In this document: positions 1-64,000 of the stretch, piece by piece | How positions within the stretch are numbered: position 1 is the first letter of the stretch | Layout of the letters: each line of letters opens with the position of its first letter | Program-made: the position numbers and the translations under genes | Notes under the pieces: model-generated | The model's database searches: none | What the model saw: only the letters and a program-made list of their open reading frames with translations | What the model was told of the DNA's origin: nothing | Assembly: GCA_963965975.1 (NCBI GenBank) | Contig: OZ014412.1 | Location: 4,714,501-4,778,500 of the forward strand | DNA from: Xestospongia bergquistia | Lineage: Eukaryota; Porifera; Demospongiae; Haplosclerida; Petrosiidae | Length of the DNA stretch: 64,000 nt | Direction: 5' to 3'

Positions 1-1205
1 TTGACAACATCTTGGTAATTTGAAGTATTGTCTTTAACAGCATGGAATTTCTCATTAGACCAGTTAGTGCTATCATGAAGGAACGTCTTGATATCTTTAC
101 CCCAAGTATGTTCACCATATTTTAACAGAAAAGATGAAAAGTTATAAAAACGTTGGTCATCAAGACTACATTTTCCACTATTCAAGCAGGTGTTCCTTTG
201 ACGCAGCATTTCACGATATTGTGTTGTCCTCCATGGATCACTAGCTACTCCGTGTATCCAAGTATCTCCTATTTCTTGTTTGTAGACAGGTAACAAATCT
301 TGATGTGCAATGAGTTCTTCTACAAAATTGTTGTAACTTGATGCAATTATTTCAGCATTAGGAAACAACGCATTTAAAGTTTGAAAGTTTGTTATTACTT
401 CAAATCCTGAGGGAGGTCCTGAATTATCCCCACGTATAGCAAAGGCCAATGCAGTTGGCATACCAGGTACAATGACCATACTATCCAATCCTACACCATG
501 TGTACCTCCGTAACCATGGGGATGCCACATACCAATGACTTGTGTATTAGTTTCTTCATTTAACCATTTAAAAGCAGTAGGTACAGCAGGTGGCATACAG
601 GCAGTATTTACACCAACAGTTATAGCATCAATTTTATATTTTTGCATTAAAGGTATTGTTGATCGTGTTAGACCAGGAACATCACGTTGACTCATAGCTA
701 CTGGGACAAAACCTAATTCCTCAGAAATGTTAGCAGTGAATTGAAAACCAAACTCAAAAATTGATTTATCATAAACCTCAGGTTGTGCATTAAAAGGGAA
801 TGCATGCCAGACTATGTCTCCTTTGCTAACAGCTGTTCTAAAAGCATCTAAAGCTGTTTGGCTAGGACAGTGTAGACCACTCCCCAGGGGACAGTTAAAG
901 TAAAGCCATACCAAATAGGAATGAGTGGTAAAGACAAGGCGTTCCTTGTGATTATATTGACGTAACTCTTCAGCAATCTCAATAGCCTTGGGGAAGTAGT
1001 TATCAAAGTACCTATTGACAATATTAACAAGTGTGTCAGCAAACCCCAAATCAAGATGACATGAGGAGACAATATAGACCCTTTCAATGGAGTCTAAGAT
1101 CTCTTGATTGAGTTCAATTTGAGGAGGCCAGAGTGGACTAGCATTGACCCAGCGGGGGAAGATAAAAAGAATGGTAAGAACTGGTAATAAAATTCTCAAC
1201 ATCAT
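1..1205 (-). CDS. Secreted GH38-like (DUF5054) protein, 5' part of gene
   Basis: One uninterrupted frame runs from ATG at 1205 to the window edge, about 401 codons, so the 3' end is missing. The first 22 residues (MMLRILLPVLTILFIFPRW, then VNA) form a signal peptide with a likely cut after NA, so the product should be secreted or lysosomal. HLDLGFADT (around residue 50) resembles the His/Asp metal-binding motif of family 38 alpha-mannosidases. Later blocks RDVPGLTR, MWHPHGYGG and EIGDTWIHGVASDP match what I recall of the DUF5054 family, a GH38-related group of unproven substrate. No intron is needed in the visible part. A glycosidase role is inferred from fold family only. The gene diverges from the TRIM-NHL gene, with 374 bp between start codons. 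Confidence 0.75.
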   Translation of the reverse strand, partial: MMLRILLPVLTILFIFPRWVNASPLWPPQIELNQEILDSIERVYIVSSCHLDLGFADTLVNIVNRYFDNYFPKAIEIAEELRQYNHKERLVFTTHSYLVWLYFNCPLGSGLHCPSQTALDAFRTAVSKGDIVWHAFPFNAQPEVYDKSIFEFGFQFTANISEELGFVPVAMSQRDVPGLTRSTIPLMQKYKIDAITVGVNTACMPPAVPTAFKWLNEETNTQVIGMWHPHGYGGTHGVGLDSMVIVPGMPTALAFAIRGDNSGPPSGFEVITNFQTLNALFPNAEIIASSYNNFVEELIAHQDLLPVYKQEIGDTWIHGVASDPWRTTQYREMLRQRNTCLNSGKCSLDDQRFYNFSSFLLKYGEHTWGKDIKTFLHDSTNWSNEKFHAVKDNTSNYQDVV

Positions 1206-1579
1206 GAAGGGAAGGTGACTAAAAACATATGGTCATAAGTGTATTCATGAGGTATGAAACTGACCTCTGATATTACAAAATAGCCTACATTAAAATATTG
1301 GAACAAAAATAATCAAAATATATAAAAAGAATGCTCTTTATTATATACTCTAATAAAATTGAATGTATGATTCTTTTACTGTGGTTCTGTTACACATAGA
1401 ATATGTTTATATTCTTACAGACTTTATAATTTTTACAGATTGTTTTTATGACAAGGTATTCAAACCATGTGATCATTAGAAGCACATGACCTAAAGGTCT
1501 TCTTAATATTCTGATTTGATGAATAACTTTTCTAAGTTTGCTACAAAGAAATTTTTGAATTCTATATTTACTTCATATT
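1206..1579. promoter_or_regulatory. Divergent intergenic region, DUF5054 gene / TRIM-NHL gene
   Basis: AT-rich spacer between two divergent start codons. It must hold both promoters and 5' leaders. I see no convincing TATA box, repeat or extra gene. Confidence 0.35.
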
Positions 1580-3838
1580 ATGGCAGAAAAAACAGTACTC
1601 AGTACCTCATCAGCTCTCAAGAAACTAGAGGAACAGCTCACCTGTGCTATATGTCTCGACCTCTATACAAACCCTAAGACCTTACCATGTCTTCATTCTT
1701 TCTGTCAACATTGTTTGGAGGGTCTACCACTAGATCCTCAAGGCGATAAATACTTTATTTCTTGTCCTACTTGTCGTCATCGTACCCAGTTACCTCGTTA
1801 AACAGGAGCAGCTGACTTTCCTGCAGCTTTCCAAATTAACAACCTCAAGGAGGTCTACAATCTAATGACAAAAGTATCAGGACATCAACAGGTAACCTGT
1901 GATAACTGTACTACAGCTAATGCCACAGGTTACTGTAAAGAATGTGCCAAGTTTCTCTGTCAAGAATGTATTGATGTTCACAAAAAGTGGGCTTCTTTTG
2001 ATGATCATAAGATAACAAGTCTTGATGAGGTAGTAATATCTGCATCTAAATTGCTTCCCATGAAGAAGGAGATGAAGTGTTCCACTCATAATAAGCGACT
2101 AAAGATCTTTTGTGGAACATGTGAAGAACTCATTTGTCAAGATTGTACTGTACGTATTCATAGATATCATGATTATGACTTAGTCTCTGACTGCTATCCC
2201 AAACATTGTATAAAATTGGAAACAAGCCTGAAGTCAGTTAGTGACAAGGTCACTGCTGTTACTGATGTCCTAACTGCTCTCACAGAAAGAGAGAATGAGA
2301 TCAGAGGACAAGGAGAACTTGTCAAAGAGGAGATACATGTTATGGTAGAAGAAATGATTGATATCCTTCATCAATCTGAGAGACAGCTGACGAGAGAGGT
2401 AGACACAGTCACTGACAGTAAACTACAGGTGTTATCAGAGCAGAAAAAATCAGCTGAAATGAGAATGAGTCAACTGAAGGATTGCCAGAAATTTGTGAAA
2501 CAGAGTCTTGAGATAGGCAGTCCTCAAGAAGTTGTGACATCTACAAAACAAATGATGGATTGTATGAGTCATGTGACTGAACAGGTTAACATTGAAGAGA
2601 TTAATCCTATTGAGAAAGCCGAATTCTATTTTGAAAAAGACAGCAACATTGTTGATACATTACATCATATTGGAGATATTGTGTTCTTCTCACCTACTGT
2701 TCTACAAAAGTGTAAAGTCAAGAAGATTGATCATCAACAGGTTACGACTATAAAGAAGACAGTATCATTTCCATTATCTATCCAATTTTCTGATTCCAGT
2801 CTTCTTACTGTTCCTCTATCATCACTCAGTTGTAGTGTAGTACCAGTTGGTACAACTACACCCACCACAGCTACAATCACTACCACCACACATCCCGGAG
2901 TGTATACAATACATTGTAATCCTGTAACACATGGTCGTCATCAAGTTAATGTCAAAGTTAATGATGTACAACTTAATGGCACCTCACTAGTGATCCCTTT
3001 TAATCCTTACCTTAATAACATCACTCCAGTATGTACTATAACTGAACTTAAAGGACCCTGGGGAGTTGCTGTGACTAATGACGGACATATTATAGTAAGT
3101 GAGTGGGAGGGTAACTGTGTTACAATACTGGACAGAGAAGGAAAGAAAGTAAAATCTTTTCGTCAGAAAACTAAAGAAAATGGATATGCCAATTTCTCTT
3201 GTCCTCTTGGTGTAGCCATTACTCCTGACAACTTCATTCTTGTTGCTGATAAACACAAGATCCAGAAGATATCTATGGATGGGAAATGTATTAAATCAGT
3301 TGGTAAACAAGGTAGTGGAACACTGGAATTTTATTACCCACATGGTATCACCATTTCTCCACTAACTGGACATATTTATATCGCAGATTCTGGAAACAGT
3401 TGCATACAAGTCTTAAATCCTGACCTAACTTTCTCCCACACATTTGGTACTTTAGGATCAGCTAAGGGACAATTGAATCATGCAAAAGACGTTGCTATTG
3501 ACAACCAAGGGTTAGTGTATGTGACTGATCACTCTAATGATCGTATCCAAGTGTTCACTCCTGAAGGACAGTTTCTGTCTCAGTTTGGTACTAAAGGATC
3601 AAGTCCTGGACAACTTAGTCAACCAGTAGGGATTTCTATAAATAACAAATTACTTTACATTACCGAGGAAGGTAATGATCGTATCTCTATCTTCACTACT
3701 GATGGTCAGTTTGTACGTTCTTTTGGACAATGCGGTAGTAGTGTGGGTCAGTTTAATGCTCCAAATGGAATAGCATTTGATAATAAAGGATATTTGTATG
3801 TTTGTGAGAGGACAAATGGTACATTAGTAGTATATTGA
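1580..3838 (+). CDS. TRIM-NHL protein (RING, two B-boxes, coiled coil, filamin, NHL) split by an in-frame TAA
   Basis: Single-exon frame. Codons from 1580 encode a C3HC4 RING (C22, C25, C37, H39, C42, C45, C62, C65), then TAA at 1799-1801. The same frame continues at once with linker residues TGAADFPAAFQINNLKEVYN, typical of TRIM proteins, and stays open to 3838. A 657-residue ORF could start at ATG 1865. It has B-box 1 (around residues 12-50), B-box 2 (72-105), a coiled coil (about 115-245), a filamin-type Ig domain (about 285-380) and about six NHL repeats (395-657). TRIM-NHL proteins such as TRIM2, TRIM3 and TRIM71 are E3 ubiquitin ligases or RNA regulators. The stop separates the RING from the rest, so this is a pseudogene, a RING-less product, a readthrough case or a sequencing error. 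It converges with MRE11 200 bp downstream. Confidence 0.85.
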
Positions 3839-4038
3839 TTGTTTATACAATAATAACAATAATTAATATGACTTAATTTTTGGTATGTGTTGGTAACTCT
3901 ATTCATTTTGTTTAAATATTCTTGGGACAGGAATACTGTCGCTAAGCAACTCCACAATAGTGTATACATAATGTGTACATGTACAGAATATGATATTGGG
4001 TATTATGATATCTTAATTTAAAAGAAAAGTCAGGGTAT

Positions 4039-7000
4039 TTATTTCCGTCTCTTGGGGACTGGGGAAGTGGAAAATTCAAATGGGTTGTCATCATCTTCAT
4101 CACTGTCATCATCTTGTGTTAACTGGTATAGTAAGAGAGACAATGAGAGAGAGAGAGAGAGAGAGAGAGTTGGACATGTTAGTAAAGGGAGAGAGATAAA
4201 ACTTACATCAACAGTGTTACTACTGCTGCCAGTGAATCTAAAAGTAAAGAAATACAATAAAAACATAAAATGAGTTACTATGACAACACTACATAGGAAT
4301 GTGTCAGCTGATATTATTATTATAGTTACATAAATATGATATGATGATTATAACAAGAGTAGCAGGAGTCTGAGTAAGTGTAGTATATGTACATGTAGCA
4401 ATGGTAAGTACATGTACATGTACATGTAGTGATGGTAAGTACATGTACATGTACATGTAGTGATGGTAAGTAGATGTACACATAAGTACTGTATAATGCA
4501 GTGAGGATAAGTGGTGTGTAGTATATTAAATGTTGATACTATAATATCTTTACCTTCCTCTCTTTCTTGATATAAGTGATGACAGATCATCTGAGTCATT
4601 ATCATCCTAAAATGTAATGTACATGTATATAATAAACCAGTCAAACTGGTTTTACTAGTTACATTGTACCTGATATACAATGGGTGACTTGGTTGTGGTT
4701 CTTTTAGGTGCCTAGAGAGTTCAATCTATTTATTCATAATACATGAATAGCAACTAACTGCTTTTTTGATAACAGCTGGTCTTAATGTGTCTGTTTTTGA
4801 TAGTGATGTAGTAGCTATAAAAATAATAACATGTGACTATCACATGACTATTGCATGCTTATGAGAACCTGTCTGTGACTTTTGAGTAGTTGTACCTCTC
4901 CCACCTCGACTTCCTCTTCCACCTCGGCTTCCTCTTCCACCTCTTGTGGTTTTTCCTGTTCCACCTTGACCACGTCCTCTCCCCCGTCCTCTTGTACTCC
5001 TTTCTGCAGTAGATGTGGATTCATCATCACTTCCTCCATTTTCTTTATCACTTTCATCAGTAAATCTTTCGTTCCCTGGACGAGAAGCTCTAACAGTAGT
5101 TACAAGCTAGTTAGGACATGCCAGTAAATTTTTGGAAATTATTGGGATACTGACTTCAGTTGTAGCCTGCTCTTGTCTTCTCATGATTTCATCTCTTTTT
5201 TGATCAATCTATAAATAGTAACACAAGTGATGTCATCCTGTTTAGCTATTTACTTTCTCATCTAATTCTGCCTCAGGGAAAGTGTCCGATTTTAAATAGT
5301 CTTGAGTTTGTTGAAGAGAATATTTAACAAAACTAACAAAAAATAATGTCCATCTATTCTTTGTCATCCATTCAATGATTTATTTATCCATCTCTCTGTC
5401 TATCCATCCATTCATCCATCTGTCTGTCCATTCTTACTCAGCTATTGCTTCTTTCTCATTTTTGTCTACAAAGTCCTGAACAGCCTCAACTAAGTTCTTT
5501 TCAGATAACAACGCCAGTTTGTTTTGATGTAAAGTCTCTTTTAATAATGAGGCAATACTTTGATGTTCTCCTTGTTCATCATTAATTCCTTCTAAGTCAT
5601 CCAATTCTTGTCTCCCATTTGGATTATCTTGTCGAGCTGATGAGACAATATAAAGTGTATTTTTTATTTTACCAACTAACCTAATGATGATGGCTGCTTG
5701 CGTTTAAACCATTGTAAGATAGTTTTAGGGTTAGCTACCTTGTCCAAGAATTGTTGTGAAAATCTTGCCTGGGATTGAATGCTGTAACCATTTGAATAGT
5801 CCACCTGCAGTAAGATACATTTGTGTAATCTAACTGATTTCTCAACTATGTCAAGTTTGCTCTGCAACGTTCAGCCTCCATAGCTCAGCGGTTAGAGCAC
5901 TGGTCTTGTAAACCAGGGGTCGAGAGTTCGAATCTCTCTGGGGGCTTCTTTTTTTCTTGCTTACAAGCACGCACACTATTCACATTATCACCTTCTTACA
6001 CTTTCCACAAGTAATAATATTTATTTTTATACTTACGTACTTTCAGTCGAATGATTGGAGTTTTATCAGACTCAGGAAACTCTGCAGCAGCCTTTGTAAT
6101 CAGCATATTGACCTAAAAATAGAAGGTACTTAACAACAAATGAATGGACTAGTGATTCAATGGGTGGATAAATGTACAGGGTGTGTTAGTAAAATGGCGT
6201 TTATTTGTTACATACCTTCTCTGAAAGATATGACAGTATGGCTTCAGTTTCCTCAGGATGAATATCAGTTTTTGACAAGGACACAGTATCCATAACAAAT
6301 GGCCGCACAGTTTGAAGAGGAATGGGCTCGATACGAAAATCTGTTTCGTTGATATAAAGAAGTCCAACATGTCTATGGAAATAAAAGAACCTCCAGATAG
6401 ACTACCAGTGAACTATGATTTACTTTTTTGCCACTTCTCCTTCACATAAACTAGTAGCCACAGAGGAACCAGGTTGATAGATGTAGAATCCCTCGTCATC
6501 TAAGTCATCATCCTCTCCCTCTCCTAGAAGGTTTTTAATACTCGTCAAAGCCTGGTAGTCAGGTTTTGTATGAGCCTCATGTTCATGACCCCATATAACA
6601 AGATCAAGAAAAGATGGGAAAAATGTAGCTGGTATGTAATTGTTAGCAGAATGTTGTGCTCTAAGAAGAAAAAGGAGAAACAAACAGTTTAAGTTATGTA
6701 AGTATTATACTACAACAATAGTTAACTTAGAGATGTAGCATTCATAATATACCAGTAAATGTGAACAATATTTCATTATAACTGAATGCAGTTGCTAAAG
6801 TCTTCTTATATTAACATCTTAACAAACATAGATAAGGTAGGAACATTGTTGAAGTTGAGGGGGTTAATATGGTTTCATGTGGTCATCTCCTCCCTTGTAG
6901 AAAGGAGGATGGTTTGGATACATTTTGCCATAAATCCTTTGATTGTCTTAACATCAACACCTTACTGTCATAGTCAAACTACTTACAGATTCATTGTTGA

Positions 7001-8287
7001 TGGTTGTGTTACATATACCAGACAAACATGGAAGGAGTTAGCTCCCTATTCATGTAAGTTGGAGTGGCTGAAGCCCCCAACATTTTCTTAGCCATTGTGA
7101 TAACAGGTGTAATATTTGATGGATTTCCAAATTGATAAAATGCTGATGTTATTTCAGTGATCAGAGAATATTTTGAAAAGATATCTTAAAATAATATTTA
7201 TTAATTAATAGTGTACATATTTTAGATTACTCTACATAGTTAGTTACCTGTACTATACAACAATGGTATTTTATTTTATTTTATTTACCTGTTCTGATGT
7301 ACTACAAATAAATTGAACCAGCTCTTCTCTTCTTCTTTCGGTCGTAGGAACTTCACGTTGCCATGACGAAATGTTCTATTCAATCTCTCATCACGTATAC
7401 TTCCAAGTCCATATAAGGCCAGTCTAGTATTACCTATGATAACCAATAAAAGAAGGTGTTAACGTGCTGTGTGAACACAATATCTGTTATAAGTACATCT
7501 GTTTGAACAAAAAAAATGTTTAGTGACAAGATGGCAGAGGAAATGCTAGTATAGTGTTTAGGTGAGTAAGGATGAAATAGAGACAAGATGCCAAGGATGT
7601 GTGGGTGTAGCCATACAACAATAGAGGAAATTAGAATTGAAAGCAAGTCAGGATGCTAAAGAATTGAATTAATTATATATACAGGAGACTCGTGTATATG
7701 AAGAAATAATTCTTCAATTCAATTCTCTCTGTTCATTTATACCTTCCTTCCTACACACATCTATCCAACCATCCATACCTTTTTGTAGTAACAAAGGAGA
7801 CAGAGTAATTTTCTCAACGTCGGACACTTTACCAAAATAGTTTACTACATTCGCCATACTTAACAAGTCCATTGTGCTCAACCCATGATCCTATAGTAAT
7901 GGTAGACATAATAGATACTATATTAAACGAATTACTTACTACAGGGAACAATAGTCATATTACTTACCCCAGTAGGGTCGTCATGGTTACCATGAATTGA
8001 AAACACTGGTATGCTGACATTAAAATTAGGATCTTCGTAATTCACTGTTGGAAAACTAAAAGGGATGCATCCTTCATAATTAAGTAATTAATTACATAAT
8101 GAGTACCTGGATATAAAATTGATGGAGGGATCACTGCGAAATTCAATAGGACAGGGGCGTGGCCCCATACAGAATTGACGCAATAATTCCATAGTTCTAT
8201 AAATGACATATCTTGATGGTTTATTCTCATGGAAAAGATCACCACCTAGAAGAATAAAATCTACCTAGTTTGAGAGAGAGAGAAAGT

Positions 8288-8331
<44 letters not shown>

Positions 8332-8723
8332 AGAGAGGGAGGGAGAGATCATTTGTAACAACCTCTTTGGTAAATAGAAATAATGCCCACTTATTTCCAT
8401 AAACAATACATAACATTATTAGGTTGCCATACCAACCACAAATATCATCCCACTATAATTAACACACACATATATCATAGCCTCAACAAGCCCTCAACAT
8501 AATATATGTAATGGCATGCTATACTAACTATACACATACATTTTGATCTTTGGCAATTGTCAAAATCTCCTTGAAAGTTTCTAATGAGTCATTTCCCCTT
8601 ATGGGATCTCTCTCCATGTAACCAAGGTGATTATCAGTTGCTATAACGTACAAACAACTTATGACAAGATTTATAGATGTTAATATTACCTATAAGTATT
8701 TTCATAACGTCTTTGTCCTCCAT
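4039..8723 (-). CDS. MRE11: Double-strand break repair nuclease MRE11, complete, 19 exons
   Basis: Exons in transcript order: 8690-8723, 8540-8640, 8107-8264, 7968-8055, 7779-7890, 7289-7433, 6424-6660, 6216-6372, 6041-6112, 5681-5804, 5438-5636, 5254-5332, 5155-5208, 4869-5106, 4759-4814, 4670-4711, 4554-4606, 4207-4237, 4039-4122. All junctions are GT-AG and in phase, giving 2064 nt or 687 aa (human MRE11 is about 708). Phosphoesterase motifs are present in order: [32 protein letters not shown] and GHEHEA. The DNA-binding capping region follows ([20 protein letters not shown]). The C-terminus has an RGG/GAR tract (exon 4869-5106) and ends acidic then basic (DDDNPFEF ... PKRRK). MRE11 is the nuclease of the MRN complex, acting in the nucleus in break resection and ATM activation. 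All manganese-ligand motifs look intact. Confidence 0.96.
4144..4169. repeat. GA microsatellite in the last MRE11 intron
   Basis: A run of GA dinucleotides lies in the 84-bp intron between exons 4207-4237 and 4039-4122 of MRE11. It creates spurious short ORFs on both strands. Confidence 0.85.
4383..4475. repeat. Palindromic GTACAT repeats in a MRE11 intron
   Basis: Repeated units of gtacatgtacatgtacatgt separated by a short spacer (gtgatggtaa) occur about three times. Each unit is itself palindromic. The block lies in the intron between MRE11 exons 4554-4606 and 4207-4237. Confidence 0.75.
5874..5945 (+). tRNA. tRNA-Thr (anticodon UGU)
   Basis: A 72-nt cloverleaf without intron. The 7-bp acceptor stem is GCCTCCA with TGGGGGC (one T-G pair). 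The D arm is GCTC/GAGC. The anticodon stem is CTGGT/ACCAG with loop CTTGTAA, reading anticodon TGT for threonine ACA codons. The variable loop is 5 nt and the T arm is GAGAG-TTCGAAT-CTCTC. A T-run just downstream (TTTTTTT around 5949-5955) is a good Pol III terminator. The gene lies antisense within the MRE11 intron between exons 6041-6112 and 5681-5804. Confidence 0.96.
8276..8349. repeat. GA-rich microsatellite in MRE11 intron 2
   Basis: A long GA run with some GGGA interruptions, directly upstream (in MRE11 orientation) of the acceptor for exon 8107-8264. On the MRE11 strand it reads as TC-rich, in the position of an extended polypyrimidine tract. Confidence 0.85.
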
Positions 8724-8944
8724 TTTTGTTCTACAAAATTGTAAAATGTTTTAAAAGTTATCAAAAAATGCCATGTGGATGTTTCTCTAATTAGTGCCTC
8801 ATCCATAGTATACGGAAGTGATCGGAAATTAGTCAAATAGAAAGGAAGCTTGGAGGGATACAAAGATACACTGCGAGAACAAGACGGAGAATCTCGCTTG
8901 CTACATTGTTTGAGGAGCAGCTGGAGCTACATTAAAGTGTAGAG
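8724..8944. promoter_or_regulatory. Bidirectional promoter region MRE11 / CBL
   Basis: Only 221 bp separate the two divergent start codons, so both promoters and leaders must lie here. Local GC is higher near 8880-8930. No TATA box is obvious. The shared promoter is inferred from spacing. Confidence 0.5.
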
Positions 8945-11900
8945 ATGGCGAGAGCAGTCAATTCTCAAGGAAAGAAAGGATTTCTATCCTTTTTTCAACA
9001 GTTCCAATCCGCTCAACCTAAACCGGCTATCGACAAGAAAACAGTTGAGAAAGCATGGAAGTTGATGGACAAAGTAGTCAATTTGTGTGCCAATCGACGA
9101 ATGAACCTCAAAAACTCACCTCCTTTCATACTTGATATCCTACCAGAAACCTATCAGCATTTACGCAAGATTTTCAAGAATTATGAAAGCAATTTGGAAT
9201 TTTTGAATGAAAATGAATACTTTAAAATCTTTATGGAGAACCTCATGAACAAATGCAAACAAACAGTGCAGCTGTTTAAAGAAGCCAAGGAGAGAATTTA
9301 TGATGAGACCTCAACACATCGTCGAGCCCTTACGAAACTAAGTCTCATTTTCAGTCATATGTTAGCTGAATTAAAGGGTGTGTTTCCTGAAGGGATCTAT
9401 GGTGGAACAACCTATCGTGTGACCAAATCAGATGCTGCTGAATTTTGGATAACTTCATTTGGAACGAGGTAAGACCTGAGATTGCTTGTCTATGGGGGAG
9501 TGGGTTTGATAAGAACTGATTGAGATAGTGATAGTCCTAAGATAACAGACACACCCCTCATTGCCTGGAAGTAAATTAAAATAACTAAGAGTAATACTGT
9601 TTAAGGTATTTTGTGTGAACAGTTGATTTCTAGAGTTTTTTATAATTCTTTTATATATGTCTGTATCTAGTATGTGGTGTTTTCATTTGTATTGACTGGA
9701 ATTAATATTACAATTAACATAGGAATAAAGTACAGACTGTTAGGAGTACAATAGATTAATGTGTTCCCTTAGAAGTAGTGTATGTCAGATACATTACTTA
9801 CTAGCTTTGTGTTATTATCTCGTTGACATTACATTAGTCGGGAGGTAGTGAGTGGACATCAATATTTACAACAGGATCTAGAATAGCTCTCATAGACCAA
9901 TGAACTTACTACAGTAACCTAGGATAGCTACCATTAGTAAGCTATAGATTAGTGAACATCAGTACTTACTACAGTGACCTAGGATAGCTACCATTAGTAA
10001 GCTCTAGACTAGGTTAGGTACTATTGGATTGTACTGAACATCAATTCTTATTGCTTGATGTCATACATTTACTTCAGTAAACAGTAATTTGTCCACAAAT
10101 TATTAGCAACTAATTGTACAAAATGAGTTAGTGTTTATCTTATAGTTTCTAAACTCTCCCTTCCTATTCACTGTACATGTCTATAGAAGAAGCTAGCACT
10201 GATAACAGTAATATAAACTCTCTCCTGTTTATAGTATTAATACTAACTTATACTGAAAGTTATCAAAAAGAAATAACTGTTAATTTTAAAAAAACTATAC
10301 AATTATTGGATCTAATAAATACAAAAATAACGAACTATATTTTAATACTATTGTCATTTGAATTATGTCTCTAGTGTTTGTCTTTATTCTGGACTGATAG
10401 ATGAATGGCTAAATAGACAGATGAATAGATAGATCTATTGTTCTCTATGTCTGTCTGTCTGTCTGTCTATTGTTCTCTATGTCTGTCCATCTGTCTGTCT
10501 ATTGTTCTCTATGTCTGTCTGTTCACCCATCTCTCTCTCTTATCAACTCAGCAATTTATTACTACTATCAGTTAATTATTATAACTACAAATAATGTTGC
10601 AATATATCTACTAGAGTAACCAACCAGTTACTCCACTATGGATTACTATGCAGACTATATTTACATTAGTTATCATAAGATTATCATACCAGAGAGTAAT
10701 ACAGTGACAAAATAGTTTGTTCATTTAGTGATGGGCATCATTTCAAGATATACAGACTCCAATATACTTCTAGTATATTGTACAATATTGAGAGTAATTG
10801 CTAAACTGTTCATTGTATTGATGCACTCGACTGAAATATTGTAAACTTTCAATATCACTTGTCAGTTGTGACTGTTTTGTCTTGTCAGTAAAAAAAACAT
10901 TTATTGAAATATATATGAAATACTAGTGTATTATTTATAACAATTGTGACAGCTGTTTAAGGTATTAAATGCTTGGTAATAATTGCTACTATGCTAACAA
11001 TGCTTTGTTAAGTAAGGCTTCAAGTTTATATCTTCTATAACAATGATTTGGTAAATGGTGAAAGGATTGATTGATGGATGGATGGATGGACAAATTGACC
11101 AAGAAGGTGGATAGATGAATGGATGGATGCCTCAACTACCATATAAGGTGTGCTTCTTGAAGTCATTATTATAATGAGTTATTTCTTCTAGTTTATCTTT
11201 GTCTGAAATAAACACTGAGCCATTAAGTGATACAATACATAGTACAGGTTTTGTGCTAGCTGTATTAAGTCTATATTGATGTTTACTAGTCTAGAGCTTA
11301 GTAATGATAGCTATTCTAGGTCACTGTGGTAAGTATTGATGTTTACTAGTCTAGAGCTTACTAATTGTAGCTATTCTAGGTCACTGTGGTAAGTACTGAT
11401 GTGTTACTAGTCTAGAGCTTACTAATGGTAGCTATCCTAGGTCACTGTGGTAAGTATTGATGTTTACTAGTATAGAGCTTACTAATGGTAGCTATCCTAG
11501 GTCACTGTGGTAAGTACTGATGTGTTACTAGTCTAGAGCTTACTAATGGTAGCTATCCTAGGTCACTGTGGTAAGTATTGATGTGTTACTAGTCTAGAGC
11601 TTACTAATGGTAGCTATCCTAGGTCACTGTGGTAAGTATTGATGTGTTACTAGTCTAGAGCTCTCTAATGGTAGGTATTCTAGGTCACTAGTCTAGAGCT
11701 TACTATTGGTAGCTATTCTAGGTCACTGTGGTAAGTACTGATGTTCACTAGTGTAGAACTTATTATGACAGTTATGTCACTACCTCAATTAAGGGAATTT
11801 TCTAAATAATAGTAACTGTATAGTGGATGAGTGTTTTGTGATATTTAAAACATTGCCTAATGATTCATTATTGTGATTGTACTATAAAGTTACTCCGTTG

Positions 11901-13241
11901 TACAACCACTTCCAGTTATGGCAGTTAAGTACAATATTATATATATATATATATATATATAATATTGTATACCCACTGGATGAGTGTTTTGTGGTATTTA
12001 AAACATTGCCTAATGATTTATTAATTTGATTGTACTATAAACTTAGACCGTTGTATGGTCACTTTCTATTAAGTACTATGTCATATAATATTATATACCC
12101 ACTGGAAACAAACTAGTCAGAATGGCTGAACTTTTGATAAGTGAATAGCTAGATCATGTATCTTACTAAGGTGATGTCATAATTCACTATATTATTTCTT
12201 ATATATTGTCTACTGGGTATAGCATTACATCTTGACATGGTGTGATGTATCAGTTTGTATGTATATGAATGAGTCAATGGAATGCTAAACAACTTAGTGG
12301 AGGAGTGTTGAGGGAGATTGTTTCCTTGAATTGATAGCTGAATTCTTTATTTGTTATATCAAAACACTTACATTTCTAAAGACGGTTGTATTGTTCTTGT
12401 AGTAATGCAGTTTAGATTGTTTATGATTCTTTACATAATTTCCTCTTCTCAGCTAAATCTTGAAGTGTTTAAAAAGGAAGCCGAGTTAAAGTGCATTCCT
12501 CTGTTTTGCTGTTAGTTCAACTGAGCATAGCTCACAATAGTTGTCAACTTTAGTCTTGTATCTTGTTTTCACATCTGTTTTTTGTTACTGTATTAGTTTT
12601 GTCACTTTGATGGGATGGTAGGTCTGTCTCTCTTTATTGCTCTGAGGTGTGTAGAGGACAGTAGGGTTAGGTTATATGACATAACCTGGTACAACGAGCT
12701 AACAGTTGACAAGTTAAAGGGTTTGTGTTTATTGTGTTTATTGTGCTTTGTTCTCAGCATTTTTGGGATTTTGAAATACAATGAACGGACAAACGGATAG
12801 ATGAGCTTTTTGTTAAATGGATGGATAGATGAATAGTATAGATAAACAAATAGATGGATGATGGAGTAATGGATTGATAGTGAACATGGGTTGTTGTGTA
12901 AATATAACATCCACACATGTTGTTAGTGTTGATTGTTAGTCACTTTATAATGATATATCCTCCTTTCATAATGCATTATGTTGATAGTTGAACTGCTTCT
13001 GTTTATATTGAAGCAAATGTATATTATGTACATGTACATGTATATTATGTACATGTATATATTATAGCAAACTAAACATGTTGTTATATCCTAACTAAAC
13101 ACATTGGTTATCTTTGATGTTTTTATTACAATATCCTTCCTCTTTAAATTGCTTTAAACATTCTCTCTCTCTCCCCATCTATCTAATTATCTCCCCTTCC
13201 CCCCCTCTTTCTCTCTCCCCATCTATCTAATTATCTCCCCT

Positions 13242-13287
<46 letters not shown>

Positions 13288-13309
13288 CATCTATCTAATT
13301 ATCTCCCCT

Positions 13310-13343
<34 letters not shown>

Positions 13344-16300
13344 CATCTATCTAATTATCTCCCCTTCCCTCTCTCTCTCTCCCCATCTATCTATTTATCT
13401 CCCCTTCCCTCTCTCTCTCTCTCCCCCTCTTTCTCTTCACATAGAGCTATTGTCCCATGGAGATTATTTCGTGCTACATTACATCAAGTTCATCCGATAC
13501 ACTCTCCATTGGAGGCTGTTGCTTTAAAGTCCACAATTGATCTTACTGTAAATGATCATATATCAGTCTTTGAGTTTGATATCTTCTCAAGGTAATATAA
13601 CTGAGTATATCTGTAATTTGATAATGACTAAAGGAATACTATCTCAATAAATAGAATTGTTAGGAAACTAATCAGTATACTGCAGTAAATTTGTCAGTAT
13701 ACTCTCAGTAAAGTCGTCATCATACAACTACACTAGTCCGTATACTTTTAGTATATTTTCCATCATATTTAATATTGTATTTTACTGACTCTCTTTTGTC
13801 AGACTTTTTCAACCATGGACGTCTCTCCTTAAGAACTGGAATGCACTAGCAGTCACTCACCCCGGCTACCAGGCTTTTCTCACGTACGATGAAGTCAAGG
13901 CTAAATTAGAACCTTTTCTAGACAAATCTGGAAGGTAATAACCTTACCACACAAATAAAGAATAAATGTCTGATCTTTGTAGTTATATATTTCGTTTAAG
14001 TTGTACTCGACTGGGACAGTGGGCTATTGGCTATGTAACGACAGAGAGAAATATTTTACAGACAATTCCACAAAATAAATCACTTTGTCAAGCTTTGGTA
14101 GATGGAGCTAGAGAGCGATTGTAAGTATAAATAAATGGACAAATAATAGATAAATGGATGGATGGATAGACTTTTTGATGGATGTGATAATATGGCTTAC
14201 TTAATATTTGCAGTTACCTGTATCCTAATGGTGAGGATTACAATCCTGACTTACATGAAATCCTTTCACCAACACCTGATAAACATATACAGGTTAGTTG
14301 TTCCACACTGTGACATATACCCATTATAATGAGTGCACTCTGTGACATATACCCATTATAATGAGTGCACTCTGTGACATATACCCATTATAATGAATGC
14401 ACTTTGTGACATATACCCATTATAATGAGTTCCACTTTGTGACATATACCCATTATAATGAGTGCACTCTGTGACATATACCCCATTATAATGAGTGCAC
14501 TCTGTGACATATACCCATTATAATGAGTTCCACTTTGTGGCATATATCCATTATAATGAGTTCCACTTTGTGACATATATCCATTATAATGAGTGTTTAG
14601 CCATTCATCCAGACAATATATACAGTCTTGTGCCATACGCCCACTCATTTAATGTGAAAAGTGACTTTAATTCAATTTATTGATGACCACTTCAGCTAAT
14701 TAATCAGATTGATTGAAATCTATGATGTCATCTGTCACAAATAATATCAATAAACCATAGAAAATAAAGATGCATCATCATCAATAAAAGCATAATTTTT
14801 TAAAAGGTAGTCCTTGAAGTTATTATAAGCATAGGATAATAACTACTTCTAGTACTATCTGAAGCAAATCACTTTGTCCTGAAGTCTGCCATCTTGCTTA
14901 TGAGTGATTTGTCATGATGTTATAATGCCAAGAAATTGGACTAAAGTCACCAGACACACTTTCTTGCATTAATTGAGTGGGCGTCTGGGGATGTAAATCA
15001 TGTGACATGTGCATACATTGCATATCTATTATAATGGTTGTGGCCATTCTCTATCTGTTAATTTAATTGAGTGGGCGTCTGGGGATATAAGTCATGTGAC
15101 ATGTGCATACATTGCATATCTATTATAATGGTTGTGGCCATTCTCTATCTGTTAATCCATCCATTCATTCCTGTATAAAAATTAACCCATTATCTACCAA
15201 TGACGCATATATGTGTTAAGAATGACCATGCTGAAATTGATGTAATTAACCCTTTATCTACCAATGACGCATATATGTGTTAAGAATGACCATGCTGAAA
15301 TTGATGTGGTCATTAAAGGGTTAAATTTTTTTTCTCATACAGGTTAGTCAGGAGCAATATGAAATATATTGTGAAATGGGTTCAACATTTCAAATGTGCA
15401 AAATATGTGCCGAAAATGACAAAGATGTCAAACTAGAACCTTGTGGTCATCTCATATGTCACGCTTGTCTTCAAAGTTGGTTAGAATCTGGACGATCTGA
15501 TTGTCCATTCTGTCGGGAAGACATCAAAGACTCTGAGGCTGTAGTAGTTGATCCTTTTAGTTCAAATCGTCATAGTAAACCTGATGTCCATATACCTAAA
15601 GAAGAACCTTCTTACTCTATGGCTACAGGTATTATTAATGGATTGACAACTGATCAGGCTCCGCCTAAAACAGAAGAAGAAGAGTTTGAAGTGAGTGTGT
15701 ACATGCTTTTAATAGCTGTAGTGCATGTCATTTAATAACTAGTAATTAAATAACTACATGTCATTTAATAACTAGTAGTTTAATAACTACATGTCATTTA
15801 ATAACTAGTAGTTTAATAACTACATGTCATTTAATAACTAGTAGTTTAATAACTACATGTCATTTAATAACTAGTAGTTTAATAACTACATGTACTACAA
15901 TAGATATAATTATTTTTAGTTTGAAACATAAAAAAATACTTTAAGAGTTACTGATTATGTCAGCAATTTATGAAGTAAAATTTTTTTAGTTCAATTATTA
16001 GTGGGGGAAATTTTTATTTCCTAATTTATACTATTAATTTACTAAATATGAAAGGAGCTACATTGAAAACCACTCATGAATGTGGACACATTGGGACCTT
16101 ACTGTTAATATTGATTTGTCCTCTATCTATGTAATAGTTAAATAATACCAGTATTAACCAGAATGCGAGGCTTTAAAAGTGTGTCTTTAATGGTTCAGAG
16201 TATTTTAACGTATGTTCCATTCTAGGATCGTGAGGGTTGGACTTCTAATAGTCCCACTGCCTTAAGAAACCCCTCAACAAATACAGGCGGAAGTAATAGT

Positions 16301-17974
16301 TCACCAGAGACAAGTACATCCCCTCCTCCCCCTGTTCCTCCTGCTCGTAGAGGAATATCTCAGAACTCACATAACCAGTATGGTCAGTTTGGTCCTCCAA
16401 CAACTTTAGGGCTCCCTCAAACAATAGAAGAGAGTGGAGACAGTCAGTCTCACTCTGCTCCTTCGTCTCCAACACATGGACCAGAACCACCCCCTCGGAT
16501 TATACATAGACCTGACGGTAGCAGAAACAGTCCTAGACCTCGATCGATAGCATTCCCTCCAAGTAGTAATGCTGAAACTACTGTACCAGATGACAAATAT
16601 GCTGACCTTCGTTTTCATGACAACAGTCCAAAACCAGTACCCAGACCAAGGAAATTTGTTGTTAATTATTCTGATGTTGTTTTACCTGGTAATAACACTC
16701 AGGCAAATAGCCACGCCTCCTCAAGAGAACCTACAACTGAAACTGTACCTACACTACCTGACAATGTTAATACATCAAAAACTCCACCCCCTCCCCCCGT
16801 CCCTGCTCGTAACAATGATACAGTCACACGGATGCCACCAACATCAAGTACAGCTTCTCCATTGGACCTCCCGCAACTTCCCCCAAGTAACCCTTTTGCA
16901 CCTCTCCCCCCTTTGCCGAATCCTTTTAATCTTGAACCATCAGCTGACACTTTTATTGACCCTACCCTGGATTTTTCTATGGATGAATTTCCTTCTTTTG
17001 ATGATGACATCCCCTTATGGGAAGATGCCTCATTGACTGCCATGGTCTACGATAATCCACCCCTCCCCCCTAAATCCATGTCTACACAAGAACCGATAGG
17101 TATATACAATATGGACCCACAGTCTTCTCTTGAGAAAAGTGAAGATGTTACTGGTGGTTCTGCCTATGAGGACGCTACAGATATTATCAGAGCTGCTATT
17201 GAACGGAACAAGTTAGGAATAGCTCATGAACCTAGCTCAGTGGTTTCAAGAGACAAGCGATCTCCGGAATTTGATTTGCCTCTAGATAATGATAAACAAA
17301 ACAATGAAGAGTGTCCCACACTGACAGATGTTGAAGCAATGCCTTGTTTCTCACCAGGTGATAGTCCCTACGATTTTCCTACAGCTCTACAAAATCATCC
17401 TAAACCTGGTCATAGAAGGCAACCATCAGACACTCCTAAAGAAGACACTACAGAACGTCTAACTAAACATGTCGATGAGCCTCCTATGGAACTATTGACA
17501 TTTGCTTCTAGAAAACCTCGAGAACATTCCCCAAGTTTTGAACGAAGGAATGTACCAGCTTCTCAAAATTTATCTTCAGACCAACCACCATTGCCTGAAA
17601 GAAGTCCTGTAAATCGTTCGCAATCTCTGGAACCGCCTCGTTCTCGTATTGATACCTCTCCTCCTAATTTTGGTACTAGCCGTGGTTATGAACCCCCTCT
17701 CCCTCCTAGAAACCCTCCTCGGGTAGTAAATGGACAACCTCAGGAACCTCCTTTACCTCCACGGAACCCCACAAATCGAATGTCGTCCAGTCCTGGTCCA
17801 CCAGCACCTGCGGCCTTATCTCAAGCTGGATCTCGACACAATCGTGAACAAACTGTTTTGGAATTGGTACAGTTAGGTTACTCTCGTAGTGATGTGGTCA
17901 AAGCTCTAGCGATCTCTCAGAACAATCTTGATCTGGCACGTCAAATATTAGAGGGGTTCAGCTCTCGAGATTAA
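8945..17974 (+). CDS. CBL: E3 ubiquitin-protein ligase CBL, complete, 7 exons
   Basis: Exons 8945-9468, 13445-13591, 13803-13934, 13983-14120, 14214-14292, 15343-15690 and 16226-17974 join in phase to 3117 nt, 1038 aa. Order of parts: four-helix bundle (exon 1), EF-hand ([15 protein letters not shown]), divergent SH2 with [14 protein letters not shown], linker helix with the regulatory tyrosine region ([14 protein letters not shown]), and a C3HC4 RING ([20 protein letters not shown]). A long proline-rich tail has many PPLPPR-type SH3 ligands, and a C-terminal UBA domain ([19 protein letters not shown]) ends the protein. Cbl binds phosphotyrosine on activated receptors, ubiquitinates them and sends them to endocytosis. 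The tail and UBA resemble vertebrate c-Cbl and Cbl-b rather than short Cbl forms. Intron 1 (4.0 kb) is far longer than any other intron in the window. Confidence 0.96.
9895..10015 (-). repeat. 60-bp repeat, two copies, inverted relative to the 11.3-11.8 kb array
   Basis: Two adjacent units containing cctaggatagctaccattag. This is the reverse complement of the unit repeated at 11276-11760 (ctaatggtagctatcctagg), so the two arrays face each other within CBL intron 1. Confidence 0.85.
11276..11760 (+). repeat. 60-bp tandem repeat array, about eight units
   Basis: Units of about 60 bp share the core tctagagcttactaatggta followed by gctatcctaggtcactgtgg. A few substitutions and one short unit occur near 11680. 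The array is an inverted partner of 9895-10015. Confidence 0.88.
11824..12085 (+). repeat. Duplicated segment flanking an (AT)n tract
   Basis: A segment starting ggatgagtgttttgtgatat (11824 onward) recurs with small changes at about 11975-12080. The copies are separated by (AT)n at 11939-11961. Confidence 0.75.
13150..13438 (+). repeat. Pyrimidine-rich tandem array before CBL exon 2
   Basis: Units of ccccatctatctaattatct plus ccccttccc and variable CT runs repeat about five times and end directly at the CBL exon 2 acceptor. They may work as an expanded polypyrimidine tract. Confidence 0.85.
14304..14592 (+). repeat. About nine copies of a 31-32 bp repeat in CBL intron 5
   Basis: Unit: tgtgacatatacccattata followed by atgagtgcactc, with variants. 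Apparent ORFs on both strands here are only translations of the repeat. Confidence 0.9.
14972..15322 (+). repeat. Two consecutive tandem duplications in CBL intron 5
   Basis: A segment of about 92 bp containing gagtgggcgtctggggat occurs twice (14972-15155). A segment of about 65 bp containing ctaccaatgacgcatatatg occurs twice (15185-15310) just before exon 6. Confidence 0.85.
15735..15893 (+). repeat. 30-bp tandem repeat in CBL intron 6
   Basis: Unit with taactagtagtttaataact then acatgtcatt, about five copies, starting 45 bp after the exon 6 donor. Confidence 0.88.
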
Positions 17975-18973
17975 CTGGATACATTGTAAGTGGAATTTTT
18001 ATATTTAATCATTTCTGCCAATCATTGTTAATGAAACAATTGCAAGTCTTAACTTGAAGTGATTCTCTTTATATATCTTATCTTTTCTCTCTCTCTCTTA
18101 TTTTTTTCTAAGTACATGTATTTCATTTTGTCACTTAGCACTTGAGTTATATAGCTTATAGTTATTGAGTATGTTATCCTTGCTTCACATATACTCAGTT
18201 AATTTTTTGTCTATTTGTGTATGTATGTGAGAGAAGTTTCTCTGATTATAAAGCAGTTATATTAAAATGTCTGTAGCTCTCTTTTAGTGATGTAGGAAAG
18301 GAGTTACATTTTGTTGTCTTGTATGTTATTGTTTATCTTTCTTTTCATAATTGTTCTTTGTTCTGCAGCTGTTTATTTGTTTTATTGTTGTACCATTTTA
18401 ACTCATTTAATATTAAACATTGATCTTGCTGTTTGGGATAGAAAATGTTTTTCTAATAAATTAATTTTAATAATAATTTAGTTGGTGTATGGAAGAGAAA
18501 TTGGTCTGCTACTGCAACTCAATGCCTATTGAGAAATATATGCACCATTCCCTCTAGCACATTACAATAATTGATTAAAAGGTTATAACAAAATCTTATA
18601 ACAAAATCTTATGATTAAATACACACTGTGTTCTTAAATCATATCTACCAGCACACACTTACTGGGAGGTGATACCATGAGATACAATATATATATATTA
18701 TATTATTATAACAAAATCTTATAATTAAATATGCACTGTGTTCTTAAATCATATCTACCAGCACACTTACTGGGAGGTGATACCACGAGATACAACTATT
18801 AAATAGAACACATGTAAAATCAGGTATTACAGTATATATAGTAATAACATATAACAGTAACACAATACAGCTAATATACAAATAATACAGCTATTATTCT
18901 ACAAGTAAACAGTAGCAAGTGCCTTGCACAATTACTGTCATATACAAAAAAGAAAAGGCAATCAACAAAATGT
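17975..18973. other. CBL 3' region with a duplicated segment
   Basis: No gene seen. It should hold the CBL 3' UTR (an aataaa-like signal lies near 18455). A segment of about 95 bp containing cttaaatcatatctaccagc is duplicated at about 18593-18685 and 18708-18800, separated by an (AT)n stretch. Confidence 0.6.
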
Positions 18974-19420
18974 TTAAGTATACTTGTTCATTAATCGCTC
19001 ACTAAGTTCTCTATGAATAGATTTCACAGCATTGATAAGCCATCGTCTGTTGGCTTTTTCTTCATAATCATAATTCCACCTCAACCACTCAGTGACAACG
19101 TCACTCAAAGCATCCCAGGGAGGAGAATTTTGGCGATGACATTCAATATTTCTTTGTGTGGCAATTGGTAACTTAAAAGCACTAGCTAGCTTTTTATAAT
19201 CAGCAGCTATTTCTCCAATGTCCTCCATCACATCTGAATGATCTCCTGTAAGTTGAAGAACAAGACTAATAAACCATTATTTAATATGAGGCCTATCTTA
19301 AAGCACTGTACAATTATACCACATAATATCTATAGTATATTTCTACTTATCCTCACTTTCAGTTAAAATGTACTCTTTCAGAATATCTTGAGTATTATTG
19401 TCTTCTGCTATAATTGACAT
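18974..19420 (-). CDS. Small death-domain-like protein, two exons
   Basis: ATG at 19420, exon 19357-19420, donor GTGAGG, exon 18974-19245 with acceptor TTACAG, phase 1, giving 111 aa. Residues about 25-100 have the layout of a death-fold six-helix domain: YKKLASAFKLPIATQRNIEC, then the WDALSDVVTEWLRWN helix and RRWLINAVKSI. In death domains, the WxxLAxxLGL start and the WL...W...L pattern near the end are typical. Such domains mediate homotypic assembly in apoptosis and innate immune signalling. There is no effector domain, so this could be an adaptor or inhibitor. The N-terminus is uncertain because an upstream coiled-coil frame (19421-19540) may belong to the gene. Confidence 0.55.
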
Positions 19421-19540
19421 TTTAGTTCAGATACTTCAGATTGTAGTTGAGCTATCTCTTGCTCATTATTATTACATTTTTGTGTCAGATAGCTGGGGGG
19501 TGGGTTTACTGACATAGTTGCTGTCTACAGAAAGCAAAGA
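19421..19540 (-). other. Short coiled-coil-like frame upstream of the death-domain gene
   Basis: On the minus strand, after a CTGTAG acceptor near 19528, a frame of about 35 codons starts MSVNPPPSYLTQK and contains the heptad-like EIAQLQSEVSELKCQL. It ends in TAG overlapping the start of the 111-aa gene in another frame. It may be an upstream ORF, or an alternative first exon whose junction I could not find. Confidence 0.3.
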
Positions 19541-19768
19541 GGAATCTTGTCTCAAGGGATCTGGAGACTAGAAAGGAGTACATATCATTTAAAGTTTTTG
19601 TAAATTTATTTCCTTTTGAATTTCTAGACGCTATCTACCTTTTCAGGAGTATTTTTTTTGTTTTTGCAGTATCAGCAATAACCAGCCTATCCCCACAGCA
19701 TGAAGCAATATCCAGGAGCCAGCCCATCCCCCTGCAGGAGTGGGGAAGCTGTTTAACCCCCTGCTTTA

Positions 19769-20907
19769 ATGAACATGGCCTCTGCCAGAGCTCCAGTTTT
19801 GGTTCAGTTACCATTGACATTTCGTAAGTTAGTGTGTACTAAGTTAACACAGAACTTCAGAGAAGCAGTTGAAGTTCAGACAGTCAAAGTGACAGAAGGA
19901 GATCTCAAACCTAATGAATTGTTGATTAAAAATCGATATGTTGGGATCAATGCATCAGATATTAATTTAACAGCTGGTAAGATTATTATCACAAAATAAA
20001 TGTTAGCATCTTTGTTAATCATATAGGTCGGTACAGTTCAGGTGCTGTACCTCCCTTTGATACTGGGATGGAGTCATTAGGTGAAGTTGTCTGGGCAGGA
20101 GGAAAATGTCAATTATTTAAACCAGGAGATAAGGTAGCAACAAGTTCAGGATGTGCTTTCTCAGAGTACATGATCCTCTCAGAGAGGAGAGCCATTCCGA
20201 TACCTAATCTTAAACCAGAGATCCTTGCATTTATAGTAAGTGGATGTACGGCCTCCGTTAGTCTTGAGAAAGTAGGTGACCTCAAGCCAAATGAGAAAGT
20301 TCTTGTCACAGCAGCTGCTGGAGGTACTGGTCAATTTGCTGTCCAGCTGGCACGACTGGCCGGATGTCATGTGATTGGTATATGCTCCTCAGATAACAAG
20401 GCTGAGTTCTTGAAAAGCATTGGTTGTCATCGACCAATTAATTATGCCAAGGAAGATCTTGCTAAGGTTCTCCGAGAAGAGTATTCTGGAGGTATTGATG
20501 TTATCTACGAAAGTGTAGGTGGTGAGATATTTAATACATGTGTAAAGAACTTAGCTGTACGAGGTCGTCTTATTATCATTGGAATGATAACTCATTATCA
20601 AGAGTCCATGCTCAATGTTAGACCAACCTTACCTTTGCAACAAATTCTCTTGATGAAGTCTGCTAGTCTAAGAGGTTTCTTTCTACCTCACTACATGCGT
20701 GAATGTCCCGAGCATATTCTTCGACTAGTCAGTCTTGAATCTACTGGTGAACTACAGGTTAAAGTGGACACAGGGGCTGACCGATCAGAAGGTCAGTTTA
20801 AAGGTCTTTTATCTGTCCCTGATGCTGTTGATTATCTTTATGCAAAGAAGAGTTATGGGAAAATTGTTGTTGATTTAAATGGAGAACAAATAAACAGTAA
20901 ATTGTAA
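19769..20907 (+). CDS. PTGR3: Prostaglandin reductase 3 (ZADH2) homologue, two exons
   Basis: Exons 19769-19976 and 20027-20907 join in phase to 362 aa (human PTGR3 is 377). The protein is a zinc-independent medium-chain dehydrogenase/reductase. The N-terminal GroES-like part has NRYVGINASDINLTAGRY. The cofactor-binding part has the glycine motif AAAGGTGQFAVQLA, then GCHVIGICSSDNKAEFLKS and YESVGG. The C-terminus NSKL is a plausible type 1 peroxisome targeting signal and matches the human C-terminus as I recall it. The human enzyme reduces 15-keto-prostaglandins with NADPH. Substrate use in this organism is inferred. The start at 19769 fits the family length; ATG 19775 is a close alternative. 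Confidence 0.92.
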
Positions 20908-21217
20908 TTGAACAGTGACTGATCTCAGTCACGCAAACAAGTTGACTTAATCATTTTTGAATTTCTGAATTCTTTTGCTAAAATCAATTTTTGATGCATA
21001 TATATATATGTATATGTGTGACTGACTGTGTGTGTCTTCTCATTTCTCATCGGTGTGGTCATATGAGAAGGGTTTGTAGTTTTAAATACCGTACACATTG
21101 CATATACATGTATTACATAAAAATGAAGTCAATAGAACTATTATCACATGTAAACATGCATTATGATGATATTCTGTTACTATGGCAACATTCTTAGTAT
21201 TGAATTGAGTATATACA

Positions 21218-23083
21218 TTATCTCAGTTCCCATTTCAAGTCCTGTATAGCATCTCGGATTCTTTGTTGTAATTGTAAAACTTCACTATGTCCCAGACCCC
21301 TATCAAGGGAGCAGTATATTAACCTGTAACATAAACTGATATCTCCATAGTGTGATTGTCCTTCAGATGGTCTATAGATGTCAATACATTGTTTGGAGGC
21401 AATAGATAGACCAGCAATCTCACGTATTACAGGAAACAGCTGGCATTCCACTTTGTCTTTTAACGTACTTTCTAATTCTCCAGTATCTTTGACCCAGAAG
21501 CTGACGTCATGAACATATTGAGGAGGATAAAGAGAAAAGGGTTGGTATGGAGTGTTGTCATTTTGTAAAAATTGCTGGGAAAATCGTTGGTCTTTTGTCC
21601 AAAAGATACGAGGGTCAGGAAGGTCATGTTTAACAAGAGCTATTTCTTCCAGTTCTACAATGAGATACTGATAACAACAAGTGATTACCTCTACCTCAGG
21701 AGAGCAGAGTCCACCTGGAGTCAATACCAAATTATCTTCATTCAAGGGTGTTTTGGAATCTTTTGATCCATCACTAATAGTTGCTATGGTTACTGGAGAT
21801 AGTGAGGCTACTTGTATTGTTTTGTCTTCATGCTCCAGCTGCAATACTTCAGTTGTAAAGTGATCATGTGATTTCCATGCTAAGGCTGTATCTCTGGTAC
21901 TTAAATATTCAGTAATACATTTAATGGCAGTTGCTTTCAGATCAATACATTGACTGTTGGTATTTATCACAAGACACATCAGTTGATGGGTAATGGGTTG
22001 GTCTTTAGTACAAGTAGATATGGGGGTGTGGCCATAGACAGGAGATGAAAGGATAAAAACAGATATCTTTAATTTATCGGTTTTTGGTACCAACATTAAC
22101 AGTGATAGTATACGATCTTGCAATGATGACTCAAGAAAACCTTCTTTACACATTGTGGGTAAGGTAATTTTCAGGTGGGTAGTAGTTACATTACGCAGAC
22201 AGTCAGGGCTCATGTGCACAATGGGTTGACGTGGGTGTGATAAGATAGTAACATTACAATAAGGAGATAGAATATCTGACATTGATGTTACTAGGTAGTT
22301 TCTAATTCTAGTCACTGGATGCCATATTTGGTCAAGTATTGGATACTCAAAGCACTCATAACAAGACAGATAATGAGGGGGAGTGGCTTCACAAGAGGTG
22401 GCAGGTGTATCACTACAATAGTTACATAATGACACCAAAAAGGGTCTGGAACTGATGTTAAAATTCCAAGACCCTTGATCGACTTGTGGTTTTGTAAAGA
22501 TATGTGTTAATGCATCATTCAAAAGAAAACCCTTATCAAGTCCTCTATATCCAGTGGGCGTGTACTCTGGCCAGTCTGACAGTCTAAAAGGTTGAAGGTC
22601 GGAGAGAATGAGGTGAACTTCAGCAGCTAGTTCCGTTATTTTCCAGCTATTTTTATAACCTCTTTCATTGCAATCTAATGGAGTTCCTCCTTGTCCTCGA
22701 CAGAGTGTTATCCATATTTCCCCTGAAGGGGTTAAAAAATCAGAAGCTGAACCCAGGAACCCTTGTACAAGGTCTTGGTTCCTTTTGATATTACTTTTAC
22801 CACCTGCATGGGGAAAATTAAAAATAATGTAGTCAAATTTCTTTCCTTGAATTTCAACATAGGACTCCAAGTTTGTCCCATCAATTCCATAAAATATATC
22901 TATTGCAATATTGTGTAATTCTTTTATATTTTCATAACTCTCTCGACGACTTTTGACAGTAGCTTCGTCTTCAAATGAAGTTGTTATAATTTCCCAATGT
23001 TGTTTTCGCCATTTCCTACAAAATGAAAGTGAAAATGAGAAATTTCCATCGCCAATTATCAAAACAGATTTTATTAGTGCCAT
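21218..23083 (-). CDS. FDXACB1: FDXACB1 homologue (BMT5-like Rossmann domain plus ferredoxin-fold anticodon-binding domain)
   Basis: Single exon of 621 codons, close to human FDXACB1 (624). The N-terminus SVLIIGDGNFSFSLSFCRKW is the DUF2431/BMT5-like class I methyltransferase-type motif; BMT5 methylates 25S rRNA uridine in yeast. The last 90 residues (FSLYPPQYVHDVSFWV ... LGLGHSEVLQLQ-type end) form an FDX-ACB domain like that of mitochondrial PheRS. The frame extends further upstream to 23188, but the first real ATG is 23083, directly before the motif, as in the human protein. The biochemical role is not settled; the methyltransferase idea comes from the family. It converges with PTGR3 (310 bp) and is head-to-head with DDX6 (232 bp). 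Confidence 0.88.
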   Translation of the reverse strand: MALIKSVLIIGDGNFSFSLSFCRKWRKQHWEIITTSFEDEATVKSRRESYENIKELHNIAIDIFYGIDGTNLESYVEIQGKKFDYIIFNFPHAGGKSNIKRNQDLVQGFLGSASDFLTPSGEIWITLCRGQGGTPLDCNERGYKNSWKITELAAEVHLILSDLQPFRLSDWPEYTPTGYRGLDKGFLLNDALTHIFTKPQVDQGSWNFNISSRPFLVSLCNYCSDTPATSCEATPPHYLSCYECFEYPILDQIWHPVTRIRNYLVTSMSDILSPYCNVTILSHPRQPIVHMSPDCLRNVTTTHLKITLPTMCKEGFLESSLQDRILSLLMLVPKTDKLKISVFILSSPVYGHTPISTCTKDQPITHQLMCLVINTNSQCIDLKATAIKCITEYLSTRDTALAWKSHDHFTTEVLQLEHEDKTIQVASLSPVTIATISDGSKDSKTPLNEDNLVLTPGGLCSPEVEVITCCYQYLIVELEEIALVKHDLPDPRIFWTKDQRFSQQFLQNDNTPYQPFSLYPPQYVHDVSFWVKDTGELESTLKDKVECQLFPVIREIAGLSIASKQCIDIYRPSEGQSHYGDISLCYRLIYCSLDRGLGHSEVLQLQQRIRDAIQDLKWELR

Positions 23084-23315
23084 AGGGCCTGGAACATAAT
23101 TTCTACCACGTTTAAAAAGACCCTTTGTTTTGAGTATCCGGAGCTGTACAGACTTTAGTGTGTAAATCCTGTGTGCTCTTCTCACCAAGCAAAAGTTATT
23201 TCTCGCTAGTTATCACCTGCAATTGCTAATACAGATAGCCTCCATTTTCAGCTGTTTACTTATCACGTACGTCTGGAATCAAATCTGTACATTACTGAGA
23301 CAGAAAGAGGAAAAA
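23084..23315. promoter_or_regulatory. Bidirectional promoter region FDXACB1 / DDX6
   Basis: 232 bp between divergent start codons. No TATA box is obvious. Sharing is inferred from spacing. Confidence 0.45.
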
Positions 23316-26300
23316 ATGGCCGCTCCAATAGTGGACGTCTCTTCACATCCAACTCCTATTGAAAAGTAAGAGGAGAGACTTTTCATGTCATTTTATTAGT
23401 TGTAAACTTATTTAATCACCCTCTATTGAGACGTGATTCATTATGTATGCTTTGTCATTATCGTACATTTGTTGATTCATCCTCCATTTTTGTTTCTTTT
23501 GCGCATGCGCAGCGGAGAAACTGACTGGAAAACCCAACTTAAACTGCCACCAAAGGATCACAGAAAAAAGACCGAAGTATGTTTTTAAAGAAAATCTCCT
23601 TTAATTAAAAAAATCCTAATATATTTTGCTATTTTTTATTCATTTTTAATTTTTTAGGATGTCAAAAGAATTAAAGGCAACGAATTTGAAGACTATTGCC
23701 TCAAACGTGAGCTTCTGATGGGTATTTTTGAAAAGGGATACGAGACTCCTTCTCCCATTCAAGAGGAGAGTATCCCTATTGCCCTTGCCGGTCGAGACAT
23801 ACTCGCTCGTGCCAAAAATGGAACAGGAAAGACGGGAGCATATCTCATACCTCTTCTTGAGAAACTGGACCCTGAACAGAAACATGTTCAATGTGAGCTA
23901 AAGTATACGGAAATATACTGTATACAATTAGTCATTTAATACATATACTGAAGTATCCAGGGATGTACTGAAACACTGTTGTTTGTGGCTTGTTTACTGT
24001 GACAGTGTTATTATGACACTTGTCATTGTTGTGTTGACATGACAGCTGCTATTATGGCAGCTCCTAATATCAGCAACTTAAGTATAAATTCCCGCATTAT
24101 ATTTCCAAGTGCAAATATTAAATAGTAATGTGTTATTTCTGCTTTGTTTTGTCTTTGCTTATGATTTCTTTAGAATTTTTACAACACATTTTTCATTTCT
24201 ATTTAAAAATGAAAAACAATATCATATATTCAGTTTCTTACTACATGTTTAAAATACCTGATCTGTATATATATTCTCTTTTACAAACATTTTGTTTATC
24301 TTCTCTGTAGCTCTTGTAGTTGTCCCAACACGAGAACTAGCTTTACAAACCTCTCAACTTTGTATCGAGCTCGGCAAACACATGAATGCCCGTGTCATGG
24401 TAACCACAGGAGGTACCAGTTTAAGAGATGATATTATGAGATTAGACGAGACTGTCCATGTAATAGTGGCTACACCTGGTCGTATCTTAGACTTGATTGA
24501 GAAAGGAATTGCTGATGTCAGCAAATGTCAAATTCTTGTGTTAGATGAGGTATGTTACAATCAAATCAAATAAAAGACATTTCTGTCATATCTTGTAATA
24601 TTAGAGCAAGTAACTTTGTGAAGGAAGCCATGTGCTAATGATATTACAAATGGATGAATGGATTCTTTGTTGGATGAATAGATGAATGGATTATTAGTTA
24701 ATGGATGAATGGATGAATGGTTGGATGAATGGATGAATGGAATATTAGTTAATGGATGAATGGATTATTAGTTAATGGATGAATGGATGAATGGAATATT
24801 AGTTAATGGATGAATGGATTATTAGTTAATAGATGAATGGATGAATGGAATATTAGTTAATGGATGAATGGATTCTTTGTTGGATGAATGGATGAATGAA
24901 TGAATTATTAGTTAATGGATGGATGAATGAATGAATGGACAGATGGATATTTCAATGGATTAATAAATGGGATGATAGATAATTGATGGAGAAGATTATG
25001 AATTAAATGGATCAACTATTATCTGTCCATTTTATAGGCTGACAAGTTACTGTCAATGGACTATCAACAATCTCTCGATAGGATCATCTCTCGTTTACCA
25101 ACTAGTCGTCAAGTGTTCCTCTTCTCGGCTACCTTTCCAGTCTCCATTAAAGGATTCATGGTACGTTTGTGGGTGTGGTATATTTTACGTCATCATTATT
25201 ATTCTTATCTAATGACAGGAGCGTCACATGCAAAACCCTTACAAGATTAATCTAATGGATGAGTTGACATTAAAAGGTGTGACACAATATTATGCTTATC
25301 TTGAGGAAAGACAAAAGGTTCATTGTCTTAATACCCTCTTCTCAAAAGTATGTTTAGAATGATGGATGGATGGATAGACTGATAGATGGATGAATGGATG
25401 AATCAAGTAATGGACATGTTCGTAGTTAACTCCACCCATTTTTCTCTAGCTTCAAATCAACCAGAGTATTATATTTTGTAATTCAGTCCAGAGAGTAGAA
25501 CTATTAGCTAAAAAGATCACTCAACTTGGCTACTCCTGTTTCTTCATGCACAGTAAAATGGCTCAAGCACACAGAAATAGAGTGTTCCATGACTTTCGTA
25601 ATGGAGAGTGCCGGAATCTTGTCTGTACAGGTATGGTTACCATAGCAACAGCATGAGGGCAGAAATAGACTCGGCATAAGTTAGTTTTGACAAATGTCGT
25701 AGTAAAGCTACTTTTAAAGGATCTAGTAACTTGATTAAAGAGAGAAATATGTGTAGAGTATGTCAGTTGATATTTCCATATTCATTGTCATAGCAATATA
25801 TGTCCAATGACACAACAGACATTGTTGTAGCAGGTGGAATGTGTAGTGTTGACTTCAGACTACCACATCCTCCAGGCAAATTTTTTCTTGGGGCAGAATG
25901 TAGTAATTTTTGTGTTCTAGTATTCCTAAATAGTTGCTCAATATTCAGATATCATGTGATATTAACAATATTCATGATGTTTGTCTCATTTTCTGTTTTG
26001 AGAAAATTGATTAAGGGTACTGTGAGGATATGATAGTCTGAAGTCATTCATTATATCTGTTAGTATCAACATACTATCCAGATCAGGTAATAATAAACTC
26101 TTCTAGATCTTTTGACTCGTGGTATTGACATACAAGCTGTTAATGTTGTCATCAATTTTGATTTTCCTAAAACATCTGAGACTTACCTTCATCGTATCGG
26201 TCGCTCTGGCAGGTACGGTCACCTTGGTCTAGCGATAAACTTGATCACTCACGATGACCGATTCAATCTTTATTCCATTGAACGAGAATTAAAGACTGAA

Positions 26301-26411
26301 ATAAAACCAGTTCCCAAAGAAATTGACAAGAAACTCTATGTTGCAGAATATCAGATGGACGATGCCCCACCCACCTCTGATCCTCCTGAAAAGGAGGAGG
26401 GGCAAGCTTAA
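23316..26411 (+). CDS. DDX6: DEAD-box RNA helicase DDX6 / Me31B / Dhh1, 8 exons
   Basis: Exons 23316-23365, 23513-23576, 23658-23892, 24311-24549, 25038-25160, 25219-25347, 25450-25630 and 26107-26411 join to 1326 nt, 441 aa (human DDX6 is 483). Helicase motifs occur in order: Q-motif region ([20 protein letters not shown]), motif [10 protein letters not shown], Ia [24 protein letters not shown] (split by intron 4), SAT, and [13 protein letters not shown]6 represses translation and activates decapping in P-bodies. Motif III reads SAT as usual. The tail is short and ends EKEEGQA. Intron 4 carries a 23-bp-type minisatellite. Confidence 0.97.
24640..24965 (+). repeat. ATGAATGG / ATTAGTTAATGG minisatellite in DDX6 intron 4
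   Basis: Repeated units of ggatgaatggattattagtt and variants fill most of the 488-bp intron between exons 24311-24549 and 25038-25160. Confidence 0.88.
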
Positions 26412-27908
26412 TAACTCCGCCTACCTACACCAGAGCCATAGTTCTTTTCTCTTTTTTTCAATTTCCTGACTATCTAATGAAATTTATCAACGATATCACT
26501 ATGTCTTTACCTCTCTTACTTGCAAAATATTCACTCTCTTTATCTCTCTCTCTCACTATCTATCTTTCTATATCTTCTCTCTTGATGGCTTATGGCTTTG
26601 AAGATTTAATTAATATTAACATGTTATATGTGTCATTATTATGTCATTATGTCTGTATAATATTATGTATTATATATATTACATGTACACTACATACTAC
26701 TATGTATGTGGTCAGTATTCTTTTTGACATCTCATTTTGAATTCTCTGTTTATTCATCTTTTTGTTTCTTATCATCATTTTTCACTTCTCTTTTTTATTC
26801 TTTTCTGTTACTCTTCTTGATCACTTCCTTTCTTTCTTTGGCCCATTGAGGCAATAAGCATTACTCACTATAACCACAAGATCCGTAAAACTAGTATCGA
26901 AAACCAGTTCAATAAATTCTCACAGCCAATCTTGTATGCTAAACTAATTAGAAGTGAGTCGTCAAAGTCATCGATATCATCTTTTGACAAACCTGTTTAT
27001 GAAACCGGTCAATAACTTGTTTTATCAGTTTAACTGGTACTATGTTGCAATAAGGACTATTTCAAGTGAGTAAGGGTCCATGAATGTTATAACATCAGGA
27101 TCAACAATGTTTGAACGTTATTAACAATCTTACCATTACCAACTCAATTATCTGACATCTTAATATCAGTTTGTGTGAACATGTCTTGAACGAAACTAAC
27201 CAACAGTAGATTTTTGATTTGTAAGAAAACAAGCACAGGTTCTTATAGTGGTCACTGATTTCAACATCTATCATGATAACAGTTGATTTGAGATCACATT
27301 GTGTTAACACTGTTTATCTTATGATTGATTCTTGACTGATTTAACTCAAAGAGGAACACAGGAATGTGATCCTATGATTTATATATGAAATTAAAGAACA
27401 GAAGATTATGAAGTATTAATTGAAATCACTCAATATTCCAGCCTACTATTAAAAATATTGGATTTTGGGGGGAATCAAAGGGTTTCTTTTGGCAATGGAT
27501 TTCACTTGAGCAGAAAGTGATTCAGGATTCGCATAAAATTGTAGCATTTGAAATCCATTCTATGAGGCACTGTTGATAATATAAGCACAGTACTATTAGT
27601 GACAGCTGCTGTAAGCACGTGGGTGTTGATTGTGGGTGTGGTTTGTTCAGATGTGGTGTGCATATATCAGCAGCAGTAACAATATTTCTACTTGTACACA
27701 TTTATTAAAATATTTTAAGTTCTTTTTTGGTTGTAATATGCAGTGCTGAAATTAAAAAAAAAATTGGGTAAAATCAAAATTTTAGTTCAAAAAAGTAGCG
27801 GTAAATGAGTATTGATAGCTGGATAACTATATTAATAGATGATTACATGACATAGAAAACATAGTTTGCTCAGAGGGTGGAACTATATGTAACCATAGTA
27901 ACATATGT
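26412..27908. other. Convergent intergenic region DDX6 / DHAR
   Basis: About 1.5 kb of AT-rich sequence holding the two 3' UTRs. I find no coding frame with family resemblance, no tRNA and no clear repeat array. Short ORFs here look random. Confidence 0.6.
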
Positions 27909-28814
27909 TCACATAAACTTTGCCCAGCCTTGTATTATGTATTCCTGAGGATAACTAGTAGCTTCAAATTCTTCTGTTGAGAAGACAGCCTCCATGTAAC
28001 GTACGAGGTTAGGCATTTCTTGGTGTTTAGTGTACCCACGGTGTTCAGCCACAGTTTTGATGTGATATAGTCGAGGAACAAAGATGCAGTCTGCTATGGA
28101 CCACTGATCTGAACAGAGGAAGATCCATGAGTGACGTCCAAGGTAATCATTGATTTTTTGTAGCTCTGCTGTGAATGCAGTTTCTAATTCTGCATTGTTG
28201 CTCTCCTCCTTGTTCTTGATCCAAGCAGCAAATGTAGAGAATACTGTACCTAAAAATGGATGGACAGACAGTTTGATGGATAGATGGATGGTCAGCTAAA
28301 TGAATTTGATGTGGATAGATGGATGGTCAGCTAAATGAATTTGATGTGGATAGATAATGGAAAAGATGGCCCAGATAGATGGATGCATGATAGTTATATA
28401 CATACCAGTAATTTCTTCTGCTTCCTTGTTGCTAGGAGGATTAAGGGGAGGGTCTGGATATGTTGTGTCAAGATACTCTAAGATCTTGTACGAGTCATTG
28501 ATTACTTGATCATCAAACTCCAATATTGGTACTGTACCAGCTGGATTGAGTTTCTTATACCATTCAGGTTTGTTGTTGAGATCAATTAATATCATAGTGA
28601 TATTGGGCACACCTTTGATTTTGAGCCCTAAATAAGCACGCTGTGTGAAAGGACAATCTCCTAATGCTTTCCCATCAGGTGAAGCCTAATGTACAAGGAG
28701 GTTAGTTTTAGTATTGTATAATATTAGATTCATTACTTTGCATGTTAAAATTATTCTAAGATAGAAATATAAGTCGTTTACCTTCACATAAAACTTGTAC
28801 TCGAGTGCAGCCAT
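27909..28814 (-). CDS. Dehydroascorbate reductase-like GST (DHAR/CLIC group), three exons
   Basis: Exons 28782-28814, 28406-28685 and 27909-28249 give 654 nt, 217 aa, the length of plant DHAR (about 213). The N-terminal thioredoxin fold has the active-site motif GDCPFTQRAYLGL, with the cysteine used by DHAR, CLIC and omega GSTs. KPEWYKKLNPAGTVPILEF contains the cis-proline of GST folds. The C-terminal helical domain has SIADCIFVPRLYHI and ends FSTEEFEATSYPQ, then YIIQGWAKFM, closer to plant DHAR than to animal CLIC in my reading. DHAR reduces dehydroascorbate with glutathione in the cytosol. CLIC-like function is the main alternative. Three in-phase introns of host type argue against bacterial contamination. 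Confidence 0.82.
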
Positions 28815-28959
28815 TAACCTTAATAAAAACCAATTAATTTTAATTAAAATTAATTGAAACCACACCCCCGAGTTAAAAACCGAGATATTCCTCTCTGCTT
28901 GTGTTCGATCATCCATGACGTGGCAAAATTGACAGAGCAGAAAAGATAAAAAAATCAAC
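28815..28959. promoter_or_regulatory. Bidirectional promoter region DHAR-like / TBCEL
   Basis: 145 bp between divergent start codons, the tightest pair here. It contains the duplicated AT words aattaattttaattaaaatt near 28830-28850. Confidence 0.5.
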
Positions 28960-31457
28960 ATGGCTACTGCAATGAGTATGGAAACCAATGGTGAGACACA
29001 AGAGGAGGAGAAAGTAGTAACTTTAGTGGAAGCAATCAAAGAAAAATACTCTCAAGGACCTCCACAATATTATGAGGCAGAAATATTGCACTCATTTAGA
29101 ACTATTAAAGAAACATCACCAAAGAGTAAACCAGGCAAGCACATGTGCTCTAGACTGTATATAGTACAATAGCCTGCTATCTTGTTTGCTCAATATTCTT
29201 TACCAATTGACTTAAAATGCACGTTAACAATTACATCATCCCTCACTTTATTATTTATAATTAAATTGCCTCTTGTTTATGATTAATTTGTTATCTTTTG
29301 ATGATAGGGGCAACCCCTATTGAGAAACAGACGTACTTGATCATAGAGAGGAAGAATATATCACATAGTGGGCCTAACAAAGAACTTGCCTCAATGTGTC
29401 CTTGTGTAAAAGAACTACACATCGGACTGAATGGTATCAAAAGCTGGGAACCGGTAAGCATGAGAACGAGAGTTTGAGAATGGAATAAAATCAATACTTA
29501 TGTTTCTATTTTTGTTTACATAGTGAGTGCCTCTCTTTTATAAGGATTCCTCATATAGTGTTATAGAAAACACTTAGTGAAGTGTAGACTTGTAAATGAT
29601 GTTTTAATAAATGTCAATTTACACTTTTTAGATAACAACTATAGTTTTATCCACTCTTCATTAAATTCACTCCCTCCCTTTAATTTTGAGCTGTAGCTAA
29701 CCTGTTGGAGCCAGCTCCTCTCCAAACCTCCTGAGTGTAATTTCCATATAATGGATTGAAACTATTATTACTATAGAGATTTCCAAAATAATGGGGTTTA
29801 TTAAAGACACTCTGAACTTATGTATTTAAGAGAGAGTCTCAATATGTTTACTCTATAGAATAGTTTTATTCCAATATATTGAAGTATTATATATTACTTC
29901 CTATATAAGTATCATGTGATATACTTCCTATATAAGTATCATGTCAACACATGATATGTGAACATGGACCAACCTATATCATTTTACCATTGCTTTATAA
30001 ATATTTGTTAAATTAGTTTATTCCTATATTGCATAACATAAATAACTATCTAGTTACTAAGGGCAAACAGAATAAATTAACATTGACAAAAACAAATTTA
30101 ACAAAATTTTAGTAGTACAGTTACTTTTTGTTATCTCTTTATAACAATAAATGAATAAATAGTGTGTTATCTGAGCTGGAATGGAATAAATGAGAAAAAA
30201 ATTGTAGTGAAACTTTATTACTGACTCGTCAGGTAATGAGTCTGTCTTCCTTTCTATACAGATTATCACCATTCTCTCGTCCTTACCTTCTCTTCAAATA
30301 TTAGATCTAATTCATAATGAATTCCTCTTTCAAGCACCACTCCATTTACCTGCACCTCATTCTGCTTTAAAAACACTGATCATGAGTTGTACTAATGTAT
30401 CTTTTGCTAGTGTTGTCTCTGTAATGTCAATGCTACCAAAGTAACTATTCAATTATCCATTTGCTTATTTAGTTGTCCATTTATTTAATTCATTTGTCCA
30501 TTACTTCATTCATACCTATGCATGCTATGTATCTATCTGTCCATTTTACTGTATGTATATCTTACTCATCTATCCTTTTTTCATTTGGACACTTCCATCT
30601 TTTCCTTTAGTCTTTCTGAACTCCATCTTAGTAACAATATGTACAATGACAGTAGCTTAGAGCTGCTGGACGTGGATGACATACCACAACACCAAGGACT
30701 CGTAAAACTCTTCTTTGTAGAAAACCAATTAACACAATGGAATGCAATTGAAGTCCTAGGTGACCTCTTCCCCAACCTTCAAACTCTTCTTCTCAATGAC
30801 AACCCTGTTCGAGAGATCATGCCAACTGAAGCAACCAAATTCCCAAATCTCCAAACCCTCAATTTAAACAAATCACAAGTCAATTTGTGGGAGAGTGTTG
30901 AGAACTTGGCCTCTTATCCTCAATTGGTACATCTCTCCCTTCGTCATGTTCCCATCGGAAATGACATGAACGAAAAAGAGCGAAGATTTGCTATGATTGC
31001 TCGATTACCATCAATGCAACTCCTCAACAAAAGTGTTATATCAGAAGAGGAGAGACAAGATGCAGAGAGATGGCTCATTCGAGAGTACATCAATAAACCA
31101 AATCAACCTCGTATTTATCAGAATCTTGTCGCCAAACATGGCATGTTAAAACCTCTAGTTGAAGTCAATTTAGCACCTAAAAAAGAGGTCAGCGTCGAAT
31201 TCCAATATGAAGGAATTGATCGTCATAGTGACATACATAAAATTAATACTCACCAAACAACTAAACAGTTACGTTGCTGGATTGGACGTACATTGCTTCT
31301 TGTACCCCCGTCCAAATTGAGACTTTTCTACACAGACACTGAGTGTGTGAATGTTTATGCGTCAGAAGAAATGAGAATTGACTCAAAGGAACTTTATAGA
31401 TATGGGAGATATGGTATAAAAGATGGTGATCTAATTGAAGTTGTATTAAAACAATAG
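28960..31457 (+). CDS. TBCEL: Tubulin-specific chaperone cofactor E-like (TBCEL), four exons
   Basis: Exons 28960-29134, 29308-29453, 30262-30440 and 30611-31457 join to 448 aa (human TBCEL is 424). The N-terminus has VVTLVEAIKEKYSQ. A leucine-rich repeat region follows (LSELHLSNNMYND, LQTLLLNDNPVREI, LVHLSLRHVPIG), then the LRR cap (RRFAMIARLPSMQLLNKSVI). A C-terminal ubiquitin-like domain ends YGIKDGDLIEVVLKQ. There is no CAP-Gly domain, so it is TBCEL rather than TBCE. In vertebrates TBCEL destabilises tubulin heterodimers. Intron 1 starts with GC (CAG/GCAAGC) instead of GT; this is the only donor that keeps the frame. Confidence 0.92.
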
Positions 31458-31716
31458 ATATACATTTTACATACTAATATACATAATGTATTGTTAATTA
31501 ATTATCATTTTTTTATCTTTGTTATTCAAATCATGCTTTATTTTCATCTTTATTTGAACAACTGTTATACATTTATGTTAATGGATTCAACTAAGTAGTA
31601 AATGTTCGATGTATTGTTAAATACTAAATTTTCTAAAATTGCAAAGATAACATGTTAAAAATTAACTTATAATTTTATAGTTTTGCTTTAAAAGCAAGTA
31701 CATATTGTTACTTGTT

Positions 31717-34499
31717 CTAAACCTGAAAACCATTTGCTACTGGTTTCCTAGCAACAAAAACTGTCCACGCTAAATCTTTGTTAGTTAGTGATGTTACTAG
31801 AGACTGCCAAAGAGTGGAGAATTTCTTCTTAGTATTGTCTTCAATACCCTAATCAGAAAGAGAGAGAGATTATCATAGAGCAACTCCATTATTACCTCTG
31901 TTGTCTCTAGTTTAGTTAAATCTTCAGTGAGATAACTGATATATTGTTGAGAGTGATCCTCAGACTGAACATTAATGTAGCCACTCTCCTCTAACAACTA
32001 TATCATATATCATTAATCAATGATATATAATAAACAATACAAAATCACTTACTTTGATGTAACTGTCAACAGCTATAATATTAAGTCCTTCAGATTGTAT
32101 GAGAGCTGCAGTATCTCCTCCAATTATTTCTTTACCTAAACAATAATCTCCCATTAGAAGTTGACCATTAGGTTTTAACCAACGCTACATTAAATATCAC
32201 AATATGTCATTGTTACAACAGTTTGAATTTACTTGAGTTTTTTTCAAAATAGTTTCTTTGTTCCCAATATATTCTAATGTTTCACGAGCAAATATAGCAT
32301 CAAACATATTACTGGCAAAATTAGTATGAGCTACATCAGCAATGTGAATGTGACCCTATGGGAGAATATTGAAATAAATTCTGTTTATGGGGTCTGGTAC
32401 CTTTTTAGCTTCAAGACTATTCATTCTTAAAACAGCTGCTTGACTAGCAAGAAGCGATAATTCCAAACCAGTCACATCAATATCACATTCCTATGACAAA
32501 GACATCTACTCAGTCATTTATTCATTATAATTCATACCTTGACAAGGTATGCTTCAAGTCCTCCTAAACCACACCCAACATCTAATACTAGGGAATTAGC
32601 TTTGAGATTAAGTTTAACAATCAATTCCTACAATAAATGTATTAATAAAAACTAATAAACAAATGTTCTTTACCTTAGAACAATCTAAACCTCCAGGAGT
32701 AACAAAACCATTACCAATTACTTTATTGTACACTTTCATATCCTCCTCGTTGTAAAGGGTTTTATCTAATATTTGTTGGCTATCGTTGATGGAAGGAGAT
32801 GATCCATTGACTTTAGTCTTCCTCCACAGGTAGTAAATTTGAGTTGGGTTACCTTGACAACGTACATAAGTCTGAGAATTCCCAGCAAAGACAAATTCAA
32901 AGAAATATGTCACATTATGTTCATCTGTATAACGTGCTGTACTGTAAAATTCATGATATTCCTAAACATAAAGAAAAAATGCATCAATTAGTTTACATTG
33001 TCACATGACTAACTGACCTTCATGCTACGAAGGAAAAATAAACCCACGTCTTGTGATGATGGACAGAATCCAGACACACTGTGGAAATGTGATTCCCGGA
33101 AGTATGTATAACCACCTGGCTTCACCATCCTAAAATAATAAAAATGTAGTTAATAGACCAGTACTTATACTAGTTAATAGACTAGTCTAATAATAGTTAA
33201 TAAAACAGTACCAATAATAGTTAATAGACCAGTACTAATAATAGTTAATAAACTAGTACTGTTTATAATTAATGTATAGCTGCAGGTTTGTGTAGAGCTG
33301 GCAATGAGGATGGGTAAAGTGCTCAATATAACATGATAATTCAGAGTTGGGGTCAATTATACAAAATTATAATTAATTACAATTATAATTACCATCAACC
33401 CATTATAAGTACATAATCTGGAGATGAGAATAAGCTATAGCTGGATCTAGTACATGTATAGGTTATTGTTGGCAAACTATAAGGGCTTTACTATTGATAC
33501 ATTGAGTGTATTAGAAATACATCCTGAGAGGTTGGGCAATAACATATTTATGGCTTGATACCACAAAGTGGTTTTAATGTTTTGAGGATCATGACTACAA
33601 GCAATTTATAGTTTGTGGTATTTAAGTGCATTATTATCAGCACTTTGAACATCTATGGTATAATGAGTTGTCATTTTATTTAAAAGTCATTGAGAATAAT
33701 AGTTGCAAATTGCAGCTTATTAACTACAATTGGAATTTCAATTACAGTTATTAACATCTGACAATATCCAATTATATTATAATTACAAAAAACTGTACCA
33801 GTTACAAATGTAATTAACTCTAACCCTGTAGGCCATGCACTTCATGTGGCAAGTGTCCACTTCACCCAGAGCTGGCCCTGGGTACATGTAGAAAGTACAT
33901 GAAAATCGGCTGGTTCTATCTAATATAATTGTTTGAATTAAAATAGATATCTATGTGAAAACACTCAGTTTGGACTTAAAGATCTGTTCTATTTTTGTAA
34001 CGTACATGAGAGAATTGTAAATGAACTTTTCAACTTCATTGTTATCCAAGTAATGGAGCAACCAGTTAGAGAAGATCATATCAAATGTGTTTGGTGGGTA
34101 ATCCAACTTGGTAGCATCTAATGTACGGAAAGTGATGTTAGAGTATTTAGGTCCATTGGTCTCCTCATTCTCTTTAACAAAAGCTTCCATAAAATCAGTA
34201 GCAATGACTGTATTGGCTTTCTTTGCAAGTTCTCCAGAGAGACGACTAAACAAGGAACAATGGATAACAGATAAAACCAATCTTTACATACCCAGATCCT
34301 GCTCCGAGTTCAAGCACGTCCATTCCTTCTAGATTAGGCAAAAGTTCAAGAACTTCAATTTTATCATATTCATAAATCTCTTTTGCCTTTTCATAATTCT
34401 TCTCGCCTACCATCAATTCCAGCTGGTACCGCTTTCAGTATTGCTCTCAACTCTTCTTTTCCAGAAATCATCTCGTTTGATTGCATGATCACTGGCCAT
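31717..34499 (-). pseudogene. PMT-A1: tandem phosphoethanolamine N-methyltransferase copy with one frameshift
   Basis: Exons, 5' to 3': 34292-34499, 34006-34245, 33018-33129, 32674-32961, 32538-32627, 32401-32490, 32233-32355, 32053-32184, 31896-31997, 31717-31848. Exons 2-10 are open and in phase. Exon 1 is 208 nt, one short of the needed phase. The break is just after the SGT motif (ggtaccagctggaattg), where A2 has one more base, so ATG 34499 leads to stops. Both methyltransferase domains remain readable: motif I is LELGAGSG in domain 1 and LDVGCGLGG in domain 2. The C-terminus differs from A2 and reads through to VFVARKPVANGFQV. An alternative start inside exon 1 (MVGEKNYEKAKE) would give a protein lacking only the N-terminal 50 residues, so partial function cannot be excluded. 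Confidence 0.85.
33135..33265 (+). repeat. Short tandem repeat in PMT-A1 intron 2
   Basis: Units of aatagttaatagaccagtac and variants, about six copies, lie just upstream of exon 33018-33129 in the gene's direction. Confidence 0.75.
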
Positions 34500-35130
34500 A
34501 TTTTATTGCATATGCTGCGTTATCCAATTACTACAAGAGGAAGTTCCGTCTGGGATGAGTATATACGAGACGATAGGCTGTTATAACGTTACAACAGAAT
34601 CCTGTGTAAGCTTGTGTTGTATTTTATTGCATAACCAAAGGATGAGTGAGCCAAGAGGAAATCAGCTTTTAGCTACTAATTCGTATAAATTATATAATAA
34701 TTAATTTTATTATAGATAATAAGTGTTTCTTCTCATTGTTTTACGAGCGACTAATTAAATTTAACCTCTTTCTTTAATCTTCGAAGATTCTCGTTCTCTG
34801 CCTATATTTCTAGCACTCAATAGCTATGGTCTTCAATAGACACTGCAATTATTTATTCAATCTTGTACCTCTAGTCAGTATTTTATTGTGAAGTGATTTT
34901 TTCAATTATAATCTTGTTCCTCTGGTAGCCATGGGAATTCTCAGATCTCAGAGGAAGGAGACGAGATAAGATCCAGCCAGGGACGTTTGTAACACGGACT
35001 CGTGATCCCACTATAAAAAAATTGTCTTGGTAAAATAAGTATAAATAGATATAAAATTATATTATTTTAAGGAAATTGAGAACAAATAATACAAGAATAG
35101 TACCAATAGTAAGAAATTAATTAAATTCAT
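34500..35130. other. Spacer upstream of PMT-A1
   Basis: About 630 bp, AT-rich, with no gene seen. It should contain the PMT-A1 promoter. Confidence 0.4.
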
Positions 35131-35268
35131 TCATTGTTTCTTAGCAACAAAGACCATCCACACTAAATCTTTGTTAGTTAGTGATGTTACCAGAGACTGC
35201 CAAAGAGTGGAGAATTTCTTCTTAGTATTGTTTTCAATACCCTAGTCAGAGAGAGAGAGAGCTAGAGC

Positions 35269-35341
<73 letters not shown>

Positions 35342-35910
35342 ATAGAGCAACTCTGTTATTATTACCTTTGTTGTCTCTAATTTAGTTAAATCTTCAGTGA
35401 GATAACTGATATATTGTTGAGAGTGATCCTCAGACTGAGCATTAGTGAAATGAAAATGAAATGTAAACATTTCACCTTTCACATAATCTAACCTTCATGT
35501 TACGATACACAGTTGGATTAATAGCTTGAGGTCGAGATCCAACAGGTCGAAAATGAGACTCTCTGAAGATTGTAAAGCCACCAGGTTGCAGCATCCTAAC
35601 ACTCAATGAAGAATTGTAAGGATCACAAATGTATGTGATTAACACTTCATGTAAAAGACCACCTATTACTACTACAGCCAACAACTGATGTGACAGCTGT
35701 ATCATATACATTGAGTTTATATTTCATATCATCATGTGCCATTTAAACTGATTTAAAATAATATTAACAATAATATGAACAAAAACTTGAGTTGGGTTAC
35801 CTTGACAACGTACATAAGTCTGAGAATTTCCAGTGAAGACAAATTCAAAGAAAAATGTCACATTATGTTCATCTGTAAAACATGTTTTACTATAAAAGTC
35901 ATGATATTCC
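35131..35910 (-). pseudogene. Scrambled A-type PMT relic
   Basis: In the minus direction it carries part of exon 4 (35787-35908), then exon 3 (about 35502-35613), then part of exon 9 (about 35366-35450), then exon 10 (35131-35249) ending in TGA. Exons 5-8 are missing and exon 4 lies before exon 3, so it cannot be a working gene. The junction inside the exon 9 piece continues straight into sequence matching the A2 intron next to exon 3 (38468-38510). The exon 10 piece is intact and nearly identical to A2. Confidence 0.85.
35258..35337. repeat. GA microsatellite in the PMT relic
   Basis: About 80 bp of GA dinucleotides at the position of the intron 9 pyrimidine tract. A1 has only a short GA run at the same place. 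Confidence 0.9.
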
Positions 35911-37250
35911 TAAACATAAAGAAAAAATGCATCTATTGGATTATATTGTCACATGACTGATATAGAACCATTAAGTACTGTTTTCTGTGGAGTGTATAAT
36001 GAAGAGTAGTGTCTATTCTGATATTTCACTATCCCCACAAGTTTATAATGGCACTGCCTACTTTTAATGTAGTTTTCTGAATGTGATACAAATAAACATA
36101 CATACAGTGTTAATATACAGATGTATGTGTTAGCTACATACATCTTATCTAATGTTTTATATACTTGTACTTGAACACTCAGTTCTGTTAAACATAACAA
36201 TTGATGTCATGAATGTTATTTGTTACAATATGTTTGACTAATGATGTTGAAGTCTTTGTTATGTAAATACATAAAGGTTGGCATGTTTTGTTACATCAAA
36301 AGTCTGAAGAGATTCACCACAACTTTCATACCTAAATTTATATTATACTAAACTTAGGGACAAATCTATGACTGATCTTGTCAAATAACAAGATTATAGG
36401 TACATACCCTTCTCAAATGTGGTCTACAATATTATCTAAATTATCTAACTCATCAAATAAAAATCAGTCTGAAGGTGGATTTTCTTGTTACCCTGTTCAA
36501 CATAATATTGAGTATCACTCTTAATATCATTACTAACATGTATTTTCACACACTACTAGTCTGTGTCCTACTATTGATGTAATTACATTTGTCAGATAGC
36601 TGATAAAAATATTACTGAATTATAACTTGTTTCCATCCAGTCATAAAAAAATTTGTTCTACTAGTTGTTTTGTAGTGTAGTCCATAATAAACATTTTAAA
36701 ATGTGATACAAGGCCTCACCTTGTATCAAATAATTCAGTTAAATTATTGACTAGTTGAACATAATACTCATGAGCATCTTGGTATCTATCAGGAACAAAT
36801 AATTCATGCGTATCTGTTTTCAATAATAAGCTCTGATATTTATTGTATTTTTCTCTTTTATTTGATAGACTTTGAAGAAGAGATTTTAATGGCAGTGTTA
36901 TTGTACTACTGCTATACATGTACATGTTGTATAGGTTTAGTAATACCTTCAGTAAACATACTCCTGTGTGACAGCATAAGTTTGTATTAATTTAAATTTT
37001 TTTAAAATTATACCTGACTTTGTACAATCACAACATGCATGTGTGCATTGTAGGAATTCTAAAAAATAGGGTGGTTCAGCAGACACTGGAGGACATCACT
37101 AACATTGTAATTGGTAGCTGCTAAAAAACCTTTAGTCTTTGTATGTATATAAATAGATATAAAATTATTTTAAGGAAATTGAGAACAAATATTACAAAAA
37201 ATGGGTGTATAGTTAATAACTATCACTTGTAAGAAAATAATTAAATTCAT
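35911..37250. other. Spacer between the PMT relic and PMT-A2
   Basis: AT-rich, no complete gene. It holds one USP-like exon (36720-36911). The sequence at 37140-37250 is 3' flank shared with the relic at 35040-35130. Confidence 0.5.
36720..36911 (-). pseudogene. Possible ubiquitin-specific protease (C19) exon, isolated
   Basis: An open segment flanked by a TATAG acceptor and an AAG/GTGAGG donor. It encodes PLKSLLQSLSNKREKYNKYQ, then DRYQDAHEYYVQLVNNL. The QDAHE motif is a hallmark of the USP catalytic domain. I found no Cys-box or His-box exon nearby, so this is probably a gene fragment, or one exon of a gene I could not assemble. Confidence 0.35.
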
Positions 37251-39614
37251 TCATTGTTTCTTAGCAACAAAGACCATCCACGCTAAATCTTTGTTAGTTA
37301 GTGATGCTACTAAAGACTGCCAAAGAGTGGAGAATTTCTTCTTAGTATTGTCTTCAATACCCTAGTCAGAAAGAAAGAGAGATTACAATAGAGCAACTCC
37401 ATTATTACCTCTGCTGTCTCTAGTTTAGTTAAATCTTCAGTGAGATAACTGATATATTGTTGAGAGTGATCCTCAGACTGAACATTAATGTAGCCACTCT
37501 CCTCTAACAACTATATCATATATCATTAATCAATGATAATAAACAATACAAAATCACTTACTTTGATGTAACTGTCAACAGTTATAATATTAAGTCCTTC
37601 AGATTGTATGAGAGCTGTAGTATCTCCTCCAATTATTTCTTTACCTAAACAGTAATCTCCCATTAGAAGTTGACCGTTAGATTTTAACCAACGCTACATT
37701 AAATATCACAATATGTCATTGTTACAATAGTTTGGACTTACATGAGTTTTTTTCAAAATAGTTTCTTTGTTCCCAATATATTCTAATGTTTCACGAGCAA
37801 ATATAGCATCAAACATATTACTGGCAAAATTAGTATGAGCTACATCAGCAATGTGCATGTGACCCTACGAAAAAATATTGAAACAGGCTCTGTTAATGGG
37901 GTCTGGTACCTTTTTAGCTTCAAGACTATTCATTCTTAAAACAGCTGCTTGACTAGCAAGAAGTGATAATTCCAAACCAGTCACATCAATATCACATTCC
38001 TATAACAAAGACATCTACTCAATCATTTATTCATTATAATTCATACCTTGACAAGGTATGCTTCAAGTCCTCCTAAACCACACCCAACATCTAATATTAG
38101 GGAATCAGCTTTGAGGTTAAGTTTAACAATCAATTCCTACAATACATGTATTAATAAAAACTAATGAACAAATGTTCTTTACCTTAGAACAATCTAGTCC
38201 TCCAGGAGTAACAAATCCATTACCAATTACTTTATTATACACTTTCATATCCTCCTCGTTGTAAAGGGTTTTATCTAACAACTGCTGAATATCAATTGCC
38301 GAAGGAGACTCGTTGACTTTAGTCTTCCTCCATAGGTAGTAGACTTGAGTTGGATTACCTTTACGATGAATGTAAGTCTGACAATTCCCAGCATAGATAA
38401 ATTCAAAGAAATATGTCACATTATTTTCATCTGTATAACGTGCTTTGCTAAAAAAGTCACGATATTCCTAAGGTGAAATGTAAACATTTCACCTTTCACA
38501 TAATCTAACCTTCATGTTACGATACACAGTTGGATTAACGGCTTGAGGTCGAGATCCAACAGGTCGAAAATGAGACTCTCTGAAGAATGTAAAGCCACCA
38601 GGTTTCAGCATCCTGTGTATAAGTAACACTCAATGAAGAATTGTAAGGATCACAATGTATGTGATTAACACTTAATGTAATCTATTAAAGGCACCCTATT
38701 ACTACCACAGACACTTCTTTCAACATCTGGTGTGATAATATGACAGCTGTATTATATGCATTTAGTTTATATTCATAATATCATGTGCCTGATTTAAAAT
38801 AATATTAACAATAATGTGAACAAAAGTGTTAGCATCATATTCTATAATATTTTAGAAGAGCTTGCCACTAACACATGATTGTAGGTTCTACAAATTATTA
38901 ATACAAGCTACTAAAATTGATATTCTAGTAACAAATGCTATTAGTTGTAATGACATATTTGAGAATTATTTGATAACTCCATTTGTTACAGAACAAATGA
39001 CTTACATGAGATTATTATAGGCATATTTGGTAGTCTCAGTGTCACTCAAATACATCAAGAGCCAGTTTGAAAAGATCAGATCAAATGTGTTTGGTGGATA
39101 GTCCAATTTTGCAGCATCTAGAGTACGAAATGTCATATTAGGATACTTGGGTCCATTGGTCTCTTCATTCTCCTTGACAAAGGCCTCAACAAAGTCTGTT
39201 GCCACAACAGATTTTGCCTTCTTAGCAAGTTCTCCAGAGAGACGACTAAAAAAATTAATTGTTATTACTATTACATTTATAACAACATAAACCAGTAGAA
39301 CCTGTTTCTAAAACCAGTTCTTACCCCGAGCCTCCTCCAAGTTCTAGCACATCCATTCCTTTCAAGTTAGGAAGGAGTCCAAGTACTTCCATCATGTCTG
39401 ATTCGTGAAGCTCTTTGGCTTGTTTGTAATTTCTCTCTCCTACCATCAATTCGAGAGAGGTACCACTCTCAGTCGGATCGCCGACCCAGCGATCCCAATA
39501 GTCTTTCATAATCTTACGGACTGACAAAGCATCTTGCTTTGAGACATCCACAATCGTGGATTCTTCGTCTGTCACCATCACTACCTTCTTAGATTTGTCG
39601 TCAACTAGCGCCAT
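37251..39614 (-). CDS. PMT: PMT-A2: tandem-domain phosphoethanolamine N-methyltransferase, intact, 10 exons
   Basis: Exons, 5' to 3': 39325-39614, 39006-39245, 38510-38612, 38183-38467, 38047-38136, 37910-37999, 37742-37864, 37562-37693, 37409-37510, 37251-37361. Total 1566 nt, 521 aa, in phase (plant PMT is about 490). Domain 1 has motif I VLELGGGSG and FSNWLLMYLSD, matching the plant N-terminal domain that methylates phosphoethanolamine. MLKPGGFTFFRESHF follows. Domain 2 has ILDVGCGLGG and MGDYCLGKE, with FARETLEYI where plant and Plasmodium enzymes have a catalytic His near the end (YSRDxxLH). PMT makes phosphocholine by three SAM-dependent methylations. A2 is the best-preserved copy and probably the one doing the classic job. 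Confidence 0.92.
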
Positions 39615-39722
39615 TTCTCTAGGTAACTGACTAGCTTATTCACGTAAAGGAAAAGCTATTTCAAAAACAATTACACGTGGCAACATAAAGGTCATTGTTC
39701 GAGCAAGGTCGACCAACGCCAG

Positions 39723-39771
39723 ACTCCAAGCTCGTGTTATTATTGAGTCAATAATAACACGAGTTTGGAGT
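39723..39771. repeat. 24-bp-arm palindrome 110 bp upstream of PMT-A2
   Basis: Inner arms ctcgtgttattattga (39731-39746) and tcaataataacacgag (39748-39763) pair perfectly around one base. The outer 8 bases on each side pair with one mismatch. It lies between the A2 start codon and the hAT relic. Confidence 0.88.
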
Positions 39772-39826
39772 TTGCAGCTGAGCAGGAATGCGGATGTAGA
39801 TAGATCAGGGGAGGAGGAAGATCATT

Positions 39827-40325
39827 TCAAGCTACAATAATTCGTGGGTCCCATTTTAATTTAAGAAAATTAATTATGTTAAAGAAAACCCATTGTATTT
39901 GTAAGTGTTCATGTTGATCGGTTCTGTCATTGTGAATGTACAACAGAAATAGATTATTCAACCTACAATTGGTCATCGTACTTCTAAGATATGTTTTAAT
40001 CCTTCGCAAAGAAGAGAATAACCTCTCTGCTATAGCACTTGTCACAGGATAAGTAAAATAGATCCTCAGCAATTTATCAATCTTTGTTAGCATTCCCTTG
40101 AAAACATCGGTTTTCTCCGTTGTATCAGCAATCATTCGTACATTTGTTACCTGCTTTATGGAATAGAGTCATTAGATGCAATTCTAATCATATCTGGAAG
40201 CATGGAAAGCTGAGCTTTGAGATGAGTAGGGTCAATGTCATACTTGATAATACTGTCATTGATTGCAAAAGTCACAAATTAACGTCAGGCATAAAAAGTA
40301 GGGGTCCTATAATACCCTTTGCATC
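39827..40325 (-). mobile_element. hAT-family transposase relic (C-terminal dimerisation region)
   Basis: On the minus strand an ORF of about 100 residues contains YFTYPVTSAIAERLFSSLRR, then IKTYLRSTMTNCRLNNLFLL. This is the hATC dimerisation motif of hAT DNA transposases (AERxFS...LK..R..M...RL..L). Upstream, LKAQLSMLPDMIR can be read in a second frame with stops around it, so the element is decayed and truncated. No DDE catalytic core or zinc finger is left. It separates PMT-A2 from the AlkD-like gene. Confidence 0.8.
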
Positions 40326-40330
40326 CCCTG

Positions 40331-40360
40331 CCTATACATAGACATGAGTCTATGTATAGG
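40331..40360. repeat. Perfect 13-bp inverted repeat
   Basis: cctatacatagac (40331-40343), loop atga, gtctatgtatagg (40348-40360). It sits at the edge of the hAT relic. A short A-type PMT scrap (intron 9/exon 9 start) follows at about 40383-40455. Confidence 0.85.
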
Positions 40361-40763
40361 AGGAGCAGGTAATGTTCTAATCAAAGAGAGAGTGATAGAG
40401 ACTATCATAGAGCAACTGTATATTACTACCTCTGTTGTCTCTAATTTAATGGTCTATCCATCTTGCTTTACACAAGTCCAAAAGGTTTTGTGCTCTGTTT
40501 GGCTGAACAGACTGCTTGTTTTTGTTAGCAGAAGCCAGAATCTTAGAAGACCCTTTATAATCCAACTGGAAGTTACAAATTTTAGTCGCTCATGTGTCAC
40601 AATTCAACTTACGACAAACCTACAACTTTGATAGCAGAAAAAAATCAAAAAATTACAAAATATTTAATTTGTAAAAGATTTATTTTGTCTTTCATATATA
40701 TACTCACATTCATACTGATTGCTTTTTATTGAGAAATGATTCTATAGTCATAAAGGAAAATAT

Positions 40764-41814
40764 CTAATGAATATGTTTAAGTGCCTCTTTGATAGATAAA
40801 TTAGATAGTTCTGTACGATGATCCTCAACAAATTTCTTCACAGCTACAGGATCTGTTCGAGCATATTGCCTCAAAGCCCAGCCGATGGCTTTAAGAATAA
40901 AAAACTCATCTTCGTGAGCTCGACTCAAACAGAATTGAAACAGCCTCTGATGATCTGTAGCAGTCTTGAGATTGAGTTGATGTAGAATGGCAACACGACG
41001 TAACCACAGGTTCTCATTTGTAATCCATTGGTTCATTAAAGGGACTCCCCACTGTGGTCTCTTTTCTACCATGTGACCTATAACTATAGAGTTACATATA
41101 AATAATGGTGGTAACTATTTAAGGCAGAGTCAGTGCCTATTTTAAGACACATTAGTCAAGTAAGGTGCCTTAAGCCCTATAGTTTACTTGACTCCTCCCA
41201 CTTGCCTGGATAAGATAGAGCATCCACAGAATCCCACCAACTCTTGCAAGTAATCAAATGTTGAACACAAGCCACACCCATTTTAAAATCTTCCTCTTCT
41301 GTACCAAGTAATACATGCCGATATTTGTGAGCTATGTCACACCCACATGATTGCATCTCCCTCATCTCTTCTTCCCAAAGAGAGCACAAACAAGACATAA
41401 GAACACCTAATAATAAAATAAACATTATAAATAAGTCAATGAATAAATATGACCTCTGTTTGTAAGCTCTTCACCATACATCTCTAGCCATTGTGACTGA
41501 GTGCTACGTCTCTCTGCAGCTTTAAAACCATAGAATTTAAACTTAAAACGAAAGTACTTTTCAATATTTTGTGAATAACGTTCATATTGTTTCCTGCTAG
41601 ATGACACTGCCTTCTCAAATAAAGCACGCAATTCATTCACAAGGTATCTCCCCCTCTGCATATCATTTTCTGATATCTCAGGCAGTGAAGACTCAACACT
41701 AACTCTCTTTTCTTCCTCTATTATAGTAGGAACTTTTTCACTTGTACTAGATGTATTAGTTTCTTTCCTTTGTTTCTTTTTCCCTGCTTTTTTACTAGTT
41801 CTAGTTTTAGGCAT
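40764..41814 (-). CDS. DNA alkylation repair enzyme (AlkD-like HEAT-repeat family), three exons
   Basis: Exons 41454-41814, 41206-41406 and 40764-41077 join to 291 aa. The first 50 residues are a lysine- and serine-rich tail (PKTRTSKKAGKKKQRKE), a likely nuclear signal. The core has KYFRFKFKFYGFKAAERRS, SWWDSVDALSYPG, and then NLWLRRVAILHQLN and FFILKAIGWALRQYARTDP, the pattern of the DNA_alkylation (PF08713) family. AlkD excises alkylated purines without flipping the base. The human lineage lacks an obvious AlkD. Intron 2 uses a GC donor (CCAG/GCAAGT). A broken inverted copy of exon 1 lies at 60089-60417. Activity is inferred from family. Confidence 0.85.
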
Positions 41815-42135
41815 ATTGTCATGAAGACCGCCCACGAAGTGAACTTAATTAAATATTTACCATAATTATATTTTACTATCATTGTTAAAACTTTGCATTC
41901 TTTTATTTTTATAGCTAAATTTTTATTAGCAAAAACAATATTTTAAATACTATAAAACTATTGTCATTAATATAATAAACAGCCATAGCTCCTCCTCTAT
42001 TTTAAGGACCTGATTTATTAGTGGTGGAGACAAATTAAGTTAATGAAAATAACTGCCTAACATCATTATTATTATTATTTATACAAAATAATCATTTTAA
42101 ATAATATTAAATCTTAACTAACAGCCACAACTCCT

Positions 42136-44294
42136 TTAAGGACCTGGTTTATTAGCAGTGAAGACTACAAAGATGAACTCTTTGTTACAGAGAGCTGTCA
42201 GAAATCCTTGCCATCTTCTTGACAACCATGTCTTACTAGCTTCAAACAAACCCTATATTAAATAGACATTATATCTTTAATACAAATAGTACAGTCATTG
42301 TTATACCACTGTTGTCTCTAGTTTAGTTAAATCTTGACTCAGATAATGGATGTATTGTTGAGAGTAATCCTCATATTGAACATTAATGTAGCCACTCTCC
42401 TCTAACAACTAAAGACAGACAACTATTGTATATTTCTGATATTATTATATGTACCTTCTTATATGAAGCAATATCTATCAGCTCTAATGACTCAATATTT
42501 ATAAAAGCTTCTGTCTCAGGAGATAGCTCTTCGCTACTCTTACAATAGTCACCAACCAATAGTTGACCACTAGGTTTTAACCATGTCTACAACAAGGCCA
42601 GTAAGGTATCCTCAGTTAAGTATTTAAAATCTTACCAAGAACCTTTTCAGTAAATCTGCTTTGTCACTATAATATTCTACAGTCTCTCGAGCATATACAA
42701 CATCATAGAATCCTGTGTCCAGGGGAACCTTAAAATAATCCTCTATACGAACATGTCCCTAAATAAAGAATCCATCCATTTATAATACAAAAAATGAATA
42801 GTACTTTGTTTAGTTTCTTATCATCCATTCTCAATATGGCATACTCAGTTGCATTAATTGATTCTTCCAGTCCTGTAACTTCAACACCTTGTTCCTAATA
42901 TATGTATTATATAATGCCATTTATTATCGATGACCACACCCACTTGTCCGAGGTAACAAATGAGACCACCAAGACTACTACCAACATCTACAAGTTGACT
43001 ATCAGCTTGAAGTGTTGTTAACTTTGATAATAACTCCTAATAGAAAATAATCTTATTAACTGACTTTCCATTTGTCCATTTATCTGTCCATCCATTTATT
43101 AACCCATTCATCCATTCATCTGCCCATCCATTTATTAACCCATTCATCCATTCATCTGTCCATCCATTTATTAACCCATTCATCCATTTTATCTGTCAAC
43201 TTATTTATTCATTCATCCATTTATACCCACTTTGGTAGATTGTAGTCCTCCAGGAGTTGAGAACCCATCTCCAATAATTTTATCATAGATCACAAGATTC
43301 TCTGAATTATAAACAGTATTATCCAATTTAAGTTGTAAGTCTATATAGGTGGCTTCATTCTCTTTGACTTTACGCCATGACCAGTAGATCTGTGCTGGAT
43401 GTTGCTTCATTAATATGTATGATACCAGGTTACCACAAAACAAGAATTCAAACCGGTATGTCTGGTTTAGATCGTCAGTATAACGTGCACGAATAAATGC
43501 ATCTGTGTAAGCCTAAATGGTCAGAAAAAGAAGTTGATAGATGTATAAAGATATATACATTACACAATAAATGGATTAACATACTCTAATTGTTCGATAA
43601 GCAGTTGGATTTTCAGATTGATAGCGAGTAATGACAGGACGAAAACATCCTTCTTTAAAGAAAATACAACCTCCTGGATTGAGTGTCCTAAAGACAAGCA
43701 GAGATAATATAATTCATATTTTTATGGTTATTTACATTAATGTTTTTTCTGCAAATTTAAACAAATCAGAATCATTGAGATACCCTAACATCCAACACCA
43801 ATAAATCATATCAAATGTGTTTGGTGGGTAATCCAACTTGCTAGCATCTAATGTACGGAAAGTGATGTTTGAGTATTTAGGTCCATTGATCTTTTTATTC
43901 TCTTTAACAAAAGCTTCCACGAAATCAGTAGCTACAAGTTCTTTTACTCTCTTTGCTAAATCACCTGACTGTCGTCTGAAAAATAATGTAAATATTATAA
44001 CAAATGATGTGTCACTTACCCTGTACCAGCTGCTAATTCAAGTACTTTCATGTTTGTCATATCAGGAAGAAGAGAGAATACTTCTCTTTTCTCCAGTTCA
44101 CTAAGGTGAGTAGCATGAGAATTATCTGCCTCTCCAAGCATGATCTCTAAAGAGGTACCACTTTCAGTAGTATCTCCAGCCCAACCTTCCCAGTACTCCA
44201 ACATGATCTTACGAACATCTTCTGATGTCTTCTTAGAAACATCCACTGAAACACATTCAGACTTATCTACTTGTATAGAAGTCATTGTAACCAT
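42136..44294 (-). CDS. PMT-B1: B-type tandem methyltransferase, intact, 10 exons
   Basis: Exons, 5' to 3': 44020-44294, 43736-43975, 43585-43687, 43231-43512, 42944-43036, 42805-42894, 42636-42758, 42455-42586, 42307-42408, 42136-42252. Total 1557 nt, 518 aa; ATG 44285 is the start conserved in the other B copies. Introns match A2 in position and phase. Domain 1 motif I is VLELAAGTG (Gly to Ala against A2), and the substrate region reads MIYWCWMLGYLND instead of IFSNWLLMYLSD. Domain 2 motif I is LVDVGSSLGG instead of LDVGCGLGG. LKPSGQLLVGDYC is kept. It belongs to the PMT family by structure, but the changed motifs make the reaction uncertain. Confidence 0.87.
43045..43228 (+). repeat. CCATTTATTAACCCATTCAT repeat in PMT-B1 intron 4
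   Basis: Units of ccatccatttattaacccat with ATCC-rich spacers, about four to five copies. Related units occur in the matching intron of PMT-B4 (58750-58850). Confidence 0.8.
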
Positions 44295-45128
44295 TAAAAT
44301 TGAACCACCACAACAAAAAAAATTCGATGTCGCTAAGTATAACGAATAACTATCGCTACCTATACACTTATACTAGAAGAATCCACCACACGTGTCGAGC
44401 ACCAGCAAAAGACAACGTTCGCAAACATAAAAAGGTCGTTTTTAAAAAGGTCAATAATACAAGTAGGAAATTTCAATTAAAATGTCTTTCCTTTTAAGGA
44501 CCAGCAGTGCAGTCTGTAATTCCTTGTTACAGAGAGCTGTTAAAAACAACCATGTCCTACTAGCTTCAGACAAATTCTAAATGTGATAGATGAATTTCCA
44601 TTAATATTTTATAATGCAAACAAATAAAAATATCTACAAAATTAAGTAATATTGGTAGATCATGTCACAATTTTTCTTCTAAAAGAGCAAGAAGTCGTCA
44701 CAGATATGGAAGAGATAGTGATCATACTCTGACGAAAGACATGGAATAGATCAAGAAAATGTATGAACAGAGATATGCTCTGACGGAGAAAGACAAGAAC
44801 ATATCAACCTCCAATAATGGAGACAACATTAAGAAGCTCAAGAAAAAAAGAATAGAAGGATATTTGAAAGAGAATAACTACCTTTTTCTGAATCATATCA
44901 AAATTTTAGCAATCACAAATTTAAACTAATTTTGTCCAATACTCAAAATTAGGACAGATGATTAGGTACGCACTCCTATTTTAACTAAAAATGCATTCTA
45001 CATAAATTTTTGGTAATGACTTTGGATCATTTATTTTCATGGCTAAATTTTTATTCATAATAACAACATTTATTTCAAATACTATAAACCTAAATGTCAT
45101 TAATATAATAAATAACTACGATTCCATT
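44295..45128. other. Spacer PMT-B1 / PMT-B2 with PMT relic
   Basis: At about 44490-44576 (minus) a decayed exon 10 is readable (EASRTWLFLTALCNKE), left from another PMT copy. At 44681-44880 (plus) a lysine-rich frame (EKDKNISTSNNGDNIKKLKK) broken by one TAG may be another relic of unknown origin. The rest is AT-rich without a gene. Confidence 0.55.
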
Positions 45129-46697
45129 TTAAGGACCTGGTTTATTAGCAGTGAAGACTACAAAGATGAACTCTTTGCTACGGAGAGCTGTCAGAAATCC
45201 TTGCCATCTTCTTGACAACCATGTCTTACTAGCTTCAAACAAACCCTATATTAAATAGACATTATATCTTTAATATAAATAGTACAGTCAATGTTATACC
45301 TCTGTTGTCTCTAGTTTAGTTAAATCTTGACTCAGATAATGGATGTATTGTTGAGAGTAATCCTCATATTGAACATTAATATAGCCATTCTCCTCTAACA
45401 ACTAAAGACAGACAACTATTGTATATTTCTGATATTATTATATGTACCTTCTTATATGAAGCAATATCTATCAGCTCTAATGACTCAATATTTACAAAAG
45501 CTTCTGTCTCAGGACTTAACTCTTCACTACTCTTACAATAGTCACCAACCAATAGTTGACCACTAGGTTTTAACCATGTCTACAACAAGGCCAGTAAGGT
45601 ATCCTCAGTTAAGTATTTAAAATCTTACCAAGAACCTTTTCAGTAAATCTGCTTTGTCACTATAATATTCTACAGTCTCTCGAGCATATACAACATCATA
45701 GAATCCTGTGTCCAGAGGAACCTTGAAATAATCCTCTATACGGACATGTCCCTAAATAAAGAATCCATCCATTTATAAGACCAAAAAATGAATAGTACTT
45801 TGTTTAGTTTCTTATCGTCCATTCTCAATATGGCATACTCAGTTGCATTAATTGATTCTTCCAGTCCTGTAACTTCAACACCTTGTTCCTAATGTATGTA
45901 TTATATAATGCCATTTATTATTAATGACCACACCCACTTGTCCAAGGTAACAAATGAGACCACCAAGACTACTACCAACATCTACAAGTTGACTACCAGC
46001 TTGAAGTGTTGTTAACTTTGATAATAACTCCTAATAGAAAATAATTTATTAACTGACTCTCCATTCATCCATTTATCTGTCAACTTATTTATTCATTCAT
46101 CCATTCATACTCACTTTGGTAGATTGTAGTCCTCCAGGAGTTGAGAACCCATCTCCGATAACTTTATCATAGACCACAAGGTTCTCTGAATTATAAACAG
46201 TATTATCCAATTTAAGTTGTAAGTCTATATAGGTAGCTTCATTCTCTTTGACTTTACGCCATAACCAATAGGTCTGTGCTGGATGTTGCTTCATTAATAT
46301 GTATGTTACCAGGTTACCACAAAACAAGAATTCAAACCGGTATGTCTGGTTTAAATCGTCAGTATAACGAACACGAGCAAATGCATCTCTGTGAGCCTAA
46401 AAGAACAAGTTGAAAGATGAATAGAAATTAGTAATGGATGCATTTTTTTATGGAAGGTGTGGCTGCAGTCTACTAAATTAATGAGAGGTGTGGCTGCAAT
46501 TTATTATACAGAAATATATATTCTTCAATTAATTAACTAACAGTATTTGCCAGGTATTGATTGTAATTATAGTATAAGTTTGAAGTACTTACTCTCATTG
46601 TTCGAAAAATGGTTGGATTTTCAGACTGATAGCGGCTACCCACAAAACGGAAGCATGTTTCTCTAAAGAAAACATATCCTCCAGGAGTGATCATCCT

Positions 46698-46730
<33 letters not shown>

Positions 46731-46738
46731 GGAAGGGA

Positions 46739-46778
<40 letters not shown>

Positions 46779-47391
46779 AAGAAAGAGGGAGGGAGAGAGA
46801 AAGAGAGCACTAAATTTTAAACACTAGTATTTTGTCTTACATAAGTACATTTTCTGGATATTTTAAGAAGTCAGGATCATTGAAATAGACCATTAACCAG
46901 TTTGAATATATCATATCAAATGTGTTTGGTGAGTAATCCAACTTGCTAGCATCTAATGTACGGAAAGTGATGTTTGAGTATTTAGGTCCATTGGTCTCCT
47001 CATTCTCTTTAACAAAAGCTTCCACAAAATCAGTAGCTACAAGTTCTTTTACTCTCTTTGCTAAATCACCTGACTGTCGTCTGAAAAATAATGTAAATAT
47101 TATAACATAATGATGTGTCACTTACCCTGTACCAGATGCTAATTCAAGTACTTTCATGTTTGTCATATCAGGAAGAAGAGAGAATATTTCTCTTTTCTCT
47201 AGCTCGCTTATTTGAGTAGCACGAGAATGCTGTGCTTCTCCAACCATGATCTCTAAAGAGGTACCACTTTCACTAATATCTCCAGCCCAACGTTCCCAGT
47301 ACTCCAACATGATTTTGCTAACATCTTCTGATGATTTCTTAGAGACGTCTACTGGAACACACTCAGACTCATCTACTTGAACAGAAGTCAT
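45129..47391 (-). CDS. PMT-B2: B-type tandem methyltransferase, intact, 10 exons
   Basis: Exons, 5' to 3': 47126-47391, 46841-47080, 46593-46695, 46115-46396, 45938-46030, 45799-45888, 45629-45751, 45448-45579, 45300-45401, 45129-45245. Total 1548 nt, 515 aa. Domain 1: LELASGTG and MIYSNWLMVYFND, which keeps the SNW and Tyr of A2. MITPGGYVFFRETCF follows. Domain 2: DVGSSLGG and VYARETVEYYSDK. A longer N-terminus from 47439 is open but rich in Cys and not conserved, so 47391 is preferred. It is head-to-head with INTS10 (151 bp). Confidence 0.88.
46697..46807. repeat. GA-rich microsatellite in PMT-B2 intron 2
   Basis: About 110 bp of GA and GGGA units directly before exon 3 in gene direction. 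CT runs occupy the same place in B3 (52522-52550) and B4 (56475-56513). Confidence 0.88.
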
Positions 47392-47542
47392 TGTGTCCCC
47401 ACGAGTGCAGTCTGACTGGTCGCAGCAACAAGTTTTCAAGAATACCGTTAATAATTAAACTATGATCTTATTAACAGAAAAGTGACCTTAAAGAAATAAA
47501 ATAGAAATTAGTGTAATAAGGGTATAACAAATAAGACTTAAC
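47392..47542. promoter_or_regulatory. Bidirectional region PMT-B2 / INTS10
   Basis: 151 bp between divergent start codons. A housekeeping Integrator gene and a duplicated metabolic gene probably share promoter sequence. Confidence 0.4.
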
Positions 47543-50500
47543 ATGCCCGTTGTTGACACAACTCAAGATGATTGCGAATGGATTGTGGAAAAGTCAAAAG
47601 AAAAGTTAAAACAAAATGACAAAAATGCAGCCAGAGCCTGGATTTTAACAGCTAAATCATTATTTCCCTATCGTTTTATTGTGCAAGTAAGTTGTCCTCC
47701 GCAGTATCTTTAATGCTCTCTCTCTCTCTCTCTCTCTCTGTTGTTTCAGTACGAAGCATTCAAACTTCATCTGTCATGTGATGAACTACTAGGCGCAGCT
47801 CATACATTAGTTGAGTTGTAAGTGATGATGCTATATGATGTCATAAGTGATGATTTAACATGATGTCATCACTAGATGTGGCCGATTTTCAAGAGAGGAA
47901 CAATTGCAACAGCTGGTGGGTCAACTGGTTGAAGAAATAAAAAATGGGAGTGGTCAAGTGGGGATGGAACAAAAGGAACTGAAACAAGTTTTCGATGCAT
48001 TACCTCTGCCAAGTCAGAAACTAATACTTCTCAACATGGCAGGTATTAATTAAATGAGGAGGTGGAGCATTAAGATTTGATATGATATGTACTAATATCA
48101 TATATTTGTAGAAGCTGTATCAGACCCTTTGCAGAAAGGCAAAATTGGTGTAGCTGCCTTGAAGCTATTTCCAGATGTAGCAACCACACTTGGAGTCAGT
48201 ATAGATGATATGAACATAATGATAAATAATGTCTGTCTATCTTTAGTTAGATATTTGTGATTTATTATCTCAAATGTCGACACGTACAAATGTGCCAGCT
48301 GCTGAAAACCAGTACAGAGAGCTACTTGGTAAAATCAAACCATTTTAACTGTTTGGATGACTTATCCTCTTCTCTCCTGTAGTCACTGAGTTGATACCTT
48401 TACTGGCTGGATCACCTAGGATTATCATAGATCAACCTATTCTTCGTTCATCAGGACAAACCCTCCACCTTAAAACCAGTCACATTTGTCAGTGGTTAGA
48501 AATGTCAGCAAGTTTCTTCACTACAGTGACAGTGGAAGCATTGATGAACAATAAACGTAAGATCACCTCTCTCTTCTCCTGCAATGGACATATCTATTTA
48601 TAACATTTTTACATTATGTAATATCTATTTTTAGAACAGTAGCAGTTTTTTATCTGTCATATATATTAATTGACTTATTATGATAAATCCTTCCTGTGTA
48701 TTTCACATTGCATTTCCCTAAGTTCTCAAGGAATCATATTCTCTACTCATCAACCTGTTGAGTTGAGAATATATTTCCTAATAAACTTAATGCTAAATTC
48801 TGTCATCTTATATTGAAATAAAATACAATGTTATTGTCTATTAAGCCAATGTATCAATCCATTTAGTAAACACATTTGTCCATTTAGCAAACACATTTGT
48901 CCATTTAGCAAACACATTTGTCCATTTAGCAAACCCATTTGTCCATTTAGCAAACACATTTGTCCATTTAGCAGTATTTATTCAGTCAGTATATATTAAT
49001 TAGGACATATTTAAAATTTCCTTCTATTAACTTTATCCTTTTTCCCATAGCTTACTCAATGGCTGGTAAAATAGCATGGGAGTGTCTACATAAAGTGTTC
49101 CTGACAGTTGCCGGGAAATGTAATTGGATGGAAATTGTACTCAGTAAACAAATAGGACCTCATTTGTTAGTGTTTGTTAATTAATCTGTCGGACATATAT
49201 GTCATTGTTTGTCCATTCAATTGTCTATCTGTCCATCCATTCACTTGTCTATCCATTCATCTCTTTATCATTTATCCATAGACCTAGTAAAGTACGTTGG
49301 ATTGGTCTAGAACATATATCAGGTTATAATTCATCATCACGTGTTCCCTTTGAAGCTCCAAGATCAGTTGCTATAGCATGTTTTTATATCAGTGTCTTCT
49401 TGTTCTTTGAATCTGCTTGGACATATTACTCACATATCTACCAACTGTCAGAAAATGGTAATTATTGAATGGATGGAAGGAAAGATGGATGGATGGATGG
49501 ATGTATGCATGGATGCATAGATGGATTCATACAGACAACTAGACAAGTGACATATAATTTACTATGTAGGCGTATCTCGTTGCTGGGCATTGATTGAGGA
49601 ACATACTCCATCGTTATCTATGGAGACAGAGGAAAGGTACAATCTTACACTTTATATATGACATTGTAGTCATTTGCTTTAGACCTGCCAAAAAGAGAAA
49701 AGTAGAAGATTCCGATGGACATACTTTCCTTAATTTACAAGCTGGTAAGTGGAGACACTCAGTGTTAATGAGTCCTTTCCTACTTCTCTACAGGAACTAA
49801 GTCTGGTGATTCTAATGTAATAGAAACTTTCCTAGTAGCCATCGACTGTTGGAGCTTCATACAATCTAGCAACACTTATCGTGGAGGTAAGTTTTCTGTC
49901 TGTCTGTCTGTCTCTATCTGTTAGCCATTTCAGAGTTCTCTAGACTTTGTCAACAATGGGGTGTAACTGACTGGAGCTGGTTGGTAGCATTCCAGGCTGA
50001 CATGGCCCTTTATAAAGGAGAGATTGAGTTATTTCGTAAGATACTACAACGTGAAAGACAAAAAATAAAAAGCAATGATAAAGAAAAAGTATGTATTTTA
50101 ACTCTTTATGAACTGGATTATCTGTTGTTTAGTTAGAGAACCTTCGTTTCTTATTGCAGTTAGTCAATGGTTACTTTCTCTTAGGAGATACTAAAGTAAA
50201 GAACACACAATAACTGTCGTGATACTAGTTCTTATTGTAGGCAGCTTGTAACTTAGCAACAGAGCTCATTGCATTAGTACCTGATAAAGGACCCGAGGGA
50301 CGTAGTCAATCTGGGAAGAGTAGTACTATTGGAAAATCAACTAGTAAAGCAACAACTGCTCAATTTCTTTTTGCACTTGTATATGTACTATGCATGCTTA
50401 TAAATCACCCTGGGCTTACTTTTAGCTCTGGGCTTATATTCAGTAATACATTTTATCTAGGTCGTACTTTAAGTCTACTTGAGTGTTCAGCTGGTGATGT

Positions 50501-51244
50501 ACTACCATATACACTGAGTATTATTATTGTCAATGTGAAAGTAAGAATGGATATATGAATGATTGTAATGGATGTATGGATGATTATAATGGATGTATAG
50601 ATATTGTAATGGATACATGAATAATTATAATGGATACATGAATAATTGTAATGGATATATGATGCATTTAGTTTGTGTTGATGACTCATTCCTATTCCAC
50701 ACATTAGGATATTGTGTTCTCAGATTCCTGTACTGATACTGCCATTGGTCAATTAATGGTACTATGCCAATATGACTGGCCTAAAGAAACTGACTGTTTT
50801 CTATCACTGATTTCTCTGATACAGAAAAAAGGAAGTTTTACTTATACCAAATTTTTCAATTACATCATCAGTATCCACTTGTGCTAGTCCATTATTACAT
50901 ATAGTACTACAATATAGTGTATCATTGTTTGACATTATCTTTAACAATATAACATAGTTATTGAAATGTTGGAGGAGGTAATGTATCTTATTAATCAGAC
51001 TACTGTTAAAATTAACTTAATAAGTCAAGAAAATTCATCAAGGTAATGAATTAATTGATTAAATAATTTAGACATTGTTTTGTTTAGAACTCGTGCTGTT
51101 ACAAGAGGAGTTAATAATAGAGCTAAAGAAGAATTGACAGCTGCTATGGATAAACAGTTAACTCGATGTCAGGAATCCATTGACTTTGTACTAAGAACAT
51201 TTTTTAAACAAGAAAGATTATGTTTTATTGGTGGTGATGAATAA
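47543..51244 (+). CDS. INTS10: Integrator complex subunit 10 (INTS10), 18 exons
   Basis: Exons: 47543-47686, 47750-47817, 47876-48042, 48112-48194, 48247-48328, 48383-48556, 49051-49165, 49282-49457, 49570-49636, 49683-49744, 49794-49886, 49925-50088, 50133-50195, 50241-50343, 50461-50540, 50708-50870, 50958-51042, 51088-51244. Total 2046 nt, 681 aa (human 710). Family matches: start DDCEWIVEKSKEKL and AARAWILTAKSLFPYRF; SRLCQQWGVTDWSWLVAFQA; FNYIIIIEMLEEV; and VTRGVNNRAKEELTAAMDKQ near the end. An SV40-like basic signal PAKKRKVEDSD sits mid-protein. Integrator processes snRNA 3' ends and attenuates Pol II in the nucleus. The exon 4/5 junction is uncertain; 48198 with 48251 also keeps frame. 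Its 3' end is duplicated at 60598-61001. Confidence 0.92.
48860..48975 (+). repeat. 21-bp repeat in INTS10 intron 6
   Basis: Unit tttagcaaacacatttgtcca, about five to six copies. Confidence 0.88.
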
Positions 51245-51286
51245 ATGTACACTTTTATTTCAATCAGAATGTCAAAACATCAGTTA

Positions 51287-51720
51287 TTATTGTACATGTG
51301 AATTTCTGATCAAAAAAAGTGCACCATAGTCAACCAGGTGTATTTTTCCAACTTTCGACCTGTCAATTATGAACAGAAATTAAACAAAGTTTAAAATTTA
51401 TAATTTGTTACATTTTGATATTGTTTATGACAAGATTGGAATAGTTATAACAAGGAATGGTTTCCTTCTAAAATTGAAAGAAAGTATGGAGTATAATGGA
51501 AATGATAATTCTAAGGAATACACCCATATACTCCAGGTACCTTGTTATAATAATAATGATATAGTATGTTAAGTTGGTTTAAGTAATATCTGAAACAAGT
51601 ATTCTTAATGTTTGCAGTTGTCTTAAGTACTTCACTTAGTTTATTTTTTAACTCTTTAAAGATGTATAATATTGAGGATATCTTAGAAACAGATATTAAA
51701 TGTTATATACACAGTTTAAT
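51287..51720 (+). repeat. Duplication module, copy 1 (INTS10 3' flank)
   Basis: A block of about 430 bp with markers ctgtcaattatgaacagaaa and tttatgacaagattggaata. It recurs at 55228-55560 (upstream of PMT-B4) and 63060-63540. Each copy so far sits beside a PMT or INTS10-derived end, so it marks duplication boundaries. No conserved coding frame is maintained across the copies. Confidence 0.82.
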
Positions 51721-51929
51721 ATAGTTAGTACTTTGATAATTATTAGTTAGTACTTTGATAATTATTAAATGTTATTTGATCAGAACGTGACAACTGACAA
51801 AGGAGTGGTCCCACAAGGTAATTACAAATTATTACTATAATTTGTAATTTGTAATTTTTTATAGTATTATTCAAAATTAACTTTAAAGGTCGCTTTTCTG
51901 TACGATCCTCGCTGACCTTCAGATGAACA

Positions 51930-52517
51930 ATGACTTCTGTTACATTGGACGAAACTAACTTTACTCCAGTGTTTATAGATGTTTCTAAGAAGCCATCAGA
52001 AGATGTTCGTAAGATCATGTTGCAGTACTGGGAAGGTTGGGCTGGAGATACTACTGAAAGTGGTACCTCTTTAGAGATCATGCTTGGAGAAGTAGATCAT
52101 TCTCGTTCTATTCAGATCAGCAAACTAGAGAAGGCAGAGATATTCTCTCTTCTTCCTGATATGACAAACATGAAAGTACTTGAATTAGCAGCTGGTACAG
52201 GGTAAGTGACACATCATTATGTTATAATGTTTACATTATTTTTCAGACGACAGTCAGGTGATTTAGCAAAGAGAGTAAAAGAACTTGTAGCTACTGATTT
52301 TGTGGAAGCTTTTGTTAAAGAGAATGAGGAGTCCAATGGACCTAAATACTCAAACATCACTTTCCGTACATTAGATGCTAGCAAGTTGGATTACCCACCA
52401 AACACATTTGATATGATTTATTCAAACTGGTTGATGACTTTTTTCAATGATCGCGACTTCTTAAAATATCCAGAGAATGTACTTATGTAAGACGAATCCT
52501 AGCATTTAAAATTTAAT

Positions 52518-52550
<33 letters not shown>

Positions 52551-55032
52551 AGGATGATCACTCCTGGAGGTTATGTCTTCTTCAGAGAAACTTGCTTTCA
52601 TTATGTGGCGAGCCGCAATCGAACTGAAAATCCCAACATTTTTCGAACAATGAGAGTAAGTATGTATGTATTGTATAGGAGGATCATTTCAACATTAAAC
52701 CTATCATTAATTGCTTGTCCCAAATGATCGCTATAATTTGGTAGACACTAATTAAAATTGAGCTAATGATTTTTTATTTTTTTAATTTAGCAATTTTGCA
52801 ATTAAAGCTGTATTAGAGAACTTAGATCTTGCCTATATTAGATTTAACTCCCAGTAATGCTAGTAATAATATTAATTGTTTATTAATGACCTGACATATT
52901 ATACTGATCCTGACATATTACTTGTCAAGTGTTCTGCAGAGATCTAGAAGTCAATACTTCAGACAGCTTTTGAATATTTAGGAGCTAGTTAGGTTGAACT
53001 ATATATACTGCAGTCTATTGGTATTAATATGGTGAACTATACTGTAGTCTATTGGTATTAATATGGTGAACTATACTGCAGTCTATTGGTATTAATATGG
53101 TGAACTATACTGCAGTCTATTGGTATTAATATGGTGAACTATACTGCAGTCTATTGGTATTAATATGGTGAACTATACTGCAGTCTATTGGTATTAATAT
53201 GGTGAACTATACTGCAGTCTATTGGTATTAATATGGTGAACTATACTGCAGTCTATTGGTATTAATATGGTGAACTATACTGCAGTCTTTTGGTATTAAT
53301 ATAGTGAACTATACTGTAGTCTTTTGGTATTAATATGGTGAACTATACTGCAGTCTATTGGTATTAATATGGTGAACTATACTGCAGTCTATTGGTATTA
53401 ATATGGTGAACTATACTGCAGTCTATTGGTATTAATATGGTGAACTATACTGCAGTCTATTGGTATTAATATGGTGAACTATACTGCAGTCTATTGGTAT
53501 TAATATAGTGAACTATACTGCAGTCTTTTGGTATTAATATGGTGAACTATACTGCAGTCTATTGGTATTAATATGGTGAACTATACTGCAGTCTATTGGT
53601 ATTAATATAGTGAACTATACTGCAGTCTTTTGGTATTAATATGGTGAACTATACTGCAGTCTATTGGTATTAATATGGTGAACTATATCATCAATATAGA
53701 GTGAGGCATGTTGTATTAAATGTGCATCCTGTTATATTTATATATCATTTATAAAATATTAATGCATCCATTAATTTGTTCTATCTGTCCATTTAGGCAC
53801 ACAGAGATTCATTTGCTCGTGTTCGTTATACTGATGATCATAACCAGACATACAGGTTTGAATTCTTGTTTTGTGGTAACCTGGTATCATACATATTAAT
53901 GAAGCAACATCCAGCACAGACCTATTGGTTATGGCGTAAAGTCAAAGAGAATGAAGCCACCTATATAGACTTACAACTTAAATTGGATAATACTGTTTAT
54001 AATTCAGAGAACCTTGTGGTCTATGATAAAGTTATCGGAGATGGGTTCTCAACTCCTGGAGGACTACAATCTACCAAAGTGAGTATAAATGGATGAATGG
54101 ACATTCAGCTAATAAGATTATTTTCTATTAGGAGTTATTATCAAAGTTAACAACACTTCAAGCTGGTAGTCAACTTGTAGACGTTGGTAGTAGTCTTGGT
54201 GGTCTCATTTGTTACCTTGGACAAGTGGGTGTGGTTGTTTATAGTTAATGATATTATATAATAATACATTAGGAACAAGGTGTTGAAGTTATAGGACTGG
54301 AAGAATCAATTAATGCAACTGAGTATGCCATATTGAGAATGGACGATAAGAAACTAAACAAAGTACTATTCATTTTATTTGTCTTATAAATGGATGCATC
54401 TATATTTAGGGACATGTTCGTATAGAGGATTATTTCAAGGTTCCTCTGGACACAGGATTCTATGATGTTGTATATGCTCGAGAGACGTTAGAATATTATA
54501 GCGACAAAGCAGGTTTACTGAAAAGGTTCTTGGTAAGATTTTAAATACTTAACTGAGGATACCTTACTGGCCTTGTTGTAGACATGGTTAAAACCTAGTG
54601 GTCAACTATTGGTTGGTGACTATTGTAAGAGTAGCGAAGAGTTAAGTCCTGAGACAGAAGCTTTTGTAAATATTGAGTCATTAGAGCTGATAGACATTGC
54701 TTCATATAAGAAGGTACATATCATAATATCAGAAATATACAATAGTTGTCTGTCTTTAGTTGTTAGAGGAGAGTGGCTATATTAATGTTCAATGTGAGGA
54801 TTACTCTCAACAATACATCCATTATCTGAGTCAAGATTTAACTAAACTAGAGACAACAGAGGTATAACATTGACTATACTATTTATATTAAAGATATAAT
54901 GTCTATTTAATATAGGGTTTGTTTGAAGCTAGTAAGACATGGTTGTCAAGAAGATGGCAAGGATTTCTGACAGCTCTCTGTAACAAAGAGTTCATCTTTG
55001 TAGTCTTTATTGCTAATAAACCAGGTCCTTAA
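51930..55032 (+). CDS. PMT-B3: B-type tandem methyltransferase, intact, 10 exons
   Basis: Exons: 51930-52201, 52247-52486, 52553-52655, 53797-54078, 54132-54224, 54273-54362, 54410-54532, 54582-54713, 54760-54861, 54916-55032. Total 1554 nt, 517 aa, in phase. Domain 1: LELAAGTG and MIYSNWLMTFFND, in which the Tyr of A2's LLMYL has become Phe. Domain 2: DVGSSLGG and VYARETLEYYSDK. Intron 3 is swollen to 1.14 kb by a 34-bp minisatellite, while the same intron in B1 is 72 bp. Reading direction is opposite to B1 and B2. Confidence 0.88.
52995..53690 (+). repeat. 34-bp minisatellite in PMT-B3 intron 3
   Basis: Unit tattggtattaatatggtga then actatactgcagtc, about 20 copies, mostly identical. Most units carry CTGCAG. 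Confidence 0.95.
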
Positions 55033-55882
55033 AATGGAGGAGGAGTTGTGGTTGTTAGTAATGATTTAACGTTAAATCAAATGTATTATTTTTGTAGCAA
55101 TAATAATTATAATGTTAGGCAATTATTTTCATTAATTTAATTTGTCAACGAGGACTACACTTAGCAGTCCCAAATAATGAAAAGTGAAAAATATTCTAGA
55201 CAGGCACCCAGCTAATTATAATATTCATTAATAAATTTGACCTGCCAATTATGAACAGAAATTAAACAATGATTAAAATTTATCATTTGTTATAATTACA
55301 TTTTGATATTGTTTATGACAAGATTGGAACAGTTATAACAAGGAATGGTTTCCTTGTAAAATTGGAAGAAAATATGGAATATAATGGAAATGATAATTCT
55401 AAGGAAATATACTCGTGCTCCAGGTATCTTGCTACACCATTATAATAATAATAATGATATTGTATGTTAAGTTGGTTTAAGTAATATGTGAAACAAATAT
55501 TCTTAATGTTTGCAGTTGTCTTAAGTACTTCACTTATTTGTTTTTTCTGTTAATGTCAGAAATTATATAATAGAATCATTAGTTAATAGAAACTAAAATG
55601 ACTTTGTGTACAAACTAAAGTTGTACAGAAGATATCTTATATTGTAAGTTATAGACACAGTTTAATGTAGTTAGTACTTTGGTAATTCTTAAATGTTATT
55701 TGATTAGAGGAACTGGATCAGAATGTGACAAGGTATAGTGGTCACGAGATAATTATAAATTATTATTCAAAGTGGTTAATTAAAATAATTAACAATTATG
55801 ATTATAATTGACGTCTCAATTTTTCTGCTGTAGTTATTGCTTTCCTATTAACGGTCTTCTCTCACTGATCCTCAGGCAAACA
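55033..55882. other. Spacer PMT-B3 / PMT-B4 with duplication module, copy 2
   Basis: Positions 55033-55230 are PMT 3' flank, also seen at 60420-60590. Positions 55228-55560 are the second copy of the module at 51287-51720. The remainder is the PMT-B4 upstream region. No other gene is seen. Confidence 0.7.
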
Positions 55883-56470
55883 ATGACTTCTGTTACATTA
55901 GACGAAACTAACTTTACTCCAGTATTTATAGATGTTTCTAAGAAGCCATCAGAAGATGTTCGTAAGATCATGTTGGAGTACTGGGAAGGTTGGGCTGGAG
56001 ATACTACTGAAAGTGGTACCTCTTTAGAGATCATGCTTGGAGAAGTAGATCATTCTCGTGCTACTCAGATCAGTAAACTAGAGAAGGCAGAGATATTCTC
56101 TCTTCTTCCTGATATGACAAACATGAAAGTACTTGAATTAGCAGCTGGTACAGGGTAAGTGACACATCATTATGTTATAATGTTTACATTATTTTTTAGA
56201 CGACATTCAGGTGAACTAGCAAAGTGAGTAAAAGAACTTGTAGCTACTGATTTTGTGGAAGCTTTTGTTAAAGAGAATGAGGAGACCAATGGACCTAAAT
56301 ACTCTAACATCACTTTCCGTACATTAGATGCTAGCAAGTTGGATTACCCACCAAACACATTTGATATGATATACTCAAACGCATTGATGACTTTTTTCAA
56401 TGATGTTGAATTCTTTAAGTATCCGGAGAATGTACTTATGTAAGACAAAGTACTAGTGTTTAAAATTAAT

Positions 56471-56514
<44 letters not shown>

Positions 56515-59500
56515 GGATGATAACTCCTGGAGGCTATGTCTTCTTCAGAGAAACTTGCTTCCGTTATGTGGCGAGTCGTAATCGAACTGAAAATCCCAAC
56601 ATTTTTCGAACAATGAGAGTAAGCATGTATGCATTCTATAGGAGAATCATTTCAACATTAAACCTAGCTATCATTAATTTATTGTACCTAATGATTGCTA
56701 TAATTTTGTAAATATTAAAATTAGTGTTGTTTTAGTTTAGCATTTTATAATTTTAGTTAGTCATAGTTAGTTTTTCTGTAGGTGGAAGAATTTTAGTTAT
56801 TAGCTTTTCTGCTTTAAAATAATTTTAGTTAGTTATAATTGAGAAAGTTAGTTAAATTAATGAATGTATTATTACACTAAAGGTAATGTTTGTTTGTCTT
56901 AAGAAGTATTTCATTGTCTAAGTTTGTACCTGCCAATTGATTCTTATACCACTTTTGATGCATACTTAACTTTGGAAAATAACACTTTTGAATGGTGTTT
57001 ATGAGGCAGGTATAACCAAAATATCCTGAGCCACATATGCTAAGCTTGCATATAATTTTTCATTTTCTACTCAAAATCAAATGAGTCAGGCTTGTTCTGA
57101 TCAGGTAGCTGTCATCTAGAGTAAAAATAATCTTGTATAACAGTAATAGCACTATCATCATCAGCTATATTGTCTTCCTCTTCTATCCTATTATACACCC
57201 AAAGGTATACATGTGGTCTTACTACTCACTTTTATAACAGTAATAAGACTATCATTATCATTATTATCTTCCTCTTCTACCTTATTAAAGGCTATTATAC
57301 ACCCAAGGTGAAAAGTGTACATATGTTCTTCCTGCTCACTGATACATGACCTGCATATGGTTGCATTGAATAGTGTCATCATATTTACCAGTTAACTTAT
57401 CACTTACTAGTTATCATCTCATATACCTTGGTTTATCTTTTGTGTAGTGTAGTTAGGACAGTTATTTATTGAATATATTGTTTTAGTTAGTACTAACTAT
57501 AATAGTTAGTTAGTTTTCTTGGTTTCAAATAACTTATAGTTATAGTTAGTTAACTAAAAGACAAAAAGTCTAAGCTAAAAGAGTTTTAATTTTAGTTATA
57601 GTTAATTAAAACAACACTAAATAATTTTTGTTACTTTAGCAAAATCAGAGAACTTAAATCTTACCTAAATTAGATTGAACTCACAGTGAACCTAGTGATG
57701 ATAGAAATATGGTGAACTATACTGTAGTCTATTGGTATTAATATGGTGAACTATACTGTAGTCTATTGGTATTAATATGGTGAACTATACTGTAGTCTAT
57801 TGGTATTAATATGGTGAACTATACTGTAGTCTATTGGTATTAATATGGTGAACTATACTGTAGTCTATTGGTATTAATATGGTGAACTATACTGCAGTCT
57901 ATTGGTATTAATATGGTGAACTATACTGTAGTCTATTGGTATTAACATGGTGAACTATACTGTAGTCTATTGGTATTAACATGGTGAACTATACTGTAGT
58001 CTATTGGTATTAATATGGTGAACTATACTGTAGTCTATTGGTATTAATATGGTGAACTATACTGCAGTCTATTGGTATTAATATGGTGAACTATACTGTA
58101 GTCTATTGGTATTAATATGGTGAACTATACTGCAGTCTATTGGTATTAATATGGTGAACTATACTGTAGTCTATTGTATTAATATAGTGAACTATACTGT
58201 AGTCTATTGGTATTAATATAGTGAACTATACTGTAGTCTATTGATATTAATATAGTGAACTATACTGTAGTCTATTATTATTAATATAGTGAACTATACT
58301 GTAGTCTATTGATATTAATATAGTGAACTATACTGTAGTCTATTGGTATTAATGCGGTGAACTTTACTGTTGATCCATTAATTATTGAGTATGTATCCAT
58401 TATAAAATCTCAATACATCCATTAATTTATTTGATCTGTCCATTTAGGCTCACAGAGATATATTTGCTCGTGTTCGTTATACTGACGATCTAAACCAGAC
58501 ATACCGGTTTGAATTCTTGTTTTGTGGTAACCTGGTAACATACATATTAATGAAGCAACATCCAGCACAGATCTATTGGTTATGGCGTAAAGTCATAGAG
58601 AATGAAGCTACCTATATAGACTTACAACTTAAATTGGATAATACTGTTTATAATTCAGAGAACCTTGTGGTCTATGATAAAGTTATCGGAGATGGGTTCT
58701 CAACTCCTGGAGGACTACAATCTACCAAAGTGAGTATAAATGGATGAATGAATAAATAAGTTGACAGATAAATGGATGAATGGGTTAATAAATGGATGGA
58801 CAGATGAATGGATGAATGGGTTAATAAATGGATGGACAGATGAATGGAGAGTCGGTTAATAAGATTATTTTCTATTAGGAGTTATTATCAAAGTTAACAA
58901 CACTTCAAGCTGGTAGTCAACTTGTAGACGTTGGTAGTAGTCTTGGTGGCCTCATTTGTTACCTTGGACATGTGGGTGTGGTCATTGATAATAAACAGTG
59001 TTATATAATAATACATTAGGAACGAGGTGTTGAAGTTACAGGACTGGAAGAATCAATTAATGCAACTGAGTATGCCATATTGAGAATGGACGATAAGAAA
59101 CTAAACAAAGTACTGTCCATTTTACTTGTTTTATAAATGGATGCATCTATATTTAGGGACATGTCCGTATAGAGGATTATTTCAAGGTTTCTCTGGACAC
59201 AGGATTCTATGATGTTGTATATGCTCGAGAAACTGTAGAATATTATAGTGACAAAACAGGTTTACTGAAAAGGTTCTTGGTAAGACTTTAAATACTTAAC
59301 TGAGGATACCTTACTGGCCTTGTTGTAGACATGGTTAAAACCTAGTGGTCAACTATTGGTTGGTGACTATTGTAAGAGTAGTGAAGAGTTAAGTCCTGAG
59401 ACAGAAGCTTTTGTAAATATTGAGTCATTAGAGCTGATAGATATTGCTTCATATAAGAAGGTACATATAATAATATCAGAAATATACAATAGTTGTCTGT

Positions 59501-59779
59501 CTTTAGTTGTTAGAGGAGAGTGGCTATATTAATGTTCAATATGAGGATTACTCTCAACAATACATCCATTATCTGAGTCAAGATTTAACTAAACTAGAGA
59601 CAACAGAGGTATGACACTGACTATACTATTTGTATTAAATATATAATGTCTATTTAATATAGGGTTTGTTTGAAGCTAGTAAGACATGGTTGTCAAGAAG
59701 ATGGCAAGGATTTCTGACAGCTCTCTGTAACAAAGAGTTCATCTTTGTAGTCTTCACTGCTAATAAACCAGGTCCTTAA
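55883..59779 (+). pseudogene. PMT-B4: B-type tandem methyltransferase with one nonsense codon
   Basis: Exons: 55883-56154, 56200-56439, 56516-56618, 58448-58729, 58879-58971, 59020-59109, 59157-59279, 59329-59460, 59507-59608, 59663-59779. Lengths and phases match B3 exactly. In exon 2, the codon at 56225-56227 is TGA where B1, B2 and B3 have AGA (Arg of LAKRVKEL), so translation would end after about 99 residues. The same change creates a GTGAGT donor-like site. Elsewhere the frame is fully open. The conserved Trp of SNW is Ala here (IYSNALMTFFND). It is a recent pseudogene, or an allele or assembly error. It diverges little from B3. Confidence 0.87.
57700..58365 (+). repeat. 34-bp minisatellite in PMT-B4 intron 3
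   Basis: Same unit as in PMT-B3 intron 3, about 19-20 copies, but most units carry CTGTAG instead of CTGCAG and the 3' units are more diverged. Confidence 0.95.
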
Positions 59780-60088
59780 AATGGAGGAGGAGTTGTGGTT
59801 GTTAGTAAAGATTTAATATTAATTAAAATGATTATTTTGTATAATTAATAATAATGATGTTAGGCAATTATTTTCATTAACTTAATTTGTCTCCATCACT
59901 AATAAATCAGGTCCTTAAAATAGAGGAGGAGCTATGGCTGTTTATTATATTAATGACAATAGTTTTATAGTATTTAAAATATTGTTTTTGCTAAAAAATA
60001 AAAAAATGCGAAGTTTTAACAATGATTGTAAAATGTAATTATGGTAAATATTTAATAAGTTCACTTCGTGGGCGGTCTTCATGACAAT

Positions 60089-60417
60089 ATGCCTAAAACT
60101 AGAACTAGTAAAAAAGCAGGGAAAAAGAAACAAAGGAAAGAAACTAATACATCTAGTACAAGTGAAAAGTTCCTACTATAATAGAGGAAGAAAAGAAAGT
60201 TAGTATTGAGTCTTCACTGCCTGAGATATCAGAAAATGATATGCAGAGGGGGAGATACCTTGTGAATGAATTGCGTACTTTATTTGAGAAGGCAGTGTCA
60301 TCTAGCAGGAAACAATATGAACGTTATTCACAAAATATTGAAAAGTACTTTCGTTTTAAGTTTAAATTCTATGGTTTTAAAGCTACAGAGAGATGTACCA
60401 CTCAGTCACAATGGCTA
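60089..60417 (+). pseudogene. Broken copy of AlkD-like exon 1
   Basis: Nearly identical to 41487-41814 in reverse orientation: ATG at 60089 with the same lysine-rich tail. One A is lost at about 60168 (agtgaaaagttcc against agtgaaaaagttcc), which shifts the frame. The copy stops at CAATGGCTA, before the exon 1 donor, and runs into PMT-type 3' flank. Exons 2 and 3 are absent. The distance to the preceding PMT stop (about 310 bp) equals that at the intact locus (about 320 bp). Confidence 0.9.
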
Positions 60418-60597
60418 TTTGATTTAACATTAAATTAAATATAGTAGCAATAATGATAATAATTATGTTAGGCAATTATTTCATTAATTTAATTTGTCAA
60501 TGAGGACTACACTTAGCAGTCCCAAATAATGAAAAATGAAAAAAAATTCTAGACAAAGATCCCAGCTATTTATAGTATTCATTAATAAATTTGACAA

Positions 60598-61055
60598 ATC
60601 ACTGATTTCTCTGATACAGAAGTTTTACTTATACCAAATTTTTCAATTACATCATCAGTATCCAAGTCCATTATTACATATAGTACTACAGTATAGTGTG
60701 TCTCTGTTTGTTGTTGTTTTTAACAATATAAAATAGTTATTGAAATGTTGGAGGAGATAATGAATCTTATTAATCAGACTACTGTTAAAATTAACTTAGT
60801 AAGTAAAGAGAATTCATCAAGGTAATGAATTAATTAATTAAATAATTTAGACATTGTTTTGTTTAGAACTCGTGCTGTTACAAGAGGAGTTAATAACAGA
60901 GTTAAAGAAGAATTGACAGCTGCTATGGATAAACAGTTAACTCGTTGTCAGGAATCCATTGACTTTGTAGATTTTTTAAACAAGAAAGATTATGTTTTAT
61001 TGCAATTGTATTGGAAGTTTTTTACTTTATTTACTGATACACACAACAATCAATG
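60598..61055 (+). pseudogene. Broken copy of the INTS10 3' end (exons 16-18)
   Basis: Matches the end of INTS10 exon 16 (with an 8-bp deletion), exon 17 (60739-60822) and exon 18 (from 60868). LTAAMDKQLTRCQESIDFV is readable, then the sequence leaves the INTS10 match at 61001. The missing tail (ggtggtgatgaataaatgta) reappears at 63068, so about 2.07 kb separates the two halves. There is no upstream INTS10 sequence, so it is not functional. Confidence 0.88.
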
Positions 61056-61623
61056 AATATTATTACTGTTATCACAATTTTTTTCCAAATGGCATACTGC
61101 ATGTGTAGTTTGTACTAATATTAATTTATAATATTATTGTGATAAAGATATATCAACGTAATAAAATAATATGCATCTCTTATTGGATGTCAGTTTTCTG
61201 TTGACTTTTGATTTTGTATGCAAGATGACACTTGTATTACATTAAGCTGTTTCCCATTGTTGATAGTGAATATTGGATATTGTAGATGTGTCCCTCCAAA
61301 TTATGCAAAAATCTTAAAACAAAACAAATTTTCAGTATGACAATTCAATAACCATTATGTAGTTGCTTGTGAAGCTATGGGTTTCTAGTTGCTTGTGAAG
61401 TTATGGGTTTCTAGTTGCTTATGTGTGACTTAAAGTATTTAAATTTAACTAAAAGTAGTTGGTTTTAGTTATTTTCGTCAGTTGTATTGCAGACAGGCTG
61501 CCATTAAACATAATTATTCATAGTTACCGTTAATGAAATTCATGACAAATAGGTTGCGCCCCACAAGAGCATGAAAACAAAATCTGCAGTAAATATAAAA
61601 GGAAATGAAAACCATCTTGGATA

Positions 61624-61982
61624 GGTTGTGTTGTGGGCCAGCGTTCTGCAATGCATCAGACCTCTGAGATGGTTACCAGCATACTCTACGGAGTATCCGA
61701 AAGGCCGACTAGGATAGGGCTGGTAGTCTCCCTTTAAACGAGAAGAGGCTGGTGTATTTGTGGTTCCCGGTTCCTGAATGCGATATTCCCTAAGAGCTGG
61801 AATCCCGTACGGCTGGTTTTAAGTTAGGGCGATGCTCCAGCCAGGATTACCTCGCGAAGACGAGGGTTACCAAGCCAGGTGGCGGTCCCAGCTAGCAATA
61901 GCAGGGAATCCTGGAGCCTAAGTGGAAGCCTGAGTGGGTGAGCGAGTAGGAATCGTTTGGGCAACACAACATGTTTTTTTTT
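61624..61982 (+). ncRNA. Candidate Pol III type 3 structured RNA gene, family unknown
   Basis: A block of about 350 nt, much richer in GC than its surroundings. TATAAAA at 61594-61600 lies 25-30 bp upstream. The 5' end gttgtgttg (61625-61633) pairs with caacacaac (61962-61970), closing the whole block, and a run of nine T follows (61974-61982), as in Pol III terminators. Inside are nested stems: 61654-61665 with 61744-61754; 61672-61680 with 61719-61727; a hairpin atactc-tacg-gagtat (UACG tetraloop, 61681-61696); and cctcg-cgaaga-cgagg (61850-61865). I could not match it to RNase P, RNase MRP, 7SK, 7SL, U6 or 5S RNA from memory. A SINE or a retroelement untranslated region is the main alternative. 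Confidence 0.4.
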
Positions 61983-62689
61983 ATAAATTTAACTTTTTTT
62001 ATAAAATCTAACTAACCACTGAGAAGGAATGTTGGTATAACTGGTCAGTGTTTTATAGAGATCATTCCACAAACTTCCTCTAAGTTGTATGGTATACATA
62101 AAACATGCAATTGGTATTACAAAACATAGCATCAATTTTATCAGATAATAATTCTTTAACTGGTTTAACAAGTTTGACTGGTTTATTAGATGTATTCAAA
62201 TTTTCATATTGACGATATATTTAAAAAATTAAGACATGATATTAAAAATATTAGTTATGGTTAAAATGGTAATTATTTAAAAATTTGAGTACCTCCTGTA
62301 TTTCCTTGTTGTTGGCGCTATTACTATAACTATACATATCACCATTGCTATAGCTGATGAGAGTGAGCACCCTTTTGAATAATACTAGAGTCAAGTGGAT
62401 TTTCTCTAGACTATCCTATAGTTCACCACTAATAAAAAGAACTATAAAAATACTACTTTTAACATAAAGTGAATTTCTAATACGCATGTTTGGAACATGC
62501 TCCTACACTCTTTATAAGCTGTTTTGTTCTTGTTTGCAACCATACAAGATAGCTAGTAAGTTAAATTGGAAGAGCGAATATTGTTGTATCGCGTAGATCC
62601 AGCAGCCGTCCTGTTAAAAAGTTAAGCACAAAATGTATTATTGATAGGACAGCATATATAATGATGCTCGTCAAGGTATTCACTTATGT

Positions 62690-62780
62690 TAATGGAGACA
62701 TAGGGGTAGGAAAGGGGGGCAGGGGGAGCTGAAACCCCCCAACATTAAGTCAAGGGGCTAAGCCCCCCTGATTTGTACTC
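62690..62780. repeat. G/C-homopolymer inverted repeat, possible hAT end
   Basis: ataggggtaggaaagggggg followed by agctgaaacccccc, and then aaggggctaagcccccctg, form two imperfect hairpins. Such GGGG/CCCC ends are common in hAT-type elements with degraded bodies. No transposase is seen next to it. Confidence 0.45.
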
Positions 62781-63059
62781 AAGACTATAGCCGCTTGACT
62801 GAAGTGGTTATTGTGTTAACCTAATTAGACTGTATCTAACCATACCAATGACTTCTGCTACCGCGGAATGCACTTTTTCAACCTTACACTGACTAAAAAA
62901 TTACCTACAAAGTACTATGACCAAAGAACGATTAAACCATGTCATGTTGTTACATACACATAAGGACCGTACTGATAACATAAACTTATTAGAAATAGTG
63001 TTTATATAAGATATGATAAATACCTCACTTAGAAGTAAGCAATGTGATTCATTATTGAA

Positions 63060-63570
63060 ATTGTATTGGTGGTGATGAATAAATGTACAATTTTATTTAA
63101 ATCAGAATGTTAAAACATCAGTTATTGTGAATTTCTGATCAAGAAAAAGTGCACTTTAGGTGTATTTTTCAGTTTTTGACATATCAATTATGAACAGAAA
63201 TTAAGCAATGTTTAAACTTTATAATTTGTTACATTTTGACATTGTTTATGACAAGATTGATTGGAATAGTTATAGCAAGGAATGGTTTCCTTCCAAAAAT
63301 TGGAAAAAGGTATGGAGTATAATGGAAATGATAATTCTAAGGAATACACCCATATACTCCAGGTACCTTGTTATAATAATAATGATATTGTATGTTAAGT
63401 TGGTTTAAGTAATATCTGAAACAAGTATTCTTAATGTTTGCAGTTGTGTTAAGTACTTCACTTAGTTTGTTTTCCTGTTAATGTCAGAAATTATATAATA
63501 GAACCATTAATTAATAGAAACTAAAATAACTTTGTACAAACTAAAGGTATACAGAAATATTTTAGAAACA
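63060..63570 (+). repeat. Duplication module, copy 3 (INTS10 tail plus 3' flank)
   Basis: Starts with the INTS10 stop region (ggtggtgatgaataaatgta at 63068) and continues as the flank seen at 51244-51720 with small changes. It resumes the copy interrupted by the 2.07-kb insertion. Confidence 0.85.
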
Positions 63571-63594
63571 GATCTTTGATGTGCAATTAATGTG

Positions 63595-63898
63595 TTATCT
63601 TTCAGTTTAAACTTTTCCTTATTTTGTTTGTATTTAACATAGTAACAGCAAGAATTTAATTAATTAATTACTACAAAACTCAATAAGGAAAAATGTAAAC
63701 TAAAAGATAACAGATAAAAGTCTGGAACCAAGAATTGCGTATTAATACTGTAACGCAAAATATTTAATTAATACAAAACAAAACAAGGTGCTTATTTGTT
63801 ATGTGATGTAGTAAATAGTGTTAATGCCGCTATTCTTGGTACTAGACTTTTATCTGTTAACGTTTAGTTTACACTTTTCTTTGTTCTGTTTTGTATTT
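63595..63898. repeat. Nested inverted repeats, MITE-like
   Basis: Three related arms. Arm 1 (63595-63626) is the near reverse complement of arm 2 (63674-63710). Arm 2 with its extension to 63735 (gataaaagtctggaaccaag) is the near reverse complement of arm 3 (63832-63898). No coding sequence lies inside. Two successive insertions of one MITE, or one inside another, would explain it. Confidence 0.75.
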
Positions 63899-64000
63899 AA
63901 ACCTCGCTATTACAGTTGAGTATAGTAGTACCCTAGTGATTCAACATTTTAAGTTACCACAGAAGATTTCAAGAAAAGTAGAAGAAGTATACGCCTGTAC

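Follow-up and report, generated by a model that had tools for sequence, protein, structure and literature searches.

Phosphoethanolamine methyltransferases (PMTs) are known in several arrangements. The Plasmodium enzymes (PvPMT, 4iv0; PkPMT, 4iv8; PfPMT, 3uj6) are homologous to the second methyltransferase domain (MT2) of the sponge proteins described here, but unlike these two-domain proteins, PfPMT performs all three methylation steps with a single domain (PMC2824672). Arabidopsis PMT1 and PMT2 (5wp4, 5wp5) share with the sponge proteins the collinear arrangement of MT1 and MT2 as well as motifs in MT1. However, they keep the catalytic histidine and the phosphate-binding arginine and tyrosine of MT2, which are replaced in all six sponge copies; the same residues are also kept in PvPMT and PkPMT. 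Nematode PMT-1 (HcPMT1, 4krg; CePMT-1, 6wlf) possesses an N-terminal MT1 like the sponge proteins, and this domain catalyzes the first step only (PMC10269165, PMC2824672). The later steps are left to another protein, and the same may hold for the sponge proteins. The nematode PMT-2 structures (4krh, 4ine) match residues 197-509 of the sponge copy A3.

Among animals, PMTs have been named in oyster (PMC12040131), sea anemone (PMC6554683), shrimp (PMC10706788), salmon (PMC5902856), frogs and fish (PMC2824672), and in the literature on further animals as well. The presence of a PMT in an animal is therefore not new. An earlier note on this DNA had presented the locus as plant-type PMTs in an animal genome; the two-domain PMTs are indeed there, but in view of the animals just named the surprise was overstated. 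A description of such an animal PMT cluster was not found in the titles and beginnings of abstracts listed. Nematode PMT-1 is the nearest known arrangement, and judged from their residues the cluster proteins probably resemble it in performing the first step only, their MT2 being non-canonical.

Gene models, duplication and family placement

The window is a stretch of 64,000 nucleotides from the sponge Xestospongia bergquistia (positions 4,714,501-4,778,500 of its contig; the genome comprises 146 Mb in 21 contigs). Gene models were obtained with a purpose-written spliced aligner. Positions 31717-59779 of the window hold, in the assembly, six PMT genes of ten coding exons each and with GT-AG introns, two of type A (A1, A3) and four of type B (B1-B4), together with the relic A2. 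A1, A3, B1 and B2 lie on the minus strand, B3 and B4 on the plus strand.

31741..34422 (-): PMT copy A1, type A, disrupted (spliced alignment and exon reading); exons 1-5 at 34292-34422, 34006-34245, 33018-33129, 32674-32961 and 32538-32627, exons 6-10 at 32401-32490, 32233-32355, 32053-32184, 31896-31997 and 31741-31848
35101..35958 (-): A2, type A relic (blastn between copies and spliced alignment)
37254..39614 (-): A3, type A copy with ten exons, open over 521 aa
39827..40135 (-): upstream of A3, piece of a hAT transposase from its C-terminal dimerisation region (E 4e-8)
42139..44285 (-): B1, type B copy with ten exons, open over 515 aa
45132..47391 (-): B2, type B copy with ten exons, open over 515 aa
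51930..55029 (+): B3, type B copy with ten exons, open over 517 aa, with a long intron 3 (52656-53796)
53004..53687: 34-bp minisatellite in B3 intron 3, about 20 copies
55883..59776 (+): B4, type B, ten exons, TGA in exon 2, long intron 3
57706..58370: 34-bp minisatellite in B4 intron 3, about 20 copies

Exons 2-9 measure 240, 103, 282-288, 90-93, 90, 123, 132 and 102 nt, with exon 3 of A1 (112 nt) as the only exception. Spliced modelling thus recovered the six copies with a shared ten-exon structure that the earlier note had claimed, and the gene models and repeats also uphold its local expansion into two diverged types. The six copies are not all working ones, since A1 and B4 are disrupted; the reading frames of A3, B1, B2 and B3 are uninterrupted. 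In A1, exon 1 carries a frameshift, the start region is not recognisable and exon 3 lacks the conserved NPTxYR stretch. In B4, the TGA in exon 2 was flagged in two analyses and the conserved tryptophan of NWL is replaced by alanine. Of the at least three relics claimed, one clear one was found, A2, which consists of pieces of exons 4, 3, 9 and 10 with exons 4 and 3 in reversed order, plus a weak candidate, a 72-bp piece at 40377-40448 that resembles the end of exon 9 and intron 9.

Duplication within the cluster is far beyond chance, as is evident from inverted repeat arms of 635-666 nt with 96-97% complementarity and from directly repeated pieces, reported at up to 300 nt each, with up to 98% identity. 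The minisatellites in intron 3 of B3 and B4 consist of 96-97% matches. The repeats show an origin of the cluster by tandem and inverted duplication, which the hAT fragment upstream of A3 might have aided. Non-PMT sequences at the flanks of B1 and B4 (41485-41737 and 60165-60417) are 98% complementary, so the duplicated unit exceeds the gene. Two other regions of the window carry further coding matches: a frame between the A and B groups, at 40764-41072 (-), matches a DNA alkylation repair enzyme (E 4e-31), and frames at 8945-17974 (+) match Cbl_N, RING and UBA, perhaps as one Cbl-like gene, as would suit the genome of an animal.

The membership of the cluster proteins in the tandem-domain PMT family, as proposed earlier, was confirmed by matches to solved structures over both domains. 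Residues 21-508 of A3 (preliminary model) match Arabidopsis PMT2 with an E-value of 5e-84 and PMT1 with 5e-83, and align collinearly to residues 9-490 of 5wp5. For B2, residues 46-477 match Arabidopsis PMT2 (5wp5 25-450) collinearly over both domains (E 9e-82) and residues 30-480 match PMT1 (E 1e-79). The best 13 of 40 structure matches of A3 are PMTs (E ≤ 2e-21), followed by a match with E 4e-9, and so are the best 13 of 23 of B2 (E ≤ 6e-20), followed by one with 8e-12. With MT2 of the corrected A3 alone, all 11 sequences listed with E ≤ 1e-10 are PMTs. The Pfam matches are to general or other methyltransferases, and so are those NCBIfam matches that were listed (25 of 53 and 25 of 28), none of which reaches its cut-off. 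An assignment to another methyltransferase family was rejected, since PMT structures outrank all other listed matches of A3 and B2; by homology, both proteins stand closer to PMTs than to other methyltransferases.

A3 and B2 each contain two stretches matching Methyltransf_25 and two matching Methyltransf_11, so that each protein carries two class I methyltransferase domains in collinear order. The two proteins are 53% identical to each other (MT2 alone: 124 of 256 residues), and A3 is 34% identical to AtPMT1 over the alignment. An AlphaFold model from a four-row alignment had a mean pLDDT of 35 and was left out of the conclusions. A viral or phage origin was also considered and rejected: pattern searches in viral_contigs (57 and 115 matches) returned none that encodes a relative and a search in phages returned zero matches, although with such short patterns both are weak negatives. 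Among the prokaryotic pattern matches, 3 of 73 are relatives, 27-32% identical in the best segment. Elsewhere in the genome, other class I methyltransferase frames, about 250 codons long, occur in arrays (contig C1, 25.38-25.43 Mb, and contig C7, 141-149 kb).

Motifs of MT1 and altered residues of MT2

In HcPMT1, the pocket of the first step is formed by Trp14, Met26, Met27 and Trp123 (PMC10269165). Both tryptophans are retained in A3, B1, B2 and B3. Met26 and Met27 lie in an alignment-ambiguous stretch, where MAFFT gives Thr/Ser and HMMER gives Leu/Met for A3. The SAM motif of MT1 is recognisable in the open copies, and A3 additionally retains FSNWLLMYLSD, FFRESxF and NPTxYR. These conserved motifs suggest that MT1 would bind SAM and phosphoethanolamine and produce phospho-monomethylethanolamine (PMME), the entry step to phosphocholine. 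A point against this is the departure of type B, whose copies read LELASGTG or LELAAGTG in place of the LELGxGxG of A3 and plants, with B1 having WCW instead of SNW. A conserved upstream open reading frame has been reported for plant and Xenopus PMTs (PMC2075485); by eye, no common peptide was seen in the 600 nt upstream of A3 and B1-B4, 5' UTR introns aside.

The cluster MT2 is recognisable over its length as a PMT MT2, whereas the nematode PMT-1 structures match the MT1 half, their best stretch with A3 ending by residue 262. For PvPMT, Y16/H129 is described as the putative catalytic dyad, Y24, Y157, R176 and Y178 as phosphate ligands, and I33, G60 and D82 as SAM contacts, I33 and G60 via the backbone (PMC4357015). 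We read these nine positions off a multiple alignment of the six copies with Arabidopsis and Plasmodium PMTs. AtPMT1 agrees with PvPMT at eight of the nine, A3 and B2 at four each. All six copies retain Y16, Y24, G60 and Y157, and all six have H129 changed to Tyr, R176 to Glu, Y178 to Leu and D82 to Glu (PvPMT numbering). R124 is kept as well, and D125 is replaced by Glu. The Tyr-His dyad and the phosphate-binding Arg/Tyr are thus incomplete in every copy, whereas H129, R176 and Y178 are present in both Arabidopsis and both Plasmodium sequences compared. Since the catalytic histidine and two phosphate ligands are absent, the second and third methylations are most likely not the work of MT2 and would require a separate enzyme. 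The earlier note was right about the PMT family, but its functional inference overlooked this loss of the catalytic His and the phosphate-binding Arg/Tyr in all copies, as well as the disruption of two of the six.

The alternative that both domains work as in plants and convert phosphoethanolamine to phosphocholine, with the MT2 substitutions being tolerated, is unlikely in our estimation, even if it survives better than the others. Both domains are present, Y16 of the dyad as well as Y24 and Y157 are retained, and MT2 appears to be under constraint rather than drifting freely, given that dN (0.54-0.58) lies below dS (1.4-1.6) between types A and B in exons 5-8 and 10. Together with R124, the kept residues make an altered but active MT2 possible. 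However, ordinary bifunctionality has to accommodate the replacement of residues kept in the Arabidopsis and Plasmodium sequences in six of six copies, and an MT2 identity of only 29-31% to plant MT2 (27-31% to plant and Plasmodium domains together) despite 40-44% between plants and Plasmodium. The glycine 62 of motif I is moreover retained in type A only and is Ser in type B (GSS for GCG). In trees of eight sequences each, without A1 and B4 and with different outgroups, the stem leading to the window proteins measures 0.98 for MT2 and 0.70 for MT1. The comparison was made with plant and Plasmodium PMTs, and the change in MT2 may be general in animals.

A bolder proposal is an animal PMT lineage in which MT2 stayed under constraint after its phosphobase pocket had been traded for a new conserved one (Tyr for His, Glu for Asp, Glu for Arg and Leu for Tyr). 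The fused enzyme would then have a further methylation activity of unknown kind or an allosteric sensor, and conversion would keep the array uniform; we consider this proposal quite improbable. It is similarly doubtful that MT2 was neofunctionalised to methylate a different amine. With Glu at the position of the phosphate-binding Arg, such a domain would prefer a substrate that is positively charged and unphosphorylated. The changed residues are common to both types, A3 and B2 agreeing at eight of the nine named positions compared with 124 of 256 over MT2 (hypergeometric P 0.014), and type A MT2 has an intact SAM motif. On the other hand, this P value comes from nine positions in one sequence pair, and type B is without the second glycine of the SAM motif.

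Gene conversion and the question of selection in the array

Divergence is distributed very unevenly along the genes. Between A1 and A3, dS falls from 1.9-2.0 in exons 1-2 through 1.2 (exon 3) and 0.40 (exon 4) to 0.047 in exons 5-10; among the six pairs of B copies it is 0.02-0.08 in exons 5-10 and 0.05-0.85 in exons 1, 2 and 3 taken singly. Between the types, exon 9 is 88-90% identical, compared with 52-58% for the other MT2 exons (5-8 and 10), and its dS is 0.15-0.21, well below that of its neighbours, while the flanking introns are unlike. A3 and B2 differ at 12 of 102 nt in exon 9 and at 248 of 543 nt in the other MT2 exons, and none of 20000 codon-column shuffles of this pair gave an equally similar 34-codon window. 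The tracts concerned are:

31893..32000 (-): exon 9 conversion tract between types in A1, 90-91% identical to each B copy
37406-37513: equivalent exon 9 tract in A3, 89-90%

In exon 2, A1 differs from B2, B3 and B4 at 56, 56 and 53 of 240 positions and from A3 at 64, which makes these three B copies the nearer ones; B1, at 66 differences, is not. This pattern fits gene conversion within and between types, with an exchange of exon 9 between types and a homogenisation of the MT2 exons within each type, both of which are supported by the sequence comparisons. If conversion homogenises the other exons, the higher dS and higher divergence of exons 1-3 are to be expected.

Amino-acid variation among the B copies peaks in columns 160-220 (14, 10 and 9 of 20 per block), which lie over the MT1 pocket region, with a second block of high variation in exon 1 (columns 60-80, 11 of 20). 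The variation in columns 158-221 may reflect relaxed constraint or diversification. Positive selection on this region was rejected, as dN/dS of the B pairs is at most about 0.7; dS is raised there, too, so older divergence spared from conversion can explain the variation. Where the ratio could be computed, dN lies below dS in nearly all exon groups, and the exceptions rest on few changes (for instance B2-B4 exon 4, with dN 0.019 and dS 0.016). A selection for more or altered methylation, as suggested earlier, finds no support in these values. That most copies are becoming pseudogenes and the array does no more than one gene would, as the two disrupted copies and the relic might suggest, is nevertheless very improbable, given four copies open over 515-521 codons and dN below dS between the types where computable.

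Preferred reading and its meaning

We therefore return to di-domain PMTs in which MT1 performs the first step and MT2 is non-canonical, in an array shaped by duplication and gene conversion, a reading that we regard as reasonably likely. MT2, which is retained over its full length and in type A still has the SAM glycine motif, would persist for a structural or regulatory role or act on an altered substrate, and the two later methylations would fall to another enzyme, as nematode PMT-1 relies on PMT-2. Gene conversion would homogenise the 3' MT2 half within the types and have moved exon 9 between them, in an array with two of its six copies disrupted.

The array clearly exemplifies gene conversion between diverged paralogs at the level of exons. 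Should our reading of MT2 be false, the cluster would, conversion aside, amount to the usual kind of tandem expansion within a known enzyme family. If it is true, the studied nematodes may not be the only animals to have divided the phosphobase pathway among proteins. This would bear on choline synthesis in animals and on the question which residues can be given up before the later methylations cease.
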